Assembly (NCBI RefSeq): GCF_048771995.1
Contig: NC_133024.1
Location: 191,001 to 255,000 of the forward strand
Direction: 5' to 3'
Origin: Taeniopygia guttata
Lineage: Eukaryota; Chordata; Aves; Passeriformes; Estrildidae
Length of the DNA stretch: 64,000 nt
Positions 1 through 64,000 of this stretch are shown here, piece after piece; within the stretch, counting starts at the first letter, position 1, and every line of letters starts with the position of its first letter. The notes below the pieces were generated by a model. It was not told the DNA's origin. It searched no databases and saw only the letters and a list, made by a program, of their open reading frames with translations. A program made the translations under genes and the position numbers.

Positions 1-1070
1 GAGGATTTGGGGGTTTGGGGGATTTTTGGGGGGGATATTTGGGGGGTTTTGGGGATTTGGGGGACTTCAGGGGGGATTTTTAGGGGATTTTGGGGGTTTG
101 GGATCTGGGGGATTTTTGGGGTTTGGGATTTTGGAATTGAGGGGATTTTTGGGGAATATTTGGGGTTTTTGGGGATGTAGGGGATTTGGGTGTTTGGGAT
201 TTTGGGGATTTTTGGGGGATTTTTGGAGGATTTTGGGATTTAGGGGATTTTTGGGGTTTGGGATTTTGGATTTAGGGGATTTTTGGGGGATTTTTGGAGC
301 ATTTTGGGGTTTGGGGGGATTTAGGGGATTTTGGGGTTTGGGATTTGGGGATTTTTGGAGGATTTTGGGGTTTGGGGGATTTTTGGGGGGGATATTTGGG
401 GGGATTTTTGGGGATTTGGGGGACTTCAGGGGGGATTTTTAGGGGATTTTGGGGGTTTGGGATCTGGGGGATTTTTGGGGTTTGGGATTTTGGAATTGAG
501 GGGATTTTTGGGGAATATTTGGGGTTTTTGGGGATGTAGGGGATTTGGGTGTTTGGGATTTTGGGGATTTTTGGGGGATTTTTGGAGGATTTTGGGATTT
601 AGGGGATTTTAGGGGTTTGGGATTTTGGATTTAGGGGATTTTTGGGGGATTTTTGGAGCATTTTGGGGTTTGGGGGGATTTAGGGGATTTTGGGGTTTGG
701 GATTTGGGGATTTTTGGAGGATTTTGGGGTTTGGGGGATTTTTGGGGGGGATATTTGGGGGGTTTTGGGGATTTGGGGGACTTCAGGGGGGATTTTTAGG
801 GGATTTTGGGGGTTTGGGATCTGGGGGATTTTTGGGGTTTGGGATTTTGGAATTGAGGGGATTTTTGGGGAATATTTGGGGTTTTTGGGGATGTAGGGGA
901 TTTGGGGGTTTGGGATTTGGGGATTTTTGGAGGATTTTGGGGTTTTGGGTTTTTTTGAGGTCTAGTGTTTTTTGGGGGGGTTTGGGGGGGGGGGTTTGGG
1001 AATTTGAAATTTAGGGGATTTTTGGGGGATGTTTGAGGTTTGGGGGGATTTTGGGGGGATTTGGGGTTTC
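1..1070 (+). repeat. G-run minisatellite, 357-bp higher-order unit (U0)
   Basis: The array is built from short blocks such as GGGGATTTTTGGGG, GGGGTTTGGGATTTTGG and GGGGACTTCAGGGGGG. The blocks recur in a fixed order, giving a higher-order period of about 357-359 bp (for example the block at 331 recurs at 690). The plus strand has four-G runs every 6-12 bases throughout, so G-quadruplex potential is extreme. Long open frames rich in G, F, W and L cross it because 357 is a multiple of three. I regard these as translations of the repeat. The left end is cut by the window. Confidence 0.93.
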
Positions 1071-1078
1071 AGGCTCAC

Positions 1079-1278
1079 CCGGGCGGGTCCCGGCTCCGTT
1101 TCGAGGCGGTTCCGGAGCTGCTGCGGATCCGGGAGAGGCTGAGCAGGGCCGGGATCCCGGGAAGCCGAACCCCAAATCCCCAAATCCCCAAAATCCCAAA
1201 CCCCAAATTCCCAAATCCCCAAAACCCCCCAAACTCCCAAAACACCAAATTTCCAAAAATCCCAAACCCCCAAAAAAC
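1079..1278 (-). other. Exon-like CpG segment (1079-1138) plus C-rich tract; G-run strand switch (U0)
   Basis: On the minus strand, 1138-1079 is preceded by CCCTGCTCAG and followed by GTGAGCC, a good acceptor and donor. The 60-nt segment is open in phase 0 and reads PLPDPQQLRNRLETEPGPAR. It may be an early exon of the minus-strand gene whose later exons lie in the first segment of each unit (see 3284-6825). I do not recognise it. From 1169 to 1278 the plus strand is C-rich (CCCCAAATCCCC blocks), which is the reverse complement of the G-run pattern to the left, so G runs move from the plus to the minus strand across this ~100-bp segment. The plus strand is also open here, so coding status is unproven. 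Confidence 0.4.
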
Positions 1279-1304
1279 AGATGGCAAGGTTCTCCCCCCC
1301 CACG

Positions 1305-1795
1305 CAGTGCGCATGCGCGGTTCCCTTTGCAGTACGCCCGCTTTGCGCATGCGCACTGGAATTTCCGTACAGCATAATGGCCGGCTTCCTACAGCAGAGT
1401 TCCATTTTCCGTACAGTGTCATGGCCGCCCAGCGCATGCGCACTGAAATTTCCGTACAGCATCATGGCCGCCTTCCTATAGCACAGTTCCATTTTCCGTA
1501 CAGTGTCATGGCCGCCTTGCGCATGCGCAGTACCAGTTTCCGTTGCGGTGTCATGGCCGCTAGGCGCATGCGCACTGGGTTTTCCGTACAGCATCATGAC
1601 CGCCTCCCTACAGCAGAGTTCCATTTTCCGTACACTGTCATGGCCGCCTTGCGCATGCGTAGTTTTATTTTCCCGCGCGGTGTCATGGCCGCTAAGCGCA
1701 TGCGCACTGGAATTTCCGTACAGCATCATGGCCGCCTTCCTACAGCACAGTTCCATTTTCCGTACAGTGTCATGGCCGCTAGGCGCATGCGCACT
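1305..1795. promoter_or_regulatory. Tandem array of eight NRF1 palindromes, P1 promoter (U0)
   Basis: GCGCATGCGC, the NRF1 consensus palindrome, occurs at 1309, 1345, 1432, 1519, 1564, 1696 and 1783, with a one-base variant at 1651. The sites sit in a tandem repeat with conserved spacer text such as GGAATTTCCGTACAGCATCA, TGGCCGCC and GAGTTCCATTTTCCGTACAG. The TGGCCGCC elements could add weak YY1-like sites (inference). The array lies directly upstream, on the plus strand, of the CpG core at 1953. On the minus strand it lies between that core and the exon-like segment at 1079-1138, so a bidirectional promoter is plausible. Confidence 0.75.
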
Positions 1796-1952
1796 GGAAA
1801 TTCCTCTTCTGCGCGCAAAGCACCAAGCTTGTTTCCTGACCAGAGCTTGTTTTTGAGGCTCGGGCCGCCCGAGCCGCCGCCGCCCCCCGCCCTGCGCTCA
1901 CAGACACCGCCCCGCGCGCCGCTCGCCGCGCGCTCCCGCCCCGGCACCGGCG

Positions 1953-2520
1953 GCTGCAGTACCGCCCTCTGCCCACAAGGCGGCAGCACTTTTCAAGCGA
2001 GCCCGCCACCAGGGACTCGCAAGATGGCGGCCCGTGGGGACCTGGACGGAGAGAGGCGTATTACGCCGATGCCCGTCGGCCCCCGCCAAAAATCCGCACG
2101 CTCGCGGTGCTGCTGACCCCACAGCCCCTGTGCACGGCACCGGAACCGCCGCGGAAAATCCCGTCGGGGGGCGCCGGCGTTGGGGACGATTCAGGCAGTG
2201 TAGAAAAAACAGACACGGGTCCTCGAATGCCGACGTCCTCTTTTTCGCGCCATCTCGAGAAGGTCAAGCGAGTCCGCGACAAGCCACTCCCAAGATGGCG
2301 GCCGCGGGCGGCGGGCTGCAGTACCGCCCTCTGCCCACAGGGCGGCAGCACTGCCGCCCGCCACCGCCGGGGGCCGCCGCTCGCCTCGGGGCCGCGGGCG
2401 GGGCCGGCGGCAGAAAAGAACGGGCGCGATGCCCTCCGGAACCTGCCCTGCAGCAAATGCCCCAAAACATCCCGCGCGGAAAAGAACGCCAGCAAAAAAA
2501 CCCCCTGCCTCTAACCCAAC
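1953..2520. promoter_or_regulatory. CpG-island core with two YY1 sites and CTCF-like repeats (P1/P2 hybrid, U0)
   Basis: Very CpG-dense, TATA-less DNA. AAGATGGCGGC, the classical YY1 element found at or just after many vertebrate start sites, occurs at 2021-2031 and 2292-2302. The block GCTGCAGTACCGCCCTCTGC followed by CCACAAGGCGGCAG (or CCACAGGGCGGCAG) occurs twice (~1953 and ~2313), and its second half resembles a CTCF core with mismatches. The ATG inside the first YY1 site opens a 30-codon frame (2024-2116, beginning MAARGDLDGERR) conserved in all copies. It could be a leader ORF or first coding exon, but no good donor follows. From 1800 to 1950 the island also holds a (CCG)n-rich stretch. 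Confidence 0.7.
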
Positions 2521-3179
2521 AGGAACCAAAAGCAAAAACCTTCTCTTTTAAACTGCATTTCAAGCTCTTTTATTTTTATATTTTTCATATTTATATTCAC
2601 ATTCGGATTTATAACGTATATTGATGTGTAATTGTATTTTTATAATTTCTCACATTTATTCCTTTATTACAATTTATATTTTTATGCATTGCTTAATACA
2701 TTGCTTACATATTTCTATAGATAGATTTCTATTTCTAAAAGGTTTCTATTGCTTAAAATAAACCCCTGCCTCTATCCAAGTAAAAATCTTTTAAAAACCC
2801 CTTTTCTTTTAAACTGCGTTTAAATTTATCTCTATATTTCGCATTTATATTCAAATTTACGTTTAAAATGTAGATTGATGTATGGTGTTATATGAAAGTA
2901 TAAAATAGAAATGAAAATAAATATTCAGAAGAGATAGAATAGAAAAATCTCTGCATACATTGAATATATATTTCTATATTTAGAATGATATCAAAATAAA
3001 AGGTATATTCATTTTTCTTCCATTAAAACCCTGCCTCTAACCAAATAAAAAGCAAAAAAAAAGCCCCTTCTTTAAACGATACTTGAATATTTATATATTG
3101 TTTTCATCATTATAGTCACATTTGCATTTCTACTTTATAGTGACGTATTTAGAAATATATATCATATATATATATATAT

Positions 3180-3214
<35 letters not shown>

Positions 3215-3215
3215 G
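2521..3215. repeat. AT-rich block: three degenerate ~260-bp repeats plus (TA)n (U0 to U1 junction)
   Basis: Three diverged copies of a unit beginning CCTGCCTCTAACC start near 2507, 2765 and 3028. Each is followed by AAAAACC...CTTTT, TTTAAACTGC-like and TTTATATTC-like blocks. The block ends in an interrupted (TA)n tract (about 3157-3212) whose interruptions differ from the later copies. No gene is seen. Confidence 0.65.
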
Positions 3216-3283
3216 TAGCAAGATAGACAAATTATTATTTATATTATATTTCACACATACTGCTAATACTTATTTTTACTTAC

Positions 3284-6200
3284 CTTTGAATTTTTTATAT
3301 AGATCCCCAGCAACAATATTTAGAGCATCTGCAAATAAAAGACTGGGAAACAGTTATTTTACTCCATCAGAACTTGGGAAAGGCCAGATTTAGATCTCTC
3401 CAAAGGGTCAAAGCTACATAACACCAGTTAATACCATTTACTGTAGAAGCTGAACTGATTTTGGTCTACACATAAGTTTCCTGTTTCTGCCAAACTTCTG
3501 CATGAATATTAAAAGTCTGAAGAATGACCACAAGCAGATCACCTAAACCTACAAGCTCACTGTTTCCCATTTTTAACCATGCCAGGATCTTCTCTTTTGA
3601 TCACGTGAGTGGACATTTCCCTCTAAAACCTTCTGACCTAACCAAGAAGTCTCACCATTACCAAAGTTTCACACCAAAAGCAAAGCACCTCTGTCTGTAT
3701 CATGCCTGCTGATGGTGCCAGCACACAGTATGGCCCAAGGTGTCTGCCCCATGGATTTCCCCGGGGTATTCACACTTTTCCAAAGGTAGCCAGCACCTAC
3801 GCTGACTCTGAAAACAATTGCCCTTGCAAGAAGGGTCCATGGCAGCTCGGGGCACTCGTGGTCAGCCACAGGGCCTTGACACACAGAACAGGATAAAGGG
3901 ACTTGGAGGATTCCCACAGCTGGCCTGCACTGACAGATAGAGCAAGTCCCTTGGGATTGTGGAGTGAATTCTGCCTCCCAAGGACTGCAGGCTCACATCC
4001 ACACCCAGGACTATTCAGAAGAGCTGCAGCAAGAGCAGACATCGGGCAGCTCAGGGTTTCTCTAAGCCCAGTCCTACAAGCCTGTGGGAGCCACAGGTAG
4101 CCAGGAAGTTCCTGAGGAATCCAGACCCTCAGCCAGCAGCACAAAGTCCCAGAGCTGCCAAATCAGAGAGAACTGCCTTCCACCTCTTTTCGCTCACACA
4201 CTGGTGCTGAAAACTGCCAGACAGGCTAAAAGTCACTCAGGGAGATATAGAGGGTGTTACTGATAAAGAGTTCTAGGGAAGCTGGATGGCCAGCATCCAT
4301 CAAACTATCTTCTGGGAATCCCAGCTGTCACATTTCACTCCACTTTTCCCTTTAACTCAGGCTTTCCCCTTCCAGAATCAATTCTTCCTCCCCACCCTCT
4401 CCCACTCCCTGTGCAGATAGCTGGCAACACGCACAAGCTGGATCCACATGTGGTCACTGAAATTTGGCTGCACAGCTGACCTTTGCTGCTGCCAAAGGGA
4501 GGGAATTCCAGGCCAGAGCACCCCTCTCTGCCTGCCCTTCACTTTTCAGAGCTAATTGGCTTTTCTATCCCTTTCAGCACAGCACAGCATGGCCTCGTGG
4601 AGCTTGAAAAGCAGCAGTGGTTTTTATCACCATGGTGCAACGGAGAGAAGACTTCAGAGCATTTTCTGGGAACGCCACATACAGTTATATTACACTTGCA
4701 GAATTGTCTGGCTATTGTGTCTCCTAAGTCACACAGTGGACTACAAACAGTGCTGTTTCAGGGAAACTCTCTACAACCACTGAAAGTAAGTCACTAACTC
4801 TGTTAGAGCAGGCAATGGACTCACATGTTCACAAAAACTGACTACACATGCTAAAGCCAGACGCTTTGTAGGTAAATGAGAAACACCTCTGGTTTGGGGC
4901 CCATGCCTCAGGCAGCAGGTTTTTTTTGCATGGACAGGATGATTACTACTTGCGGGGCTATATGAAACATTTACCTTTTTATCCAAGTTATGAAAGAATA
5001 GCTTTGAAAAGCACAGTAATCCAAGGCCAAAAAGACAGGCAGACAAATGGACAGATTTCAGCCACTCGTTTGGTTTTCTTGGCGAGAGCTTTTTGCTCTT
5101 CCAAGGGCTGACCTTATGCATTTGCCAGGTCTGGATGATCCACTTGAAAAAAAAAAAAAAAAAAAAAAAAAGGCTTAAAGGAAATTTCAACAGCAGACTC
5201 TTCTGGAGGTGTCTTCTGTCAATCTCCAGCTTCCCACAGGACTTGGTGCTTGTCTGGGGCTTTTGAGGAACAGCTCATAAATTGCTGCTATTCAGCCACT
5301 GGCAGTTGAATCCTGCTTTATTTAGTTTTTGGAATCTTGTAGTGGATCCTCCCTGCTTCCTTCCTCCAGTCCCTGCTCACATTTAGTTTCAGTTTCCTGG
5401 AGCTAAGAGTGTTGACCCCTTTAAAAGCAGCAGCAGCAGCAAGAAAACCACAAAGCAAGAAAACCGTGTCCTGACCATAAATGTTGTACCCTCTGCATAG
5501 AGAGAAACTCCACCAACTTTTCAGGAAGAAGATGCAACAAACTCTTTTGCAGCATATCCTGATATGACAGCCTTGCAGCATACAGAATCCAGCCTAGCAA
5601 GGAAAAAATAATAAAAAAAAAAGTGTTGTGTTAAAAAAAATGCACAAGGAAAAGGTGCTATTTTACATGGATCACAGTAAAGCCACAACAACCTAAGGGT
5701 TAATTTCTTCATGAGAATGTTTGAAGTCTAAATTTGAAATCTGTTGTCAACTGCAGCTGGCTAAAATGGAAAGGGCTACATTTCTTTGCTTACCTTGATG
5801 CCTACTGGGATCTGCTTTAGGGCCAATTTTGCATGAAGCTCCTGGGAATTACTCATCTGTCTTCTTGCATGAGATGAAATATATCTGTTAGAAGGTTGCA
5901 AAATGTGTTAGGATGCATTGCAGTGCTGTGCTCTTCCAGGACAGAGGCACAAAGTCTGATTCTTACCGTAGCTGGGACTTTGGGGATTCCCAGAGCCATT
6001 TTCATGGCATCTAATTTTAGGTCCTTTTCAGACAGATTTGTAATGACAATTTGGTTTATAGCCCCTCCCTCTGTGCCAGGGGCAGGAAAGTCTATCAAAG
6101 CAAATGAGGGAATTCTTCATCCTGGAATTCTGCAGGAATTCCCAATCCCGGAAATCCGGGAATTCCCCATCCTGGAATTCCGGGAGTTCTCAACATTGGA

Positions 6201-6825
6201 AATCTGGGAATTCTCAATCCTGGAATTCCCCAGCCTGGAATTCCGGGAATTCCCGCTGCTCCCTTTGCCTTTGGAGCTGCCCTTCCTGGCAGAATTCCCA
6301 GATTTCCTGGCGGAATTCCCGGATTTCCTGGCGGAATCCCCGGATTTCCCGCCGGGATTCCGGAATTTCCTGTCGGAATTCCGGGTTTTTTCCGGGATCT
6401 CTCCGTGCCCCAGCAGCTCCCGGAGCCGTTTCCGCTCCGGGGGGTCCCGGTAATTCCGGCTCCCGTAAAACTGAGCCACGGAAAGTTGGGAACGCACCGG
6501 GATTCCCGGAATTCCCGGATTTCCTGACAGAATTCCCGGATTTCCTGATGCCATTCCTGCATTTCCAGCCAGGAGTCCCGAATTTCCCGTTGGAATTCCT
6601 GAATTTCCAACTGGAATTCCCGAATTTCTTTCTGGAATTCCTGAATTTTCCGCCAGAATTCCTGAATTTCCTGTCGGAATTCCCGGATTTCCGGCGGGGA
6701 TCTGCAGCCTCCGGGCCGGCGCCGCTTTCTCCACGATTTCCTGGGAATTTTGGGAATTTTTTTGGGTATTTTCTGGAGCTGCTCGGAGCCGTTTGGGCGG
6801 GGGGGTCCGGAATTCCCAGCGGGAG
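3284..6825 (-). pseudogene. Unidentified minus-strand gene fragment, several candidate exons (U1)
   Basis: I do not recognise this gene. Read on the minus strand, in transcript order, the candidate exons are as follows. An open stretch starts at 6825 after a T-rich tract and CAG (contains FRTPPPKRLRAAPENTQ). Another starts at 6470 after GTGGCTCAG (FYGSRNYRDPPERKRLRELL). 6070-5967 has acceptor GGCACAG and donor GTAAGA (contains QIVITNLSEKDLKLDAMKMA). 5856-5794 is exactly 21 codons, in phase with the previous exon, with donor GTAAGC (SQELHAKLALKQIPVGIK). 3328-3284 has acceptor TTTGCAG and donor GTAAGT (ALNIVAGDLYKKFKG). The 5967-6070 and 5794-5856 exons join in frame. The first two lie inside the GGAATTCC minisatellite and lack clear donors, so expansion of the repeat has probably damaged the gene. 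A 25-base poly(A) run lies at 5147-5171. The rest of the region shows only intron-like DNA. Confidence 0.45.
4578..4785 (+). other. Plus-strand exon-like segment, 208 nt (U1)
   Basis: A pyrimidine tract and CTTTCAG end at 4577, and GTAAGTCA follows 4785. One frame is open from splice site to splice site (69 codons after one leading base) and reads GLVELEKQQWFLSPWCNG near its start. It is repeated unchanged at 22083-22290, 39586-39793 and 57569-57776. I do not recognise the product. It lies within the span of the minus-strand gene fragment, so it is either an exon of an opposite-strand transcript or chance. Confidence 0.25.
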
Positions 6826-6830
6826 CTGAA
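6110..6830. repeat. GGAATTCC (EcoRI-like) degenerate minisatellite (U1)
   Basis: A dense series of palindromic GGAATTCC/CCGGAATTCCCGG cores is spaced about 12-24 bp apart with GGATTTCCTG and GAATTTCC linkers. The series is broken by two non-repetitive CG-rich islands (about 6380-6480 and 6690-6830). Open frames with an IPGN/REIREF or EFPDFL pattern on both strands are translations of the repeat. The cores are self-complementary, so the block should form hairpins. Confidence 0.85.
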
Positions 6831-6900
6831 AAAAAAAAAACGGGAATGAGGGAGGGGGGAGGGGCGGGAATTCCCAAATCCCAAAATTCCCAAATCCCCA

Positions 6901-8169
6901 ATTTAGGGGATTTTTGGGGAATATTTGGGTTTTTTTGGGATTTAGGGGATTTGGGTGTTTGGGATTTTGGGGATTTTTGGGGGATTTTTGGATTTAGGGG
7001 ATTTTTGGGGTTTGGGATTTTGGATTTAGGGGATTTTTGGAGCATTTTGGGGTTTGGGGGGATTTAGGGGATTTTGGGGTTTGGGATTTGGGGATTTTTG
7101 GAGGATTTTGGGGTTTGGGGGATTTTTGGGGGGGATATTTGGGGGGTTTTGGGGATTTGGGGGACTTCAGGGGGGATTTTTAGGGGATTTTGGGGGTTTG
7201 GGATCTGGGGGATTTTTGGGGTTTGGGATTTTGGAATTGAGGGGATTTTTGGGGAATATTTGGGGTTTTTGGGGATGTAGGGGATTTGGGGGTTTGGGAT
7301 TTTGGGGATTTTTGGGGGATTTTTGGAGGATTTTGGGATTTAGGGGATTTTTGGGGTTTGGGATTTTGGATTTAGGGGATTTTTGGGGGATTTTTGGAGC
7401 ATTTTGGGGTTTGGGGGGATTTAGGGGATTTTGGGGTTTGGGATTTGGGGATTTTTGGAGGATTTTGGGGTTTGGGGGATTTTTGGGGGGGATATTTGGG
7501 GGGTTTTGGGGATTTGGGGGACTTCAGGGGGGATTTTTAGGGGATTTTGGGGGTTTGGGATCTGGGGGATTTTTGGGGTTTGGGATTTTGGAATTGAGGG
7601 GATTTTTGGGGAATATTTGGGGTTTTTGGGGATGCAGGGGATTTGGGGGTTTGGGATTTTGGGGATTTTTGGGGGATTTTTGGAGGATTTTGGGATTTAG
7701 GGGATTTTTGGGGTTTGGGATTTTGGATTTAGGGGATTTTTGGGGGATTTTTGGAGCATTTTGGGGTTTGGGGGGATTTAGGGGATTTTGGGGTTTGGGA
7801 TTTGGGGATTTTTGGAGGATTTTGGGGTTTGGGGGATTTTTGAGGGGGATATTTGGGGGGTTTTGGGGATTTGGGGGACTTCAGGGGGGATTTTTAGGGG
7901 ATTTTGGGGGTTTGGGATCTGGGGGATTTTTGGGGTTTGGGATTTTGGAATTGAGGGGATTTTTGGGGAATATTTGGGGTTTTTGGGGATGTAGGGGATT
8001 TGGGGGTTTGGGATTTTGGGGATTTTTGGAGGATTTTGGGGTTTTGGGTTTTTTTGAGGTCTAGTGTTTTTTGGGGGGGTTTGGGGGGGGGGGTTTGGGA
8101 ATTTGAAATTTAGGGGATTTTTGGGGGATGTTTGAGGTTTAGGGGGATTTTTGGGGGATTTGGGGTTTC
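6901..8169 (+). repeat. G-run minisatellite, three 357-bp units (U1)
   Basis: Equivalent blocks start at 7074, 7431 and 7788, exactly 357 bp apart. A shorter lead-in follows the GGAATTCC array, and the block ends at the strand-switch segment. The 336-codon open frame over it has no residue pattern other than the repeat itself. Confidence 0.93.
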
Positions 8170-8177
8170 AGGCTCAC

Positions 8178-8378
8178 CCGGGCGGGTCCCGGCTCCGTTT
8201 CGAGGCGGTTCCGGAGCTGCTGCGGATCCGGGAGAGGCTGAGCAGGGCCGGGATCCCGGGAAGCCGAACCCCAAATCCCCAAATCCCCAAAATCCCAAAC
8301 CCCAAATTCCCAAATCCCCAAAACCCCCCAAACTCCCAAAACACCAAATTTCCAAAAATCCCAAACCCCCAAAAAACA
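8178..8378 (-). other. Exon-like CpG segment plus C-rich tract; strand switch (U1)
   Basis: Copy of 1079-1278, with the splice-like segment at 8178-8237 intact and the C-rich tract at 8269-8378. Confidence 0.4.
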
Positions 8379-8404
8379 GATGGCAAGGTTCTCCCCCCCC
8401 CACG

Positions 8405-8631
8405 CAGTGCGCATGCGCGGTTCCCTTTGCAGGACGCCCGCTTTGCGCATGCGCACTGGAATTTCCGTACAGCATAATGGCCGGCTTCCTACAGCAGAGT
8501 TCCATTTTCCGTACAGTGTCATGGCCGTCCTGCGCATGCGCACTGGAATTTCCGTACAGCATCATGGCCGCCTTCCTACAGCAGAGTTCCATTTTCCGTA
8601 CAGTGTCATGGCCGCTAGGCGCATGCGCACT
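8405..8631. promoter_or_regulatory. Short NRF1 array, four palindromes, P1 promoter (U1)
   Basis: GCGCATGCGC lies at 8409, 8445, 8532 and 8619. Compared with U0 and U3, the middle of the array is missing, removing four NRF1 positions while keeping the spacer text. This looks like a contraction by slippage or unequal exchange between repeats. Confidence 0.75.
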
Positions 8632-8788
8632 GGAAATTCCTCTTCTGCGCGCAAAGCACCAAGCTTGTTTCCTGACCAGAGCTTGTTTTTGAGGCTCGGG
8701 CCGCCCGAGCCGCCGCCGCCCCCCGCCCTGCGCTCACAGACACCGCCCCGCGCGCCGCTCGCCGCGCGCTCCCGCCCCGGCACCGGCG

Positions 8789-9352
8789 GCTGCAGTACCG
8801 CCCTCTGCCCACAATGGGGGCAGCGCTTTTCAAGCGAGCCCGCCACCAGGGACTCGCAAGATGGCGGCCCGTGGGGACCTGGACGGAGAGAGGCGTATTA
8901 CGCCGATGCCCGTCGGCCCCCGCCAAAAACCCGCACGCTCGCGGTGCTGCTGACCCCACAGCCCCTGTGCACGGCACCGGAACCGCCGCGGGAAATCCCG
9001 TCGGGGGGCGCCGGCGTTGGGGACGATTCAGGCAGTGTAGAAAAAACAGACACGGGTCCTCGAATGCCGACGTCCTCTTTTTCGCGCCATCTCGAGAAGG
9101 TCAAGCGAGTCCGCGACAAGCCACTCCCAAGATGGCGGCCGCGGGCGGCGGGCTGCAGTACCGCCCTCTGCCCACAGGGCGGCAGCACTGCCGCCCGCCA
9201 CCGCCGGGGGCCGCCGCTCGCCTCGGGGCCGCGGGCGGGGCCGGCGGCAGAAAAGAACGGGCGCGATGCCCTCCGGAACCTGCCCTGCAGCAAATGCCCC
9301 AAAACATCCCGCGCGGAAAAGAACGCCAGCAAAAAAACCCCTGCCTCTAACC
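8789..9352. promoter_or_regulatory. P1 CpG-island core, two YY1 sites (U1)
   Basis: YY1 elements lie at 8858-8868 and 9129-9139. The first CTCF-like block is altered here (CCCACAATGGGGGCAGCG, in place of the CCACAAGGCGGCAGCA form of other P1 copies), a U1/U2-specific marker. A diverged stretch homologous to the start of the P2-side AT block follows at 9353-9650. Confidence 0.7.
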
Positions 9353-9649
9353 CAATAGGAACCAAAAGCAAAAACCTTCTCTTTTAAACTGCATTTCAAG
9401 CTCTTTTATTTTTATATTTTTCATATTTATATTCACATTCGGATTTATAACGTATATTGATGTGTAATTGTATTTTTATAATTTCTTACATTTATTCCTA
9501 TTATATTTTATATTTTTTCACATATCTTAATATATTGCTTATATATTTCTATAGTTAGATTTAGATTTCTAAAAGGTTTATATGGCTTCAAATAAACACC
9601 CTGCCCCTATCCAAGTAAAAATCTTTTTAAAAGCCCCTTTCTTTTATAC

Positions 9650-12600
9650 TTAAAATAACACCTCCTCCCCATAAAGAGACCCATCAACCATTAGACAAAA
9701 AGCCCTAGTGCCAGTCTCATGCTTGCACATCTAACAGGAGACCCTCCCCATAACCAAACAAAAAATCAAAATAACGTACCAAAAGTAGTCCTTACTAACA
9801 TTAAAAATACAACTCAACCGTATCCAAAAAACCCTCACCTTTATTTCCTCCAAACACCAAATACTCTTCAAATTCTAAACAACAAAAACCATCAGAACAT
9901 ACTTCAAATATAGAAAAGCCTAACCATATAAATATTTGTCAAAGCCCACAAAAACTATAAAACAATCTAATCAATATCCTGCATTAAAAAAAAAAAACCC
10001 ACTATACAAATTAGTACCATTTGAAATGTAACACAAATAAAAATATTTTCCTAAGAAACATGTCTCCCAATAAGTAAAACCACCCTGTAAAGATATAAGT
10101 AATAATCATAACTCAGCAAGCTAAAATTTCTTCAAAACCAAAAGACTTAAAAAACCTTCAATATTTATAAGTAATAACATTTAATATGTTAAGTATTAAT
10201 GAAATCAAACAAAATTAAATGTCAATACATTTAAACAAATACATTTTCTTTTTATCAATTAAAATTAAGTTTATTATTCCTTACTATCAAAATTCATTCA
10301 GTCTAAATTTAAATGTTATTTAATATAACTTATGCTAAATTTTATTAAAAATCATTTCTCTAAACTATACAGTATATGGTCAATTTTCTTAAAAAAATAA
10401 AACACCTCCAATTAAAACAACTAAAAGAAAACACTAACAAACGCCTATTCAGAAGTAAAAAAAAGTACAGTGTATTATATCATCAATTTCATCAAAAATT
10501 CTGTACTTCATTACAATCTCTACTCTTATCTTTTAGAAGCGACACCAAAAAATAGCAATTACTATTCATATCATGCTGTTTGAAAATTTTACTCTATTTC
10601 CTGAATATATAAATATTTTTTAAAAGTTATCCTAACTTCTTCAAACACTTACCACTAATATACTAATTATATTATATCAATATATAAGCTTTTATAATAA
10701 ACAATATTTATTAAATATTGTTATGATATTTACAACCAACTTTCATATACTTTATTATCTCTTTATAGAATGATCTAAAAAACACACATAAAATTTCTAA
10801 TTCCTACTTTTTTATTCTCAACTTATACAGCGCTTAAACCAAGTTAACTCTCTAACTAATCTCTACACTAACTCTATAATTTAACTTAATGTTATATCAT
10901 AATTTTAACTATTTTTCAAGATTAAAAAGGTATTCCATTAAAAACCTCCTCCAAACTGTTAATCTTATCACTTTCCTCAGTTATTATTACAAAATCACTT
11001 GAATACAAAATCCAACTACAACATTAATTTCTTTTTCTAAGTTTCACACTAAGTAATCACTCTCTCATACATTTCCTGCACCTTCACACTCTCAATATCC
11101 AAATCCAAACTCACAATCCTGTCCATAACCACTTTCAAATCTTTAAAAAGAAGTTTACTATATTCAAAGCATCTCAATTCTAAAAAACTTCTAAAAAAAT
11201 CCAATTATTAAATAATGTAATTAATCTTTAATCCTAACATTTTTACTCTTAAGTACTATTTTTAAAAACATTATATAAAAATATATTAAATAACATTCAC
11301 CAATTAAAATTTAAACTATAACCTAACCCTAACTCTACCTAAATAAAATAATTAACAACAAACCCAAATATTTTCTACGTCAAAAATAAATTCAAATAAT
11401 TTTAACTTAACAATTTAACTTTAACAATATAACAAATAAACTTATTTTTAAAATAAACTTGAAAAATCATTATCCACACATAATTATTTAACTTACCACT
11501 AATTTAATATTTATCAACTGTTATAAACTCTAAAAGTATGTACAATCTTTTAATACTTACTAATTATATAATTTCACCTATGTTACTAATTATAGATATT
11601 ACCTAAGTAATTCCTAATTATTATCAATTTCTTCTTTACTACATACATTATTTTACTCTTATATTTCTTCATACTTATAACTGAAAAATTATAACAACTT
11701 ATATCATTATTTCTCATATCAAAACATAAAGTTTACTTATATCTCAACAAGTACAAAAACCCAAGTAAATTTCAATAAGAAACATAAAATCAGATCACAC
11801 AAAAAACACACTCACCGCTCCACAAATAAAACACCAATGTAAATACAAAGACAAATTACACTATGGAAATACAAACGCAGATTACACAAGACTTGCAACT
11901 TACACCTAACATCGTGTACTACACCCACCAAAATATATAAAGTGTAAGTTTCTTTATAAATATAAAAATCAATGTTATAAAAATCTTATTTAGTAACTTA
12001 CAAATTATGAAATTCTATCAAATATTTTACTTCTACTCTACTTTATTTACTTTTAATTATGTCACTTTACCAATTAACCAACCAAAAACAAACATTTAAG
12101 TAACTTTAACTAAAGTTTCAAGTTTAAATGCTTTGTATTTATCTAGCACTACTCAAAAAAATCCATTCTTTACTTACTTACTTAAGATACCAATAAAAAC
12201 CATTACAAATAGTCCATATAATTAAAAGGCCCTTACATTATTAACTCTTAATATTAAAATAGCTACCAATTTAAAACAAAAAAGTAATTTATCCATCAAT
12301 AGTAATCAAAATATAAAAGTAATTTTAAGCCTTGAAACTTAAAATCAAAATGGTAGCATCAGTTTTTATACCACCTATTACTTCAACCACACTAAAACAA
12401 TTAAATCAATTAAAATATTATCTAAATAAACAATCTAATTCGACATCCCTTACCCTAAATAACTTTTAAACAAATATAAAACTATTAAATACGCAGTTTT
12501 ACAAAAAACCAAAAAAAAAATTATTTTATTAACATACAAATATAAAAATTTAATAAAATGTATACATTTATCTAAAACACCAAATCTACTTATTAAAGTG

Positions 12601-12795
12601 TACAACTTTAAGAAATATCAAAAATAAGAATAACTAATAAAATATAACAATAAATAAAATTTAACACCATAATTTAAAAATCTTGTAACAAAAGTATACA
12701 TTTTAATTATATTATTACAATAATAATACTAATGATAACACCTTCTGTATGTTAATACATGCAACAAATGCTTAACAAATCCACCAATAAATTTT
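9650..12795. other. G-poor, AT-rich block of about 3.1 kb (U1)
   Basis: The plus strand is rich in A, T and C but has very little G. Individual 60-base lines, for example 11281-11340 and 11401-11460, contain no G, with 13 and 7 C. CpG is nearly absent. There is no open frame of note except 9719-9913 (64 codons, N/P/K/T-rich), which reflects composition. The right edge is abrupt: T-rich tract and CATACAG at 12808, then ordinary composition. I recognise no repeat family. A strand-biased mutation history is one explanation. Confidence 0.75.
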
Positions 12796-15700
12796 TTTTT
12801 TCATACAGAGAGAGAGGGGAGACGTGGGAATGGGAAAACCAGAAACTCCCACAGACACTGAAAGATTTGATCTGCAGCCTCGGGAGAAGCTGGGATTGAT
12901 GTACCAATACAAGACACGGGCATTACGCAGGAAAAGAATAAAACAACATAAAATAACTTCTGTTTCTGTGGCTGTCAGTAAGAGCCTGCCCCGAGTGAGT
13001 GAGAGAGGAAACTGTGTGGGCACGATGGGGAAGGGTTTGCAGGGCAGGGCTGGGGCTGTGTGCGCTACACTGAGAGCTGACAAGTTCCAACAGAAGGCAT
13101 TGAACAAAAGTACCCTCAGTGCAGCAGAACTGAGCAGAGGTGCTGGGTTCCAAAAGCCAAATAAACCCCGGGGTTAGAAAGTTCTGGCCTGCCTTGGAAC
13201 AAAGAACTTGTGGCTGCTCCTGAGCCGCAGCAGCTGCTCGCTCTGCAAACCCTCACGCTCCCAGGCGGGTGCTCACCTGAGCACTGAGCGCTCCCGGCCC
13301 AAGAGCAGTCCCATCCCTTCCTTGCTAACAGCACAGGGAGAAAAAATGAAAAAAGATCACTCTGGCCAGCAGGGCTCTCTCTCTCTGCGAGGGTTAGGGG
13401 CAGGGCCCTGCAGGGAGCAGGGCGCTCCAGCACCGACAGCCCGAATCCAGAGCAGATCCACGGGGGAGCAGCGGGCTGGGGACAGCTGGGGACAGCAATG
13501 AGCAGAGCCCATCAGTCTCCCTCTGGGGCTGGGACTGCATTTAGCACACAGCTCATACCAGCTGTGGCACTTACACACCTCAGACTCCTTACCACAAACC
13601 AGTTCTGGTCTAGCTCTCAGGGTGACCTGCACCTCCTCCCCAAAACCCACAGGAATTAGAATTTCCTGCTGGTTTTACAAACTTCACGGCAGCTTTGCAA
13701 ATGCAAATCCCAGCAGGTCCCTGCTTTCCAGAGCACCCATCCTCAGCCATCTCCACTTCCCTGGAAAACCTGCTCCAGCCCCGGGCTGTACCAAGGTGAG
13801 CACAAGGTCTGGAGAGGTCAGAACCCTCACCTGGACTGCTGCACTCGGAGTGAGATCCAGCTACAAATGGAATTCCAGAAACAGCCTCCAAAATGTTCCA
13901 TAATCACACCTTTAAAATGGCTCCACAGGGCAACAGCTCCAGTGCCAGAGCAGCACCTGCACGAGTCCTTGTGCCAGCCCTGGCTCCCTGAAAAACACAA
14001 TAAACCAACATCACACAGGCTTTGTTTGCAGAATTCCTGATCCAAACCCTCACCTTTTCTGCCCAGCATTGAGGGAAATCTGACACGGTATTCACAGGTA
14101 ACCTTTGCTGAGAGCAGCCATCACCCCAGTCCTCCAGCCTGGGCAAGGTTTTGCAGTGAATGGACCCAACTTCTAACCCTGAACCTAAATTTCTGTCAGC
14201 TTTTGTTGGAAAGAGACTGGAGATTAAAACCTACAACAGATTTAAAACAGTGCACAAGGAATAACCGGCCCAGACAAAACCAAACCAGCCCATCTCTGCT
14301 CCACCCCATTTCTCCCTGTTCTGGGAGAAATACTGATATAATTTGCAAATACTCCCCTTCCCTGCTGCACTATCCTTCACTGCACGTCCCTGGAGAGGAT
14401 TTACTCCATTTTTTGTGCCCAGCAGCACCTCTGCAGCCCAAATCCCACTCCTCGCAGACACAGCCTGAGCAGAGCTCAGGCAGTGTTCCCAGCAGCGGAT
14501 GCAATTCCGAGTTCCCTGGATTGCTCACGGGGCACTCGCAGCAATCTCCCCTCAGCCCAGACTCTCTGTGCTCAGAGGGAAGCGCAGCCCGATGGGACAC
14601 AGCTCTGGCACCACATTCCCCTTGTTCCTGCTGGCCTGGAAAGCCACAGATAAACCCAGTCCCTCCGACCTTGCACCCTGAACCCCAGGAGAGCCGGAGC
14701 TGAACCCAGATCCCGGCGCCCTGCACGGCTGCGCTGACACCAGCACAGGCTGAGCGCCGCCCAGCACCCTTCCTCATTTTCCTCCCTCTGCTCCCAAATC
14801 CTGCCAGCCCTCCCCTGCAGCTCCTGCCCCAGCCCCAGCAGAGGCTGGCACCCAGCCCTGCAGCAGCTGGCAGAGCTGGGAATGCACCGAGAGCTCGGCT
14901 CCCCGGGCTCCCAGCCCCAGACCAGTCCTTGGGTGCCCGAACAATGCCCAGCCTGCCCCCCTGGGCACAGCCAAACACCACAGCTCCATCAGCCCCAAGG
15001 AACTCTGGCATTTGCCTCTTCCCTGCTGCCCTTTCCCAGCACACAGGGGTACGGCTGGGCTGTCAGAAATGGCATTCCCGAGGCACTTAATCCCAGCAGA
15101 GAGGAAAAGGGGAACCCTGCGTCCCTCTGACTTACCCCACAGCGTGGGCAGGACCAGGAGCCCTCCAGTGCACCCCCCTGGTGCTGAAGCCTCTTGGCTC
15201 TGGCTGCTTAAACACTGAAGCTTCTGGCAAAGATGGGAGGAGCTTAATGATTTCTCCTGTCCTGAAAGAGAGGAGGAAAAGAGCATTAAGCCCTCTGTGG
15301 AAGTCAAAAGATCCCGGCTTTCACACTTCTGCTGTGATTGCTCACCATGGGGTTTTATCCGTGAGAGGGGACACCAATTCAAATATAAAAGCATTTTTAT
15401 TCCTAACTATTTCATTAAAAGGAAGCTCATTTCTCTATTGCATTCTTAGCCTAATTTTAACAGAACCATTTTTATCCATGGCCCCACTTGTCAGTCATTC
15501 AATCCTTTACCACAGGACTTTATACAAAGGAAGGGACACCTGGTGCTGTGTCACAAGAAATCCCAAAGAGAAAAGTGTCCAAAACCTCACAGAGAAAGGT
15601 TTCAAGGCACTCCAGTGCACAGACAGCTGCTCATGCCTTGTCAGGCCACACCAGTTCTGTCACATCCACCTGAGCTGTGCAGGCGAGGCAAAGGCTGCCC

Positions 15701-16676
15701 TTCCTCCCAGGGAACACTGTCTGAGACCACAGAGAGCCATCCTGGGTGAAAAGAATGAAATGAAAATGTTTTCTGGCAGAAAATGAGTATCTGTAATCAG
15801 AACCTCTGGACAGATTTAGTAACACCACTTTCAGATGACAAATACAGGCCATGCCCATCCTTCCAGGCCAGGTGAAACCAGGAAGGAGAACTACAGGAAA
15901 AGCAGGAAGACAGAGCCCCTTATTTGGATATATATAGAATGCCCCTGGTTTGGTGGTTTGCCTTTGCTCCTAAGCTTTGGCTTCACCCCTCTCCAGAGGA
16001 GCAGGGAATTCCTCCAGGGTGAGGGGGAGTCTGGTCCCACTCCAGGATGTGTCCAGTAAAGGAGGGAATTTGTTTAGAGTAAGTGAGCAGTGTTTTTGTT
16101 ACACACAAAAATCAAACCAAACAAACACTGAATTGGACTACACCGAGCTGCAACACAAAGTGTTCACAGCAGGCAGAGGCCAGAGGAGCACACAGCACCC
16201 AGAAGTACCATTTCACTTGGTTCTTCTGCTCTCATGCATTTTAATTCTGCTTCGCTTCACAGCTGCTACTCTGCCAAGGCCATTTCCATTTTCAGAAGCC
16301 TGTGTCACCTGTAGCCAAGGCTTAAACATCACAGGATCTATGTGCACTTCAGTGATCTTACACTAAGTACCTCAGAAACCAAAAGAATAAATCCAAGACT
16401 TCAGCTGGGTTAAAAATACCAGAACAACAAATAAGCAAACAAAAACCCAAACCCGCCTTTCCACTAGTTTTAAAAACAGAAGTCTTTACAACCAGCATAA
16501 AATGAATGTAACATTTGGATCCAAGCAGAGGTACAATTTAAATGCCAGTATTCTGGAACTGCTAATAACTCTGCAAGTATTTACATGGGTGGATGTGTTA
16601 CTGGATGGAAAGAATATAATGCACGAAAGAGAAGATTAGCTGTGTTTAGGATGGGAAGAAGATGACTAAAAAATAC
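12796..16676. other. URB1-side intronic/3-prime DNA, no confident gene (U1)
   Basis: Ordinary-composition DNA downstream (minus strand) of the URB1-like exons. One further exon-like segment is 15261-15136 on the minus strand: acceptor CTCTCTTTCAG, donor GTAAGTC, two frames open, one beginning TGEIIKLLPSL. Its first eight residues recall a human URB1 stretch but the rest does not, so I do not assign it. 13330-15200 is GC-rich with many overlapping chance frames on both strands. No transposon ends, tRNA or other RNA gene is seen. Confidence 0.4.
12809..12977 (+). other. Plus-strand exon-like segment, 169 nt (U1)
   Basis: A T-rich tract plus CATACAG ends at 12808, and GTAAGAG follows 12977. The frame is open throughout and contains DLQPREKLGLMYQYKTRALR, a charged, protein-like stretch that I cannot place. 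The open frame continues past the donor to about 13177. Copies lie at 30314-30482 and ~48302-48470 with few changes. It sits at the exact boundary between the G-poor block and the URB1-derived segment, so it may be a separate captured piece. Confidence 0.3.
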
Positions 16677-17087
16677 CTATTGTCTGGACGCTCATGCAAT
16701 CATCTTCTCTTGACCTCAGGATGGCTGCCAAAAATGGAGAGCGCTGTGTGACCACCATGTGTAGTTTGGAGAGCTTGACTACGCTCTTAGTGAGGATTCT
16801 TTCATGTATAGTAACTGGATGGCAACGTTCAGGACCTTCAGAAATGTTTCATCTCTGTAACGGTACCTTTGGGAGAAGGATCACAGAGAAGTCAGACTGT
16901 AACCAAACCCAAGAAAACCCACTTGAAGCTACAAGTTGGGTAAGAAATGAGAACTTGGCAAAGAAAATTAACTTGGCAAAGAAAATGAACTTGGTGAAAC
17001 CAAACCAAATTCAAATGAAAGCACTTACTTGAGCCCTGTCTTCACAAGGTCACACCAGTCATCTGGGTCCACTTCTTCAACCACACA

Positions 17088-18143
17088 CTGTGTGCAGCAA
17101 GTAAAAACAGGTGTTGGTTTACATTTGGCACATGGAGCTTCTACAGCAATTTTTGTTCAAGGGACACACTAAGAACACGCAAGCCAAACGCTCACGTGGG
17201 ATGATCTGAGGTTAACAGGGAAAAAAGCTCTTGGATACAACAATCCTAATGCCTGGCTCAAAAGAAACTTGTTGGTCTGGGAGCAGGGGCTGTATGGAAT
17301 CAAAAAGCAAGCTGGGCTGTAGGTTCCAAAAACCCAGCGGCTCAATACTCTTCAAACGCCTCAAGTGCAAAAGGATTCTCAACTTGACAAGTCACAGCGA
17401 GAGCCTGGAGCAGACTGACAGCTGCACATCCCAACAGTCCTGGGAATGCAGGTGCCAACCTCGCCAGGCTGGAAACACCCTCAGCATGGGATGGACCCTG
17501 TGAGGTGGCCCCAGGGCCTGCAGAGTCAGCCAGGTCCTACAAGGGAGTCTCAGCAAAAGCCATGAGAGCGCAAAGGCATTCACTGCCCAGGGACCTTCAG
17601 TGTTGCGTGTCACAGGGATCTGTGTTCACTGAACTCAAACCAAGGCAACAGTATACAGAGGGAGTGACCAAGTAGTGTTCTTCAAGATCAAAGTCTGATT
17701 TCTATTCCTGATCAACCAGACTTTTGCCCCAGACTTCAGATGGCATGGCAGATGGGTCTTGGCACAAGTATCTCTATCAGCTTCTTTTAAAAAAGAAGGT
17801 GATAACTTAAATTTTAAAAATTAAATTAATTAATTTATAATAATTAATTAATTTTAACTTCTTTTTTTTTTTTTTTAATTCCACTGGTAACCTTTGATTT
17901 CTTTCTCCTAAATACCTCAAGCTCACACATTCAAAGGGGATTCGTACCAGAAAGTCATCATCAAGAACACAAAACTGCCTCGTATAAAGGATTCTCAGGA
18001 CTCGGAAAAAGCTATGAAAACTCCATGGAAACCAGAATCCATAAAACAGGAAATCGAGTCCAATCTGTATTTACAAAATTACAACTGCCCAATCACACAT
18101 ATGCATACAGTCCCTCTGTGGCAAAGCAGATAAGCAGTCTCAC
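17088..18143. other. Intron of URB1-like fragment with AT palindromic tract (U1)
   Basis: This intron lies between the second and third URB1-like exons, and no further exon is needed to join them. It contains a TTAATTAATTAA-type self-complementary AT stretch (about 17806-17860) next to a T run. Confidence 0.55.
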
Positions 18144-18492
18144 CAATAATTCCTCTAGCCTCAGCAGCACGGACCTCTCCACTTCTTGCTTGCCTTCATC
18201 TTTACTGCTGCTGTACATGGCAACTAACCCCTTTACGCAGGCTGAGAAGAGATGTCTCCTCCAGGAATGCAGCTCCTCTGAGTTTTTGAGCACCGTGGAT
18301 ATGGCATCTGCCACGGCCCAGCTGCAGAGAGATAGTTGTTGATTTTCTTATTAACATTTTAACTTGGTTTTGTATATCTTAAAGATGTCTTGCTGCCAAA
18401 GTGCAAAGCAACAGATTCTCGGAGGAGAGGACGCTGTTAATGCTCCCATTCCTATCACACTGATTCCCAGGACAAACTGAGCCCTGGGGGAG

Positions 18493-18516
18493 ACACACAC
18501 ACACACACACACACAC
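18493..18516. repeat. (CA)n microsatellite beside the URB1-like exon 1 donor (U1)
   Basis: Twelve AC dinucleotides lie ten bases inside the intron. The same length occurs in U2 (35998-36021). U3 is one dinucleotide shorter (about 53983-54004). Confidence 0.85.
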
Positions 18517-18749
18517 GCTGCCCACCTCTCTTCATTGCCTGCTCTCTCCGGAGCAGCAGGAAGGCAGTCCATCAGGTTGTGCAGCCCTTTGCTTCCCGGA
18601 GGTGGCAACAGCTTGGAAAGAATTTGCAGTTTCACAGTGGCCTCAGGGTCCTGAATTGCGGCACCGAGCTCCTTCCACAGGGCTTTCCTCAGGACAGGTG
18701 TGACAGCCGAGACAGCTGTGGGGAGAGCAGAAGGCACAGGTTCCTCCAC

Positions 18750-19274
18750 CTGCAGCTGTTAAACAACACACTAAACCTAATTTTTTTCTAATCCAGCCCC
18801 AGACCACTCAATGTCTAGGAAATGATGCTACAGCAGCTGCTAATCTGTTACAGAGAAGTGCTACACAGAGGCTCACTTCTTTACCCATCCTCTACTTCCC
18901 AGGGTCTGACAAGGCCTTATCACTGCTTGACCTCGTAGGCAGAGCTACAGCCCCATTCAGCCTGTTCCTGTCAGAACAACTGACATTTGTTTACAAACCA
19001 ACAAAATCGTTATCCCTACCTAAATACACCCATAATGCCTCAACCCATTCCCAGGAGGGCGGCAGGAGGGGCGGGCGCAGCCCTGTTCCGACGCCGCTCC
19101 ACCCAGGCCCGGGAGCGCCGCGACCGCGCCTCCGCCGCCCGCCGGTACCGGCCCCGCCGGGCCGCCCTCGCGGCTGCCATCCTTCCCCGGCGCTGCCGCG
19201 GAGCCGCCTTCACCGCTTCCCTTTTACTCACACACACCGCCCCGCTCGCCGCCGCCCCGCGCCCCTCCGGGCCC
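18750..19274. other. URB1-side flank grading into CpG island P2 (U1)
   Basis: 18750-19030 is ordinary DNA with no recognised exon; the preceding URB1 exon is missing. CpG-rich DNA starts abruptly near 19040 with a (CCG)-rich stretch. This is where the URB1 fragment was joined to P2-type island DNA, or where its original intron was interrupted. Confidence 0.5.
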
Positions 19275-19460
19275 GTCTCGGTGGTAATTGGAGCCGCTCT
19301 TGCCACTTCCGCCACAACTCGGTGGTTTTTGGGCCGCTCTGGCCGCTTCCGCCCCGTCTCGGTGGTTTCTGTGGCCGCTCTTGCCGCTTCCGCCCCGTCT
19401 CGGTGGTTTTGGGGCCGCTCTGGCCCCCCCGCGCCGTCTCGGTGGTTTTCGGCCCGGCGC
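19275..19460. promoter_or_regulatory. P2 promoter repeats, ~41-bp units with ETS-type sites (U1)
   Basis: Four to five tandem copies of a unit like GTCTCGGTGGTTTT followed by GGCCGCTCT and GCCGCTTCCGCC. CTTCCG is the ETS/GABP core in reverse orientation. These repeats take the place of the NRF1 array of P1. The start was chosen at the first GTCTCGGTGG. Confidence 0.6.
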
Positions 19461-19470
19461 TGGCCGGGGA

Positions 19471-20030
19471 GCTGCAGTACCGCGCTCTGCCCACAAGGCG
19501 GCAGCACTTTTCAAGCGAGCCCGCCACCAGGGACTCGCAAGATGGCGGCCCGTGGGGACCTGGACGGAGAGAGGCGTATTACGCCGATGCCCGTCGGCCC
19601 CCGCCAAAAACCCGCACGCTCGCGGTGCTGCTGACCCCACAGCCCCTGTGCACGGCACCGGAACCGCCGCGGAAAATCCCGTCGGGGGGCGCCGGCGTTG
19701 GGGACAATTCAGGCAGTGTAGAAAAAACAGACACGGGTCCTCGAATGCCGACGTCCTCTTTTTCGCGCCATCTCGAGAAGGTCAAGCGAGTCCGCGACAA
19801 GCCACTCCCAAGATGGCGGCCGCGGGCGGCGGGCTGCAGTACCGCCCTCTGCCCACAGGGCGGCAGCACTGCCGCCCGCCACCGCCGGGGGCCGCCGCTC
19901 GCCTCGGGGCCGCGGGCGGGGCCGGCGGCAGAAAAGAACGGGCGCGATGCCCTCCGGAACCTGCCCTGCAGCAAATGCCCCAAAACATCCCGCGCGGAAA
20001 AGAACGCCAGCAAAAAACCCCTGCCTCTAA
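19471..20030. promoter_or_regulatory. P2 CpG-island core, paralogue of the P1 core (U1)
   Basis: Over about 560 bp it differs from the P1 core at only a few bases, then diverges into the AT block. YY1 elements lie at 19539-19549 and 19810-19820. P2-specific markers are CCGCGCTCTGCC at the start, GGGGACAATTC at ~19,700 and CCCAACAGGAACC at the end. The first YY1 ATG opens the same 30-codon frame as in P1. Confidence 0.7.
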
Positions 20031-20676
20031 CCCAACAGGAACCAAAAGCAAAAACCTTCTCTTTTAAACTGCATTTCAAGCTCTTTTATTTTTATATTTT
20101 TCATATTTATATTCACATTCGGATTTATAACGTATATTGATGTGTAATTGTATTTTTATAATTTCTTACATTTATTCCTTTATTACAATTTATATTTTTA
20201 TGCATTGCTTAATACATTGCTTACATATTTCTATAGATAGATTTCTATTTCTAAAAGGTTTATATTGCTTAAAATAAACCCCTGCCTCTATCCAAGTAAA
20301 AATCTTTTAAAAACCCCTTTTCTTTTAAACTGCGTTTAAATTTATCTCTATATTTCGCATTTATATTCAAATTTACGTTTAAAATGTAGATTGATGTATG
20401 GTGTTATATGAAAGTATAAAATAGAAATGAAAATAAATATTCAGAAGAGATAGAATAGAAAAATCTCTGCATACATTGAATATATATTTCTATATTTAGA
20501 ATGATATCAAAATAAAAGGTATATTCATTTTTCTTCCATTAAAACCCTGCCTCTAACCAAATAAAAAGCAAAAAAAAAGCCCCTTCTTTAAACGATACTT
20601 GAATATTTATATATTGTTTTCATCATTATAGTCACATTTGCATTTCTACTTTATAGTGACGTATTTAGAAATATAT

Positions 20677-20719
<43 letters not shown>

Positions 20720-20720
20720 G
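20031..20720. repeat. AT-rich ~260-bp degenerate repeats plus pure (TA)n (U1 to U2 junction)
   Basis: Same three-unit structure as 2521-3215. The (TA)n tract (about 20677-20716) is uninterrupted, unlike that of U0. Confidence 0.65.
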
Positions 20721-20788
20721 TAGCAAGATAGACAAATTATTATTTATATTATATTTCACACATACTGCTAATACTTATTTTTACTTAC

Positions 20789-23700
20789 CTTTGAATTTTT
20801 TATATAGATCCCCAGCAACAATATTTAGAGCATCTGCAAATAAAAGACTGGGAAACAGTTATTTTACTCCATCAGAACTTGGGAAAGGCCAGATTTAGAT
20901 CTCTCCAAAGGGTCAAAGCTACATAACACCAGTTAATACCATTTACTGTAGAAGCTGAACTGATTTTGGTCTACACATAAGTTTCCTGTTTCTGCCAAAC
21001 TTCTGCATGAATATTAAAAGTCTGAAGAATGACCACAAGCAGATCACCTAAACCTACAAGCTCACTGTTTCCCATTTTTAACCATGCCAGGATCTTCTCT
21101 TTTGATCACGTGAGTGGACATTTCCCTCTAAAACCTTCTGACCTAACCAAGAAGTCTCACCATTACCAAAGTTTCACACCAAAAGCAAAGCACCTCTGTC
21201 TGTATCATGCCTGCTGATGGTGCCAGCACACAGTATGGCCCAAGGTGTCTGCCCCATGGATTTCCCCGGGGTATTCACACTTTTCCAAAGGTAGCCAGCA
21301 CCTACGCTGACTCTGAAAACAATTGCCCTTGCAAGAAGGGTCCATGGCAGCTCGGGGCACTCGTGGTCAGCCACAGGGCCTTGACACACAGAACAGGATA
21401 AAGGGACTTGGAGGATTCCCACAGCTGGCCTGCACTGACAGATAGAGCAAGTCCCTTGGGATTGTGGAGTGAATTCTGCCTCCCAAGGACTGCAGGCTCA
21501 CATCCACACCCAGGACTATTCAGAAGAGCTGCAGCAAGAGCAGACATCGGGCAGCTCAGGGTTTCTCTAAGCCCAGTCCTACAAGCCTGTGGGAGCCACA
21601 GGTAGCCAGGAAGTTCCTGAGGAATCCAGACCCTCAGCCAGCAGCACAAAGTCCCAGAGCTGCCAAATCAGAGAGAACTGCCTTCCACCTCTTTTCGCTC
21701 ACACACTGGTGCTGAAAACTGCCAGACAGGCTAAAAGTCACTCAGGGAGATATAGAGGGTGTTACTGATAAAGAGTTCTAGGGAAGCTGGATGGCCAGCA
21801 TCCATCAAACTATCTTCTGGGAATCCCAGCTGTCACATTTCACTCCACTTTTCCCTTTAACTCAGGCTTTCCCCTTCCAGAATCAATTCTTCCTCCCCAC
21901 CCTCTCCCACTCCCTGTGCAGATAGCTGGCAACACGCACAAGCTGGATCCACATGTGGTCACTGAAATTTGGCTGCACAGCTGACCTTTGCTGCTGCCAA
22001 AGGGAGGGAATTCCAGGCCAGAGCACCCCTCTCTGCCTGCCCTTCACTTTTCAGAGCTAATTGGCTTTTCTATCCCTTTCAGCACAGCACAGCATGGCCT
22101 CGTGGAGCTTGAAAAGCAGCAGTGGTTTTTATCACCATGGTGCAACGGAGAGAAGACTTCAGAGCATTTTCTGGGAACGCCACATACAGTTATATTACAC
22201 TTGCAGAATTGTCTGGCTATTGTGTCTCCTAAGTCACACAGTGGACTACAAACAGTGCTGTTTCAGGGAAACTCTCTACAACCACTGAAAGTAAGTCACT
22301 AACTCTGTTAGAGCAGGCAATGGACTCACATGTTCACAAAAACTGACTACACATGCTAAAGCCAGACGCTTTGTAGGTAAATGAGAAACACCTCTGGTTT
22401 GGGGCCCATGCCTCAGGCAGCAGGTTTTTTTTGCATGGACAGGATGATTACTACTTGCGGGGCTATATGAAACATTTACCTTTTTATCCAAGTTATGAAA
22501 GAATAGCTTTGAAAAGCACAGTAATCCAAGGCCAAAAAGACAGGCAGACAAATGGACAGATTTCAGCCACTCGTTTGGTTTTCTTGGCGAGAGCTTTTTG
22601 CTCTTCCAAGGGCTGACCTTATGCATTTGCCAGGTCTGGATGATCCACTTGAAAAAAAAAAAAAAAAAAAAAAAAAGGCTTAAAGGAAATTTCAACAGCA
22701 GACTCTTCTGGAGGTGTCTTCTGTCAATCTCCAGCTTCCCACAGGACTTGGTGCTTGTCTGGGGCTTTTGAGGAACAGCTCATAAATTGCTGCTATTCAG
22801 CCACTGGCAGTTGAATCCTGCTTTATTTAGTTTTTGGAATCTTGTAGTGGATCCTCCCTGCTTCCTTCCTCCAGTCCCTGCTCACATTTAGTTTCAGTTT
22901 CCTGGAGCTAAGAGTGTTGACCCCTTTAAAAGCAGCAGCAGCAGCAAGAAAACCACAAAGCAAGAAAACCCTGTCCTGACCATAAATGTTGTACCCTCTG
23001 CATAGAGAGAAACTCCACCAACTTTTCAGGAAGAAGATGCAACAAACTCTTTTGCAGCATATCCTGATATGACAGCCTTGCAGCATACAGAATCCAGCCT
23101 AGCAAGGAAAAAATAATAAAAAAAAAAGTGTTGTGTTAAAAAAAATGCACAAGGAAAAGGTGCTATTTTACATGGATCACAGTAAAGCCACAACAACCTA
23201 AGGGTTAATTTCTTCATGAGAATGTTTGAAGTCTAAATTTGAAATCTGTTGTCAACTGCAGCTGGCTAAAATGGAAAGGGCTACATTTCTTTGCTTACCT
23301 TGATGCCTACTGGGATCTGCTTTAGGGCCAATTTTGCATGAAGCTCCTGGGAATTACTCATCTGTCTTCTTGCATGAGATGAAATATATCTGTTAGAAGG
23401 TTGCAAAATGTGTTAGGATGCATTGCAGTGCTGTGCTCTTCCAGGACAGAGGCACAAAGTCTGATTCTTACCGTAGCTGGGACTTTGGGGATTCCCAGAG
23501 CCATTTTCATGGCATCTAATTTTAGGTCCTTTTCAGACAGATTTGTAATGACAATTTGGTTTATAGCCCCTCCCTCTGTGCCAGGGGCAGGAAAGTCTAT
23601 CAAAGCAAATGAGGGAATTCTTCATCCTGGAATTCTGCAGGAATTCCCAATCCCGGAAATCCGGGAATTCCCCATCCTGGAATTCCGGGAGTTCTCAACA

Positions 23701-24330
23701 TTGGAAATCTGGGAATTCTCAATCCTGGAATTCCCCAGCCTGGAATTCCGGGAATTCCCGCTGCTCCCTTTGCCTTTGGAGCTGCCCTTCCTGGCAGAAT
23801 TCCCAGATTTCCTGGCGGAATTCCCGGATTTCCTGGCGGAATCCCCGGATTTCCCGCCGGGATTCCGGAATTTCCTGTCGGAATTCCGGGTTTTTTCCGG
23901 GATCTCTCCGTGCCCCAGCAGCTCCCGGAGCCGTTTCCGCTCCGGGGGGTCCCGGTAATTCCGGCTCCCGTAAAACTGAGCCACGGAAAGTTGGGAACGC
24001 ACCGGGATTCCCGGAATTCCCGGATTTCCTGACAGAATTCCCGGATTTCCTGATGCCATTCCTGCATTTCCAGCCAGGAGTCCCGAATTTCCCGTTGGAA
24101 TTCCTGAATTTCCAACTGGAATTCCCGAATTTCTTTCTGGAATTCCTGAATTTTCCGCCAGAATTCCTGAATTTCCTGTCGGAATTCCCGGATTTCCGGC
24201 GGGGATCTGCAGCCTCCGGGCCGGCGCCGCTTTCTCCACGATTTCCTGGGAATTTTGGGAATTTTTTTGGGTATTTTCTGGAGCTGCTCGGAGCCGTTTG
24301 GGCGGGGGGGTCCGGAATTCCCAGCGGGAG
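20789..24330 (-). pseudogene. Unidentified minus-strand gene fragment (U2)
   Basis: Exons corresponding to U1 lie at 23575-23472, 23361-23299 and 20833-20789, with the repeat-embedded stretches starting at 24330 and 23975. The splice sites are unchanged. Confidence 0.45.
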
Positions 24331-24335
24331 CTGAA
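23615..24335. repeat. GGAATTCC minisatellite (U2)
   Basis: Same as 6110-6830, with no difference noticed by eye. Confidence 0.85.
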
Positions 24336-24405
24336 AAAAAAAAAACGGGAATGAGGGAGGGGGGAGGGGCGGGAATTCCCAAATCCCAAAATTCCCAAAT
24401 CCCCA

Positions 24406-25674
24406 ATTTAGGGGATTTTTGGGGAATATTTGGGTTTTTTTGGGATTTAGGGGATTTGGGTGTTTGGGATTTTGGGGATTTTTGGGGGATTTTTGGATTT
24501 AGGGGATTTTTGGGGTTTGGGATTTTGGATTTAGGGGATTTTTGGAGCATTTTGGGGTTTGGGGGGATTTAGGGGATTTTGGGGTTTGGGATTTGGGGAT
24601 TTTTGGAGGATTTTGGGGTTTGGGGGATTTTTGGGGGGGATATTTGGGGGGTTTTGGGGATTTGGGGGACTTCAGGGGGGATTTTTAGGGGATTTTGGGG
24701 GTTTGGGATCTGGGGGATTTTTGGGGTTTGGGATTTTGGAATTGAGGGGATTTTTGGGGAATATTTGGGGTTTTTGGGGATGTAGGGGATTTGGGGGTTT
24801 GGGATTTTGGGGATTTTTGGGGGATTTTTGGAGGATTTTGGGATTTAGGGGATTTTTGGGGTTTGGGATTTTGGATTTAGGGGATTTTTGGGGGATTTTT
24901 GGAGCATTTTGGGGTTTGGGGGGATTTAGGGGATTTTGGGGTTTGGGATTTGGGGATTTTTGGAGGATTTTGGGGTTTGGGGGATTTTTGGGGGGGATAT
25001 TTGGGGGGTTTTGGGGATTTGGGGGACTTCAGGGGGGATTTTTAGGGGATTTTGGGGGTTTGGGATCTGGGGGATTTTTGGGGTTTGGGATTTTGGAATT
25101 GAGGGGATTTTTGGGGAATATTTGGGGTTTTTGGGGATGCAGGGGATTTGGGGGTTTGGGATTTTGGGGATTTTTGGGGGATTTTTGGAGGATTTTGGGA
25201 TTTAGGGGATTTTTGGGGTTTGGGATTTTGGATTTAGGGGATTTTTGGGGGATTTTTGGAGCATTTTGGGGTTTGGGGGGATTTAGGGGATTTTGGGGTT
25301 TGGGATTTGGGGATTTTTGGAGGATTTTGGGGTTTGGGGGATTTTTGAGGGGGATATTTGGGGGGTTTTGGGGATTTGGGGGACTTCAGGGGGGATTTTT
25401 AGGGGATTTTGGGGGTTTGGGATCTGGGGGATTTTTGGGGTTTGGGATTTTGGAATTGAGGGGATTTTTGGGGAATATTTGGGGTTTTTGGGGATGTAGG
25501 GGATTTGGGGGTTTGGGATTTTGGGGATTTTTGGAGGATTTTGGGGTTTTGGGTTTTTTTGAGGTCTAGTGTTTTTTGGGGGGGTTTGGGGGGGGGGGTT
25601 TGGGAATTTGAAATTTAGGGGATTTTTGGGGGATGTTTGAGGTTTAGGGGGATTTTTGGGGGATTTGGGGTTTC
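24406..25674 (+). repeat. G-run minisatellite, three 357-bp units (U2)
   Basis: Unit landmarks lie at 24579, 24936 and 25293. It includes the same ATGCAGGGG variant (25137) that marks the second unit in U1. Confidence 0.93.
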
Positions 25675-25682
25675 AGGCTCAC

Positions 25683-25883
25683 CCGGGCGGGTCCCGGCTC
25701 CGTTTCGAGGCGGTTCCGGAGCTGCTGCGGATCCGGGAGAGGCTGAGCAGGGCCGGGATCCCGGGAAGCCGAACCCCAAATCCCCAAATCCCCAAAATCC
25801 CAAACCCCAAATTCCCAAATCCCCAAAACCCCCCAAACTCCCAAAACACCAAATTTCCAAAAATCCCAAACCCCCAAAAAACA
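25683..25883 (-). other. Exon-like CpG segment plus C-rich tract (U2)
   Basis: The splice-like segment lies at 25683-25742, with C-rich DNA to 25883. Confidence 0.4.
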
Positions 25884-25909
25884 GATGGCAAGGTTCTCCC
25901 CCCCCCACG

Positions 25910-26136
25910 CAGTGCGCATGCGCGGTTCCCTTTGCAGGACGCCCGCTTTGCGCATGCGCACTGGAATTTCCGTACAGCATAATGGCCGGCTTCCTACAGC
26001 AGAGTTCCATTTTCCGTACAGTGTCATGGCCGTCCTGCGCATGCGCACTGGAATTTCCGTACAGCATCATGGCCGCCTTCCTACAGCAGAGTTCCATTTT
26101 CCGTACAGTGTCATGGCCGCTAGGCGCATGCGCACT
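25910..26136. promoter_or_regulatory. Short NRF1 array, four palindromes (U2)
   Basis: Palindromes lie at 25914, 25950, 26037 and 26124. It has the same contracted form as U1. Confidence 0.75.
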
Positions 26137-26293
26137 GGAAATTCCTCTTCTGCGCGCAAAGCACCAAGCTTGTTTCCTGACCAGAGCTTGTTTTTGAGGC
26201 TCGGGCCGCCCGAGCCGCCGCCGCCCCCCGCCCTGCGCTCACAGACACCGCCCCGCGCGCCGCTCGCCGCGCGCTCCCGCCCCGGCACCGGCG

Positions 26294-26857
26294 GCTGCAG
26301 TACCGCCCTCTGCCCACAATGGGGGCAGCGCTTTTCAAGCGAGCCCGCCACCAGGGACTCGCAAGATGGCGGCCCGTGGGGACCTGGACGGAGAGAGGCG
26401 TATTACGCCGATGCCCGTCGGCCCCCGCCAAAAACCCGCACGCTCGCGGTGCTGCTGACCCCACAGCCCCTGTGCACGGCACCGGAACCGCCGCGGGAAA
26501 TCCCGTCGGGGGGCGCCGGCGTTGGGGACGATTCAGGCAGTGTAGAAAAAACAGACACGGGTCCTCGAATGCCGACGTCCTCTTTTTCGCGCCATCTCGA
26601 GAAGGTCAAGCGAGTCCGCGACAAGCCACTCCCAAGATGGCGGCCGCGGGCGGCGGGCTGCAGTACCGCCCTCTGCCCACAGGGCGGCAGCACTGCCGCC
26701 CGCCACCGCCGGGGGCCGCCGCTCGCCTCGGGGCCGCGGGCGGGGCCGGCGGCAGAAAAGAACGGGCGCGATGCCCTCCGGAACCTGCCCTGCAGCAAAT
26801 GCCCCAAAACATCCCGCGCGGAAAAGAACGCCAGCAAAAAAACCCCTGCCTCTAACC
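26294..26857. promoter_or_regulatory. P1 CpG-island core (U2)
   Basis: YY1 elements lie at 26363-26373 and 26634-26644. It carries the altered first CTCF-like block seen in U1. Confidence 0.7.
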
Positions 26858-27154
26858 CAATAGGAACCAAAAGCAAAAACCTTCTCTTTTAAACTGCATT
26901 TCAAGCTCTTTTATTTTTATATTTTTCATATTTATATTCACATTCGGATTTATAACGTATATTGATGTGTAATTGTATTTTTATAATTTCTTACATTTAT
27001 TCCTATTATATTTTATATTTTTTCACATATCTTAATATATTGCTTATATATTTCTATAGTTAGATTTAGATTTCTAAAAGGTTTATATGGCTTCAAATAA
27101 ACACCCTGCCCCTATCCAAGTAAAAATCTTTTTAAAAGCCCCTTTCTTTTATAC

Positions 27155-30100
27155 TTAAAATAACACCTCCTCCCCATAAAGAGACCCATCAACCATTAGA
27201 CAAAAAGCCCTAGTGCCAGTCTCATGCTTGCACATCTAACAGGAGACCCTCCCCATAACCAAACAAAAAATCAAAATAACGTACCAAAAGTAGTCCTTAC
27301 TAACATTAAAAATACAACTCAACCGTATCCAAAAAACCCTCACCTTTATTTCCTCCAAACACCAAATACTCTTCAAATTCTAAACAACAAAAACCATCAG
27401 AACATACTTCAAATATAGAAAAGCCTAACCATATAAATATTTGTCAAAGCCCACAAAAACTATAAAACAATCTAATCAATATCCTGCATTAAAAAAAAAA
27501 AACCCACTATACAAATTAGTACCATTTGAAATGTAACACAAATAAAAATATTTTCCTAAGAAACATGTCTCCCAATAAGTAAAACCACCCTGTAAAGATA
27601 TAAGTAATAATCATAACTCAGCAAGCTAAAATTTCTTCAAAACCAAAAGACTTAAAAAACCTTCAATATTTATAAGTAATAACATTTAATATGTTAAGTA
27701 TTAATGAAATCAAACAAAATTAAATGTCAATACATTTAAACAAATACATTTTCTTTTTATCAATTAAAATTAAGTTTATTATTCCTTACTATCAAAATTC
27801 ATTCAGTCTAAATTTAAATGTTATTTAATATAACTTATGCTAAATTTTATTAAAAATCATTTCTCTAAACTATACAGTATATGGTCAATTTTCTTAAAAA
27901 AATAAAACACCTCCAATTAAAACAACTAAAAGAAAACACTAACAAACGCCTATTCAGAAGTAAAAAAAAGTACAGTGTATTATATCATCAATTTCATCAA
28001 AAATTCTGTACTTCATTACAATCTCTACTCTTATCTTTTAGAAGCGACACCAAAAAATAGCAATTACTATTCATATCATGCTGTTTGAAAATTTTACTCT
28101 ATTTCCTGAATATATAAATATTTTTTAAAAGTTATCCTAACTTCTTCAAACACTTACCACTAATATACTAATTATATTATATCAATATATAAGCTTTTAT
28201 AATAAACAATATTTATTAAATATTGTTATGATATTTACAACCAACTTTCATATACTTTATTATCTCTTTATAGAATGATCTAAAAAACACACATAAAATT
28301 TCTAATTCCTACTTTTTTATTCTCAACTTATACAGCGCTTAAACCAAGTTAACTCTCTAACTAATCTCTACACTAACTCTATAATTTAACTTAATGTTAT
28401 ATCATAATTTTAACTATTTTTCAAGATTAAAAAGGTATTCCATTAAAAACCTCCTCCAAACTGTTAATCTTATCACTTTCCTCAGTTATTATTACAAAAT
28501 CACTTGAATACAAAATCCAACTACAACATTAATTTCTTTTTCTAAGTTTCACACTAAGTAATCACTCTCTCATACATTTCCTGCACCTTCACACTCTCAA
28601 TATCCAAATCCAAACTCACAATCCTGTCCATAACCACTTTCAAATCTTTAAAAAGAAGTTTACTATATTCAAAGCATCTCAATTCTAAAAAACTTCTAAA
28701 AAAATCCAATTATTAAATAATGTAATTAATCTTTAATCCTAACATTTTTACTCTTAAGTACTATTTTTAAAAACATTATATAAAAATATATTAAATAACA
28801 TTCACCAATTAAAATTTAAACTATAACCTAACCCTAACTCTACCTAAATAAAATAATTAACAACAAACCCAAATATTTTCTACGTCAAAAATAAATTCAA
28901 ATAATTTTAACTTAACAATTTAACTTTAACAATATAACAAATAAACTTATTTTTAAAATAAACTTGAAAAATCATTATCCACACATAATTATTTAACTTA
29001 CCACTAATTTAATATTTATCAACTGTTATAAACTCTAAAAGTATGTACAATCTTTTAATACTTACTAATTATATAATTTCACCTATGTTACTAATTATAG
29101 ATATTACCTAAGTAATTCCTAATTATTATCAATTTCTTCTTTACTACATACATTATTTTACTCTTATATTTCTTCATACTTATAACTGAAAAATTATAAC
29201 AACTTATATCATTATTTCTCATATCAAAACATAAAGTTTACTTATATCTCAACAAGTACAAAAACCCAAGTAAATTTCAATAAGAAACATAAAATCAGAT
29301 CACACAAAAAACACACTCACCGCTCCACAAATAAAACACCAATGTAAATACAAAGACAAATTACACTATGGAAATACAAACGCAGATTACACAAGACTTG
29401 CAACTTACACCTAACATCGTGTACTACACCCACCAAAATATATAAAGTGTAAGTTTCTTTATAAATATAAAAATCAATGTTATAAAAATCTTATTTAGTA
29501 ACTTACAAATTATGAAATTCTATCAAATATTTTACTTCTACTCTACTTTATTTACTTTTAATTATGTCACTTTACCAATTAACCAACCAAAAACAAACAT
29601 TTAAGTAACTTTAACTAAAGTTTCAAGTTTAAATGCTTTGTATTTATCTAGCACTACTCAAAAAAATCCATTCTTTACTTACTTACTTAAGATACCAATA
29701 AAAACCATTACAAATAGTCCATATAATTAAAAGGCCCTTACATTATTAACTCTTAATATTAAAATAGCTACCAATTTAAAACAAAAAAGTAATTTATCCA
29801 TCAATAGTAATCAAAATATAAAAGTAATTTTAAGCCTTGAAACTTAAAATCAAAATGGTAGCATCAGTTTTTATACCACCTATTACTTCAACCACACTAA
29901 AACAATTAAATCAATTAAAATATTATCTAAATAAACAATCTAATTCGACATCCCTTACCCTAAATAACTTTTAAACAAATATAAAACTATTAAATACGCA
30001 GTTTTACAAAAAACCAAAAAAAAAATTATTTTATTAACATACAAATATAAAAATTTAATAAAATGTATACATTTATCTAAAACACCAAATCTACTTATTA

Positions 30101-30300
30101 AAGTGTACAACTTTAAGAAATATCAAAAATAAGAATAACTAATAAAATATAACAATAAATAAAATTTAACACCATAATTTAAAAATCTTGTAACAAAAGT
30201 ATACATTTTAATTATATTATTACAATAATAATACTAATGATAACACCTTCTGTATGTTAATACATGCAACAAATGCTTAACAAATCCACCAATAAATTTT
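27155..30300. other. G-poor, AT-rich block (U2)
   Basis: Essentially identical to 9650-12795, and the abrupt right edge is kept. Confidence 0.75.
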
Positions 30301-33300
30301 TTTTTTCATACAGAGAGAGAGGGGAGACGTGGGAATGGGAAAACCAGAAACTCCCACAGACACTGAAAGATTTGATCTGCAGCCTCGGGAGAAGCTGGGA
30401 TTGATGTACCAATACAAGACACGGGCATTACGCAGGAAAAGAATAAAACAACATAAAATAACTTCTGTTTCTGTGGCTGTCAGTAAGAGCCTGCCCCGAG
30501 TGAGTGAGAGAGGAAACTGTGTGGGCACGATGGGGAAGGGTTTGCAGGGCAGGGCTGGGGCTGTGTGCGCTACACTGAGAGCTGACAAGTTCCAACAGAA
30601 GGCATTGAACAAAAGTACCCTCAGTGCAGCAGAACTGAGCAGAGGTGCTGGGTTCCAAAAGCCAAATAAACCCCGGGGTTAGAAAGTTCTGGCCTGCCTT
30701 GGAACAAAGAACTTGTGGCTGCTCCTGAGCCGCAGCAGCTGCTCGCTCTGCAAACCCTCACGCTCCCAGGCGGGTGCTCACCTGAGCACTGAGTGCTCCC
30801 GGCCCAAGAGCAGTCCCATCCCTTCCTTGCTAACAGCACAGGGAGAAAAAATGAAAAAAGATCACTCTGGCCAGCAGGGCTCTCTCTCTCTGCGAGGGTT
30901 AGGGGCAGGGCCCTGCAGGGAGCAGGGCGCTCCAGCACCGACAGCCCGAATCCAGAGCAGATCCACGGGGGAGCAGCGGGCTGGGGACAGCTGGGGACAG
31001 CAATGAGCAGAGCCCATCAGTCTCCCTCTGGGGCTGGGACTGCATTTAGCACACAGCTCATACCAGCTGTGGCACTTACACACCTCAGACTCCTTACCAC
31101 AAACCAGTTCTGGTCTAGCTCTCAGGGTGACCTGCACCTCCTCCCCAAAACCCACAGGAATTAGAATTTCCTGCTGGTTTTACAAACTTCACGGCAGCTT
31201 TGCAAATGCAAATCCCAGCAGGTCCCTGCTTTCCAGAGCACCCATCCTCAGCCATCTCCACTTCCCTGGAAAACCTGCTCCAGCCCCGGGCTGTACCAAG
31301 GTGAGCACAAGGTCTGGAGAGGTCAGAACCCTCACCTGGACTGCTGCACTCGGAGTGAGATCCAGCTACAAATGGAATTCCAGAAACAGCCTCCAAAATG
31401 TTCCATAATCACACCTTTAAAATGGCTCCACAGGGCAACAGCTCCAGTGCCAGAGCAGCACCTGCACGAGTCCTTGTGCCAGCCCTGGCTCCCTGAAAAA
31501 CACAATAAACCAACATCACACAGGCTTTGTTTGCAGAATTCCTGATCCAAACCCTCACCTTTTCTGCCCAGCATTGAGGGAAATCTGACACGGTATTCAC
31601 AGGTAACCTTTGCTGAGAGCAGCCATCACCCCAGTCCTCCAGCCTGGGCAAGGTTTTGCAGTGAATGGACCCAACTTCTAACCCTGAACCTAAATTTCTG
31701 TCAGCTTTTGTTGGAAAGAGACTGGAGATTAAAACCTACAACAGATTTAAAACAGTGCACAAGGAATAACCGGCCCAGACAAAACCAAACCAGCCCATCT
31801 CTGCTCCACCCCATTTCTCCCTGTTCTGGGAGAAATACTGATATAATTTGCAAATACTCCCCTTCCCTGCTGCACTATCCTTCACTGCACGTCCCTGGAG
31901 AGGATTTACTCCATTTTTTGTGCCCAGCAGCACCTCTGCAGCCCAAATCCCACTCCTCGCAGACACAGCCTGAGCAGAGCTCAGGCAGTGTTCCCAGCAG
32001 CGGATGCAATTCCGAGTTCCCTGGATTGCTCACGGGGCACTCGCAGCAATCTCCCCTCAGCCCAGACTCTCTGTGCTCAGAGGGAAGCGCAGCCCGATGG
32101 GACACAGCTCTGGCACCACATTCCCCTTGTTCCTGCTGGCCTGGAAAGCCACAGATAAACCCAGTCCCTCCGACCTTGCACCCTGAACCCCAGGAGAGCC
32201 GGAGCTGAACCCAGATCCCGGCGCCCTGCACGGCTGCGCTGACACCAGCACAGGCTGAGCGCCGCCCAGCACCCTTCCTCATTTTCCTCCCTCTGCTCCC
32301 AAATCCTGCCAGCCCTCCCCTGCAGCTCCTGCCCCAGCCCCAGCAGAGGCTGGCACCCAGCCCTGCAGCAGCTGGCAGAGCTGGGAATGCACCGAGAGCT
32401 CGGCTCCCCGGGCTCCCAGCCCCAGACCAGTCCTTGGGTGCCCGAACAATGCCCAGCCTGCCCCCCTGGGCACAGCCAAACACCACAGCTCCATCAGCCC
32501 CAAGGAACTCTGGCATTTGCCTCTTCCCTGCTGCCCTTTCCCAGCACACAGGGGTACGGCTGGGCTGTCAGAAATGGCATTCCCGAGGCACTTAATCCCA
32601 GCAGAGAGGAAAAGGGGAACCCTGCGTCCCTCTGACTTACCCCACAGCGTGGGCAGGACCAGGAGCCCTCCAGTGCACCCCCCTGGTGCTGAAGCCTCTT
32701 GGCTCTGGCTGCTTAAACACTGAAGCTTCTGGCAAAGATGGGAGGAGCTTAATGATTTCTCCTGTCCTGAAAGAGAGGAGGAAAAGAGCATTAAGCCCTC
32801 TGTGGAAGTCAAAAGATCCCGGCTTTCACACTTCTGCTGTGATTGCTCACCATGGGGTTTTATCCGTGAGAGGGGACACCAATTCAAATATAAAAGCATT
32901 TTTATTCCTAACTATTTCATTAAAAGGAAGCTCATTTCTCTATTGCATTCTTAGCCTAATTTTAACAGAACCATTTTTATCCATGGCCCCACTTGTCAGT
33001 CATTCAATCCTTTACCACAGGACTTTATACAAAGGAAGGGACACCTGGTGCTGTGTCACAAGAAATCCCAAAGAGAAAAGTGTCCAAAACCTCACAGAGA
33101 AAGGTTTCAAGGCACTCCAGTGCACAGACAGCTGCTCATGCCTTGTCAGGCCACACCAGTTCTGTCACATCCACCTGAGCTGTGCAGGCGAGGCAAAGGC
33201 TGCCCTTCCTCCCAGGGAACACTGTCTGAGACCACAGAGAGCCATCCTGGGTGAAAAGAATGAAATGAAAATGTTTTCTGGCAGAAAATGAGTATCTGTA

Positions 33301-34181
33301 ATCAGAACCTCTGGACAGATTTAGTAACACCACTTTCAGATGACAAATACAGGCCATGCCCATCCTTCCAGGCCAGGTGAAACCAGGAAGGAGAACTACA
33401 GGAAAAGCAGGAAGACAGAGCCCCTTATTTGGATATATATAGAATGCCCCTGGTTTGGTGGTTTGCCTTTGCTCCTAAGCTTTGGCTTCACCCCTCTCCA
33501 GAGGAGCAGGGAATTCCTCCAGGGTGAGGGGGAGTCTGGTCCCACTCCAGGATGTGTCCAGTAAAGGAGGGAATTTGTTTAGAGTAAGTGAGCAGTGTTT
33601 TTGTTACACACAAAAATCAAACCAAACAAACACTGAATTGGACTACACCGAGCTGCAACACAAAGTGTTCACAGCAGGCAGAGGCCAGAGGAGCACACAG
33701 CACCCAGAAGTACCATTTCACTTGGTTCTTCTGCTCTCATGCATTTTAATTCTGCTTCGCTTCACAGCTGCTACTCTGCCAAGGCCATTTCCATTTTCAG
33801 AAGCCTGTGTCACCTGTAGCCAAGGCTTAAACATCACAGGATCTATGTGCACTTCAGTGATCTTACACTAAGTACCTCAGAAACCAAAAGAATAAATCCA
33901 AGACTTCAGCTGGGTTAAAAATACCAGAACAACAAATAAGCAAACAAAAACCCAAACCCGCCTTTCCACTAGTTTTAAAAACAGAAGTCTTTACAACCAG
34001 CATAAAATGAATGTAACATTTGGATCCAAGCAGAGGTACAATTTAAATGCCAGTATTCTGGAACTGCTAATAACTCTGCAAGTATTTACATGGGTGGATG
34101 TGTTACTGGATGGAAAGAATATAATGCACGAAAGAGAAGATTAGCTGTGTTTAGGATGGGAAGAAGATGACTAAAAAATAC
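30301..34181. other. URB1-side intronic/3-prime DNA (U2)
   Basis: Contains the plus-strand exon-like segment at 30314-30482 and the minus-strand one at 32766-32641. No confident gene is seen. Confidence 0.4.
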
Positions 34182-36254
34182 CTATTGTCTGGACGCTCAT
34201 GCAATCATCTTCTCTTGACCTCAGGATGGCTGCCAAAAATGGAGAGCGCTGTGTGACCACCATGTGTAGTTTGGAGAGCTTGACTACGCTCTTAGTGAGG
34301 ATTCTTTCATGTATAGTAACTGGATGGCAACGTTCAGGACCTTCAGAAATGTTTCATCTCTGTAACGGTACCTTTGGGAGAAGGATCACAGAGAAGTCAG
34401 ACTGTAACCAAACCCAAGAAAACCCACTTGAAGCTACAAGTTGGGTAAGAAATGAGAACTTGGCAAAGAAAATTAACTTGGCAAAGAAAATGAACTTGGT
34501 GAAACCAAACCAAATTCAAATGAAAGCACTTACTTGAGCCCTGTCTTCACAAGGTCACACCAGTCATCTGGGTCCACTTCTTCAACCACACACTGTGTGC
34601 AGCAAGTAAAAACAGGTGTTGGTTTACATTTGGCACATGGAGCTTCTACAGCAATTTTTGTTCAAGGGACACACTAAGAACACGCAAGCCAAACGCTCAC
34701 GTGGGATGATCTGAGGTTAACAGGGAAAAAAGCTCTTGGATACAACAATCCTAATGCCTGGCTCAAAAGAAACTTGTTGGTCTGGGAGCAGGGGCTGTAT
34801 GGAATCAAAAAGCAAGCTGGGCTGTAGGTTCCAAAAACCCAGCGGCTCAATACTCTTCAAACGCCTCAAGTGCAAAAGGATTCTCAACTTGACAAGTCAC
34901 AGCGAGAGCCTGGAGCAGACTGACAGCTGCACATCCCAACAGTCCTGGGAATGCAGGTGCCAACCTCGCCAGGCTGGAAACACCCTCAGCATGGGATGGA
35001 CCCTGTGAGGTGGCCCCAGGGCCTGCAGAGTCAGCCAGGTCCTACAAGGGAGTCTCAGCAAAAGCCATGAGAGCGCAAAGGCATTCACTGCCCAGGGACC
35101 TTCAGTGTTGCGTGTCACAGGGATCTGTGTTCACTGAACTCAAACCAAGGCAACAGTATACAGAGGGAGTGACCAAGTAGTGTTCTTCAAGATCAAAGTC
35201 TGATTTCTATTCCTGATCAACCAGACTTTTGCCCCAGACTTCAGATGGCATGGCAGATGGGTCTTGGCACAAGTATCTCTATCAGCTTCTTTTAAAAAAG
35301 AAGGTGATAACTTAAATTTTAAAAATTAAATTAATTAATTTATAATAATTAATTAATTTTAACTTCTTTTTTTTTTTTTTTAATTCCACTGGTAACCTTT
35401 GATTTCTTTCTCCTAAATACCTCAAGCTCACACATTCAAAGGGGATTCGTACCAGAAAGTCATCATCAAGAACACAAAACTGCCTCGTATAAAGGATTCT
35501 CAGGACTCGGAAAAAGCTATGAAAACTCCATGGAAACCAGAATCCATAAAACAGGAAATCGAGTCCAATCTGTATTTACAAAATTACAACTGCCCAATCA
35601 CACATATGCATACAGTCCCTCTGTGGCAAAGCAGATAAGCAGTCTCACCAATAATTCCTCTAGCCTCAGCAGCACGGACCTCTCCACTTCTTGCTTGCCT
35701 TCATCTTTACTGCTGCTGTACATGGCAACTAACCCCTTTACGCAGGCTGAGAAGAGATGTCTCCTCCAGGAATGCAGCTCCTCTGAGTTTTTGAGCACCG
35801 TGGATATGGCATCTGCCACGGCCCAGCTGCAGAGAGATAGTTGTTGATTTTCTTATTAACATTTTAACTTGGTTTTGTATATCTTAAAGATGTCTTGCTG
35901 CCAAAGTGCAAAGCAACAGATTCTCGGAGGAGAGGACGCTGTTAATGCTCCCATTCCTATCACACTGATTCCCAGGACAAACTGAGCCCTGGGGGAGACA
36001 CACACACACACACACACACACGCTGCCCACCTCTCTTCATTGCCTGCTCTCTCCGGAGCAGCAGGAAGGCAGTCCATCAGGTTGTGCAGCCCTTTGCTTC
36101 CCGGAGGTGGCAACAGCTTGGAAAGAATTTGCAGTTTCACAGTGGCCTCAGGGTCCTGAATTGCGGCACCGAGCTCCTTCCACAGGGCTTTCCTCAGGAC
36201 AGGTGTGACAGCCGAGACAGCTGTGGGGAGAGCAGAAGGCACAGGTTCCTCCAC
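34182..36254 (-). pseudogene. URB1: URB1-like gene fragment (U2)
   Basis: Exons lie at 36254-36031, 35826-35649, 34592-34534 and 34371-34182. The frame break in the fourth exon is the same as in U1. Confidence 0.8.
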
Positions 36255-36779
36255 CTGCAGCTGTTAAACAACACACTAAACCTAATTTTTTTCTAATCCA
36301 GCCCCAGACCACTCAATGTCTAGGAAATGATGCTACAGCAGCTGCTAATCTGTTACAGAGAAGTGCTACACAGAGGCTCACTTCTTTACCCATCCTCTAC
36401 TTCCCAGGGTCTGACAAGGCCTTATCACTGCTTGACCTCGTAGGCAGAGCTACAGCCCCATTCAGCCTGTTCCTGTCAGAACAACTGACATTTGTTTACA
36501 AACCAACAAAATCGTTATCCCTACCTAAATACACCCATAATGCCTCAACCCATTCCCAGGAGGGCGGCAGGAGGGGCGGGCGCAGCCCTGTTCCGACGCC
36601 GCTCCACCCAGGCCCGGGAGCGCCGCGACCGCGCCTCCGCCGCCCGCCGGTACCGGCCCCGCCGGGCCGCCCTCGCGGCTGCCATCCTTCCCCGGCGCTG
36701 CCGCGGAGCCGCCTTCACCGCTTCCCTTTTACTCACACACACCGCCCCGCTCGCCGCCGCCCCGCGCCCCTCCGGGCCC

Positions 36780-36965
36780 GTCTCGGTGGTAATTGGAGCC
36801 GCTCTTGCCACTTCCGCCACAACTCGGTGGTTTTTGGGCCGCTCTGGCCGCTTCCGCCCCGTCTCGGTGGTTTCTGTGGCCGCTCTTGCCGCTTCCGCCC
36901 CGTCTCGGTGGTTTTGGGGCCGCTCTGGCCCCCCCGCGCCGTCTCGGTGGTTTTCGGCCCGGCGC
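36780..36965. promoter_or_regulatory. P2 ETS-type ~41-bp repeats (U2)
   Basis: Identical in layout to 19275-19460. Confidence 0.6.
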
Positions 36966-36975
36966 TGGCCGGGGA

Positions 36976-37535
36976 GCTGCAGTACCGCGCTCTGCCCACA
37001 AGGCGGCAGCACTTTTCAAGCGAGCCCGCCACCAGGGACTCGCAAGATGGCGGCCCGTGGGGACCTGGACGGAGAGAGGCGTATTACGCCGATGCCCGTC
37101 GGCCCCCGCCAAAAACCCGCACGCTCGCGGTGCTGCTGACCCCACAGCCCCTGTGCACGGCACCGGAACCGCCGCGGAAAATCCCGTCGGGGGGCGCCGG
37201 CGTTGGGGACAATTCAGGCAGTGTAGAAAAAACAGACACGGGTCCTCGAATGCCGACGTCCTCTTTTTCGCGCCATCTCGAGAAGGTCAAGCGAGTCCGC
37301 GACAAGCCACTCCCAAGATGGCGGCCGCGGGCGGCGGGCTGCAGTACCGCCCTCTGCCCACAGGGCGGCAGCACTGCCGCCCGCCACCGCCGGGGGCCGC
37401 CGCTCGCCTCGGGGCCGCGGGCGGGGCCGGCGGCAGAAAAGAACGGGCGCGATGCCCTCCGGAACCTGCCCTGCAGCAAATGCCCCAAAACATCCCGCGC
37501 GGAAAAGAACGCCAGCAAAAAACCCCTGCCTCTAA
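36976..37535. promoter_or_regulatory. P2 CpG-island core (U2)
   Basis: YY1 elements lie at 37044-37054 and 37315-37325. P2 marker bases are present. Confidence 0.7.
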
Positions 37536-38181
37536 CCCAACAGGAACCAAAAGCAAAAACCTTCTCTTTTAAACTGCATTTCAAGCTCTTTTATTTTTAT
37601 ATTTTTCATATTTATATTCACATTCGGATTTATAACGTATATTGATGTGTAATTGTATTTTTATAATTTCTTACATTTATTCCTTTATTACAATTTATAT
37701 TTTTATGCATTGCTTAATACATTGCTTACATATTTCTATAGATAGATTTCTATTTCTAAAAGGTTTATATTGCTTAAAATAAACCCCTGCCTCTATCCAA
37801 GTAAAAATCTTTTAAAAACCCCTTTTCTTTTAAACTGCGTTTAAATTTATCTCTATATTTCGCATTTATATTCAAATTTACGTTTAAAATGTAGATTGAT
37901 GTATGGTGTTATATGAAAGTATAAAATAGAAATGAAAATAAATATTCAGAAGAGATAGAATAGAAAAATCTCTGCATACATTGAATATATATTTCTATAT
38001 TTAGAATGATATCAAAATAAAAGGTATATTCATTTTTCTTCCATTAAAACCCTGCCTCTAACCAAATAAAAAGCAAAAAAAAAGCCCCTTCTTTAAACGA
38101 TACTTGAATATTTATATATTGTTTTCATCATTATAGTCACATTTGCATTTCTACTTTATAGTGACGTATTTAGAAATATAT

Positions 38182-38222
<41 letters not shown>

Positions 38223-38223
38223 G
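37536..38223. repeat. AT-rich ~260-bp repeats plus (TA)n (U2 to U3 junction)
   Basis: The pure (TA)n lies at about 38182-38219 and is slightly shorter than at the U1-U2 junction. This accounts for the 2-bp difference in unit length. Confidence 0.65.
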
Positions 38224-38291
38224 TAGCAAGATAGACAAATTATTATTTATATTATATTTCACACATACTGCTAATACTTATTTTTACTTAC

Positions 38292-41200
38292 CTTTGAATT
38301 TTTTATATAGATCCCCAGCAACAATATTTAGAGCATCTGCAAATAAAAGACTGGGAAACAGTTATTTTACTCCATCAGAACTTGGGAAAGGCCAGATTTA
38401 GATCTCTCCAAAGGGTCAAAGCTACATAACACCAGTTAATACCATTTACTGTAGAAGCTGAACTGATTTTGGTCTACACATAAGTTTCCTGTTTCTGCCA
38501 AACTTCTGCATGAATATTAAAAGTCTGAAGAATGACCACAAGCAGATCACCTAAACCTACAAGCTCACTGTTTCCCATTTTTAACCATGCCAGGATCTTC
38601 TCTTTTGATCACGTGAGTGGACATTTCCCTCTAAAACCTTCTGACCTAACCAAGAAGTCTCACCATTACCAAAGTTTCACACCAAAAGCAAAGCACCTCT
38701 GTCTGTATCATGCCTGCTGATGGTGCCAGCACACAGTATGGCCCAAGGTGTCTGCCCCATGGATTTCCCCGGGGTATTCACACTTTTCCAAAGGTAGCCA
38801 GCACCTACGCTGACTCTGAAAACAATTGCCCTTGCAAGAAGGGTCCATGGCAGCTCGGGGCACTCGTGGTCAGCCACAGGGCCTTGACACACAGAACAGG
38901 ATAAAGGGACTTGGAGGATTCCCACAGCTGGCCTGCACTGACAGATAGAGCAAGTCCCTTGGGATTGTGGAGTGAATTCTGCCTCCCAAGGACTGCAGGC
39001 TCACATCCACACCCAGGACTATTCAGAAGAGCTGCAGCAAGAGCAGACATCGGGCAGCTCAGGGTTTCTCTAAGCCCAGTCCTACAAGCCTGTGGGAGCC
39101 ACAGGTAGCCAGGAAGTTCCTGAGGAATCCAGACCCTCAGCCAGCAGCACAAAGTCCCAGAGCTGCCAAATCAGAGAGAACTGCCTTCCACCTCTTTTCG
39201 CTCACACACTGGTGCTGAAAACTGCCAGACAGGCTAAAAGTCACTCAGGGAGATATAGAGGGTGTTACTGATAAAGAGTTCTAGGGAAGCTGGATGGCCA
39301 GCATCCATCAAACTATCTTCTGGAAATCCCAGCTGTCACATTTCACTCCACTTTTCCCTTTAACTCAGGCTTTCCCCTTCCAGAATCAATTCTTCCTCCC
39401 CACCCTCTCCCACTCCCTGTGCAGATAGCTGGCAACACGCACAAGCTGGATCCACATGTGGTCACTGAAATTTGGCTGCACAGCTGACCTTTGCTGCTGC
39501 CAAAGGGAGGGAATTCCAGGCCAGAGCACCCCTCTCTGCCTGCCCTTCACTTTTCAGAGCTAATTGGCTTTTCTATCCCTTTCAGCACAGCACAGCATGG
39601 CCTCGTGGAGCTTGAAAAGCAGCAGTGGTTTTTATCACCATGGTGCAACGGAGAGAAGACTTCAGAGCATTTTCTGGGAACGCCACATACAGTTATATTA
39701 CACTTGCAGAATTGTCTGGCTATTGTGTCTCCTAAGTCACACAGTGGACTACAAACAGTGCTGTTTCAGGGAAACTCTCTACAACCACTGAAAGTAAGTC
39801 ACTAACTCTGTTAGAGCAGGCAATGGACTCACATGTTCACAAAAACTGACTACACATGCTAAAGCCAGACGCTTTGTAGGTAAATGAGAAACACCTCTGG
39901 TTTGGGGCCCATCCCTCAGGCAGCAGGTTTTTTTTGCATGGACAGGATGATTACTACTTGCGGGGCTATATGAAACATTTACCTTTTTATCCAAGTTATG
40001 AAAGAATAGCTTTGAAAAGCACAGTAATCCAAGGCCAAAAAGACAGGCAGACAAATGGACAGATTTCAGCCACTCGTTTGGTTTTCTTGGCGAGAGCTTT
40101 TTGCTCTTCCAAGGGCTGACCTTATGCATTTGCCAGGTCTGGATGATCCACTTGAAAAAAAAAAAAAAAAAAAAAAAAAGGCTTAAAGGAAATTTCAACA
40201 GCAGACTCTTCTGGAGGTGTCTTCTGTCAATCTCCAGCTTCCCACAGGACTTGGTGCTTGTCTGGGGCTTTTGAGGAACAGCTCATAAATTGCTGCTATT
40301 CAGCCACTGGCAGTTGAATCCTGCTTTATTTAGTTTTTGGAATCTTGTAGTGGATCCTCCCTGCTTCCTTCCTCCAGTCCCTGCTCACATTTAGTTTCAG
40401 TTTCCTGGAGCTAAGAGTGTTGACCCCTTTAAAAGCAGCAGCAGCAGCAAGAAAACCACAAAGCAAGAAAACCCTGTCCTGACCATAAATGTTGTACCCT
40501 CTGCATAGAGAGAAACTCCACCAACTTTTCAGGAAGAAGATGCAACAAACTCTTTTGCAGCATATCCTGATATGACAGCCTTGCAGCATACAGAATCCAG
40601 CCCAGCAAGGAAAAAATAAAAAAAAAAAGTGTTGTGTTAAAAAAAATGCACAAGGAAAAGGTGCTATTTTACATGGATCACAGTAAAGCCACAACAACCT
40701 AAGGGTTAATTTCTTCATGAGAATGTTTGAAGTCTAAATTTGAAATCTGTTGTCAACTGCAGCTGGCTAAAATGGAAAGGGCTACATTTCTTTGCTTACC
40801 TTGATGCCTACTGGGATCTGCTTTAGGGCCAATTTTGCATGAAGCTCCTGGGAATTACTCATCTGTCTTCTTGCATGAGATGAAATATATCTGTTAGAAG
40901 GTTGCAAAATGTGTTAGGATGCATTGCAGTGCTGTGCTCTTCCAGGACAGAGGCACAAAGTCTGATTCTTACCGTAGCTGGGACTTTGGGGATTCCCAGA
41001 GCCATTTTCATGGCATCTAATTTTAGGTCCTTTTCAGACAGATTTGTAATGACAATTTGGTTTATAGCCCCTCCCTCTGTGCCAGGGGCAGGAAAGTCTA
41101 TCAAAGCTAATGAGGGAATTCTTCATCCTGGAATTCTGCAGGAATTCCCAATCCCGGAAATCCGGGAATTCCCCATCCTGGAATTCCGGGAGTTCTCAAC

Positions 41201-41831
41201 ATTGGAAATCTGGGAATTCTCAATCCTGGAATTCCCCAGCCTGGAATTCCGGGAATTCCCGCTGCTCCCTTTGCCTTTGGAGCTGCCCTTCCTGGCAGAA
41301 TTCCCAGATTTCCTGGCGGAATTCCCGGATTTCCTGGCGGAATCCCCGGATTTCCCGCCGGGATTCCGGAATTTCCTGTCGGAATTCCGGGTTTTTTCCG
41401 GGATCTCTCCGTGCCCCAGCAGCTCCCGGAGCCGTTTCCGCTCCAGGGGGTCCCGGTAATTCCGGCTCCCGTAAAACTGAGCCACGGAAAGTTGGGAACG
41501 CACCGGGATTCCCGGAATTCCCGGATTTCCTGACAGAATTCCCGGATTTCCTGATGCCATTCCTGCATTTCCAGCCAGGAGTCCCGAATTTCCCGTTGGA
41601 ATTCCTGAATTTCCAACTGGAATTCCCGAATTTCTTTCTGGAATTCCTGAATTTTCCGCCAGAATTCCTGAATTTCCTGTCGGAATTCCCGGATTTCCGG
41701 CGGGGATCTGCAGCCTCCGGGCCGGCGCCGCTTTCTCCACGATTTCCTGGGAATTTTGGGAATTTTTTTGGGTATTTTCTGGAGCTGCTCGGAGCCGTTT
41801 GGGCGGGGGGGTCCGGAATTCCCAGCGGGAG
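38292..41831 (-). pseudogene. Unidentified minus-strand gene fragment (U3)
   Basis: Exons lie at 41076-40973, 40862-40800 and 38336-38292, with repeat-embedded stretches starting at 41831 and 41476. It carries substitutions shared with U4 but not U1/U2, such as AAAGCTAATGAGG at 41,104 and AGCCCAGCAAGG at ~40,600. None alters the exon splice sites. Confidence 0.45.
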
Positions 41832-41836
41832 CTGAA
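41116..41836. repeat. GGAATTCC minisatellite (U3)
   Basis: As in U1, apart from GCTCCAGGGGGTCCC at ~41,441 where U1/U2 have GCTCCGGGGGG. The change is shared with U4. Confidence 0.85.
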
Positions 41837-41906
41837 AAAAAAAAAACGGGAATGAGGGAGGGGGGAGGGGCGGGAATTCCCAAATCCCAAAATTCCCAAA
41901 TCCCCA

Positions 41907-43391
41907 ATTTAGGGGATTTTTGGGGAATATTTGGGTTTTTTTGGGATTTAGGGGATTTGGGTGTTTGGGATTTTGGGGATTTTTGGGGGATTTTTGGAGG
42001 ATTTTGGGATTTAGGGGATTTTTGGGGTTTGGGATTTTGGATTTAGGGGATTTTTGGGGGATTTTTGGAGCATTTTGGGGTTTGGGGGGATTTAGGGGAT
42101 TTTGGGGTTTGGGATTTGGGGATTTTTGGAGGATTTTGGGGTTTGGGGGATTTTTGGGGGGGATATTTGGGGGGTTTTGGGGATTTGGGGGACTTCAGGG
42201 GGGATTTTTAGGGGATTTTGGGGGTTTGGGATTTTGGAATTGAGGGGATTTTTGGGGAATATTTGGGGTTTTTGGGGATGTAGGGGATTTGGGTGTTTGG
42301 GATTTTGGGGATTTTTGGGGGATTTTTGGAGGATTTTGGGATTTAGGGGATTTTTGGGGTTTGGGATTTTGGATTTAGGGGATTTTTGGGGGATTTTTGG
42401 AGCATTTTGGGGTTTGGGGGGATTTAGGGGATTTTGGGGTTTGGGATTTGGGGATTTTTGGAGGATTTTGGGGTTTGGGGGATTTTTGGGGGGGATATTT
42501 GGGGGGTTTTGGGGATTTGGGGGACTTCAGGGGGGATTTTTAGGGGATTTTGGGGGTTTGGGATCTGGGGGATTTTTGGGGTTTGGGATTTTGGAATTGA
42601 GGGGATTTTTGGGGAATATTTGGGGTTTTTGGGGATGTAGGGGATTTGGGGGTTTGGGATTTTGGGGATTTTTGGGGGATTTTTGGAGGATTTTGGGATT
42701 TAGGGGATTTTTGGGGTTTGGGATTTTGGATTTAGGGGATTTTTGGGGGATTTTTGGAGCATTTTGGGGTTTGGGGGGATTTAGGGGATTTTGGGGTTTG
42801 GGATTTGGGGATTTTTGGAGGATTTTGGGGTTTGGGGGATTTTTGGGGGGGATATTTGGGGGGTTTTGGGGATTTGGGGGACTTCAGGGGGGATTTTTAG
42901 GGGATTTTGGGGGTTTGGGATCTGGGGGATTTTTGGGGTTTGGGATTTTGGATTTAGGGGATTTTTGGGGGATTTTTGGAGCATTTTGGGGTTTGGGGGG
43001 ATTTAGGGGATTTTGGGGTTTGGGATTTGGGGATTTTTGGAGGATTTTGGGGTTTGGGGGATTTTTGGGGGGGATATTTGGGGGGTTTTGGGGATTTGGG
43101 GGACTTCAGGGGGGATTTTTAGGGGATTTTGGGGGTTTGGGATCTGGGGGATTTTTGGGGTTTGGGATTTTGGAATTGAGGGGATTTTTGGGGAATATTT
43201 GGGGTTTTTGGGGATGTAGGGGATTTGGGGGTTTGGGATTTGGGGATTTTTGGAGGATTTTGGGGTTTTGGGTTTTTTTGAGGTCTAGTGTTTTTTGGAG
43301 GGGTTTGGGGGGGGGTTTGGGAATTTGAAATTTAGGGGATTTTTGGGGGATGTTTGAGGTTTGGGGGGATTTTTGGGGGATTTGGGGTTTC
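41907..43391 (+). repeat. G-run minisatellite, long variant with 332-, 357- and 222-bp units (U3)
   Basis: Landmark blocks lie at 42102, 42434, 42791 and 43013. The first interval lacks a GATCTGGGGG sub-block (332 bp) and the last is a 222-bp partial unit, so this copy has had at least two internal exchanges not seen in U1/U2. Confidence 0.93.
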
Positions 43392-43399
43392 AGGCTCAC

Positions 43400-43600
43400 C
43401 CGGGCGGGTCCCGGCTCCGTTTCGAGGCGGTTCCGGAGCTGCTGCGGATCCGGGAGAGGCTGAGCAGGGCCGGGATCCCGGGAACCCGAACCCCAAATCC
43501 CCAAATCCCCAAAATCCCAACCCCCAAATTCCCAAATCCCCAAAACCCCCCAAACTCCCAAAACACCAAATTTCCAAAAATCCCAAATCCCCAAAAAACA
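43400..43600 (-). other. Exon-like CpG segment plus C-rich tract (U3)
   Basis: The splice-like segment lies at 43400-43459. The C-rich tract differs slightly from U1 (CCCAACCCCCAAATT). Confidence 0.4.
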
Positions 43601-43626
43601 GATGGCAAGGTTCTCCCCCCCCACGC

Positions 43627-44117
43627 AGTGCGCATGCGCGGTTCCCTTTGCAGTACGCCCGCTTTGCGCATGGGCACTGGAATTTCCGTACAGCATCATG
43701 GCCGCGTTCCTACAGCAGAGTTCCATTTTCCGTACAGTGTCATGGCCGCCCTGCGCATGCGCACTGGAATTTCCGTACAGCATCATGGCCGCCTTCCTAT
43801 AGCACAGTTCCATTTTCCGTACAGTGTCATGGCCGCCTTGCGCATGCGCAGTACCGAGTTTCCGTTGCGGTGTCATGGCCGCTAGGCGCATGCGCACTGG
43901 GTTTTCCGTACAGCATCATGGCCGCCTCCCTACAGCAGAGTTCCATTTTCCGTACACTGTCATGGCCGCCTTGCGCATGCGTAGTTTTATTTTCCCGCGC
44001 GGTGTAATGGCCGCTAAGCGCATGCGCACTGGAATTTCCGTACAGCATCATGGCCGCCTTCCTACAGCACAGTTCCATTTTCCGTACAGTGTCATGGCCG
44101 CTAGGCGCATGCGCACT
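43627..44117. promoter_or_regulatory. Long NRF1 array (U3)
   Basis: There are eight palindrome positions, as in U0. The second is mutated to GCGCATGGGC (~43,667) and one is GCGCATGCGT. The length and repeat order match U0 and U4, so the four-site form in U1/U2 is probably the derived one. Confidence 0.75.
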
Positions 44118-44274
44118 GGAAATTCCTCTTCTGCGCGCAAAGCACCAAGCTTGTTTCCTGACCAGAGCTTGTTTTTGAGGCTCGGGCCGCCCGAGCCGCC
44201 GCCGCCCCCCGCCCTGCGCTCACAGACACCGCCCCGCGCGCCGCTCGCCGCGCGCTCCCGCCCCGGCACCGGCG

Positions 44275-44837
44275 GCTGCAGTACCGCCCTCTGCCCACAA
44301 GGCGGCAGCACTTTTCAAGCGAGCCCGCCACCAGGGACTCGCAAGATGGCGGCCCGTGGGGACCTGGACGGAGAGAGGCGTATTACGCCGATGCCCGTCG
44401 GCCCCCGCCAAAAACCCGCACGCTCGCGGTGCTGCTGACCCCACAGCCCCTGTGCACGGCACCGGAACCGCCGCGGGAAATCCCGTCGGGGGGCGCCGGC
44501 GTTGGGGACGATTCAGGCAGTGTAGAAAAAACAGACACGGGTCCTCGAATGCCGACGTCCTCTTTTTCGCGCCATCTCGAGAAGGTCAAGCGAGTCCGCG
44601 ACAAGCCACTCCCAAGATGGCGGCCGCGGGCGGCGGGCTGCAGTACCGCCCTCTGCCCACAGGGCGGCAGCACTGCCGCCCGCCACCGCCGGGGGCCGCC
44701 GCTCGCCTCGGGGCCGCGGGCGGGGCCGGCGGCAGAAAAGAACGGGCGCGATGCCCTCCGGAACCTGCCCTGCAGCAAATGCCCCAAAACATCCCGCGCG
44801 GAAAAGAACGCCAGCAAAAAAACCCTGCCTCTAACCC
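44275..44837. promoter_or_regulatory. P1 CpG-island core (U3)
   Basis: Keeps the intact first CTCF-like block (CCACAAGGCGGCAGCA). YY1 elements lie at 44344-44354 and 44615-44625. Confidence 0.7.
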
Positions 44838-45139
44838 AATAGGAACCAAAAGCAAAAACCTTCTCTTTTAAACTGCATTTCAAGCTCTTTTATTTTTATA
44901 TTTTTCATATTTATATTCACATTCGGATTTATAACGTATATTGATGTGTAATTGTATTTTTATAATTTCTTACATTTATTCCTATTATATTTTATTATAT
45001 TTTATATTTTTTCACATATCTTAATATATTGCTTATATATTTCTATAGTTAGATTTAGATTTCTAAAAGGTTTATATGGCTTCAAATAAACACCCTGCCC
45101 CTATCCAAGTAAAAATCTTTTTAAAAGCCCCTTTCTTTT

Positions 45140-48100
45140 ATACTTAAAATAACACCTCCTCCCCATAAAGAGACCCATCAACCATTAGACAAAAAGCCCT
45201 AGTGCCAGTCTCATGCTTGCACATCTAACAGGAGACCCTCCCCATAACCAAACAAAAAATCAAAATAACGTACCAAAAGTAGTCCTTACTAACATTAAAA
45301 ATACAACTCAACCGTATCCAAAAAACCCTCACCTTTATTTCCTCCAAACACCAAATACTCTTCAAATTCTAAACAACAAAAACCATCAGAACATACTTCA
45401 AATATAGAAAAGCCTAACCATATAAATATTTGTCAAAGCCCACAAAAACTATAAAACAATCTAATCAATATCCTGCATTAAAAAAAAAAACCCCACTATA
45501 CAAATTAGTACCATTTGAAATGTAACACAAATAAAAATATTTTCCTAAGAAACATGTCTCCCAATAAGTAAAACCACCCTGTAAAGATATAAGTAATAAT
45601 CATAACTCAGCAAGCTAAAATTTCTTCAAAACCAAAAGACTTAAAAAACCTTCAATATTTATAAGTAATAACATTTAATATGTTAAGTATTAATGAAATC
45701 AAACAAAATTAAATGTCAATACATTTAAACAAATACATTTTCTTTTTATCAATTAAAATTAAGTTTATTATTCCTTACTATCAAAATTCATTCAGTCTAA
45801 ATTTAAATGTTATTTAATATAACTTATGCTAAATTTTATTAAAAATCATTTCTCTAAACTATACAGTATATGGTCAATTTTCTTAAAAAAATAAAACACC
45901 TCCAATTAAAACAACTAAAAGAAAACACTAACAAACGCCTATTCAGAAGTAAAAAAAAGTACACTGTATTATATCATCAATTTCATCAAAAATTCTGTAC
46001 TTCATTACAATCTCTACTCTTATCTTTTAGAAGCGACACCAAAAAATAGCAATTACTATTCATATCATGCTGTTTGAAAATTTTACTCTATTTCCTGAAT
46101 ATATAAATATTTTTTAAAAGTTATCCTAACTTCTTCAAACACTTACCACTAATATACTAATTATATTATATCAATATATAAGCTTTTATAATAAACAATA
46201 TTTATTAAATATTGTTATGATATTTACAACCAACTTTCATATACTTTATTATCTCTTTATAGAATGATCTAAAAAACACACATAAAATTTCTAATTCCTA
46301 CTTTTTTATTCTCAACTTATACAGCGCTTAAACCAAGTTAACTCTCTAACTAATCTCTACACTAACTCTATAATTTAACTTAATGTTATATCATAATTTT
46401 AACTATTTTTCAAGATTAAAAAGGTATTCCATTAAAAACCTCCTCCAAACTGTTAAACTTATCACTTTCCTCAGTTATTATTACAAAATCACTTGAATAC
46501 AAAATCCAACTACAACATTAATTTCTTTTTCTAAGTTTCACACTAAGTAATCACTCTCTCATACATTTCCTGCACCTTCACACTCTCAATATCCAAATCC
46601 AAACTCACAATCCTGTCCATAACCACTTTCAAATCTTTAAAAAGAAGTTTACTATATTCAAAGCATCTCAATTCTAAAAAACTTCTAAAAAAATCCAATT
46701 ATTAAATAATGTAATTAATCTTTAATCCTAACATTTTTACTCTTAAGTACTATTTTTAAAAACATTATATAAAAATATATTAAATAACATTCACCAATTA
46801 AAATTTAAACTATAACCTAACCCTAACTCTACCTAAATAAAATAATTAACAACAAACCCAAATATTTTCTACGTCAAAAATAAATTCAAATAATTTTAAC
46901 TTAACAATTTAACTTTAACAATATAACAAATAAACTTATTTTTAAAATAAACTTGAAAAATCATTATCCACACATAATTATTTAACTTACCACTAATTTA
47001 ATATTTATCAACTGTTATAAACTCTAAAAGTATGTACAATCTTTTAATACTTACTAATTATATAATTTCACCTATGTTACTAATTATAGATATTATCTAA
47101 GTAATTCCTAATTATTATCAATTTCTTCTTTACTACATACATTATTTTACTCTTATATTTCTTCATACTTATAACTGAAAAATTATAACAACTTATATCA
47201 TTATTTCTCATATCAAAACATAAAGTTTACTTATATCTCAACAAGTACAAAAACCCAAGTAAATTTCAATAAGAAACATAAAATCAGATCACACAAAAAA
47301 CACACTCACCGCTCCACAAATAAAACACCAATGTAAATACAAAGACAAATTACACTATGGAAATACAAACGCAGATTACACAAGAATTGCAACTTACACC
47401 TAACATCGTGTACTACACCCACCAAAATATATAAACTGTAAGTTTCTTTATAAATATAAAAAGCAATGTTATAAAAATCTTATTTAGTAACTTACAAATT
47501 ATGAAATTCTATCAAATATTTTACTTCTACTCTACTTTATTTACTTTTAATTATGTCACTTTACCAATTAACCAACCAAAAACAAACATTTAAGTAACTT
47601 TAACTAAAGTTTCAAGTTTAAATGCTTTGTATTTATCTAGCACTACTCAAAAAAATCCATTCTTTACTTACTTACTTAAGATACCAATAAAAACCATTAC
47701 AAATAGTCCATATAATTAAAAAGCCCTTACATTATTAACTCTTAATATTAAAATAGCTACCAATTTAAAACAAAAAAGTCATTTATCCATCAATAGTAAT
47801 CAAAATATAAAAGTAATTTTAAGCTTTGAAACTTAAAATCAAAATGGTAGCATCAGTTTTTATACCACCTATTACTTCAACCACACTAAAACAATTAAAT
47901 CAATTAAAATATTATCTAAATAAACAATCTAATTCGACATCCCTTACCCTAAATAACTTTTAAACAAATATAAAACTATTAAATACGCAGTTTTACAAAA
48001 AACAAAAAAAAAATTATTTTATTAACATACAAATATAAAAATTTAATAAAATGTATACATTTATCTAAAACACCAAATCTACTTATTAAAGTGTACAACT

Positions 48101-48286
48101 TTAAGAAATATCAAAAATAAGAATAACTAATAAAATATAACAATAAATAAAATTTAACACCATAATTTAAAAATCTTGTAACAAAAGTATACATTTTAAT
48201 TATATTATTACAATAATAATACTAATGATAACACCTTCTGTATGTTAATTTATGCAACAAATGCTTAACAAATCCATTATTAAATT
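45140..48286. other. G-poor, AT-rich block (U3)
   Basis: Same block with scattered substitutions. Its last ~40 bp differ from U1 (TTTATGCAAC and CCATTATTAAA near 48,250-48,285). Confidence 0.75.
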
Positions 48287-51200
48287 TTTTTTTTCATACA
48301 GAGAGAGAGGGGAGACATGGGAATGGGAAAACCAGAAACTCCCACAGACACTGAAAGATTTGATCTGCAGCCTCGGGAGAAGCTGGGATTGATGTACCAA
48401 TACAAGACACGGGCATTACGCAGGAAAAGAATAAAACAACATAAAATAACTTCTGTTTCTGTGGCTGTCAGTAGGAGCCTGCCCCGAGTGAGTGAGAGGG
48501 GAAACTGTGTGGGCACGATGGGGAAGGGTTTGCAGGGCAGGGCTGGGGCTGTGTGCGCTACACTGAGAGCTGACAAGTTCCAACAGAAGGCATTGAACAA
48601 AAGTACCCTCAGTGCGGCAGAACTGAGCAGAGGTGCTGGGTTCCAAAAGCCAAATAAACCCCGGGGTTAGAAAGTTCTGGCCTGCCTTGGAACAAAGAAC
48701 TTGTGGCTGCTCCTGAGCCGCAGCAGCTGCTCGCTCTGCAAACCCTCACGCTCCCAGGCGGGTGTTCACCTGAGCACTGAGTGCTCCCGGCCCAAGAGCA
48801 GTCCCATCCCTTCCTTGCTAACAGCACAGGGAGAAAAAATGAAAAAAGATCACTCTGGCCAGCAGGGCTCTCTCTCTCTGCGAGGGTTAGGGGCAGGGCC
48901 CTGCAGGGAGCAGGGCGCTCCAGCACCGACAGCCCGAATCCAGAGCAGATCCACGGGGGAGCAGCGGGCTGGGGACAGCTGGGGACAGCAATGAGCAGAG
49001 CCCATCAGCCTCCCTCTGGGGCTGGGACTGCATTTAGCACACAGCTCATACCAGCTGTGGCACTTACACACCTCAGACTCCTTACCACAAACCAGTTCTG
49101 GTCTAGCTCTCAGGGTGACCTGCACCTCCTCCCCAGAAACCACAGGAATTAGAATTTCCTGCTGGTTTTACAAACTTCACGGCAGCTTTGCAAATGCAAA
49201 TCCCAGCAGGTCCCTGCTTTCCAGAGCACCCATCCTCAGCCATCTCCACTTCCCTGGAAAACTGCTCCAGCCCCGGGCTGTACCAAGGTGAGCACAAGTC
49301 TGGAGAGGTCAGAACCCTCACCTGGACTGCTGCACTCGGAGTGAGGTCCAGCTACAAATGGAATTCCAGAAACAGCCTCCAAAATGTTCCATAATCACAC
49401 CTTTAAAATGGCTCCACAGGGCAACAGCTCCAGTGCCAGAGCAGCACCTGCACGAGTCCTTGTGCCAGCCCTGGCTCCCTGAAAAACACAATAAACCAAC
49501 ATCACACAGGCTTTGTTTGCAGAATTCCTGATCCAAACCCTCACCTTTTCTGCCCAGCATTGAGGGAAATCTGACACGGTATTCACAGGTAACCTTTGCT
49601 GAGAGCAGCCATCACCCCAGTCCTCCAGCCTGGGCAAGGTTTTGCAGTGAATGGACCCAACTTCTAACCCTGAACCTAAATTTCTGTCAGCTTTTGTTGG
49701 AAAGAGACTGGAGATTAAAACCTACAACAGATTTAAAACAGTGCACAAGGAATAACCGGCCCAGACAAAACCAAACCAGCCCATCTCTGCTCCACCCCAT
49801 TTCTCCCTGTTCTGGGAGAAATACTGATATAATTTGCAAATACTCCCCTTCCCTGCTGCACTATCCTTCACTGCACGTCCCTGGAGAGGATTTACTCCAT
49901 TTTTTGTGCCCAGCAGCACCTCTGCAGCCCAAATCCCACTCCTCGCAGACACAGCCTGAGCAGAGCTCAGGCAGTGTTCCCAGCAGCGGATGCAATTCCG
50001 AGTTCCCTGGATTGCTCACGGGGCACTCGCAGCAATCTCCCCTCAGCCCAGACTCTGTGCTCAGAGGGAAGCGCAGCCCGATGGGACACAGCTCTGGCAC
50101 CACATTCCCCTTGTTCCTGCTGGCCTGGAAAGCCACAGATAAACCCAGTCCCTCCGACCTTGCACCCTGAACCCCAGGAGAGCCGGAGCTGACCCCAGAT
50201 CCCGGCGCCCTGCACGGCTGCGCTGACACCAGCACAGGCTGAGCGCCGCCCAGCACCCTTCCTCATTTTCCTCCCTCTGCTCCCAAATCCTGCCAGCCCT
50301 CCCCTGCAGCTCCTGCCCCAGCCCCAGCAGAGGCTGGCACCCAGCCCTGCAGCAGCTGGCAGAGCTGGGAATGCACCGAGAGCTCGGCTCCCTGGGCTCC
50401 CAGCCCCAGACCAGTCCTTGGGTGCCCGAACAATGCCCAGCCTGCCCCCCTGGGCACAGCCAAACACCACAGCTCCGTCAGCCCCAAGGAACTCTGGCAT
50501 TTGCCTCTTCCCTGCTGCCCTTTCCCAGCACACAGGGGTACGGCTGGGCTGTCAGAAATGGCATTCCTGAGGCACTTAATCCCAGCAGAGAGGAAAAGGG
50601 GAACCCTGCGTCCCTCTGACTTACCCCACAGCGTGGGCAGGACCTGGAGCCCTCCAGTGCACCCCCCTGGTGCTGAAGCCTCTTGGCTCTGGCTGCTTAA
50701 ACACTGAAGCTTCTGGCAAAGATGGGAGGAGCTTAATGATTTCTCCTGTCCTGAAAGAGAGGAGGAAAAGAGCATTAAGCCCACTGTGGAAGTCAAAAGA
50801 TCCCGGCTTTCACACTTCTGCTGTGATTGCTCACCATGGGGTTTTATCCGTGAGAGGGGACACCAATTCAAATATAAAAGCATTTTTATTCCTAACTATT
50901 TCATTAAAAGGAAGCTCATTTCTCTATTGCATTCTTAGCCTAGTTTTAACAGAACCATTTTTATCCATGGCCCCACTTGTCCGTCATTCAATCCTTTACC
51001 AAGGGTACTTTATACAAAGGAAGGGATACCTGGTGCTGTGTCACAAGAAATCCCGAAGAGGAAAGTGTCCAAAACCTCACAGAGAAAGGTTTCAAGGCAC
51101 TCCAGTGCACAGACAGCTGCTCATGCCTTGTCAGGCCACACCAGTTCTGTCACATCCACCTGAGCTGTGCAGGCGAGGCAAAGGCTGCCCTTCCTCCCAG

Positions 51201-52166
51201 GGAACACTGTCTGAGACCACAGAGAGCCATCCTGGGTGAAAGGAATGAAATGAAAATGTTTTCTGGCAGAAAATGAGCGTCTGTAATCAGAACCTCTGGA
51301 CAGATTTAGTAACACCACTTTCAGATGATAAATACAGGCCATGCCCATCCTTCCAGGCCAGGTGAAACCAGGAAGGAGAACTACAGGAAAAGCAGGAAGA
51401 CAGAGCCCCTTATTTGGATATATATAGAATGCCCCTGGTTTGGTGGTTTGCCTTTGCTCCTAAGCTTTGGCTTCACCCCTCTCCAGAGGAGCAGGGAATT
51501 CCTCCAGGGTGAGGGGGAGTCTGGTCCCACTCCAGGATGTGTCCAGTAAAGGAGGGAATTTGTTTAGAGTAAGTGAGCAGTGTTTTTGTTACACACAAAA
51601 ATCAAACCAAACAAACACTGAATTGGACTACACCGAGCTGCAACACAGAGTGTTCACAGCAGGCAGAGGCCAGAGGAGCACACAGCACCCAGAAGTACCA
51701 TTTCACTTGGTTCTTCTGCTCTCATGCATTTTAATTCTGCTTCGCTTCACAGCTGCTACTCTGCCAAGGCCATTTCCATTTTCAGAAGCCTGTGTCACCT
51801 GTAGCCAAGGCTTAAACATCACAGGATCTATGTGCACTTCAGTGATCTTACACTAAGTACCTCAGAAACCAAAAGAATAAATCCAAGACTTCAGCTGGGT
51901 TAAAAATACCAGAACAACAAATAAGCAAACAAAAACCCAAACCCGCCTTTCCACTAGTTTTAAAAACAGAAGTCTTTACAACCAGCATAAAATGAATGTA
52001 ACATTTGGATCCAAGCAGAGGTACAATTTAAATGCCAGTATTCTGGAACTGCTAATAACTCTGCAAGTATTTACATGGGTGGATGTGTTACTGGATGGAA
52101 AGAATATAATGCACGAAAGAGAAGATTAGCTGTGTTTAGGATGGGAAGAAGATGACTAAAAAATAC
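48287..52166. other. URB1-side intronic/3-prime DNA (U3)
   Basis: More substitutions and small indels against U1/U2 than any other region. These break several open frames seen in U1, which supports treating those frames as non-coding. The plus-strand exon-like segment at ~48302-48470 survives. Confidence 0.4.
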
Positions 52167-54237
52167 CTATTGTCTGGACGCTCATGCAATCATCTTCTCT
52201 TGACCTCAGGATGGCTGCCAAAAATGGAGAGCGCTGTGTGACCACCATGTGTAGTTTGGAGAGCTTGACTACGCTCTTAGTGAGGATTCTTTCATGTATA
52301 GTAACTGGATGGCAACGTTCAGGACCTTCAGAAATGTTTCATCTCTGTAACGGTACCTTTGGGAGAAGGATCACAGAGAAGTCAGACTGTAACCAAACCC
52401 AAGAAAACCCACTTGAAGCTACAAGTTGGGTAAGAAATGAGAACTTGGCAAAGAAAATTAACTTGGCAAAGAAAATGAACTTGGTGAAACCAAACCAAAT
52501 TCAAATGAAAGCACTTACTTGAGCCCTGTCTTCACAAGGTCACACCAGTCATCTGGGTCCACTTCTTCAACCACACACTGTGTGCAGCAAGTAAAAACAG
52601 GTGTTGGTTTACATTTGGCACATGGAGCTTCTACAGCAATTTTTGTTCAAGGGACACACTAAGAACACGCAAGCCAAACGCTCACGTGGGATGATCTGAG
52701 GTTAACAGGGAAAAAAGCTCTTGGATACAACAATCCTAACGCCTGGCTCAAAAGAAACTTGTTGGTCTGGGAGCAGGGGCTGTATGGAATCAAAAAGCAA
52801 GCTGGGCTGTAGGTTCCAAAAACCCAGCGGCTCAATACTCTTCAAACGCCTCAAGTGCAAAAGGATTCTCAACTTGACAAGTCACAGCGAGAGCCTGGAG
52901 CAGACTGACAGCTGCACATCCCAACAGTCCTGGGAATGCAGGTGCCAACCTCGCCAGGCTGGAAACACCCTCAGCATGGGATGGACCCTGTGAGGTGGCC
53001 CCAGGGCCTGCAGAGTCAGCCAGGTCCTACAAGGGAGTCTCAGCAAAAGCCATGAGAGCGCAAAGGCATTCACTGCCCAGGGACCTTCAGTGTTGCGTGT
53101 CACGGGGATCCCTGTTCACTGAACTCAAACCAAGGCAACAGTATACAGAGGGAGTGACCAAGTAGTGTTCTTCAAGATCAAAGTCTGATTTCTATTCCTG
53201 ATCAACCAGACTTTTGCCCCAGACTTCAGATGGCATGGCAGATGGATCTTGGCACAAGTATCTCTATCAGCTTCTTTTAAAAAAGAAGGTGATAACTTAA
53301 ATTTAAAAAATTAAATTAATTAATTTATAATAATTAATTAATTTTAACTTCTTTTTTTTTTTTTTTAATTCCACTGGTAACCTTTGATTTCTTTCTCCTA
53401 AATACCTCAAGCTCACACATTCAAAGGGGATTCGTACCAGAAAGTCATCATCAAGAACACAAAACTGCCTCGTATAAAGGATTCTCAGGACTCGGAAAAA
53501 GCTATGAAAACTCCATGGAAACCAGAATCCATAAAACAGGAAATCGAGTCCAATCTGTATTTACAAAATTACAACTGCCCAATCACACATATGCATACAG
53601 TCCCTCTGTGGCAAAGCAGATAAGCAGTCTCACCAATAATTCCTCTAACCTCAGCAGCACGGACCTCTCCACTTCTTGCTTGCCTTCATCTTTACTGCTG
53701 CTGTACATGGCAACTAACCCCTTTACGCAGGCTGAGAAGAGATGTCTCCTCCAGGAATGCAGCTCCTCTGAGTTTTTGAGCACCGTGGATATGGCATCTG
53801 CCACGGCCCAGCTGCAGAGAGATAGTTGTTGATTTTCTTATTAACATTTTAACTTGGTTTTGTATATCTTAAAGATGTCTTGCTGCCAAAGTGCAAAGCA
53901 ACAGATTCTCGGAGGAGAGGACGCTGTTAATGCTCCCATTCCTATCACACTGATTCCCAGGACAAACTGAGCCCTGGGGGAGACACACACACACACACAC
54001 ACACGCTGCCCACCTCTCTTCATTGCCTGCTCTCTCCAGAGCAGCAGGAAGGCAGTCCATCAGGTTGTGCAGCCCTTTGCTTCCCGGAGGTGGCAACAGC
54101 TTGGAAAGAATTTGCAGTTTCACAGTGGCCTCAGGGTCCTGAATTGCGGCACCGAGCTCCTTCCACAGGGCTTTCCTCAGGACAGGTGTGACAGCCGAGA
54201 CAGCTGTGGGGAGAGCAGAAGGCACAGGTTCCTCCAC
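52167..54237 (-). pseudogene. URB1: URB1-like gene fragment (U3)
   Basis: Exons lie at 54237-54014, 53811-53634, 52577-52519 and 52356-52167. It has the same frame break as U1 and U2. One replacement (Pro to Leu in the CLPAA-ERAG stretch of the first exon) and one silent change (CTA to TTA) in the second are visible, so constraint looks relaxed, though the sample is tiny. Confidence 0.8.
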
Positions 54238-54762
54238 CTGCAGCTGTTAAACAACACACTAAACCTAATTTTTTTCTAATCCAGCCCCAGACCACTCAAT
54301 GTCTAGGAAATGATGCTACAGCAGCTGCTAATCTGTTACAGAGAAGTGCTACACAGAGGCTCACTTCTTTACCCATCCTCTACTTCCCAGGGTCTGACAA
54401 GGCCTTATCACTGCTTGACCTCGTAGGCAGAGCTACAGCCCCATTCAGCCTGTTCCTGTCAGAACAACTGACATTTGTTTACAAACCAACAAAATCGTTA
54501 TCCCTACCTAAATACACCCATAATGCCTCAACCCATTCCCAGGAGGGCGGCAGGAGGGGCGGGCGCAGCCCTGTTCCGACGCCGCTCCACCCAGGCCCGG
54601 GAGCGCCGCGACCGCGCCTCCGCCGCCCGCCGGTACCGGCCCCGCCGGGCCGCCCTCGCGGCTGCCATCCTTCCCCGGCGCTGCCGCGGAGCCGCCTTCA
54701 CCGCTTCCCTTTTACTCACACACACCGCCCCGCTCGCCGCCGCCCCGCGCCCCTCCGGGCCC

Positions 54763-54948
54763 GTCTCGGTGGTAATTGGAGCCGCTCTTGCCACTTCCGC
54801 CACAACTCGGTGGTTTTTGGGCCGCTCTGGCCGCTTCCGCCCCGTCTCGGTGGTTTCTGTGGCCGCTCTTGCCGCTTCCGCCCCGTCTCGGTGGTTTTGG
54901 GGCCGCTCTGGCCCCCCCGCGCCGTCTCGGTGGTTTTCGGCCCGGCGC
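54763..54948. promoter_or_regulatory. P2 ETS-type ~41-bp repeats (U3)
   Basis: Unchanged from U1 and U2 by eye, unlike the neighbouring URB1 DNA. Confidence 0.6.
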
Positions 54949-54958
54949 TGGCCGGGGA

Positions 54959-55518
54959 GCTGCAGTACCGCGCTCTGCCCACAAGGCGGCAGCACTTTTC
55001 AAGCGAGCCCGCCACCAGGGACTCGCAAGATGGCGGCCCGTGGGGACCTGGACGGAGAGAGGCGTATTACGCCGATGCCCGTCGGCCCCCGCCAAAAACC
55101 CGCACGCTCGCGGTGCTGCTGACCCCACAGCCCCTGTGCACGGCACCGGAACCGCCGCGGAAAATCCCGTCGGGGGGCGCCGGCGTTGGGGACAATTCAG
55201 GCAGTGTAGAAAAAACAGACACGGGTCCTCGAATGCCGACGTCCTCTTTTTCGCGCCATCTCGAGAAGGTCAAGCGAGTCCGCGACAAGCCACTCCCAAG
55301 ATGGCGGCCGCGGGCGGCGGGCTGCAGTACCGCCCTCTGCCCACAGGGCGGCAGCACTGCCGCCCGCCACCGCCGGGGGCCGCCGCTCGCCTCGGGGCCG
55401 CGGGCGGGGCCGGCGGCAGAAAAGAACGGGCGCGATGCCCTCCGGAACCTGCCCTGCAGCAAATGCCCCAAAACATCCCGCGCGGAAAAGAACGCCAGCA
55501 AAAAACCCCTGCCTCTAA
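54959..55518. promoter_or_regulatory. P2 CpG-island core (U3)
   Basis: YY1 elements lie at 55027-55037 and 55298-55308. P2 marker bases are kept. Confidence 0.7.
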
Positions 55519-56164
55519 CCCAACAGGAACCAAAAGCAAAAACCTTCTCTTTTAAACTGCATTTCAAGCTCTTTTATTTTTATATTTTTCATATTTATAT
55601 TCACATTCGGATTTATAACGTATATTGATGTGTAATTGTATTTTTATAATTTCTTACATTTATTCCTTTATTACAATTTATATTTTTATGCATTGCTTAA
55701 TACATTGCTTACATATTTCTATAGATAGATTTCTATTTCTAAAAGGTTTATATTGCTTAAAATAAACCCCTGCCTCTATCCAAGTAAAAATCTTTTAAAA
55801 ACCCCTTTTCTTTTAAACTGCGTTTAAATTTATCTCTATATTTCGCATTTATATTCAAATTTACGTTTAAAATGTAGATTGATGTATGGTGTTATATGAA
55901 AGTATAAAATAGAAATGAAAATAAATATTCAGAAGAGATAGAATAGAAAAATCTCTGCATACATTGAATATATATTTCTATATTTAGAATGATATCAAAA
56001 TAAAAGGTATATTCATTTTTCTTCCATTAAAACCCTGCCTCTAACCAAATAAAAAGCAAAAAAAAAGCCCCTTCTTTAAACGATACTTGAATATTTATAT
56101 ATTGTTTTCATCATTATAGTCACATTTGCATTTCTACTTTATAGTGACGTATTTAGAAATATAT

Positions 56165-56205
<41 letters not shown>

Positions 56206-56206
56206 G
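55519..56206. repeat. AT-rich ~260-bp repeats plus (TA)n (U3 to U4 junction)
   Basis: The pure (TA)n lies at about 56161-56201. The structure is as at the other complete junctions. Confidence 0.65.
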
Positions 56207-56274
56207 TAGCAAGATAGACAAATTATTATTTATATTATATTTCACACATACTGCTAATACTTATTTTTACTTAC

Positions 56275-59200
56275 CTTTGAATTTTTTATATAGATCCCCA
56301 GCAACAATATTTAGAGCATCTGCAAATAAAAGACTGGGAAACAGTTATTTTACTCCATCAGAACTTGGGAAAGGCCAGATTTAGATCTCTCCAAAGGGTC
56401 AAAGCTACATAACACCAGTTAATACCATTTACTGTAGAAGCTGAACTGATTTTGGTCTACACATAAGTTTCCTGTTTCTGCCAAACTTCTGCATGAATAT
56501 TAAAAGTCTGAAGAATGACCACAAGCAGATCACCTAAACCTACAAGCTCACTGTTTCCCATTTTTAACCATGCCAGGATCTTCTCTTTTGATCACGTGAG
56601 TGGACATTTCCCTCTAAAACCTTCTGACCTAACCAAGAAGTCTCACCATTACCAAAGTTTCACACCAAAAGCAAAGCACCTCTGTCTGTATCATGCCTGC
56701 TGATGGTGCCAGCACACAGTATGGCCCAAGGTGTCTGCCCCATGGATTTCCCCGGGGTATTCACACTTTTCCAAAGGTAGCCAGCACCTACGCTGACTCT
56801 GAAAACAATTGCCCTTGCAAGAAGGGTCCATGGCAGCTCGGGGCACTCGTGGTCAGCCACAGGGCCTTGACACACAGAACAGGATAAAGGGACTTGGAGG
56901 ATTCCCACAGCTGGCCTGCACTGACAGATAGAGCAAGTCCCTTGGGATTGTGGAGTGAATTCTGCCTCCCAAGGACTGCAGGCTCACATCCACACCCAGG
57001 ACTATTCAGAAGAGCTGCAGCAAGAGCAGACATCGGGCAGCTCAGGGTTTCTCTAAGCCCAGTCCTACAAGCCTGTGGGAGCCACAGGTAGCCAGGAAGT
57101 TCCTGAGGAATCCAGACCCTCAGCCAGCAGCACAAAGTCCCAGAGCTGCCAAATCAGAGAGAACTGCCTTCCACCTCTTTTCGCTCACACACTGGTGCTG
57201 AAAACTGCCAGACAGGCTAAAAGTCACTCAGGGAGATATAGAGGGTGTTACTGATAAAGAGTTCTAGGGAAGCTGGATGGCCAGCATCCATCAAACTATC
57301 TTCTGGAAATCCCAGCTGTCACATTTCACTCCACTTTTCCCTTTAACTCAGGCTTTCCCCTTCCAGAATCAATTCTTCCTCCCCACCCTCTCCCACTCCC
57401 TGTGCAGATAGCTGGCAACACGCACAAGCTGGATCCACATGTGGTCACTGAAATTTGGCTGCACAGCTGACCTTTGCTGCTGCCAAAGGGAGGGAATTCC
57501 AGGCCAGAGCACCCCTCTCTGCCTGCCCTTCACTTTTCAGAGCTAATTGGCTTTTCTATCCCTTTCAGCACAGCACAGCATGGCCTCGTGGAGCTTGAAA
57601 AGCAGCAGTGGTTTTTATCACCATGGTGCAACGGAGAGAAGACTTCAGAGCATTTTCTGGGAACGCCACATACAGTTATATTACACTTGCAGAATTGTCT
57701 GGCTATTGTGTCTCCTAAGTCACACAGTGGACTACAAACAGTGCTGTTTCAGGGAAACTCTCTACAACCACTGAAAGTAAGTCACTAACTCTGTTAGAGC
57801 AGGCAATGGACTCACATGTTCACAAAAACTGACTACACATGCTAAAGCCAGACGCTTTGTAGGTAAATGAGAAACACCTCTGGTTTGGGGCCCATCCCTC
57901 AGGCAGCAGGTTTTTTTTGCATGGACAGGATGATTACTACTTGCGGGGCTATATGAAACATTTACCTTTTTATCCAAGTTATGAAAGAATAGCTTTGAAA
58001 AGCACAGTAATCCAAGGCCAAAAAGACAGGCAGACAAATGGACAGATTTCAGCCACTCGTTTGGTTTTCTTGGCGAGAGCTTTTTGCTCTTCCAAGGGCT
58101 GACCTTATGCATTTGCCAGGTCTGGATGATCCACTTGAAAAAAAAAAAAAAAAAAAAAAAAAGGCTTAAAGGAAATTTCAACAGCAGACTCTTCTGGAGG
58201 TGTCTTCTGTCAATCTCCAGCTTCCCACAGGACTTGGTGCTTGTCTGGGGCTTTTGAGGAACAGCTCATAAATTGCTGCTATTCAGCCACTGGCAGTTGA
58301 ATCCTGCTTTATTTAGTTTTTGGAATCTTGTAGTGGATCCTCCCTGCTTCCTTCCTCCAGTCCCTGCTCACATTTAGTTTCAGTTTCCTGGAGCTAAGAG
58401 TGTTGACCCCTTTAAAAGCAGCAGCAGCAGCAAGAAAACCACAAAGCAAGAAAACCCTGTCCTGACCATAAATGTTGTACCCTCTGCATAGAGAGAAACT
58501 CCACCAACTTTTCAGGAAGAAGATGCAACAAACTCTTTTGCAGCATATCCTGATATGACAGCCTTGCAGCATACAGAATCCAGCCCAGCAAGGAAAAAAT
58601 AAAAAAAAAAAGTGTTGTGTTAAAAAAAATGCACAAGGAAAAGGTGCTATTTTACATGGATCACAGTAAAGCCACAACAACCTAAGGGTTAATTTCTTCA
58701 TGAGAATGTTTGAAGTCTAAATTTGAAATCTGTTGTCAACTGCAGCTGGCTAAAATGGAAAGGGCTACATTTCTTTGCTTACCTTGATGCCTACTGGGAT
58801 CTGCTTTAGGGCCAATTTTGCATGAAGCTCCTGGGAATTACTCATCTGTCTTCTTGCATGAGATGAAATATATCTGTTAGAAGGTTGCAAAATGTGTTAG
58901 GATGCATTGCAGTGCTGTGCTCTTCCAGGACAGAGGCACAAAGTCTGATTCTTACCGTAGCTGGGACTTTGGGGATTCCCAGAGCCATTTTCATGGCATC
59001 TAATTTTAGGTCCTTTTCAGACAGATTTGTAATGACAATTTGGTTTATAGCCCCTCCCTCTGTGCCAGGGGCAGGAAAGTCTATCAAAGCTAATGAGGGA
59101 ATTCTTCATCCTGGAATTCTGCAGGAATTCCCAATCCCGGAAATCCGGGAATTCCCCATCCTGGAATTCCGGGAGTTCTCAACATTGGAAATCTGGGAAT

Positions 59201-59814
59201 TCTCAATCCTGGAATTCCCCAGCCTGGAATTCCGGGAATTCCCGCTGCTCCCTTTGCCTTTGGAGCTGCCCTTCCTGGCAGAATTCCCAGATTTCCTGGC
59301 GGAATTCCCGGATTTCCTGGCGGAATCCCCGGATTTCCCGCCGGGATTCCGGAATTTCCTGTCGGAATTCCGGGTTTTTTCCGGGATCTCTCCGTGCCCC
59401 AGCAGCTCCCGGAGCCGTTTCCGCTCCAGGGGGTCCCGGTAATTCCGGCTCCCGTAAAACTGAGCCACGGAAAGTTGGGAACGCACCGGGATTCCCGGAA
59501 TTCCCGGATTTCCTGACAGAATTCCCGGATTTCCTGATGCCATTCCTGCATTTCCAGCCAGGAGTCCCGAATTTCCCGTTGGAATTCCTGAATTTCCAAC
59601 TGGAATTCCCGAATTTCTTTCTGGAATTCCTGAATTTTCCGCCAGAATTCCTGAATTTCCTGTCGGAATTCCCGGATTTCCGGCGGGGATCTGCAGCCTC
59701 CGGGCCGGCGCCGCTTTCTCCACGATTTCCTGGGAATTTTGGGAATTTTTTTGGGTATTTTCTGGAGCTGCTCGGAGCCGTTTGGGCGGGGGGGTCCGGA
59801 ATTCCCAGCGGGAG
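56275..59814 (-). pseudogene. Unidentified minus-strand gene fragment (U4)
   Basis: Exons lie at 59059-58956, 58845-58783 and 56319-56275, with repeat-embedded stretches starting at 59814 and 59459. U3-type variants are present. Confidence 0.45.
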
Positions 59815-59819
59815 CTGAA
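59099..59819. repeat. GGAATTCC minisatellite (U4)
   Basis: Matches the U3 form, including GCTCCAGGGGG. Confidence 0.85.
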
Positions 59820-59889
59820 AAAAAAAAAACGGGAATGAGGGAGGGGGGAGGGGCGGGAATTCCCAAATCCCAAAATTCCCAAATCCCCA

Positions 59890-61153
59890 ATTTAGGGGAT
59901 TTTTGGGGAATATTTGGGTTTTTTTGGGATTTAGGGGATTTGGGTGTTTGGGATTTTGGGGATTTTTGGGGGATTTTTGGAGGATTTTGGGATTTAGGGG
60001 ATTTTTGGGGTTTGGGATTTTGGATTTAGGGGATTTTTGGGGGATTTTTGGAGCATTTTGGGGTTTGGGGGGATTTAGGGGATTTTGGGGTTTGGGATTT
60101 GGGGATTTTTGGAGGATTTTGGGGTTTGGGGGATTTTTGGGGGGGATATTTGGGGGGTTTTGGGGATTTGGGGGACTTCAGGGGGGATTTTTAGGGGATT
60201 TTGGGGGTTTGGGATTTTGGAATTGAGGGGATTTTTGGGGAATATTTGGGGTTTTTGGGGATGTAGGGGATTTGGGTGTTTGGGATTTTGGGGATTTTTG
60301 GGGGATTTTTGGAGGATTTTGGGATTTAGGGGATTTTTGGGGTTTGGGATTTTGGATTTAGGGGATTTTTGGGGGATTTTTGGAGCATTTTGGGGTTTGG
60401 GGGGATTTAGGGGATTTTGGGGTTTGGGATTTGGGGATTTTTGGAGGATTTTGGGGTTTGGGGGATTTTTGGGGGGGATATTTGGGGGGTTTTGGGGATT
60501 TGGGGGACTTCAGGGGGGATTTTTAGGGGATTTTGGGGGTTTGGGATCTGGGGGATTTTTGGGGTTTGGGATTTTGGAATTGAGGGGATTTTTGGGGAAT
60601 ATTTGGGGTTTTTGGGGATGTAGGGGATTTGGGGGTTTGGGATTTTGGGGATTTTTGGGGGATTTTTGGAGGATTTTGGGATTTAGGGGATTTTTGGGGT
60701 TTGGGATTTTGGATTTAGGGGATTTTTGGGGGATTTTTGGAGCATTTTGGGGTTTGGGGGGATTTAGGGGATTTTGGGGTTTGGGATTTGGGGATTTTTG
60801 GAGGATTTTGGGGTTTGGGGGATTTTTGGGGGGGATATTTGGGGGGTTTTGGGGATTTGGGGGACTTCAGGGGGGATTTTTAGGGGATTTTGGGGGTTTG
60901 GGATCTGGGGGATTTTTGGGGTTTGGGATTTTGGAATTGAGGGGATTTTTGGGGAATATTTGGGGTTTTTGGGGATGTAGGGGATTTGGGGGTTTGGGAT
61001 TTGGGGATTTTTGGAGGATTTTGGGGTTTTGGGTTTTTTTGAGGTCTAGTGTTTTTTGGAGGGGTTTGGGGGGGGGGTTTGGGAATTTGAAATTTAGGGG
61101 ATTTTTGGGGGATGTTTGAGGTTTGGGGGGATTTTTGGGGGATTTGGGGTTTC
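59890..61153 (+). repeat. G-run minisatellite with 332- and 357-bp units (U4)
   Basis: Landmarks lie at 60085, 60417 and 60774. It shares the 332-bp first interval with U3 but lacks the 222-bp partial unit. Confidence 0.93.
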
Positions 61154-61161
61154 AGGCTCAC

Positions 61162-61362
61162 CCGGGCGGGTCCCGGCTCCGTTTCGAGGCGGTTCCGGAG
61201 CTGCTGCGGATCCGGGAGAGGCTGAGCAGGGCCGGGATCCCGGGAACCCGAACCCCAAATCCCCAAATCCCCAAAATCCCAACCCCCAAATTCCCAAATC
61301 CCCAAAACCCCCCAAACTCCCAAAACACCAAATTTCCAAAAATCCCAAATCCCCAAAAAACA
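61162..61362 (-). other. Exon-like CpG segment plus C-rich tract (U4)
   Basis: The splice-like segment lies at 61162-61221, and the C-rich tract has the U3 form. Confidence 0.4.
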
Positions 61363-61388
61363 GATGGCAAGGTTCTCCCCCCCCACGC

Positions 61389-61879
61389 AGTGCGCATGCG
61401 CGGTTCCCTTTGCAGTACGCCCGCTTTGCGCATGGGCACTGGAATTTCCGTACAGCATCATGGCCGCGTTCCTACAGCAGAGTTCCATTTTCCGTACAGT
61501 GTCATGGCCGCCCTGCGCATGCGCACTGGAATTTCCGTACAGCATCATGGCCGCCTTCCTATAGCACAGTTCCATTTTCCGTACAGTGTCATGGCCGCCT
61601 TGCGCATGCGCAGTACCGAGTTTCCGTTGCGGTGTCATGGCCGCTAGGCGCATGCGCACTGGGTTTTCCGTACAGCATCATGGCCGCCTCCCTACAGCAG
61701 AGTTCCATTTTCCGTACACTGTCATGGCCGCCTTGCGCATGCGTAGTTTTATTTTCCCGCGCGGTGTAATGGCCGCTAAGCGCATGCGCACTGGAATTTC
61801 CGTACAGCATCATGGCCGCCTTCCTACAGCACAGTTCCATTTTCCGTACAGTGTCATGGCCGCTAGGCGCATGCGCACT
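61389..61879. promoter_or_regulatory. Long NRF1 array (U4)
   Basis: Eight positions, with the same GCGCATGGGC and GCGCATGCGT variants as U3. Confidence 0.75.
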
Positions 61880-62036
61880 GGAAATTCCTCTTCTGCGCGC
61901 AAAGCACCAAGCTTGTTTCCTGACCAGAGCTTGTTTTTGAGGCTCGGGCCGCCCGAGCCGCCGCCGCCCCCCGCCCTGCGCTCACAGACACCGCCCCGTG
62001 CGCCGCTCGCCGCGCGCTCCCGCCCCGGCACCGGCG

Positions 62037-62599
62037 GCTGCAGTACCGCCCTCTGCCCACAAGGCGGCAGCACTTTTCAAGCGAGCCCGCCACCAGGGAC
62101 TCGCAAGATGGCGGCCCGTGGGGACCTGGACGGAGAGAGGCGTATTACGCCGATGCCCGTCGGCCCCCGCCAAAAACCCGCACGCTCGCGGTGCTGCTGA
62201 CCCCACAGCCCCTGTGCACGGCACCGGAACCGCCGCGGGAAATCCCGTCGGGGGGCGCCGGCGTTGGGGACGATTCAGGCAGTGTAGAAAAAACAGACAC
62301 GGGTCCTCGAATGCCGACGTCCTCTTTTTCGCGCCATCTCGAGAAGGTCAAGCGAGTCCGCGACAAGCCACTCCCAAGATGGCGGCCGCGGGCGGCGGGC
62401 TGCAGTACCGCCCTCTGCCCACAGGGCGGCAGCACTGCCGCCCGCCACCGCCGGGGGCCGCCGCTCGCCTCGGGGCCGCGGGCGGGGCCGGCGGCAGAAA
62501 AGAACGGGCGCGATGCCCTCCGGAACCTGCCCTGCAGCAAATGCCCCAAAACATCCCGCGCGGAAAAGAACGCCAGCAAAAAAACCCTGCCTCTAACCC
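62037..62599. promoter_or_regulatory. P1 CpG-island core (U4)
   Basis: YY1 elements lie at 62106-62116 and 62377-62387. One CpG is lost just upstream (CCCCGTGCGCC at ~61,995, where other copies have CCCCGCGCGCC). Confidence 0.7.
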
Positions 62600-62901
62600 A
62601 ATAGGAACCAAAAGCAAAAACCTTCTCTTTTAAACTGCATTTCAAGCTCTTTTATTTTTATATTTTTCATATTTATATTCACATTCGGATTTATAACGTA
62701 TATTGATGTGTAATTGTATTTTTATAATTTCTTACATTTATTCCTATTATATTTTATTATATTTTATATTTTTTCACATATCTTAATATATTGCTTATAT
62801 ATTTCTATAGTTAGATTTAGATTTCTAAAAGGTTTATATGGCTTCAAATAAACACCCTGCCCCTATCCAAGTAAAAATCTTTTTAAAAGCCCCTTTCTTT
62901 T

Positions 62902-64000
62902 ATACTTAAAATAACACCTCCTCCCCATAAAGAGACCCATCAACCATTAGACAAAAAGCCCTAGTGCCAGTCTCATGCTTGCACATCTAACAGGAGACCC
63001 TCCCCATAACCAAACAAAAAATCAAAATAACGTACCAAAAGTAGTCCTTACTAACATTAAAAATACAACTCAACCGTATCCAAAAAACCCTCACCTTTAT
63101 TTCCTCCAAACACCAAATACTCTTCAAATTCTAAACAACAAAAACCATCAGAACATACTTCAAATATAGAAAAGCCTAACCATATAAATATTTGTCAAAG
63201 CCCACAAAAACTATAAAACAATCTAATCAATATCCTGCATTAAAAAAAAAAAACCCACTATACAAATTAGTACCATTTGAAATGTAACACAAATAAAAAT
63301 ATTTTCCTAAGAAACATGTCTCCCAATAAGTAAAACCACCCTGTAAAGATATAAGTAATAATCATAACTCAGCAAGCTAAAATTTCTTCAAAACCAAAAG
63401 ACTTAAAAAACCTTCAATATTTATAAGTAATAACATTTAATATGTTAAGTATTAATGAAATCAAACAAAATTAAATGTCAATACATTTAAACAAATACAT
63501 TTTCTTTTTATCAATTAAAATTAAGTTTATTATTCCTTACTATCAAAATTCATTCAGTCTAAATTTAAATGTTATTTAATATAACTTATGCTAAATTTTA
63601 TTAAAAATCATTTCTCTAAACTATACAGTATATGGTCAATTTTCTTAAAAAAATAAAACACCTCCAATTAAAACAACTAAAAGAAAACACTAACAAACGC
63701 CTATTCAGAAGTAAAAAAAAGTACACTGTATTATATCATCAATTTCATCAAAAATTCTGTACTTCATTACAATCTCTACTCTTATCTTTTAGAAGCGACA
63801 CCAAAAAATAGCAATTACTATTCATATCATGCTGTTTGAAAATTTTACTCTATTTCCTGAATATATAAATATTTTTTAAAAGTTATCCTAACTTCTTCAA
63901 ACACTTACCACTAATATACTAATTATATTATATCAATATATAAGCTTTTATAATAAACAATATTTATTAAATATTGTTATGATATTTACAACCAACTTTC
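62902..64000. other. G-poor, AT-rich block, cut by window end (U4)
   Basis: The first ~1.1 kb of the block, matching the U3 copy (GTACACTGTATT at ~63,721, where U1/U2 have GTACAGTGTATT). Confidence 0.75.

Follow-up and report, generated by a model that had tools for sequence, protein, structure and literature searches.

The window, meaning the whole stretch of 64,000 nucleotides analysed here, lies on a 115.9-Mb zebra finch contig (C1), approximately 184–248 kb inward of its telomere repeats, and carries a tandem repeat built from two cassettes. Cassette A (10.7 kb) and cassette B (about 7 kb) each begin with a copy of one CpG island, H, with a core of ~0.62 kb. Exact 24-mer pairs in the window occurred at offsets of 17,505 bp (16,495 pairs), 17,983 bp (5,980), 17,762 bp (2,839) and 17,503 bp (2,335), and self-BLAST of the window gave alignments of 23.8 kb (99.4% identity) and 17.7 kb (99.0%). 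These two comparisons, far above chance, confirm the tandem repeat and bear out the landmark spacings of 17,505, 17,503 and 17,983 bp reported in the initial annotation. The single 17.5-kb unit proposed there resolves, however, into two independent cassettes, and the spacings vary with the lengths of the B cassettes (6,824, 7,299 and 7,078 bp).

Cassette borders were set by H-to-H intervals, each typed with an A or B sequence mark, and all cassettes are given on the plus strand. The window does not open with a full unit; it begins with the tail of a B cassette (1–1945), comprising a GGGGATTTT-type G-rich block, C4A3-type repeats and 44-bp NRF1-motif repeats, and a second B follows directly (1946–8782; C1:193225–200062, one B mark), with the B-to-B junction at its left. 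Next come an A cassette of 10,681 bp (8783–19463; C1:200062–210743, one A mark), the 6,824-bp B (19464–26287), an A (26288–36968), the 7,299-bp B with a longer G-rich block (36969–44267), an A (44268–54951), the 7,078-bp B (54952–62029) and the start of an A cut by the window edge (62030–64000). Among 67 H-to-H intervals shorter than 30 kb, 51 contained one B mark, 14 one A mark, two neither and none both. The array thus consists of head-to-tail copies in the range of one to tens of kilobases that defines a macrosatellite, and the initial annotation was right to give it a URB1 segment and a pair of CpG islands per 17.5 kb.

The URB1-derived segment of cassette A spans 2.65 kb on the minus strand (16318–18966; further copies start at 33823 and 51808). 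The two stretches compared with the parent at C1:19599939–19603343, positions 17632–18966 and 16318–16361, matched it at 88–90% and at 98%, respectively. Two exons retain the splice sites of the parent, exon 1 at 18526–18715 and exon 2 at 18144–18321, and a putative third exon, proposed from splice signals, lies at 17029–17140 (all minus strand), where the spliced frame ends in TGA. In the parent locus at C1:19.60 Mb, the exon mark is located 9–10 kb before three NopRA1 matches on the same strand. These colinear matches and shared splice sites establish the segment as a fragment of a URB1 paralogue, as the initial annotation had identified it. Differences from the parent were as frequent in exonic as in non-exonic sequence (22/368 vs 36/496, p 0.49), and NG86 dN/dS was 0.052/0.086, about 0.6; a ratio of ~0.6 would also be expected under weak constraint on either lineage. 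Six synonymous changes stood against 15 in non-synonymous codons, which fits the neutral share (p 0.80). Purifying selection was not detected in these two exons, whose 122 codons give low power, and on these comparisons the likeness among array copies does not appear to be maintained by coding function.

The two CpG islands per 17.5 kb were recovered as H in front of A (core 8783–9400, CpG observed/expected 1.02, two AAGATGGCGGC motifs) and H in front of B (core 19464–20081, 1.01), the ratios being computed over 620 bases. Further plus-strand copies precede A at about 26288, 44268 and 62030 and precede B at 1946, about 36969 and 54952. The cassette bodies are depleted in CpG (0.23 in A, 0.12 in B), whereas the islands are not (1.0). 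CpG transitions affected 8/186 sites in the body and 2/258 in the island (p 0.02, few changes), and within the island CpG (2/258) and non-CpG (2/826) transitions did not differ significantly (p 0.24). Retained CpGs are also expected simply from young copies. With a CpG ratio near 1, GC richness and promoter motifs, H has the makeup of a predicted CpG-island promoter. The suggestion of a non-coding multi-promoter locus would fit the islands, the NRF1- and YY1-type motifs and the lack of detectable exon constraint, and H probably starts truncated or non-coding URB1-like transcripts.

The H copies are also mosaics. Among 15 typed copies on C1, the left edge of B-to-B islands equals that of B-to-A islands and their right side closely resembles that of A-to-B islands. 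The left edge therefore tracks the left neighbour and the right tail the right neighbour, while the middle is nearly invariant. All four cassette junction types occur around H. In one of 17 aligned copies (128589), the left part was wholly unlike the others.

Other blocks fill the cassettes. A GC-rich block with 40-bp repeats (19050–19464, CpG observed/expected 1.02) closes A and adjoins the URB1 piece, and tandem repeats at the end of B (8409–8640) contain the NRF1-type motif GCGCATGCGC at 8409, 8445, 8532 and 8619; 27 GCGCATGCGC-type 10-mers were found in the window, vs 0.005 expected per unit. Cassette A includes an AT-rich, strongly G-poor block (9700–12750, plus strand, 148 G vs 556 C), which has copies elsewhere in the genome. 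Its composition and neighbour bases resemble an old one-strand G-to-A change, but hypermutation was set aside, since two A copies compared differ little and not one-sidedly (A/G 4, C/T 4). Cassette B holds GGAATTCC-type degenerate repeats (23613–24198) and the GGGGATTTT-type G-rich block (24405–25557, plus strand; copies start at 6900, 41906 and 59889) with many G-quadruplex motifs. The structure-prone blocks reported earlier are present as low-complexity sequence, and their structural character is expressed here as a motif count, one unit having 17 G-quadruplex motifs on its plus strand and three on its minus strand. Two splice-consistent, exon-like pieces on the minus strand (23472–23596 and 23299–23361) are putative gene fragments of B; a genome pattern search allowing up to 3 mismatches over 36 bp found no relative outside the family. 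Neither Pfam nor PDB gave a reliable match to the URB1-like and B peptides, one of which was read in a frame not following exon 2, and a weak Pfam match of a B peptide to a nuclear receptor coactivator (E 0.19) was not used.

Whole-genome searches covered 41 contigs (1.14 Gb). Parents and copies were sought by mismatch patterns, plain DNA searches being swamped by array copies; the first B pattern fell in a presumed intron, and the B search was repeated with an exon pattern. The A mark was found at 53 places (parent included), B at 55 and H at 105. The matches listed for H comprise 100 of the 105 copies, the remaining five all being on the minus strand; 99 of these 100 lie no more than 2.6 Mb from an end and are counted as terminal, distributed over 14 ends of C1, C2, C3, C4, C5, C7, C9, C10, C40 and C41. 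Copies on C9 and C10 lie about 0.6–0.7 Mb from the end, and those on C40 and C41, which we infer to be Z and W, about 0.6–2.6 Mb. Orientation relative to the telomere was constant in 99/99 terminal H copies among the matches listed, 54/54 terminal B and 16/16 autosomal subtelomeric A marks; the A marks on C40 and C41, found in both orientations, are the exception to an otherwise uniform subtelomeric family shared by several non-homologous ends. Near-identical cassettes occur on such ends, with 0 to 3 differences per 876 aligned sites between A copies of C1 and C2 and three per 3,308 sites between B copies of C1 and C5. The family is therefore not limited to this locus, and a sex-restricted amplicon is contradicted, since eight contigs other than C40 and C41 carry copies at their ends. 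As regards the germline-restricted amplicon also suggested in the initial annotation, the copies lie at the ends of regular chromosomes in the assembly.

On C1, the telomere repeats (CCCTAA)n were located at 5.0–6.6 kb (end near 7 kb), after 5 kb of N, and the first cassette starts at C1:99.2 kb. A 191-bp satellite beside the array was considered as the chromosome 1 centromere and rejected, because the centromere marker lies near URB1 and URB1 is ~19.6 Mb from the start of C1. In older assemblies, the marker was placed at 98.17 Mb (PMC5023761) and URB1 at 97.56 Mb (PMC4377847), so the numbering of C1 appears to be reversed relative to them.

Truncated URB1 duplicates in songbirds have already been published (Wirthlin et al. 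2014, PMC4377847). The zebra finch copies URB1L1–URB1L5 were placed on chr1A, chr5, chr7 and chr23, without the domains of the parent and with the caveat that gaps may hide some; several were represented by ESTs or RNA-seq, and nuclear in situ signal was reported, though the authors were unable to attribute it to individual loci (PMC4377847). The chr1A pair (60.92 and 63.52 Mb) matches by position the interstitial copies on C2 (59.70 and 62.21–62.22 Mb). The part of that report dealing with these genes describes them as separate loci and makes no mention of tandem arrangement, of spread to subtelomeres, of a common CpG island or of another cassette (PMC4377847). In the willow warbler, a truncated URB1 copy lies within 31-kb duplications at inversion breakpoints on chromosome 5, near a 116-kb tandem array (PMC9883250), a likeness drawn from the description. 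Our literature search found no account of the A/B array. To the initial annotation, the present analysis adds the division into two cassettes, their polarity relative to the telomere and the CpG island as a probable exchange point.

The mammalian macrosatellites D4Z4 and DXZ4 likewise consist of kilobase tandem units, and D4Z4 is also subtelomeric; unlike their single unit, the zebra finch array combines two exchangeable cassettes and extends over 14 ends. Primate segmental duplications, in which gene fragments were copied among pericentromeric and subtelomeric regions and are common to non-homologous ends, resemble it in this respect and differ in that the zebra finch modules are separated by a CpG island and form a tandem array.

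Taken together, the repeat is likely a modular subtelomeric macrosatellite that URB1 duplicates from the pericentromere seeded and that unequal exchange inside H has shuffled. The URB1 piece would have moved out of the chromosome 1 pericentromere to chromosome ends and become joined to H. Gene conversion and unequal crossing over, both inside H, would then have rearranged the cassettes, raised their number and made them alike. The setting would be a germline without PRDM9 in which recombination favours CpG islands and the vicinity of macrochromosome telomeres; the zebra finch lacks PRDM9, its crossovers are concentrated towards macrochromosome telomeres and its recombination is enriched at CpG islands (PMC12047795).

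A role for H is what separates this reading from ordinary segmental duplication, in which terminal translocation copied whole subtelomeric blocks between ends and unequal exchange at any point of the unit amplified them, with H as a passenger. Terminal exchange alone would account for the common orientation, and flanking sequence is shared as well (501 bases at C2:71.970 Mb match C1:124.9–125.4 kb at 98%), but the four cassette orders around H and the mosaic islands with their nearly invariant middle make this explanation unlikely. Somewhat less probable still is an assembly product, with part of the regular array (C1:148–227 kb) being one stretch laid down twice. Here, 36,177 bp are repeated at 42,457 bp without one mismatch, and local copy number could be partly assembly-made; the zebra finch assembly also had repeat tangles on chrZ, and model sequences served to fill two of them (PMC13060935). 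Exact copies are equally expected from recent unequal exchange, however; the remaining units vary in length and diverge by about 1%, and slightly diverged cassettes occur on many other chromosomes. The assembly duplication raised by the initial annotation thus fails for the family, whereas doubt persists for the part of the locus within the exact repeat.

It is more doubtful again that the arrays are a functional multi-copy family under selection, making URB1-like protein or regulatory RNA that acts through dosage, competitive inhibitors or nuclear RNA. URB1 duplicates are reported as transcribed (PMC4377847), and the frame of exons 1–2 is kept in the subtelomeric copies compared (two on C1, two on C2) and in one Z-like copy. 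Against this, exons diverge as much as non-exonic sequence, synonymous and non-synonymous changes match the neutral share, the putative exon 3 ends in a stop, and the older copy at C7:6.75 Mb carries a 10-base insertion and a 10-base deletion in exon 1; the C7:9.67 copy showed no indel in the part compared. Finally, H and the GC-rich repeats might form a subtelomeric promoter array driving TERRA-like RNA towards the telomere. CpG-rich, promoter-like repeats do occur at many ends in fixed orientation, and the URB1 and B exons face the telomere. Yet the AAGATGGCGGC motifs, of a type that marks direction, face away from it, and the C1 array, rather than directly adjoining the telomere repeats, starts over 90 kb away from them, so we regard this as very improbable.

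Within the preferred reading of a modular macrosatellite shuffled at H, a more tentative step, which we hold to be possible rather than probable, makes H itself a self-spreading recombination hotspot. The array would then be a side effect of where hotspots lie, and the order of the cassettes would document past exchanges. A hypomethylated CpG island would draw meiotic breaks in the PRDM9-free germline, islands in the same orientation would recombine at crossover-rich macrochromosome ends, and each exchange would carry any neighbour, whether the URB1 piece or the gene pieces of B, into arrays at end after end. The proposal fits the confinement of H, among the matches listed, to 10 contigs of at least 32 Mb each (sizes taken for 19 of 41 contigs); C8, at 37.0 Mb, had no H among the matches listed.

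If this account is correct, the family bears on the movement of gene fragments from pericentromeres to chromosome ends and shows the fate of repeated CpG islands where recombination targets islands rather than PRDM9 sites. It may also be a source of multi-copy URB1-like transcripts in songbirds, and H, with its 105 copies, offers a countable marker for ectopic exchange between chromosome ends.

Self-comparison of the window recovered the tandem repeat proposed in the initial annotation, with exact 24-mers recurring at 17,505, 17,983, 17,762 and 17,503 bp, and extended segments aligning to one another at 99.0–99.4%. The window corresponds to C1:191001–255000, and C1 begins with 5 kb of N followed by CCCTAA repeats up to about 6.6 kb, and the window is therefore subtelomeric. 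Between this telomere and the array, a 191-bp satellite (about 348 copies), presumably the one named Tgut191A, fills C1:23422–89864. We take contigs C1, C2, C3, C4, C5, C7, C40 and C41 to be zebra finch chromosomes 1, 1A, 2, 3, 4, 5, Z and W; the last two we infer to be the sex chromosomes.

The 17.5-kb spacing stood, but the single unit separated into two cassettes, A (10.7 kb, with a URB1 piece and a G-poor block) and B (about 7 kb, with gene pieces and G-rich repeats), each headed by the same CpG island, H. The whole genome (1.14 Gb, 41 contigs) was searched, allowing up to 3 mismatches, with a 36-bp URB1 exon piece as mark for A, 39-bp and 36-bp pieces for B and 41 bp for H. Of the 53 sites with the A mark, 16 are at the ends of autosomes (C1 8, C2 5, and one each on C4, C5 and C7), 17 on C40 and 13 on C41, six are interstitial (three each on C2 and C7), and one is the URB1 parent (C1:19600639, 3 mismatches). 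The B mark gave 55 sites, a single one interstitial (C2:62.233 Mb) and none a diverged parent. H was found at 105 sites, with one interstitial copy (C2:59.690 Mb) among the 100 listed. The 67 adjacent pairs of listed H copies less than 30 kb apart enclosed exactly one B in 51 cases, exactly one A in 14 (10,601–10,687 bp) and neither in 2; none of the 67 held both. Every junction type was present: B-B (as in the 17 B marks of the C4 right end, most of them spaced by about 7,126 bp), A-B and B-A (in the window), and A-A (C2:71.866–71.887 Mb). Inward from its telomere, C1 has a single A followed, after a gap, by four B, and beyond these come A-B pairs and one additional B. Searching with the G-poor block of A added a left-end copy on C7 (C7:159.8 kb). 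On other ends, at C1:115.76 Mb, C9:0.70–0.71 Mb, C10:32.02–32.05 Mb, C40:0.63 Mb and C41:0.58 Mb, the H intervals that enclose B measure 9.6–10.8 kb vs about 7 kb and represent a longer variant of this cassette.

The cassettes are oriented relative to the telomere. Among the listed terminal copies of H, which occupy 14 ends, 99/99 are plus at a left end and minus at a right end (the list covers 100 of 105 copies; the remaining five are all minus), and so are 54/54 terminal B. Taking ends alone as independent, the chance of this agreement is about 1 in 8,000. The same polarity is followed by 16/16 autosomal subtelomeric A marks and broken by those of C40 and C41, 28 of 30 of which form 14 inverted pairs, 25.6–28.2 kb apart. 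Copies lie 0.6–0.7 Mb from the contig end on C9 and C10, and 0.6–2.6 Mb on C40 and C41. The 14 pairs and two single marks (C40:0.63–2.58 Mb, C41:0.57–2.47 Mb) recur at intervals of roughly 150–330 kb, and in 14 of the 16 groups a plus-strand H lies 15–20 kb ahead. We take these groups to be a separate large amplicon on the presumed Z and W.

The URB1 derivation of part of A was borne out, as the parent's A exon mark sits 9–10 kb before three NopRA1 (PF16201) matches on the same strand. Window 17632–18966 matches the parent, which has 621 additional bases, at 88–90% identity; the left end of the piece, at window 16318, was set by a 44-bp match at 98%, and three 401-base samples farther along the parent gave no match. 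Splice sites are kept in exons 1 and 2, and the spliced frame of A reaches TGA in the inferred third exon. Differences to the parent number 22/368 in exon vs 36/496 in non-exon sites (p 0.49, low power), and 6 synonymous changes vs 15 in non-synonymous codons lie near the neutral share (p 0.80, low power; NG86 dN 0.052, dS 0.086). Exon 1 of the older copy at C7:6.75 Mb carries one insertion and one deletion, each of 10 bases; no exon 1 indels were found in the compared parts of the C2:59.70 Mb, C7:9.67 Mb and C40 copies. The interstitial duplicates of C2 map to 59.70 and 62.21–62.22 Mb. Further NopRA1 matches, several with stops, were observed at C1:18.92 Mb, C1:19.447 Mb (opposite strand), C3:162 kb and C4:92.27 Mb, beyond the parent's (19.61 Mb). 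PMC4377847 gives 60.92 and 63.52 Mb for the two chr1A duplicates, to be set against the C2 positions, and 97.56 Mb for URB1, and PMC5023761 gives centromere markers at 98.17 Mb (chromosome 1) and 62.53 Mb (1A); if both number the same assembly, the parent and 1A duplicates would be pericentromeric.

The G-poor block of A (window 9700–12750, with a matching block in other A cassettes) is AT-rich, and its plus strand has 148 G vs 556 C. Sorted by the base that follows, the share of G in G+A is lowest ahead of A (5.5%) and highest ahead of T (16.9%), as would be expected had C been converted to T in a TC context on the opposite strand. Relatives at 86–98% adjoin A copies elsewhere, interstitial ones included.

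The window carries promoter-like motifs. AAGATGGCGGC occurs 16 times in it, two in each of its eight H, and GCGCATGCGC 27 times, each with about 0.005 expected per 17.5-kb unit; we take the binding factors to be YY1 and NRF1. For URB1 duplicates, PMC4377847 describes ESTs, RNA-seq and a nuclear in situ signal, none assigned to array loci, which agrees with transcription.

We favour a modular macrosatellite whose cassettes are probably shuffled by exchange within H. Seventeen C1 copies of H were aligned, and in 15 of them the cassettes on either side are typed (5 A-to-B, 6 B-to-A, 4 B-to-B); copies 109330 and 128589 each have one untyped neighbour, and the left part of 128589 is unlike the others. 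Among the 15, the left edge tracks the left neighbour and the right tail the right neighbour, B-to-B and A-to-B differing slightly, while the middle has few variable columns. CpG o/e is 1.0 in H, 0.23 in the A body and 0.12 in the B body. Between the C1:99-kb A copy and a window A copy, body transitions affect 8/186 CpG vs 20/5,853 other sites (p 1e-6), and island CpG transitions 2/258 (vs body p 0.02; vs island non-CpG p 0.24). On these small numbers, the A body has the pattern of germline-methylated DNA and the island does not.

Copies at different ends are alike: over 876 aligned sites, A copies of C1 and C2 show 0 to 3 differences, and B copies of C1 differ from C5 at 3 of 3,308 sites and from C40 at 15 of 3,306. 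Some C1-C7 pairs, with 7 and 8 differences, are more alike than one C1-C1 pair, which has 12. Such likeness reflects exchange among non-homologous ends, or very recent copying. Within C1, 148378–184554 equals 190835–227011 with zero mismatches over 36,177 bp, 42,457 bp apart, the second copy comprising window 1–36011 and the 166 bases ahead of it; this reflects either a recent exchange or a stretch doubled in assembly. No published account of this array appeared in titles or abstracts among the matches listed, which did not cover the zebra finch T2T paper, and a prior description is possible.

According to PMC12047795, zebra finch lacks PRDM9, its crossovers are enriched near macrochromosome telomeres, and recombination at CpG islands exceeds chance (crossovers 1.36-fold, non-crossovers 1.54-fold). 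Since recombination favours both settings, repeated terminal CpG islands should recombine, and recombination among them may have given rise to the array.
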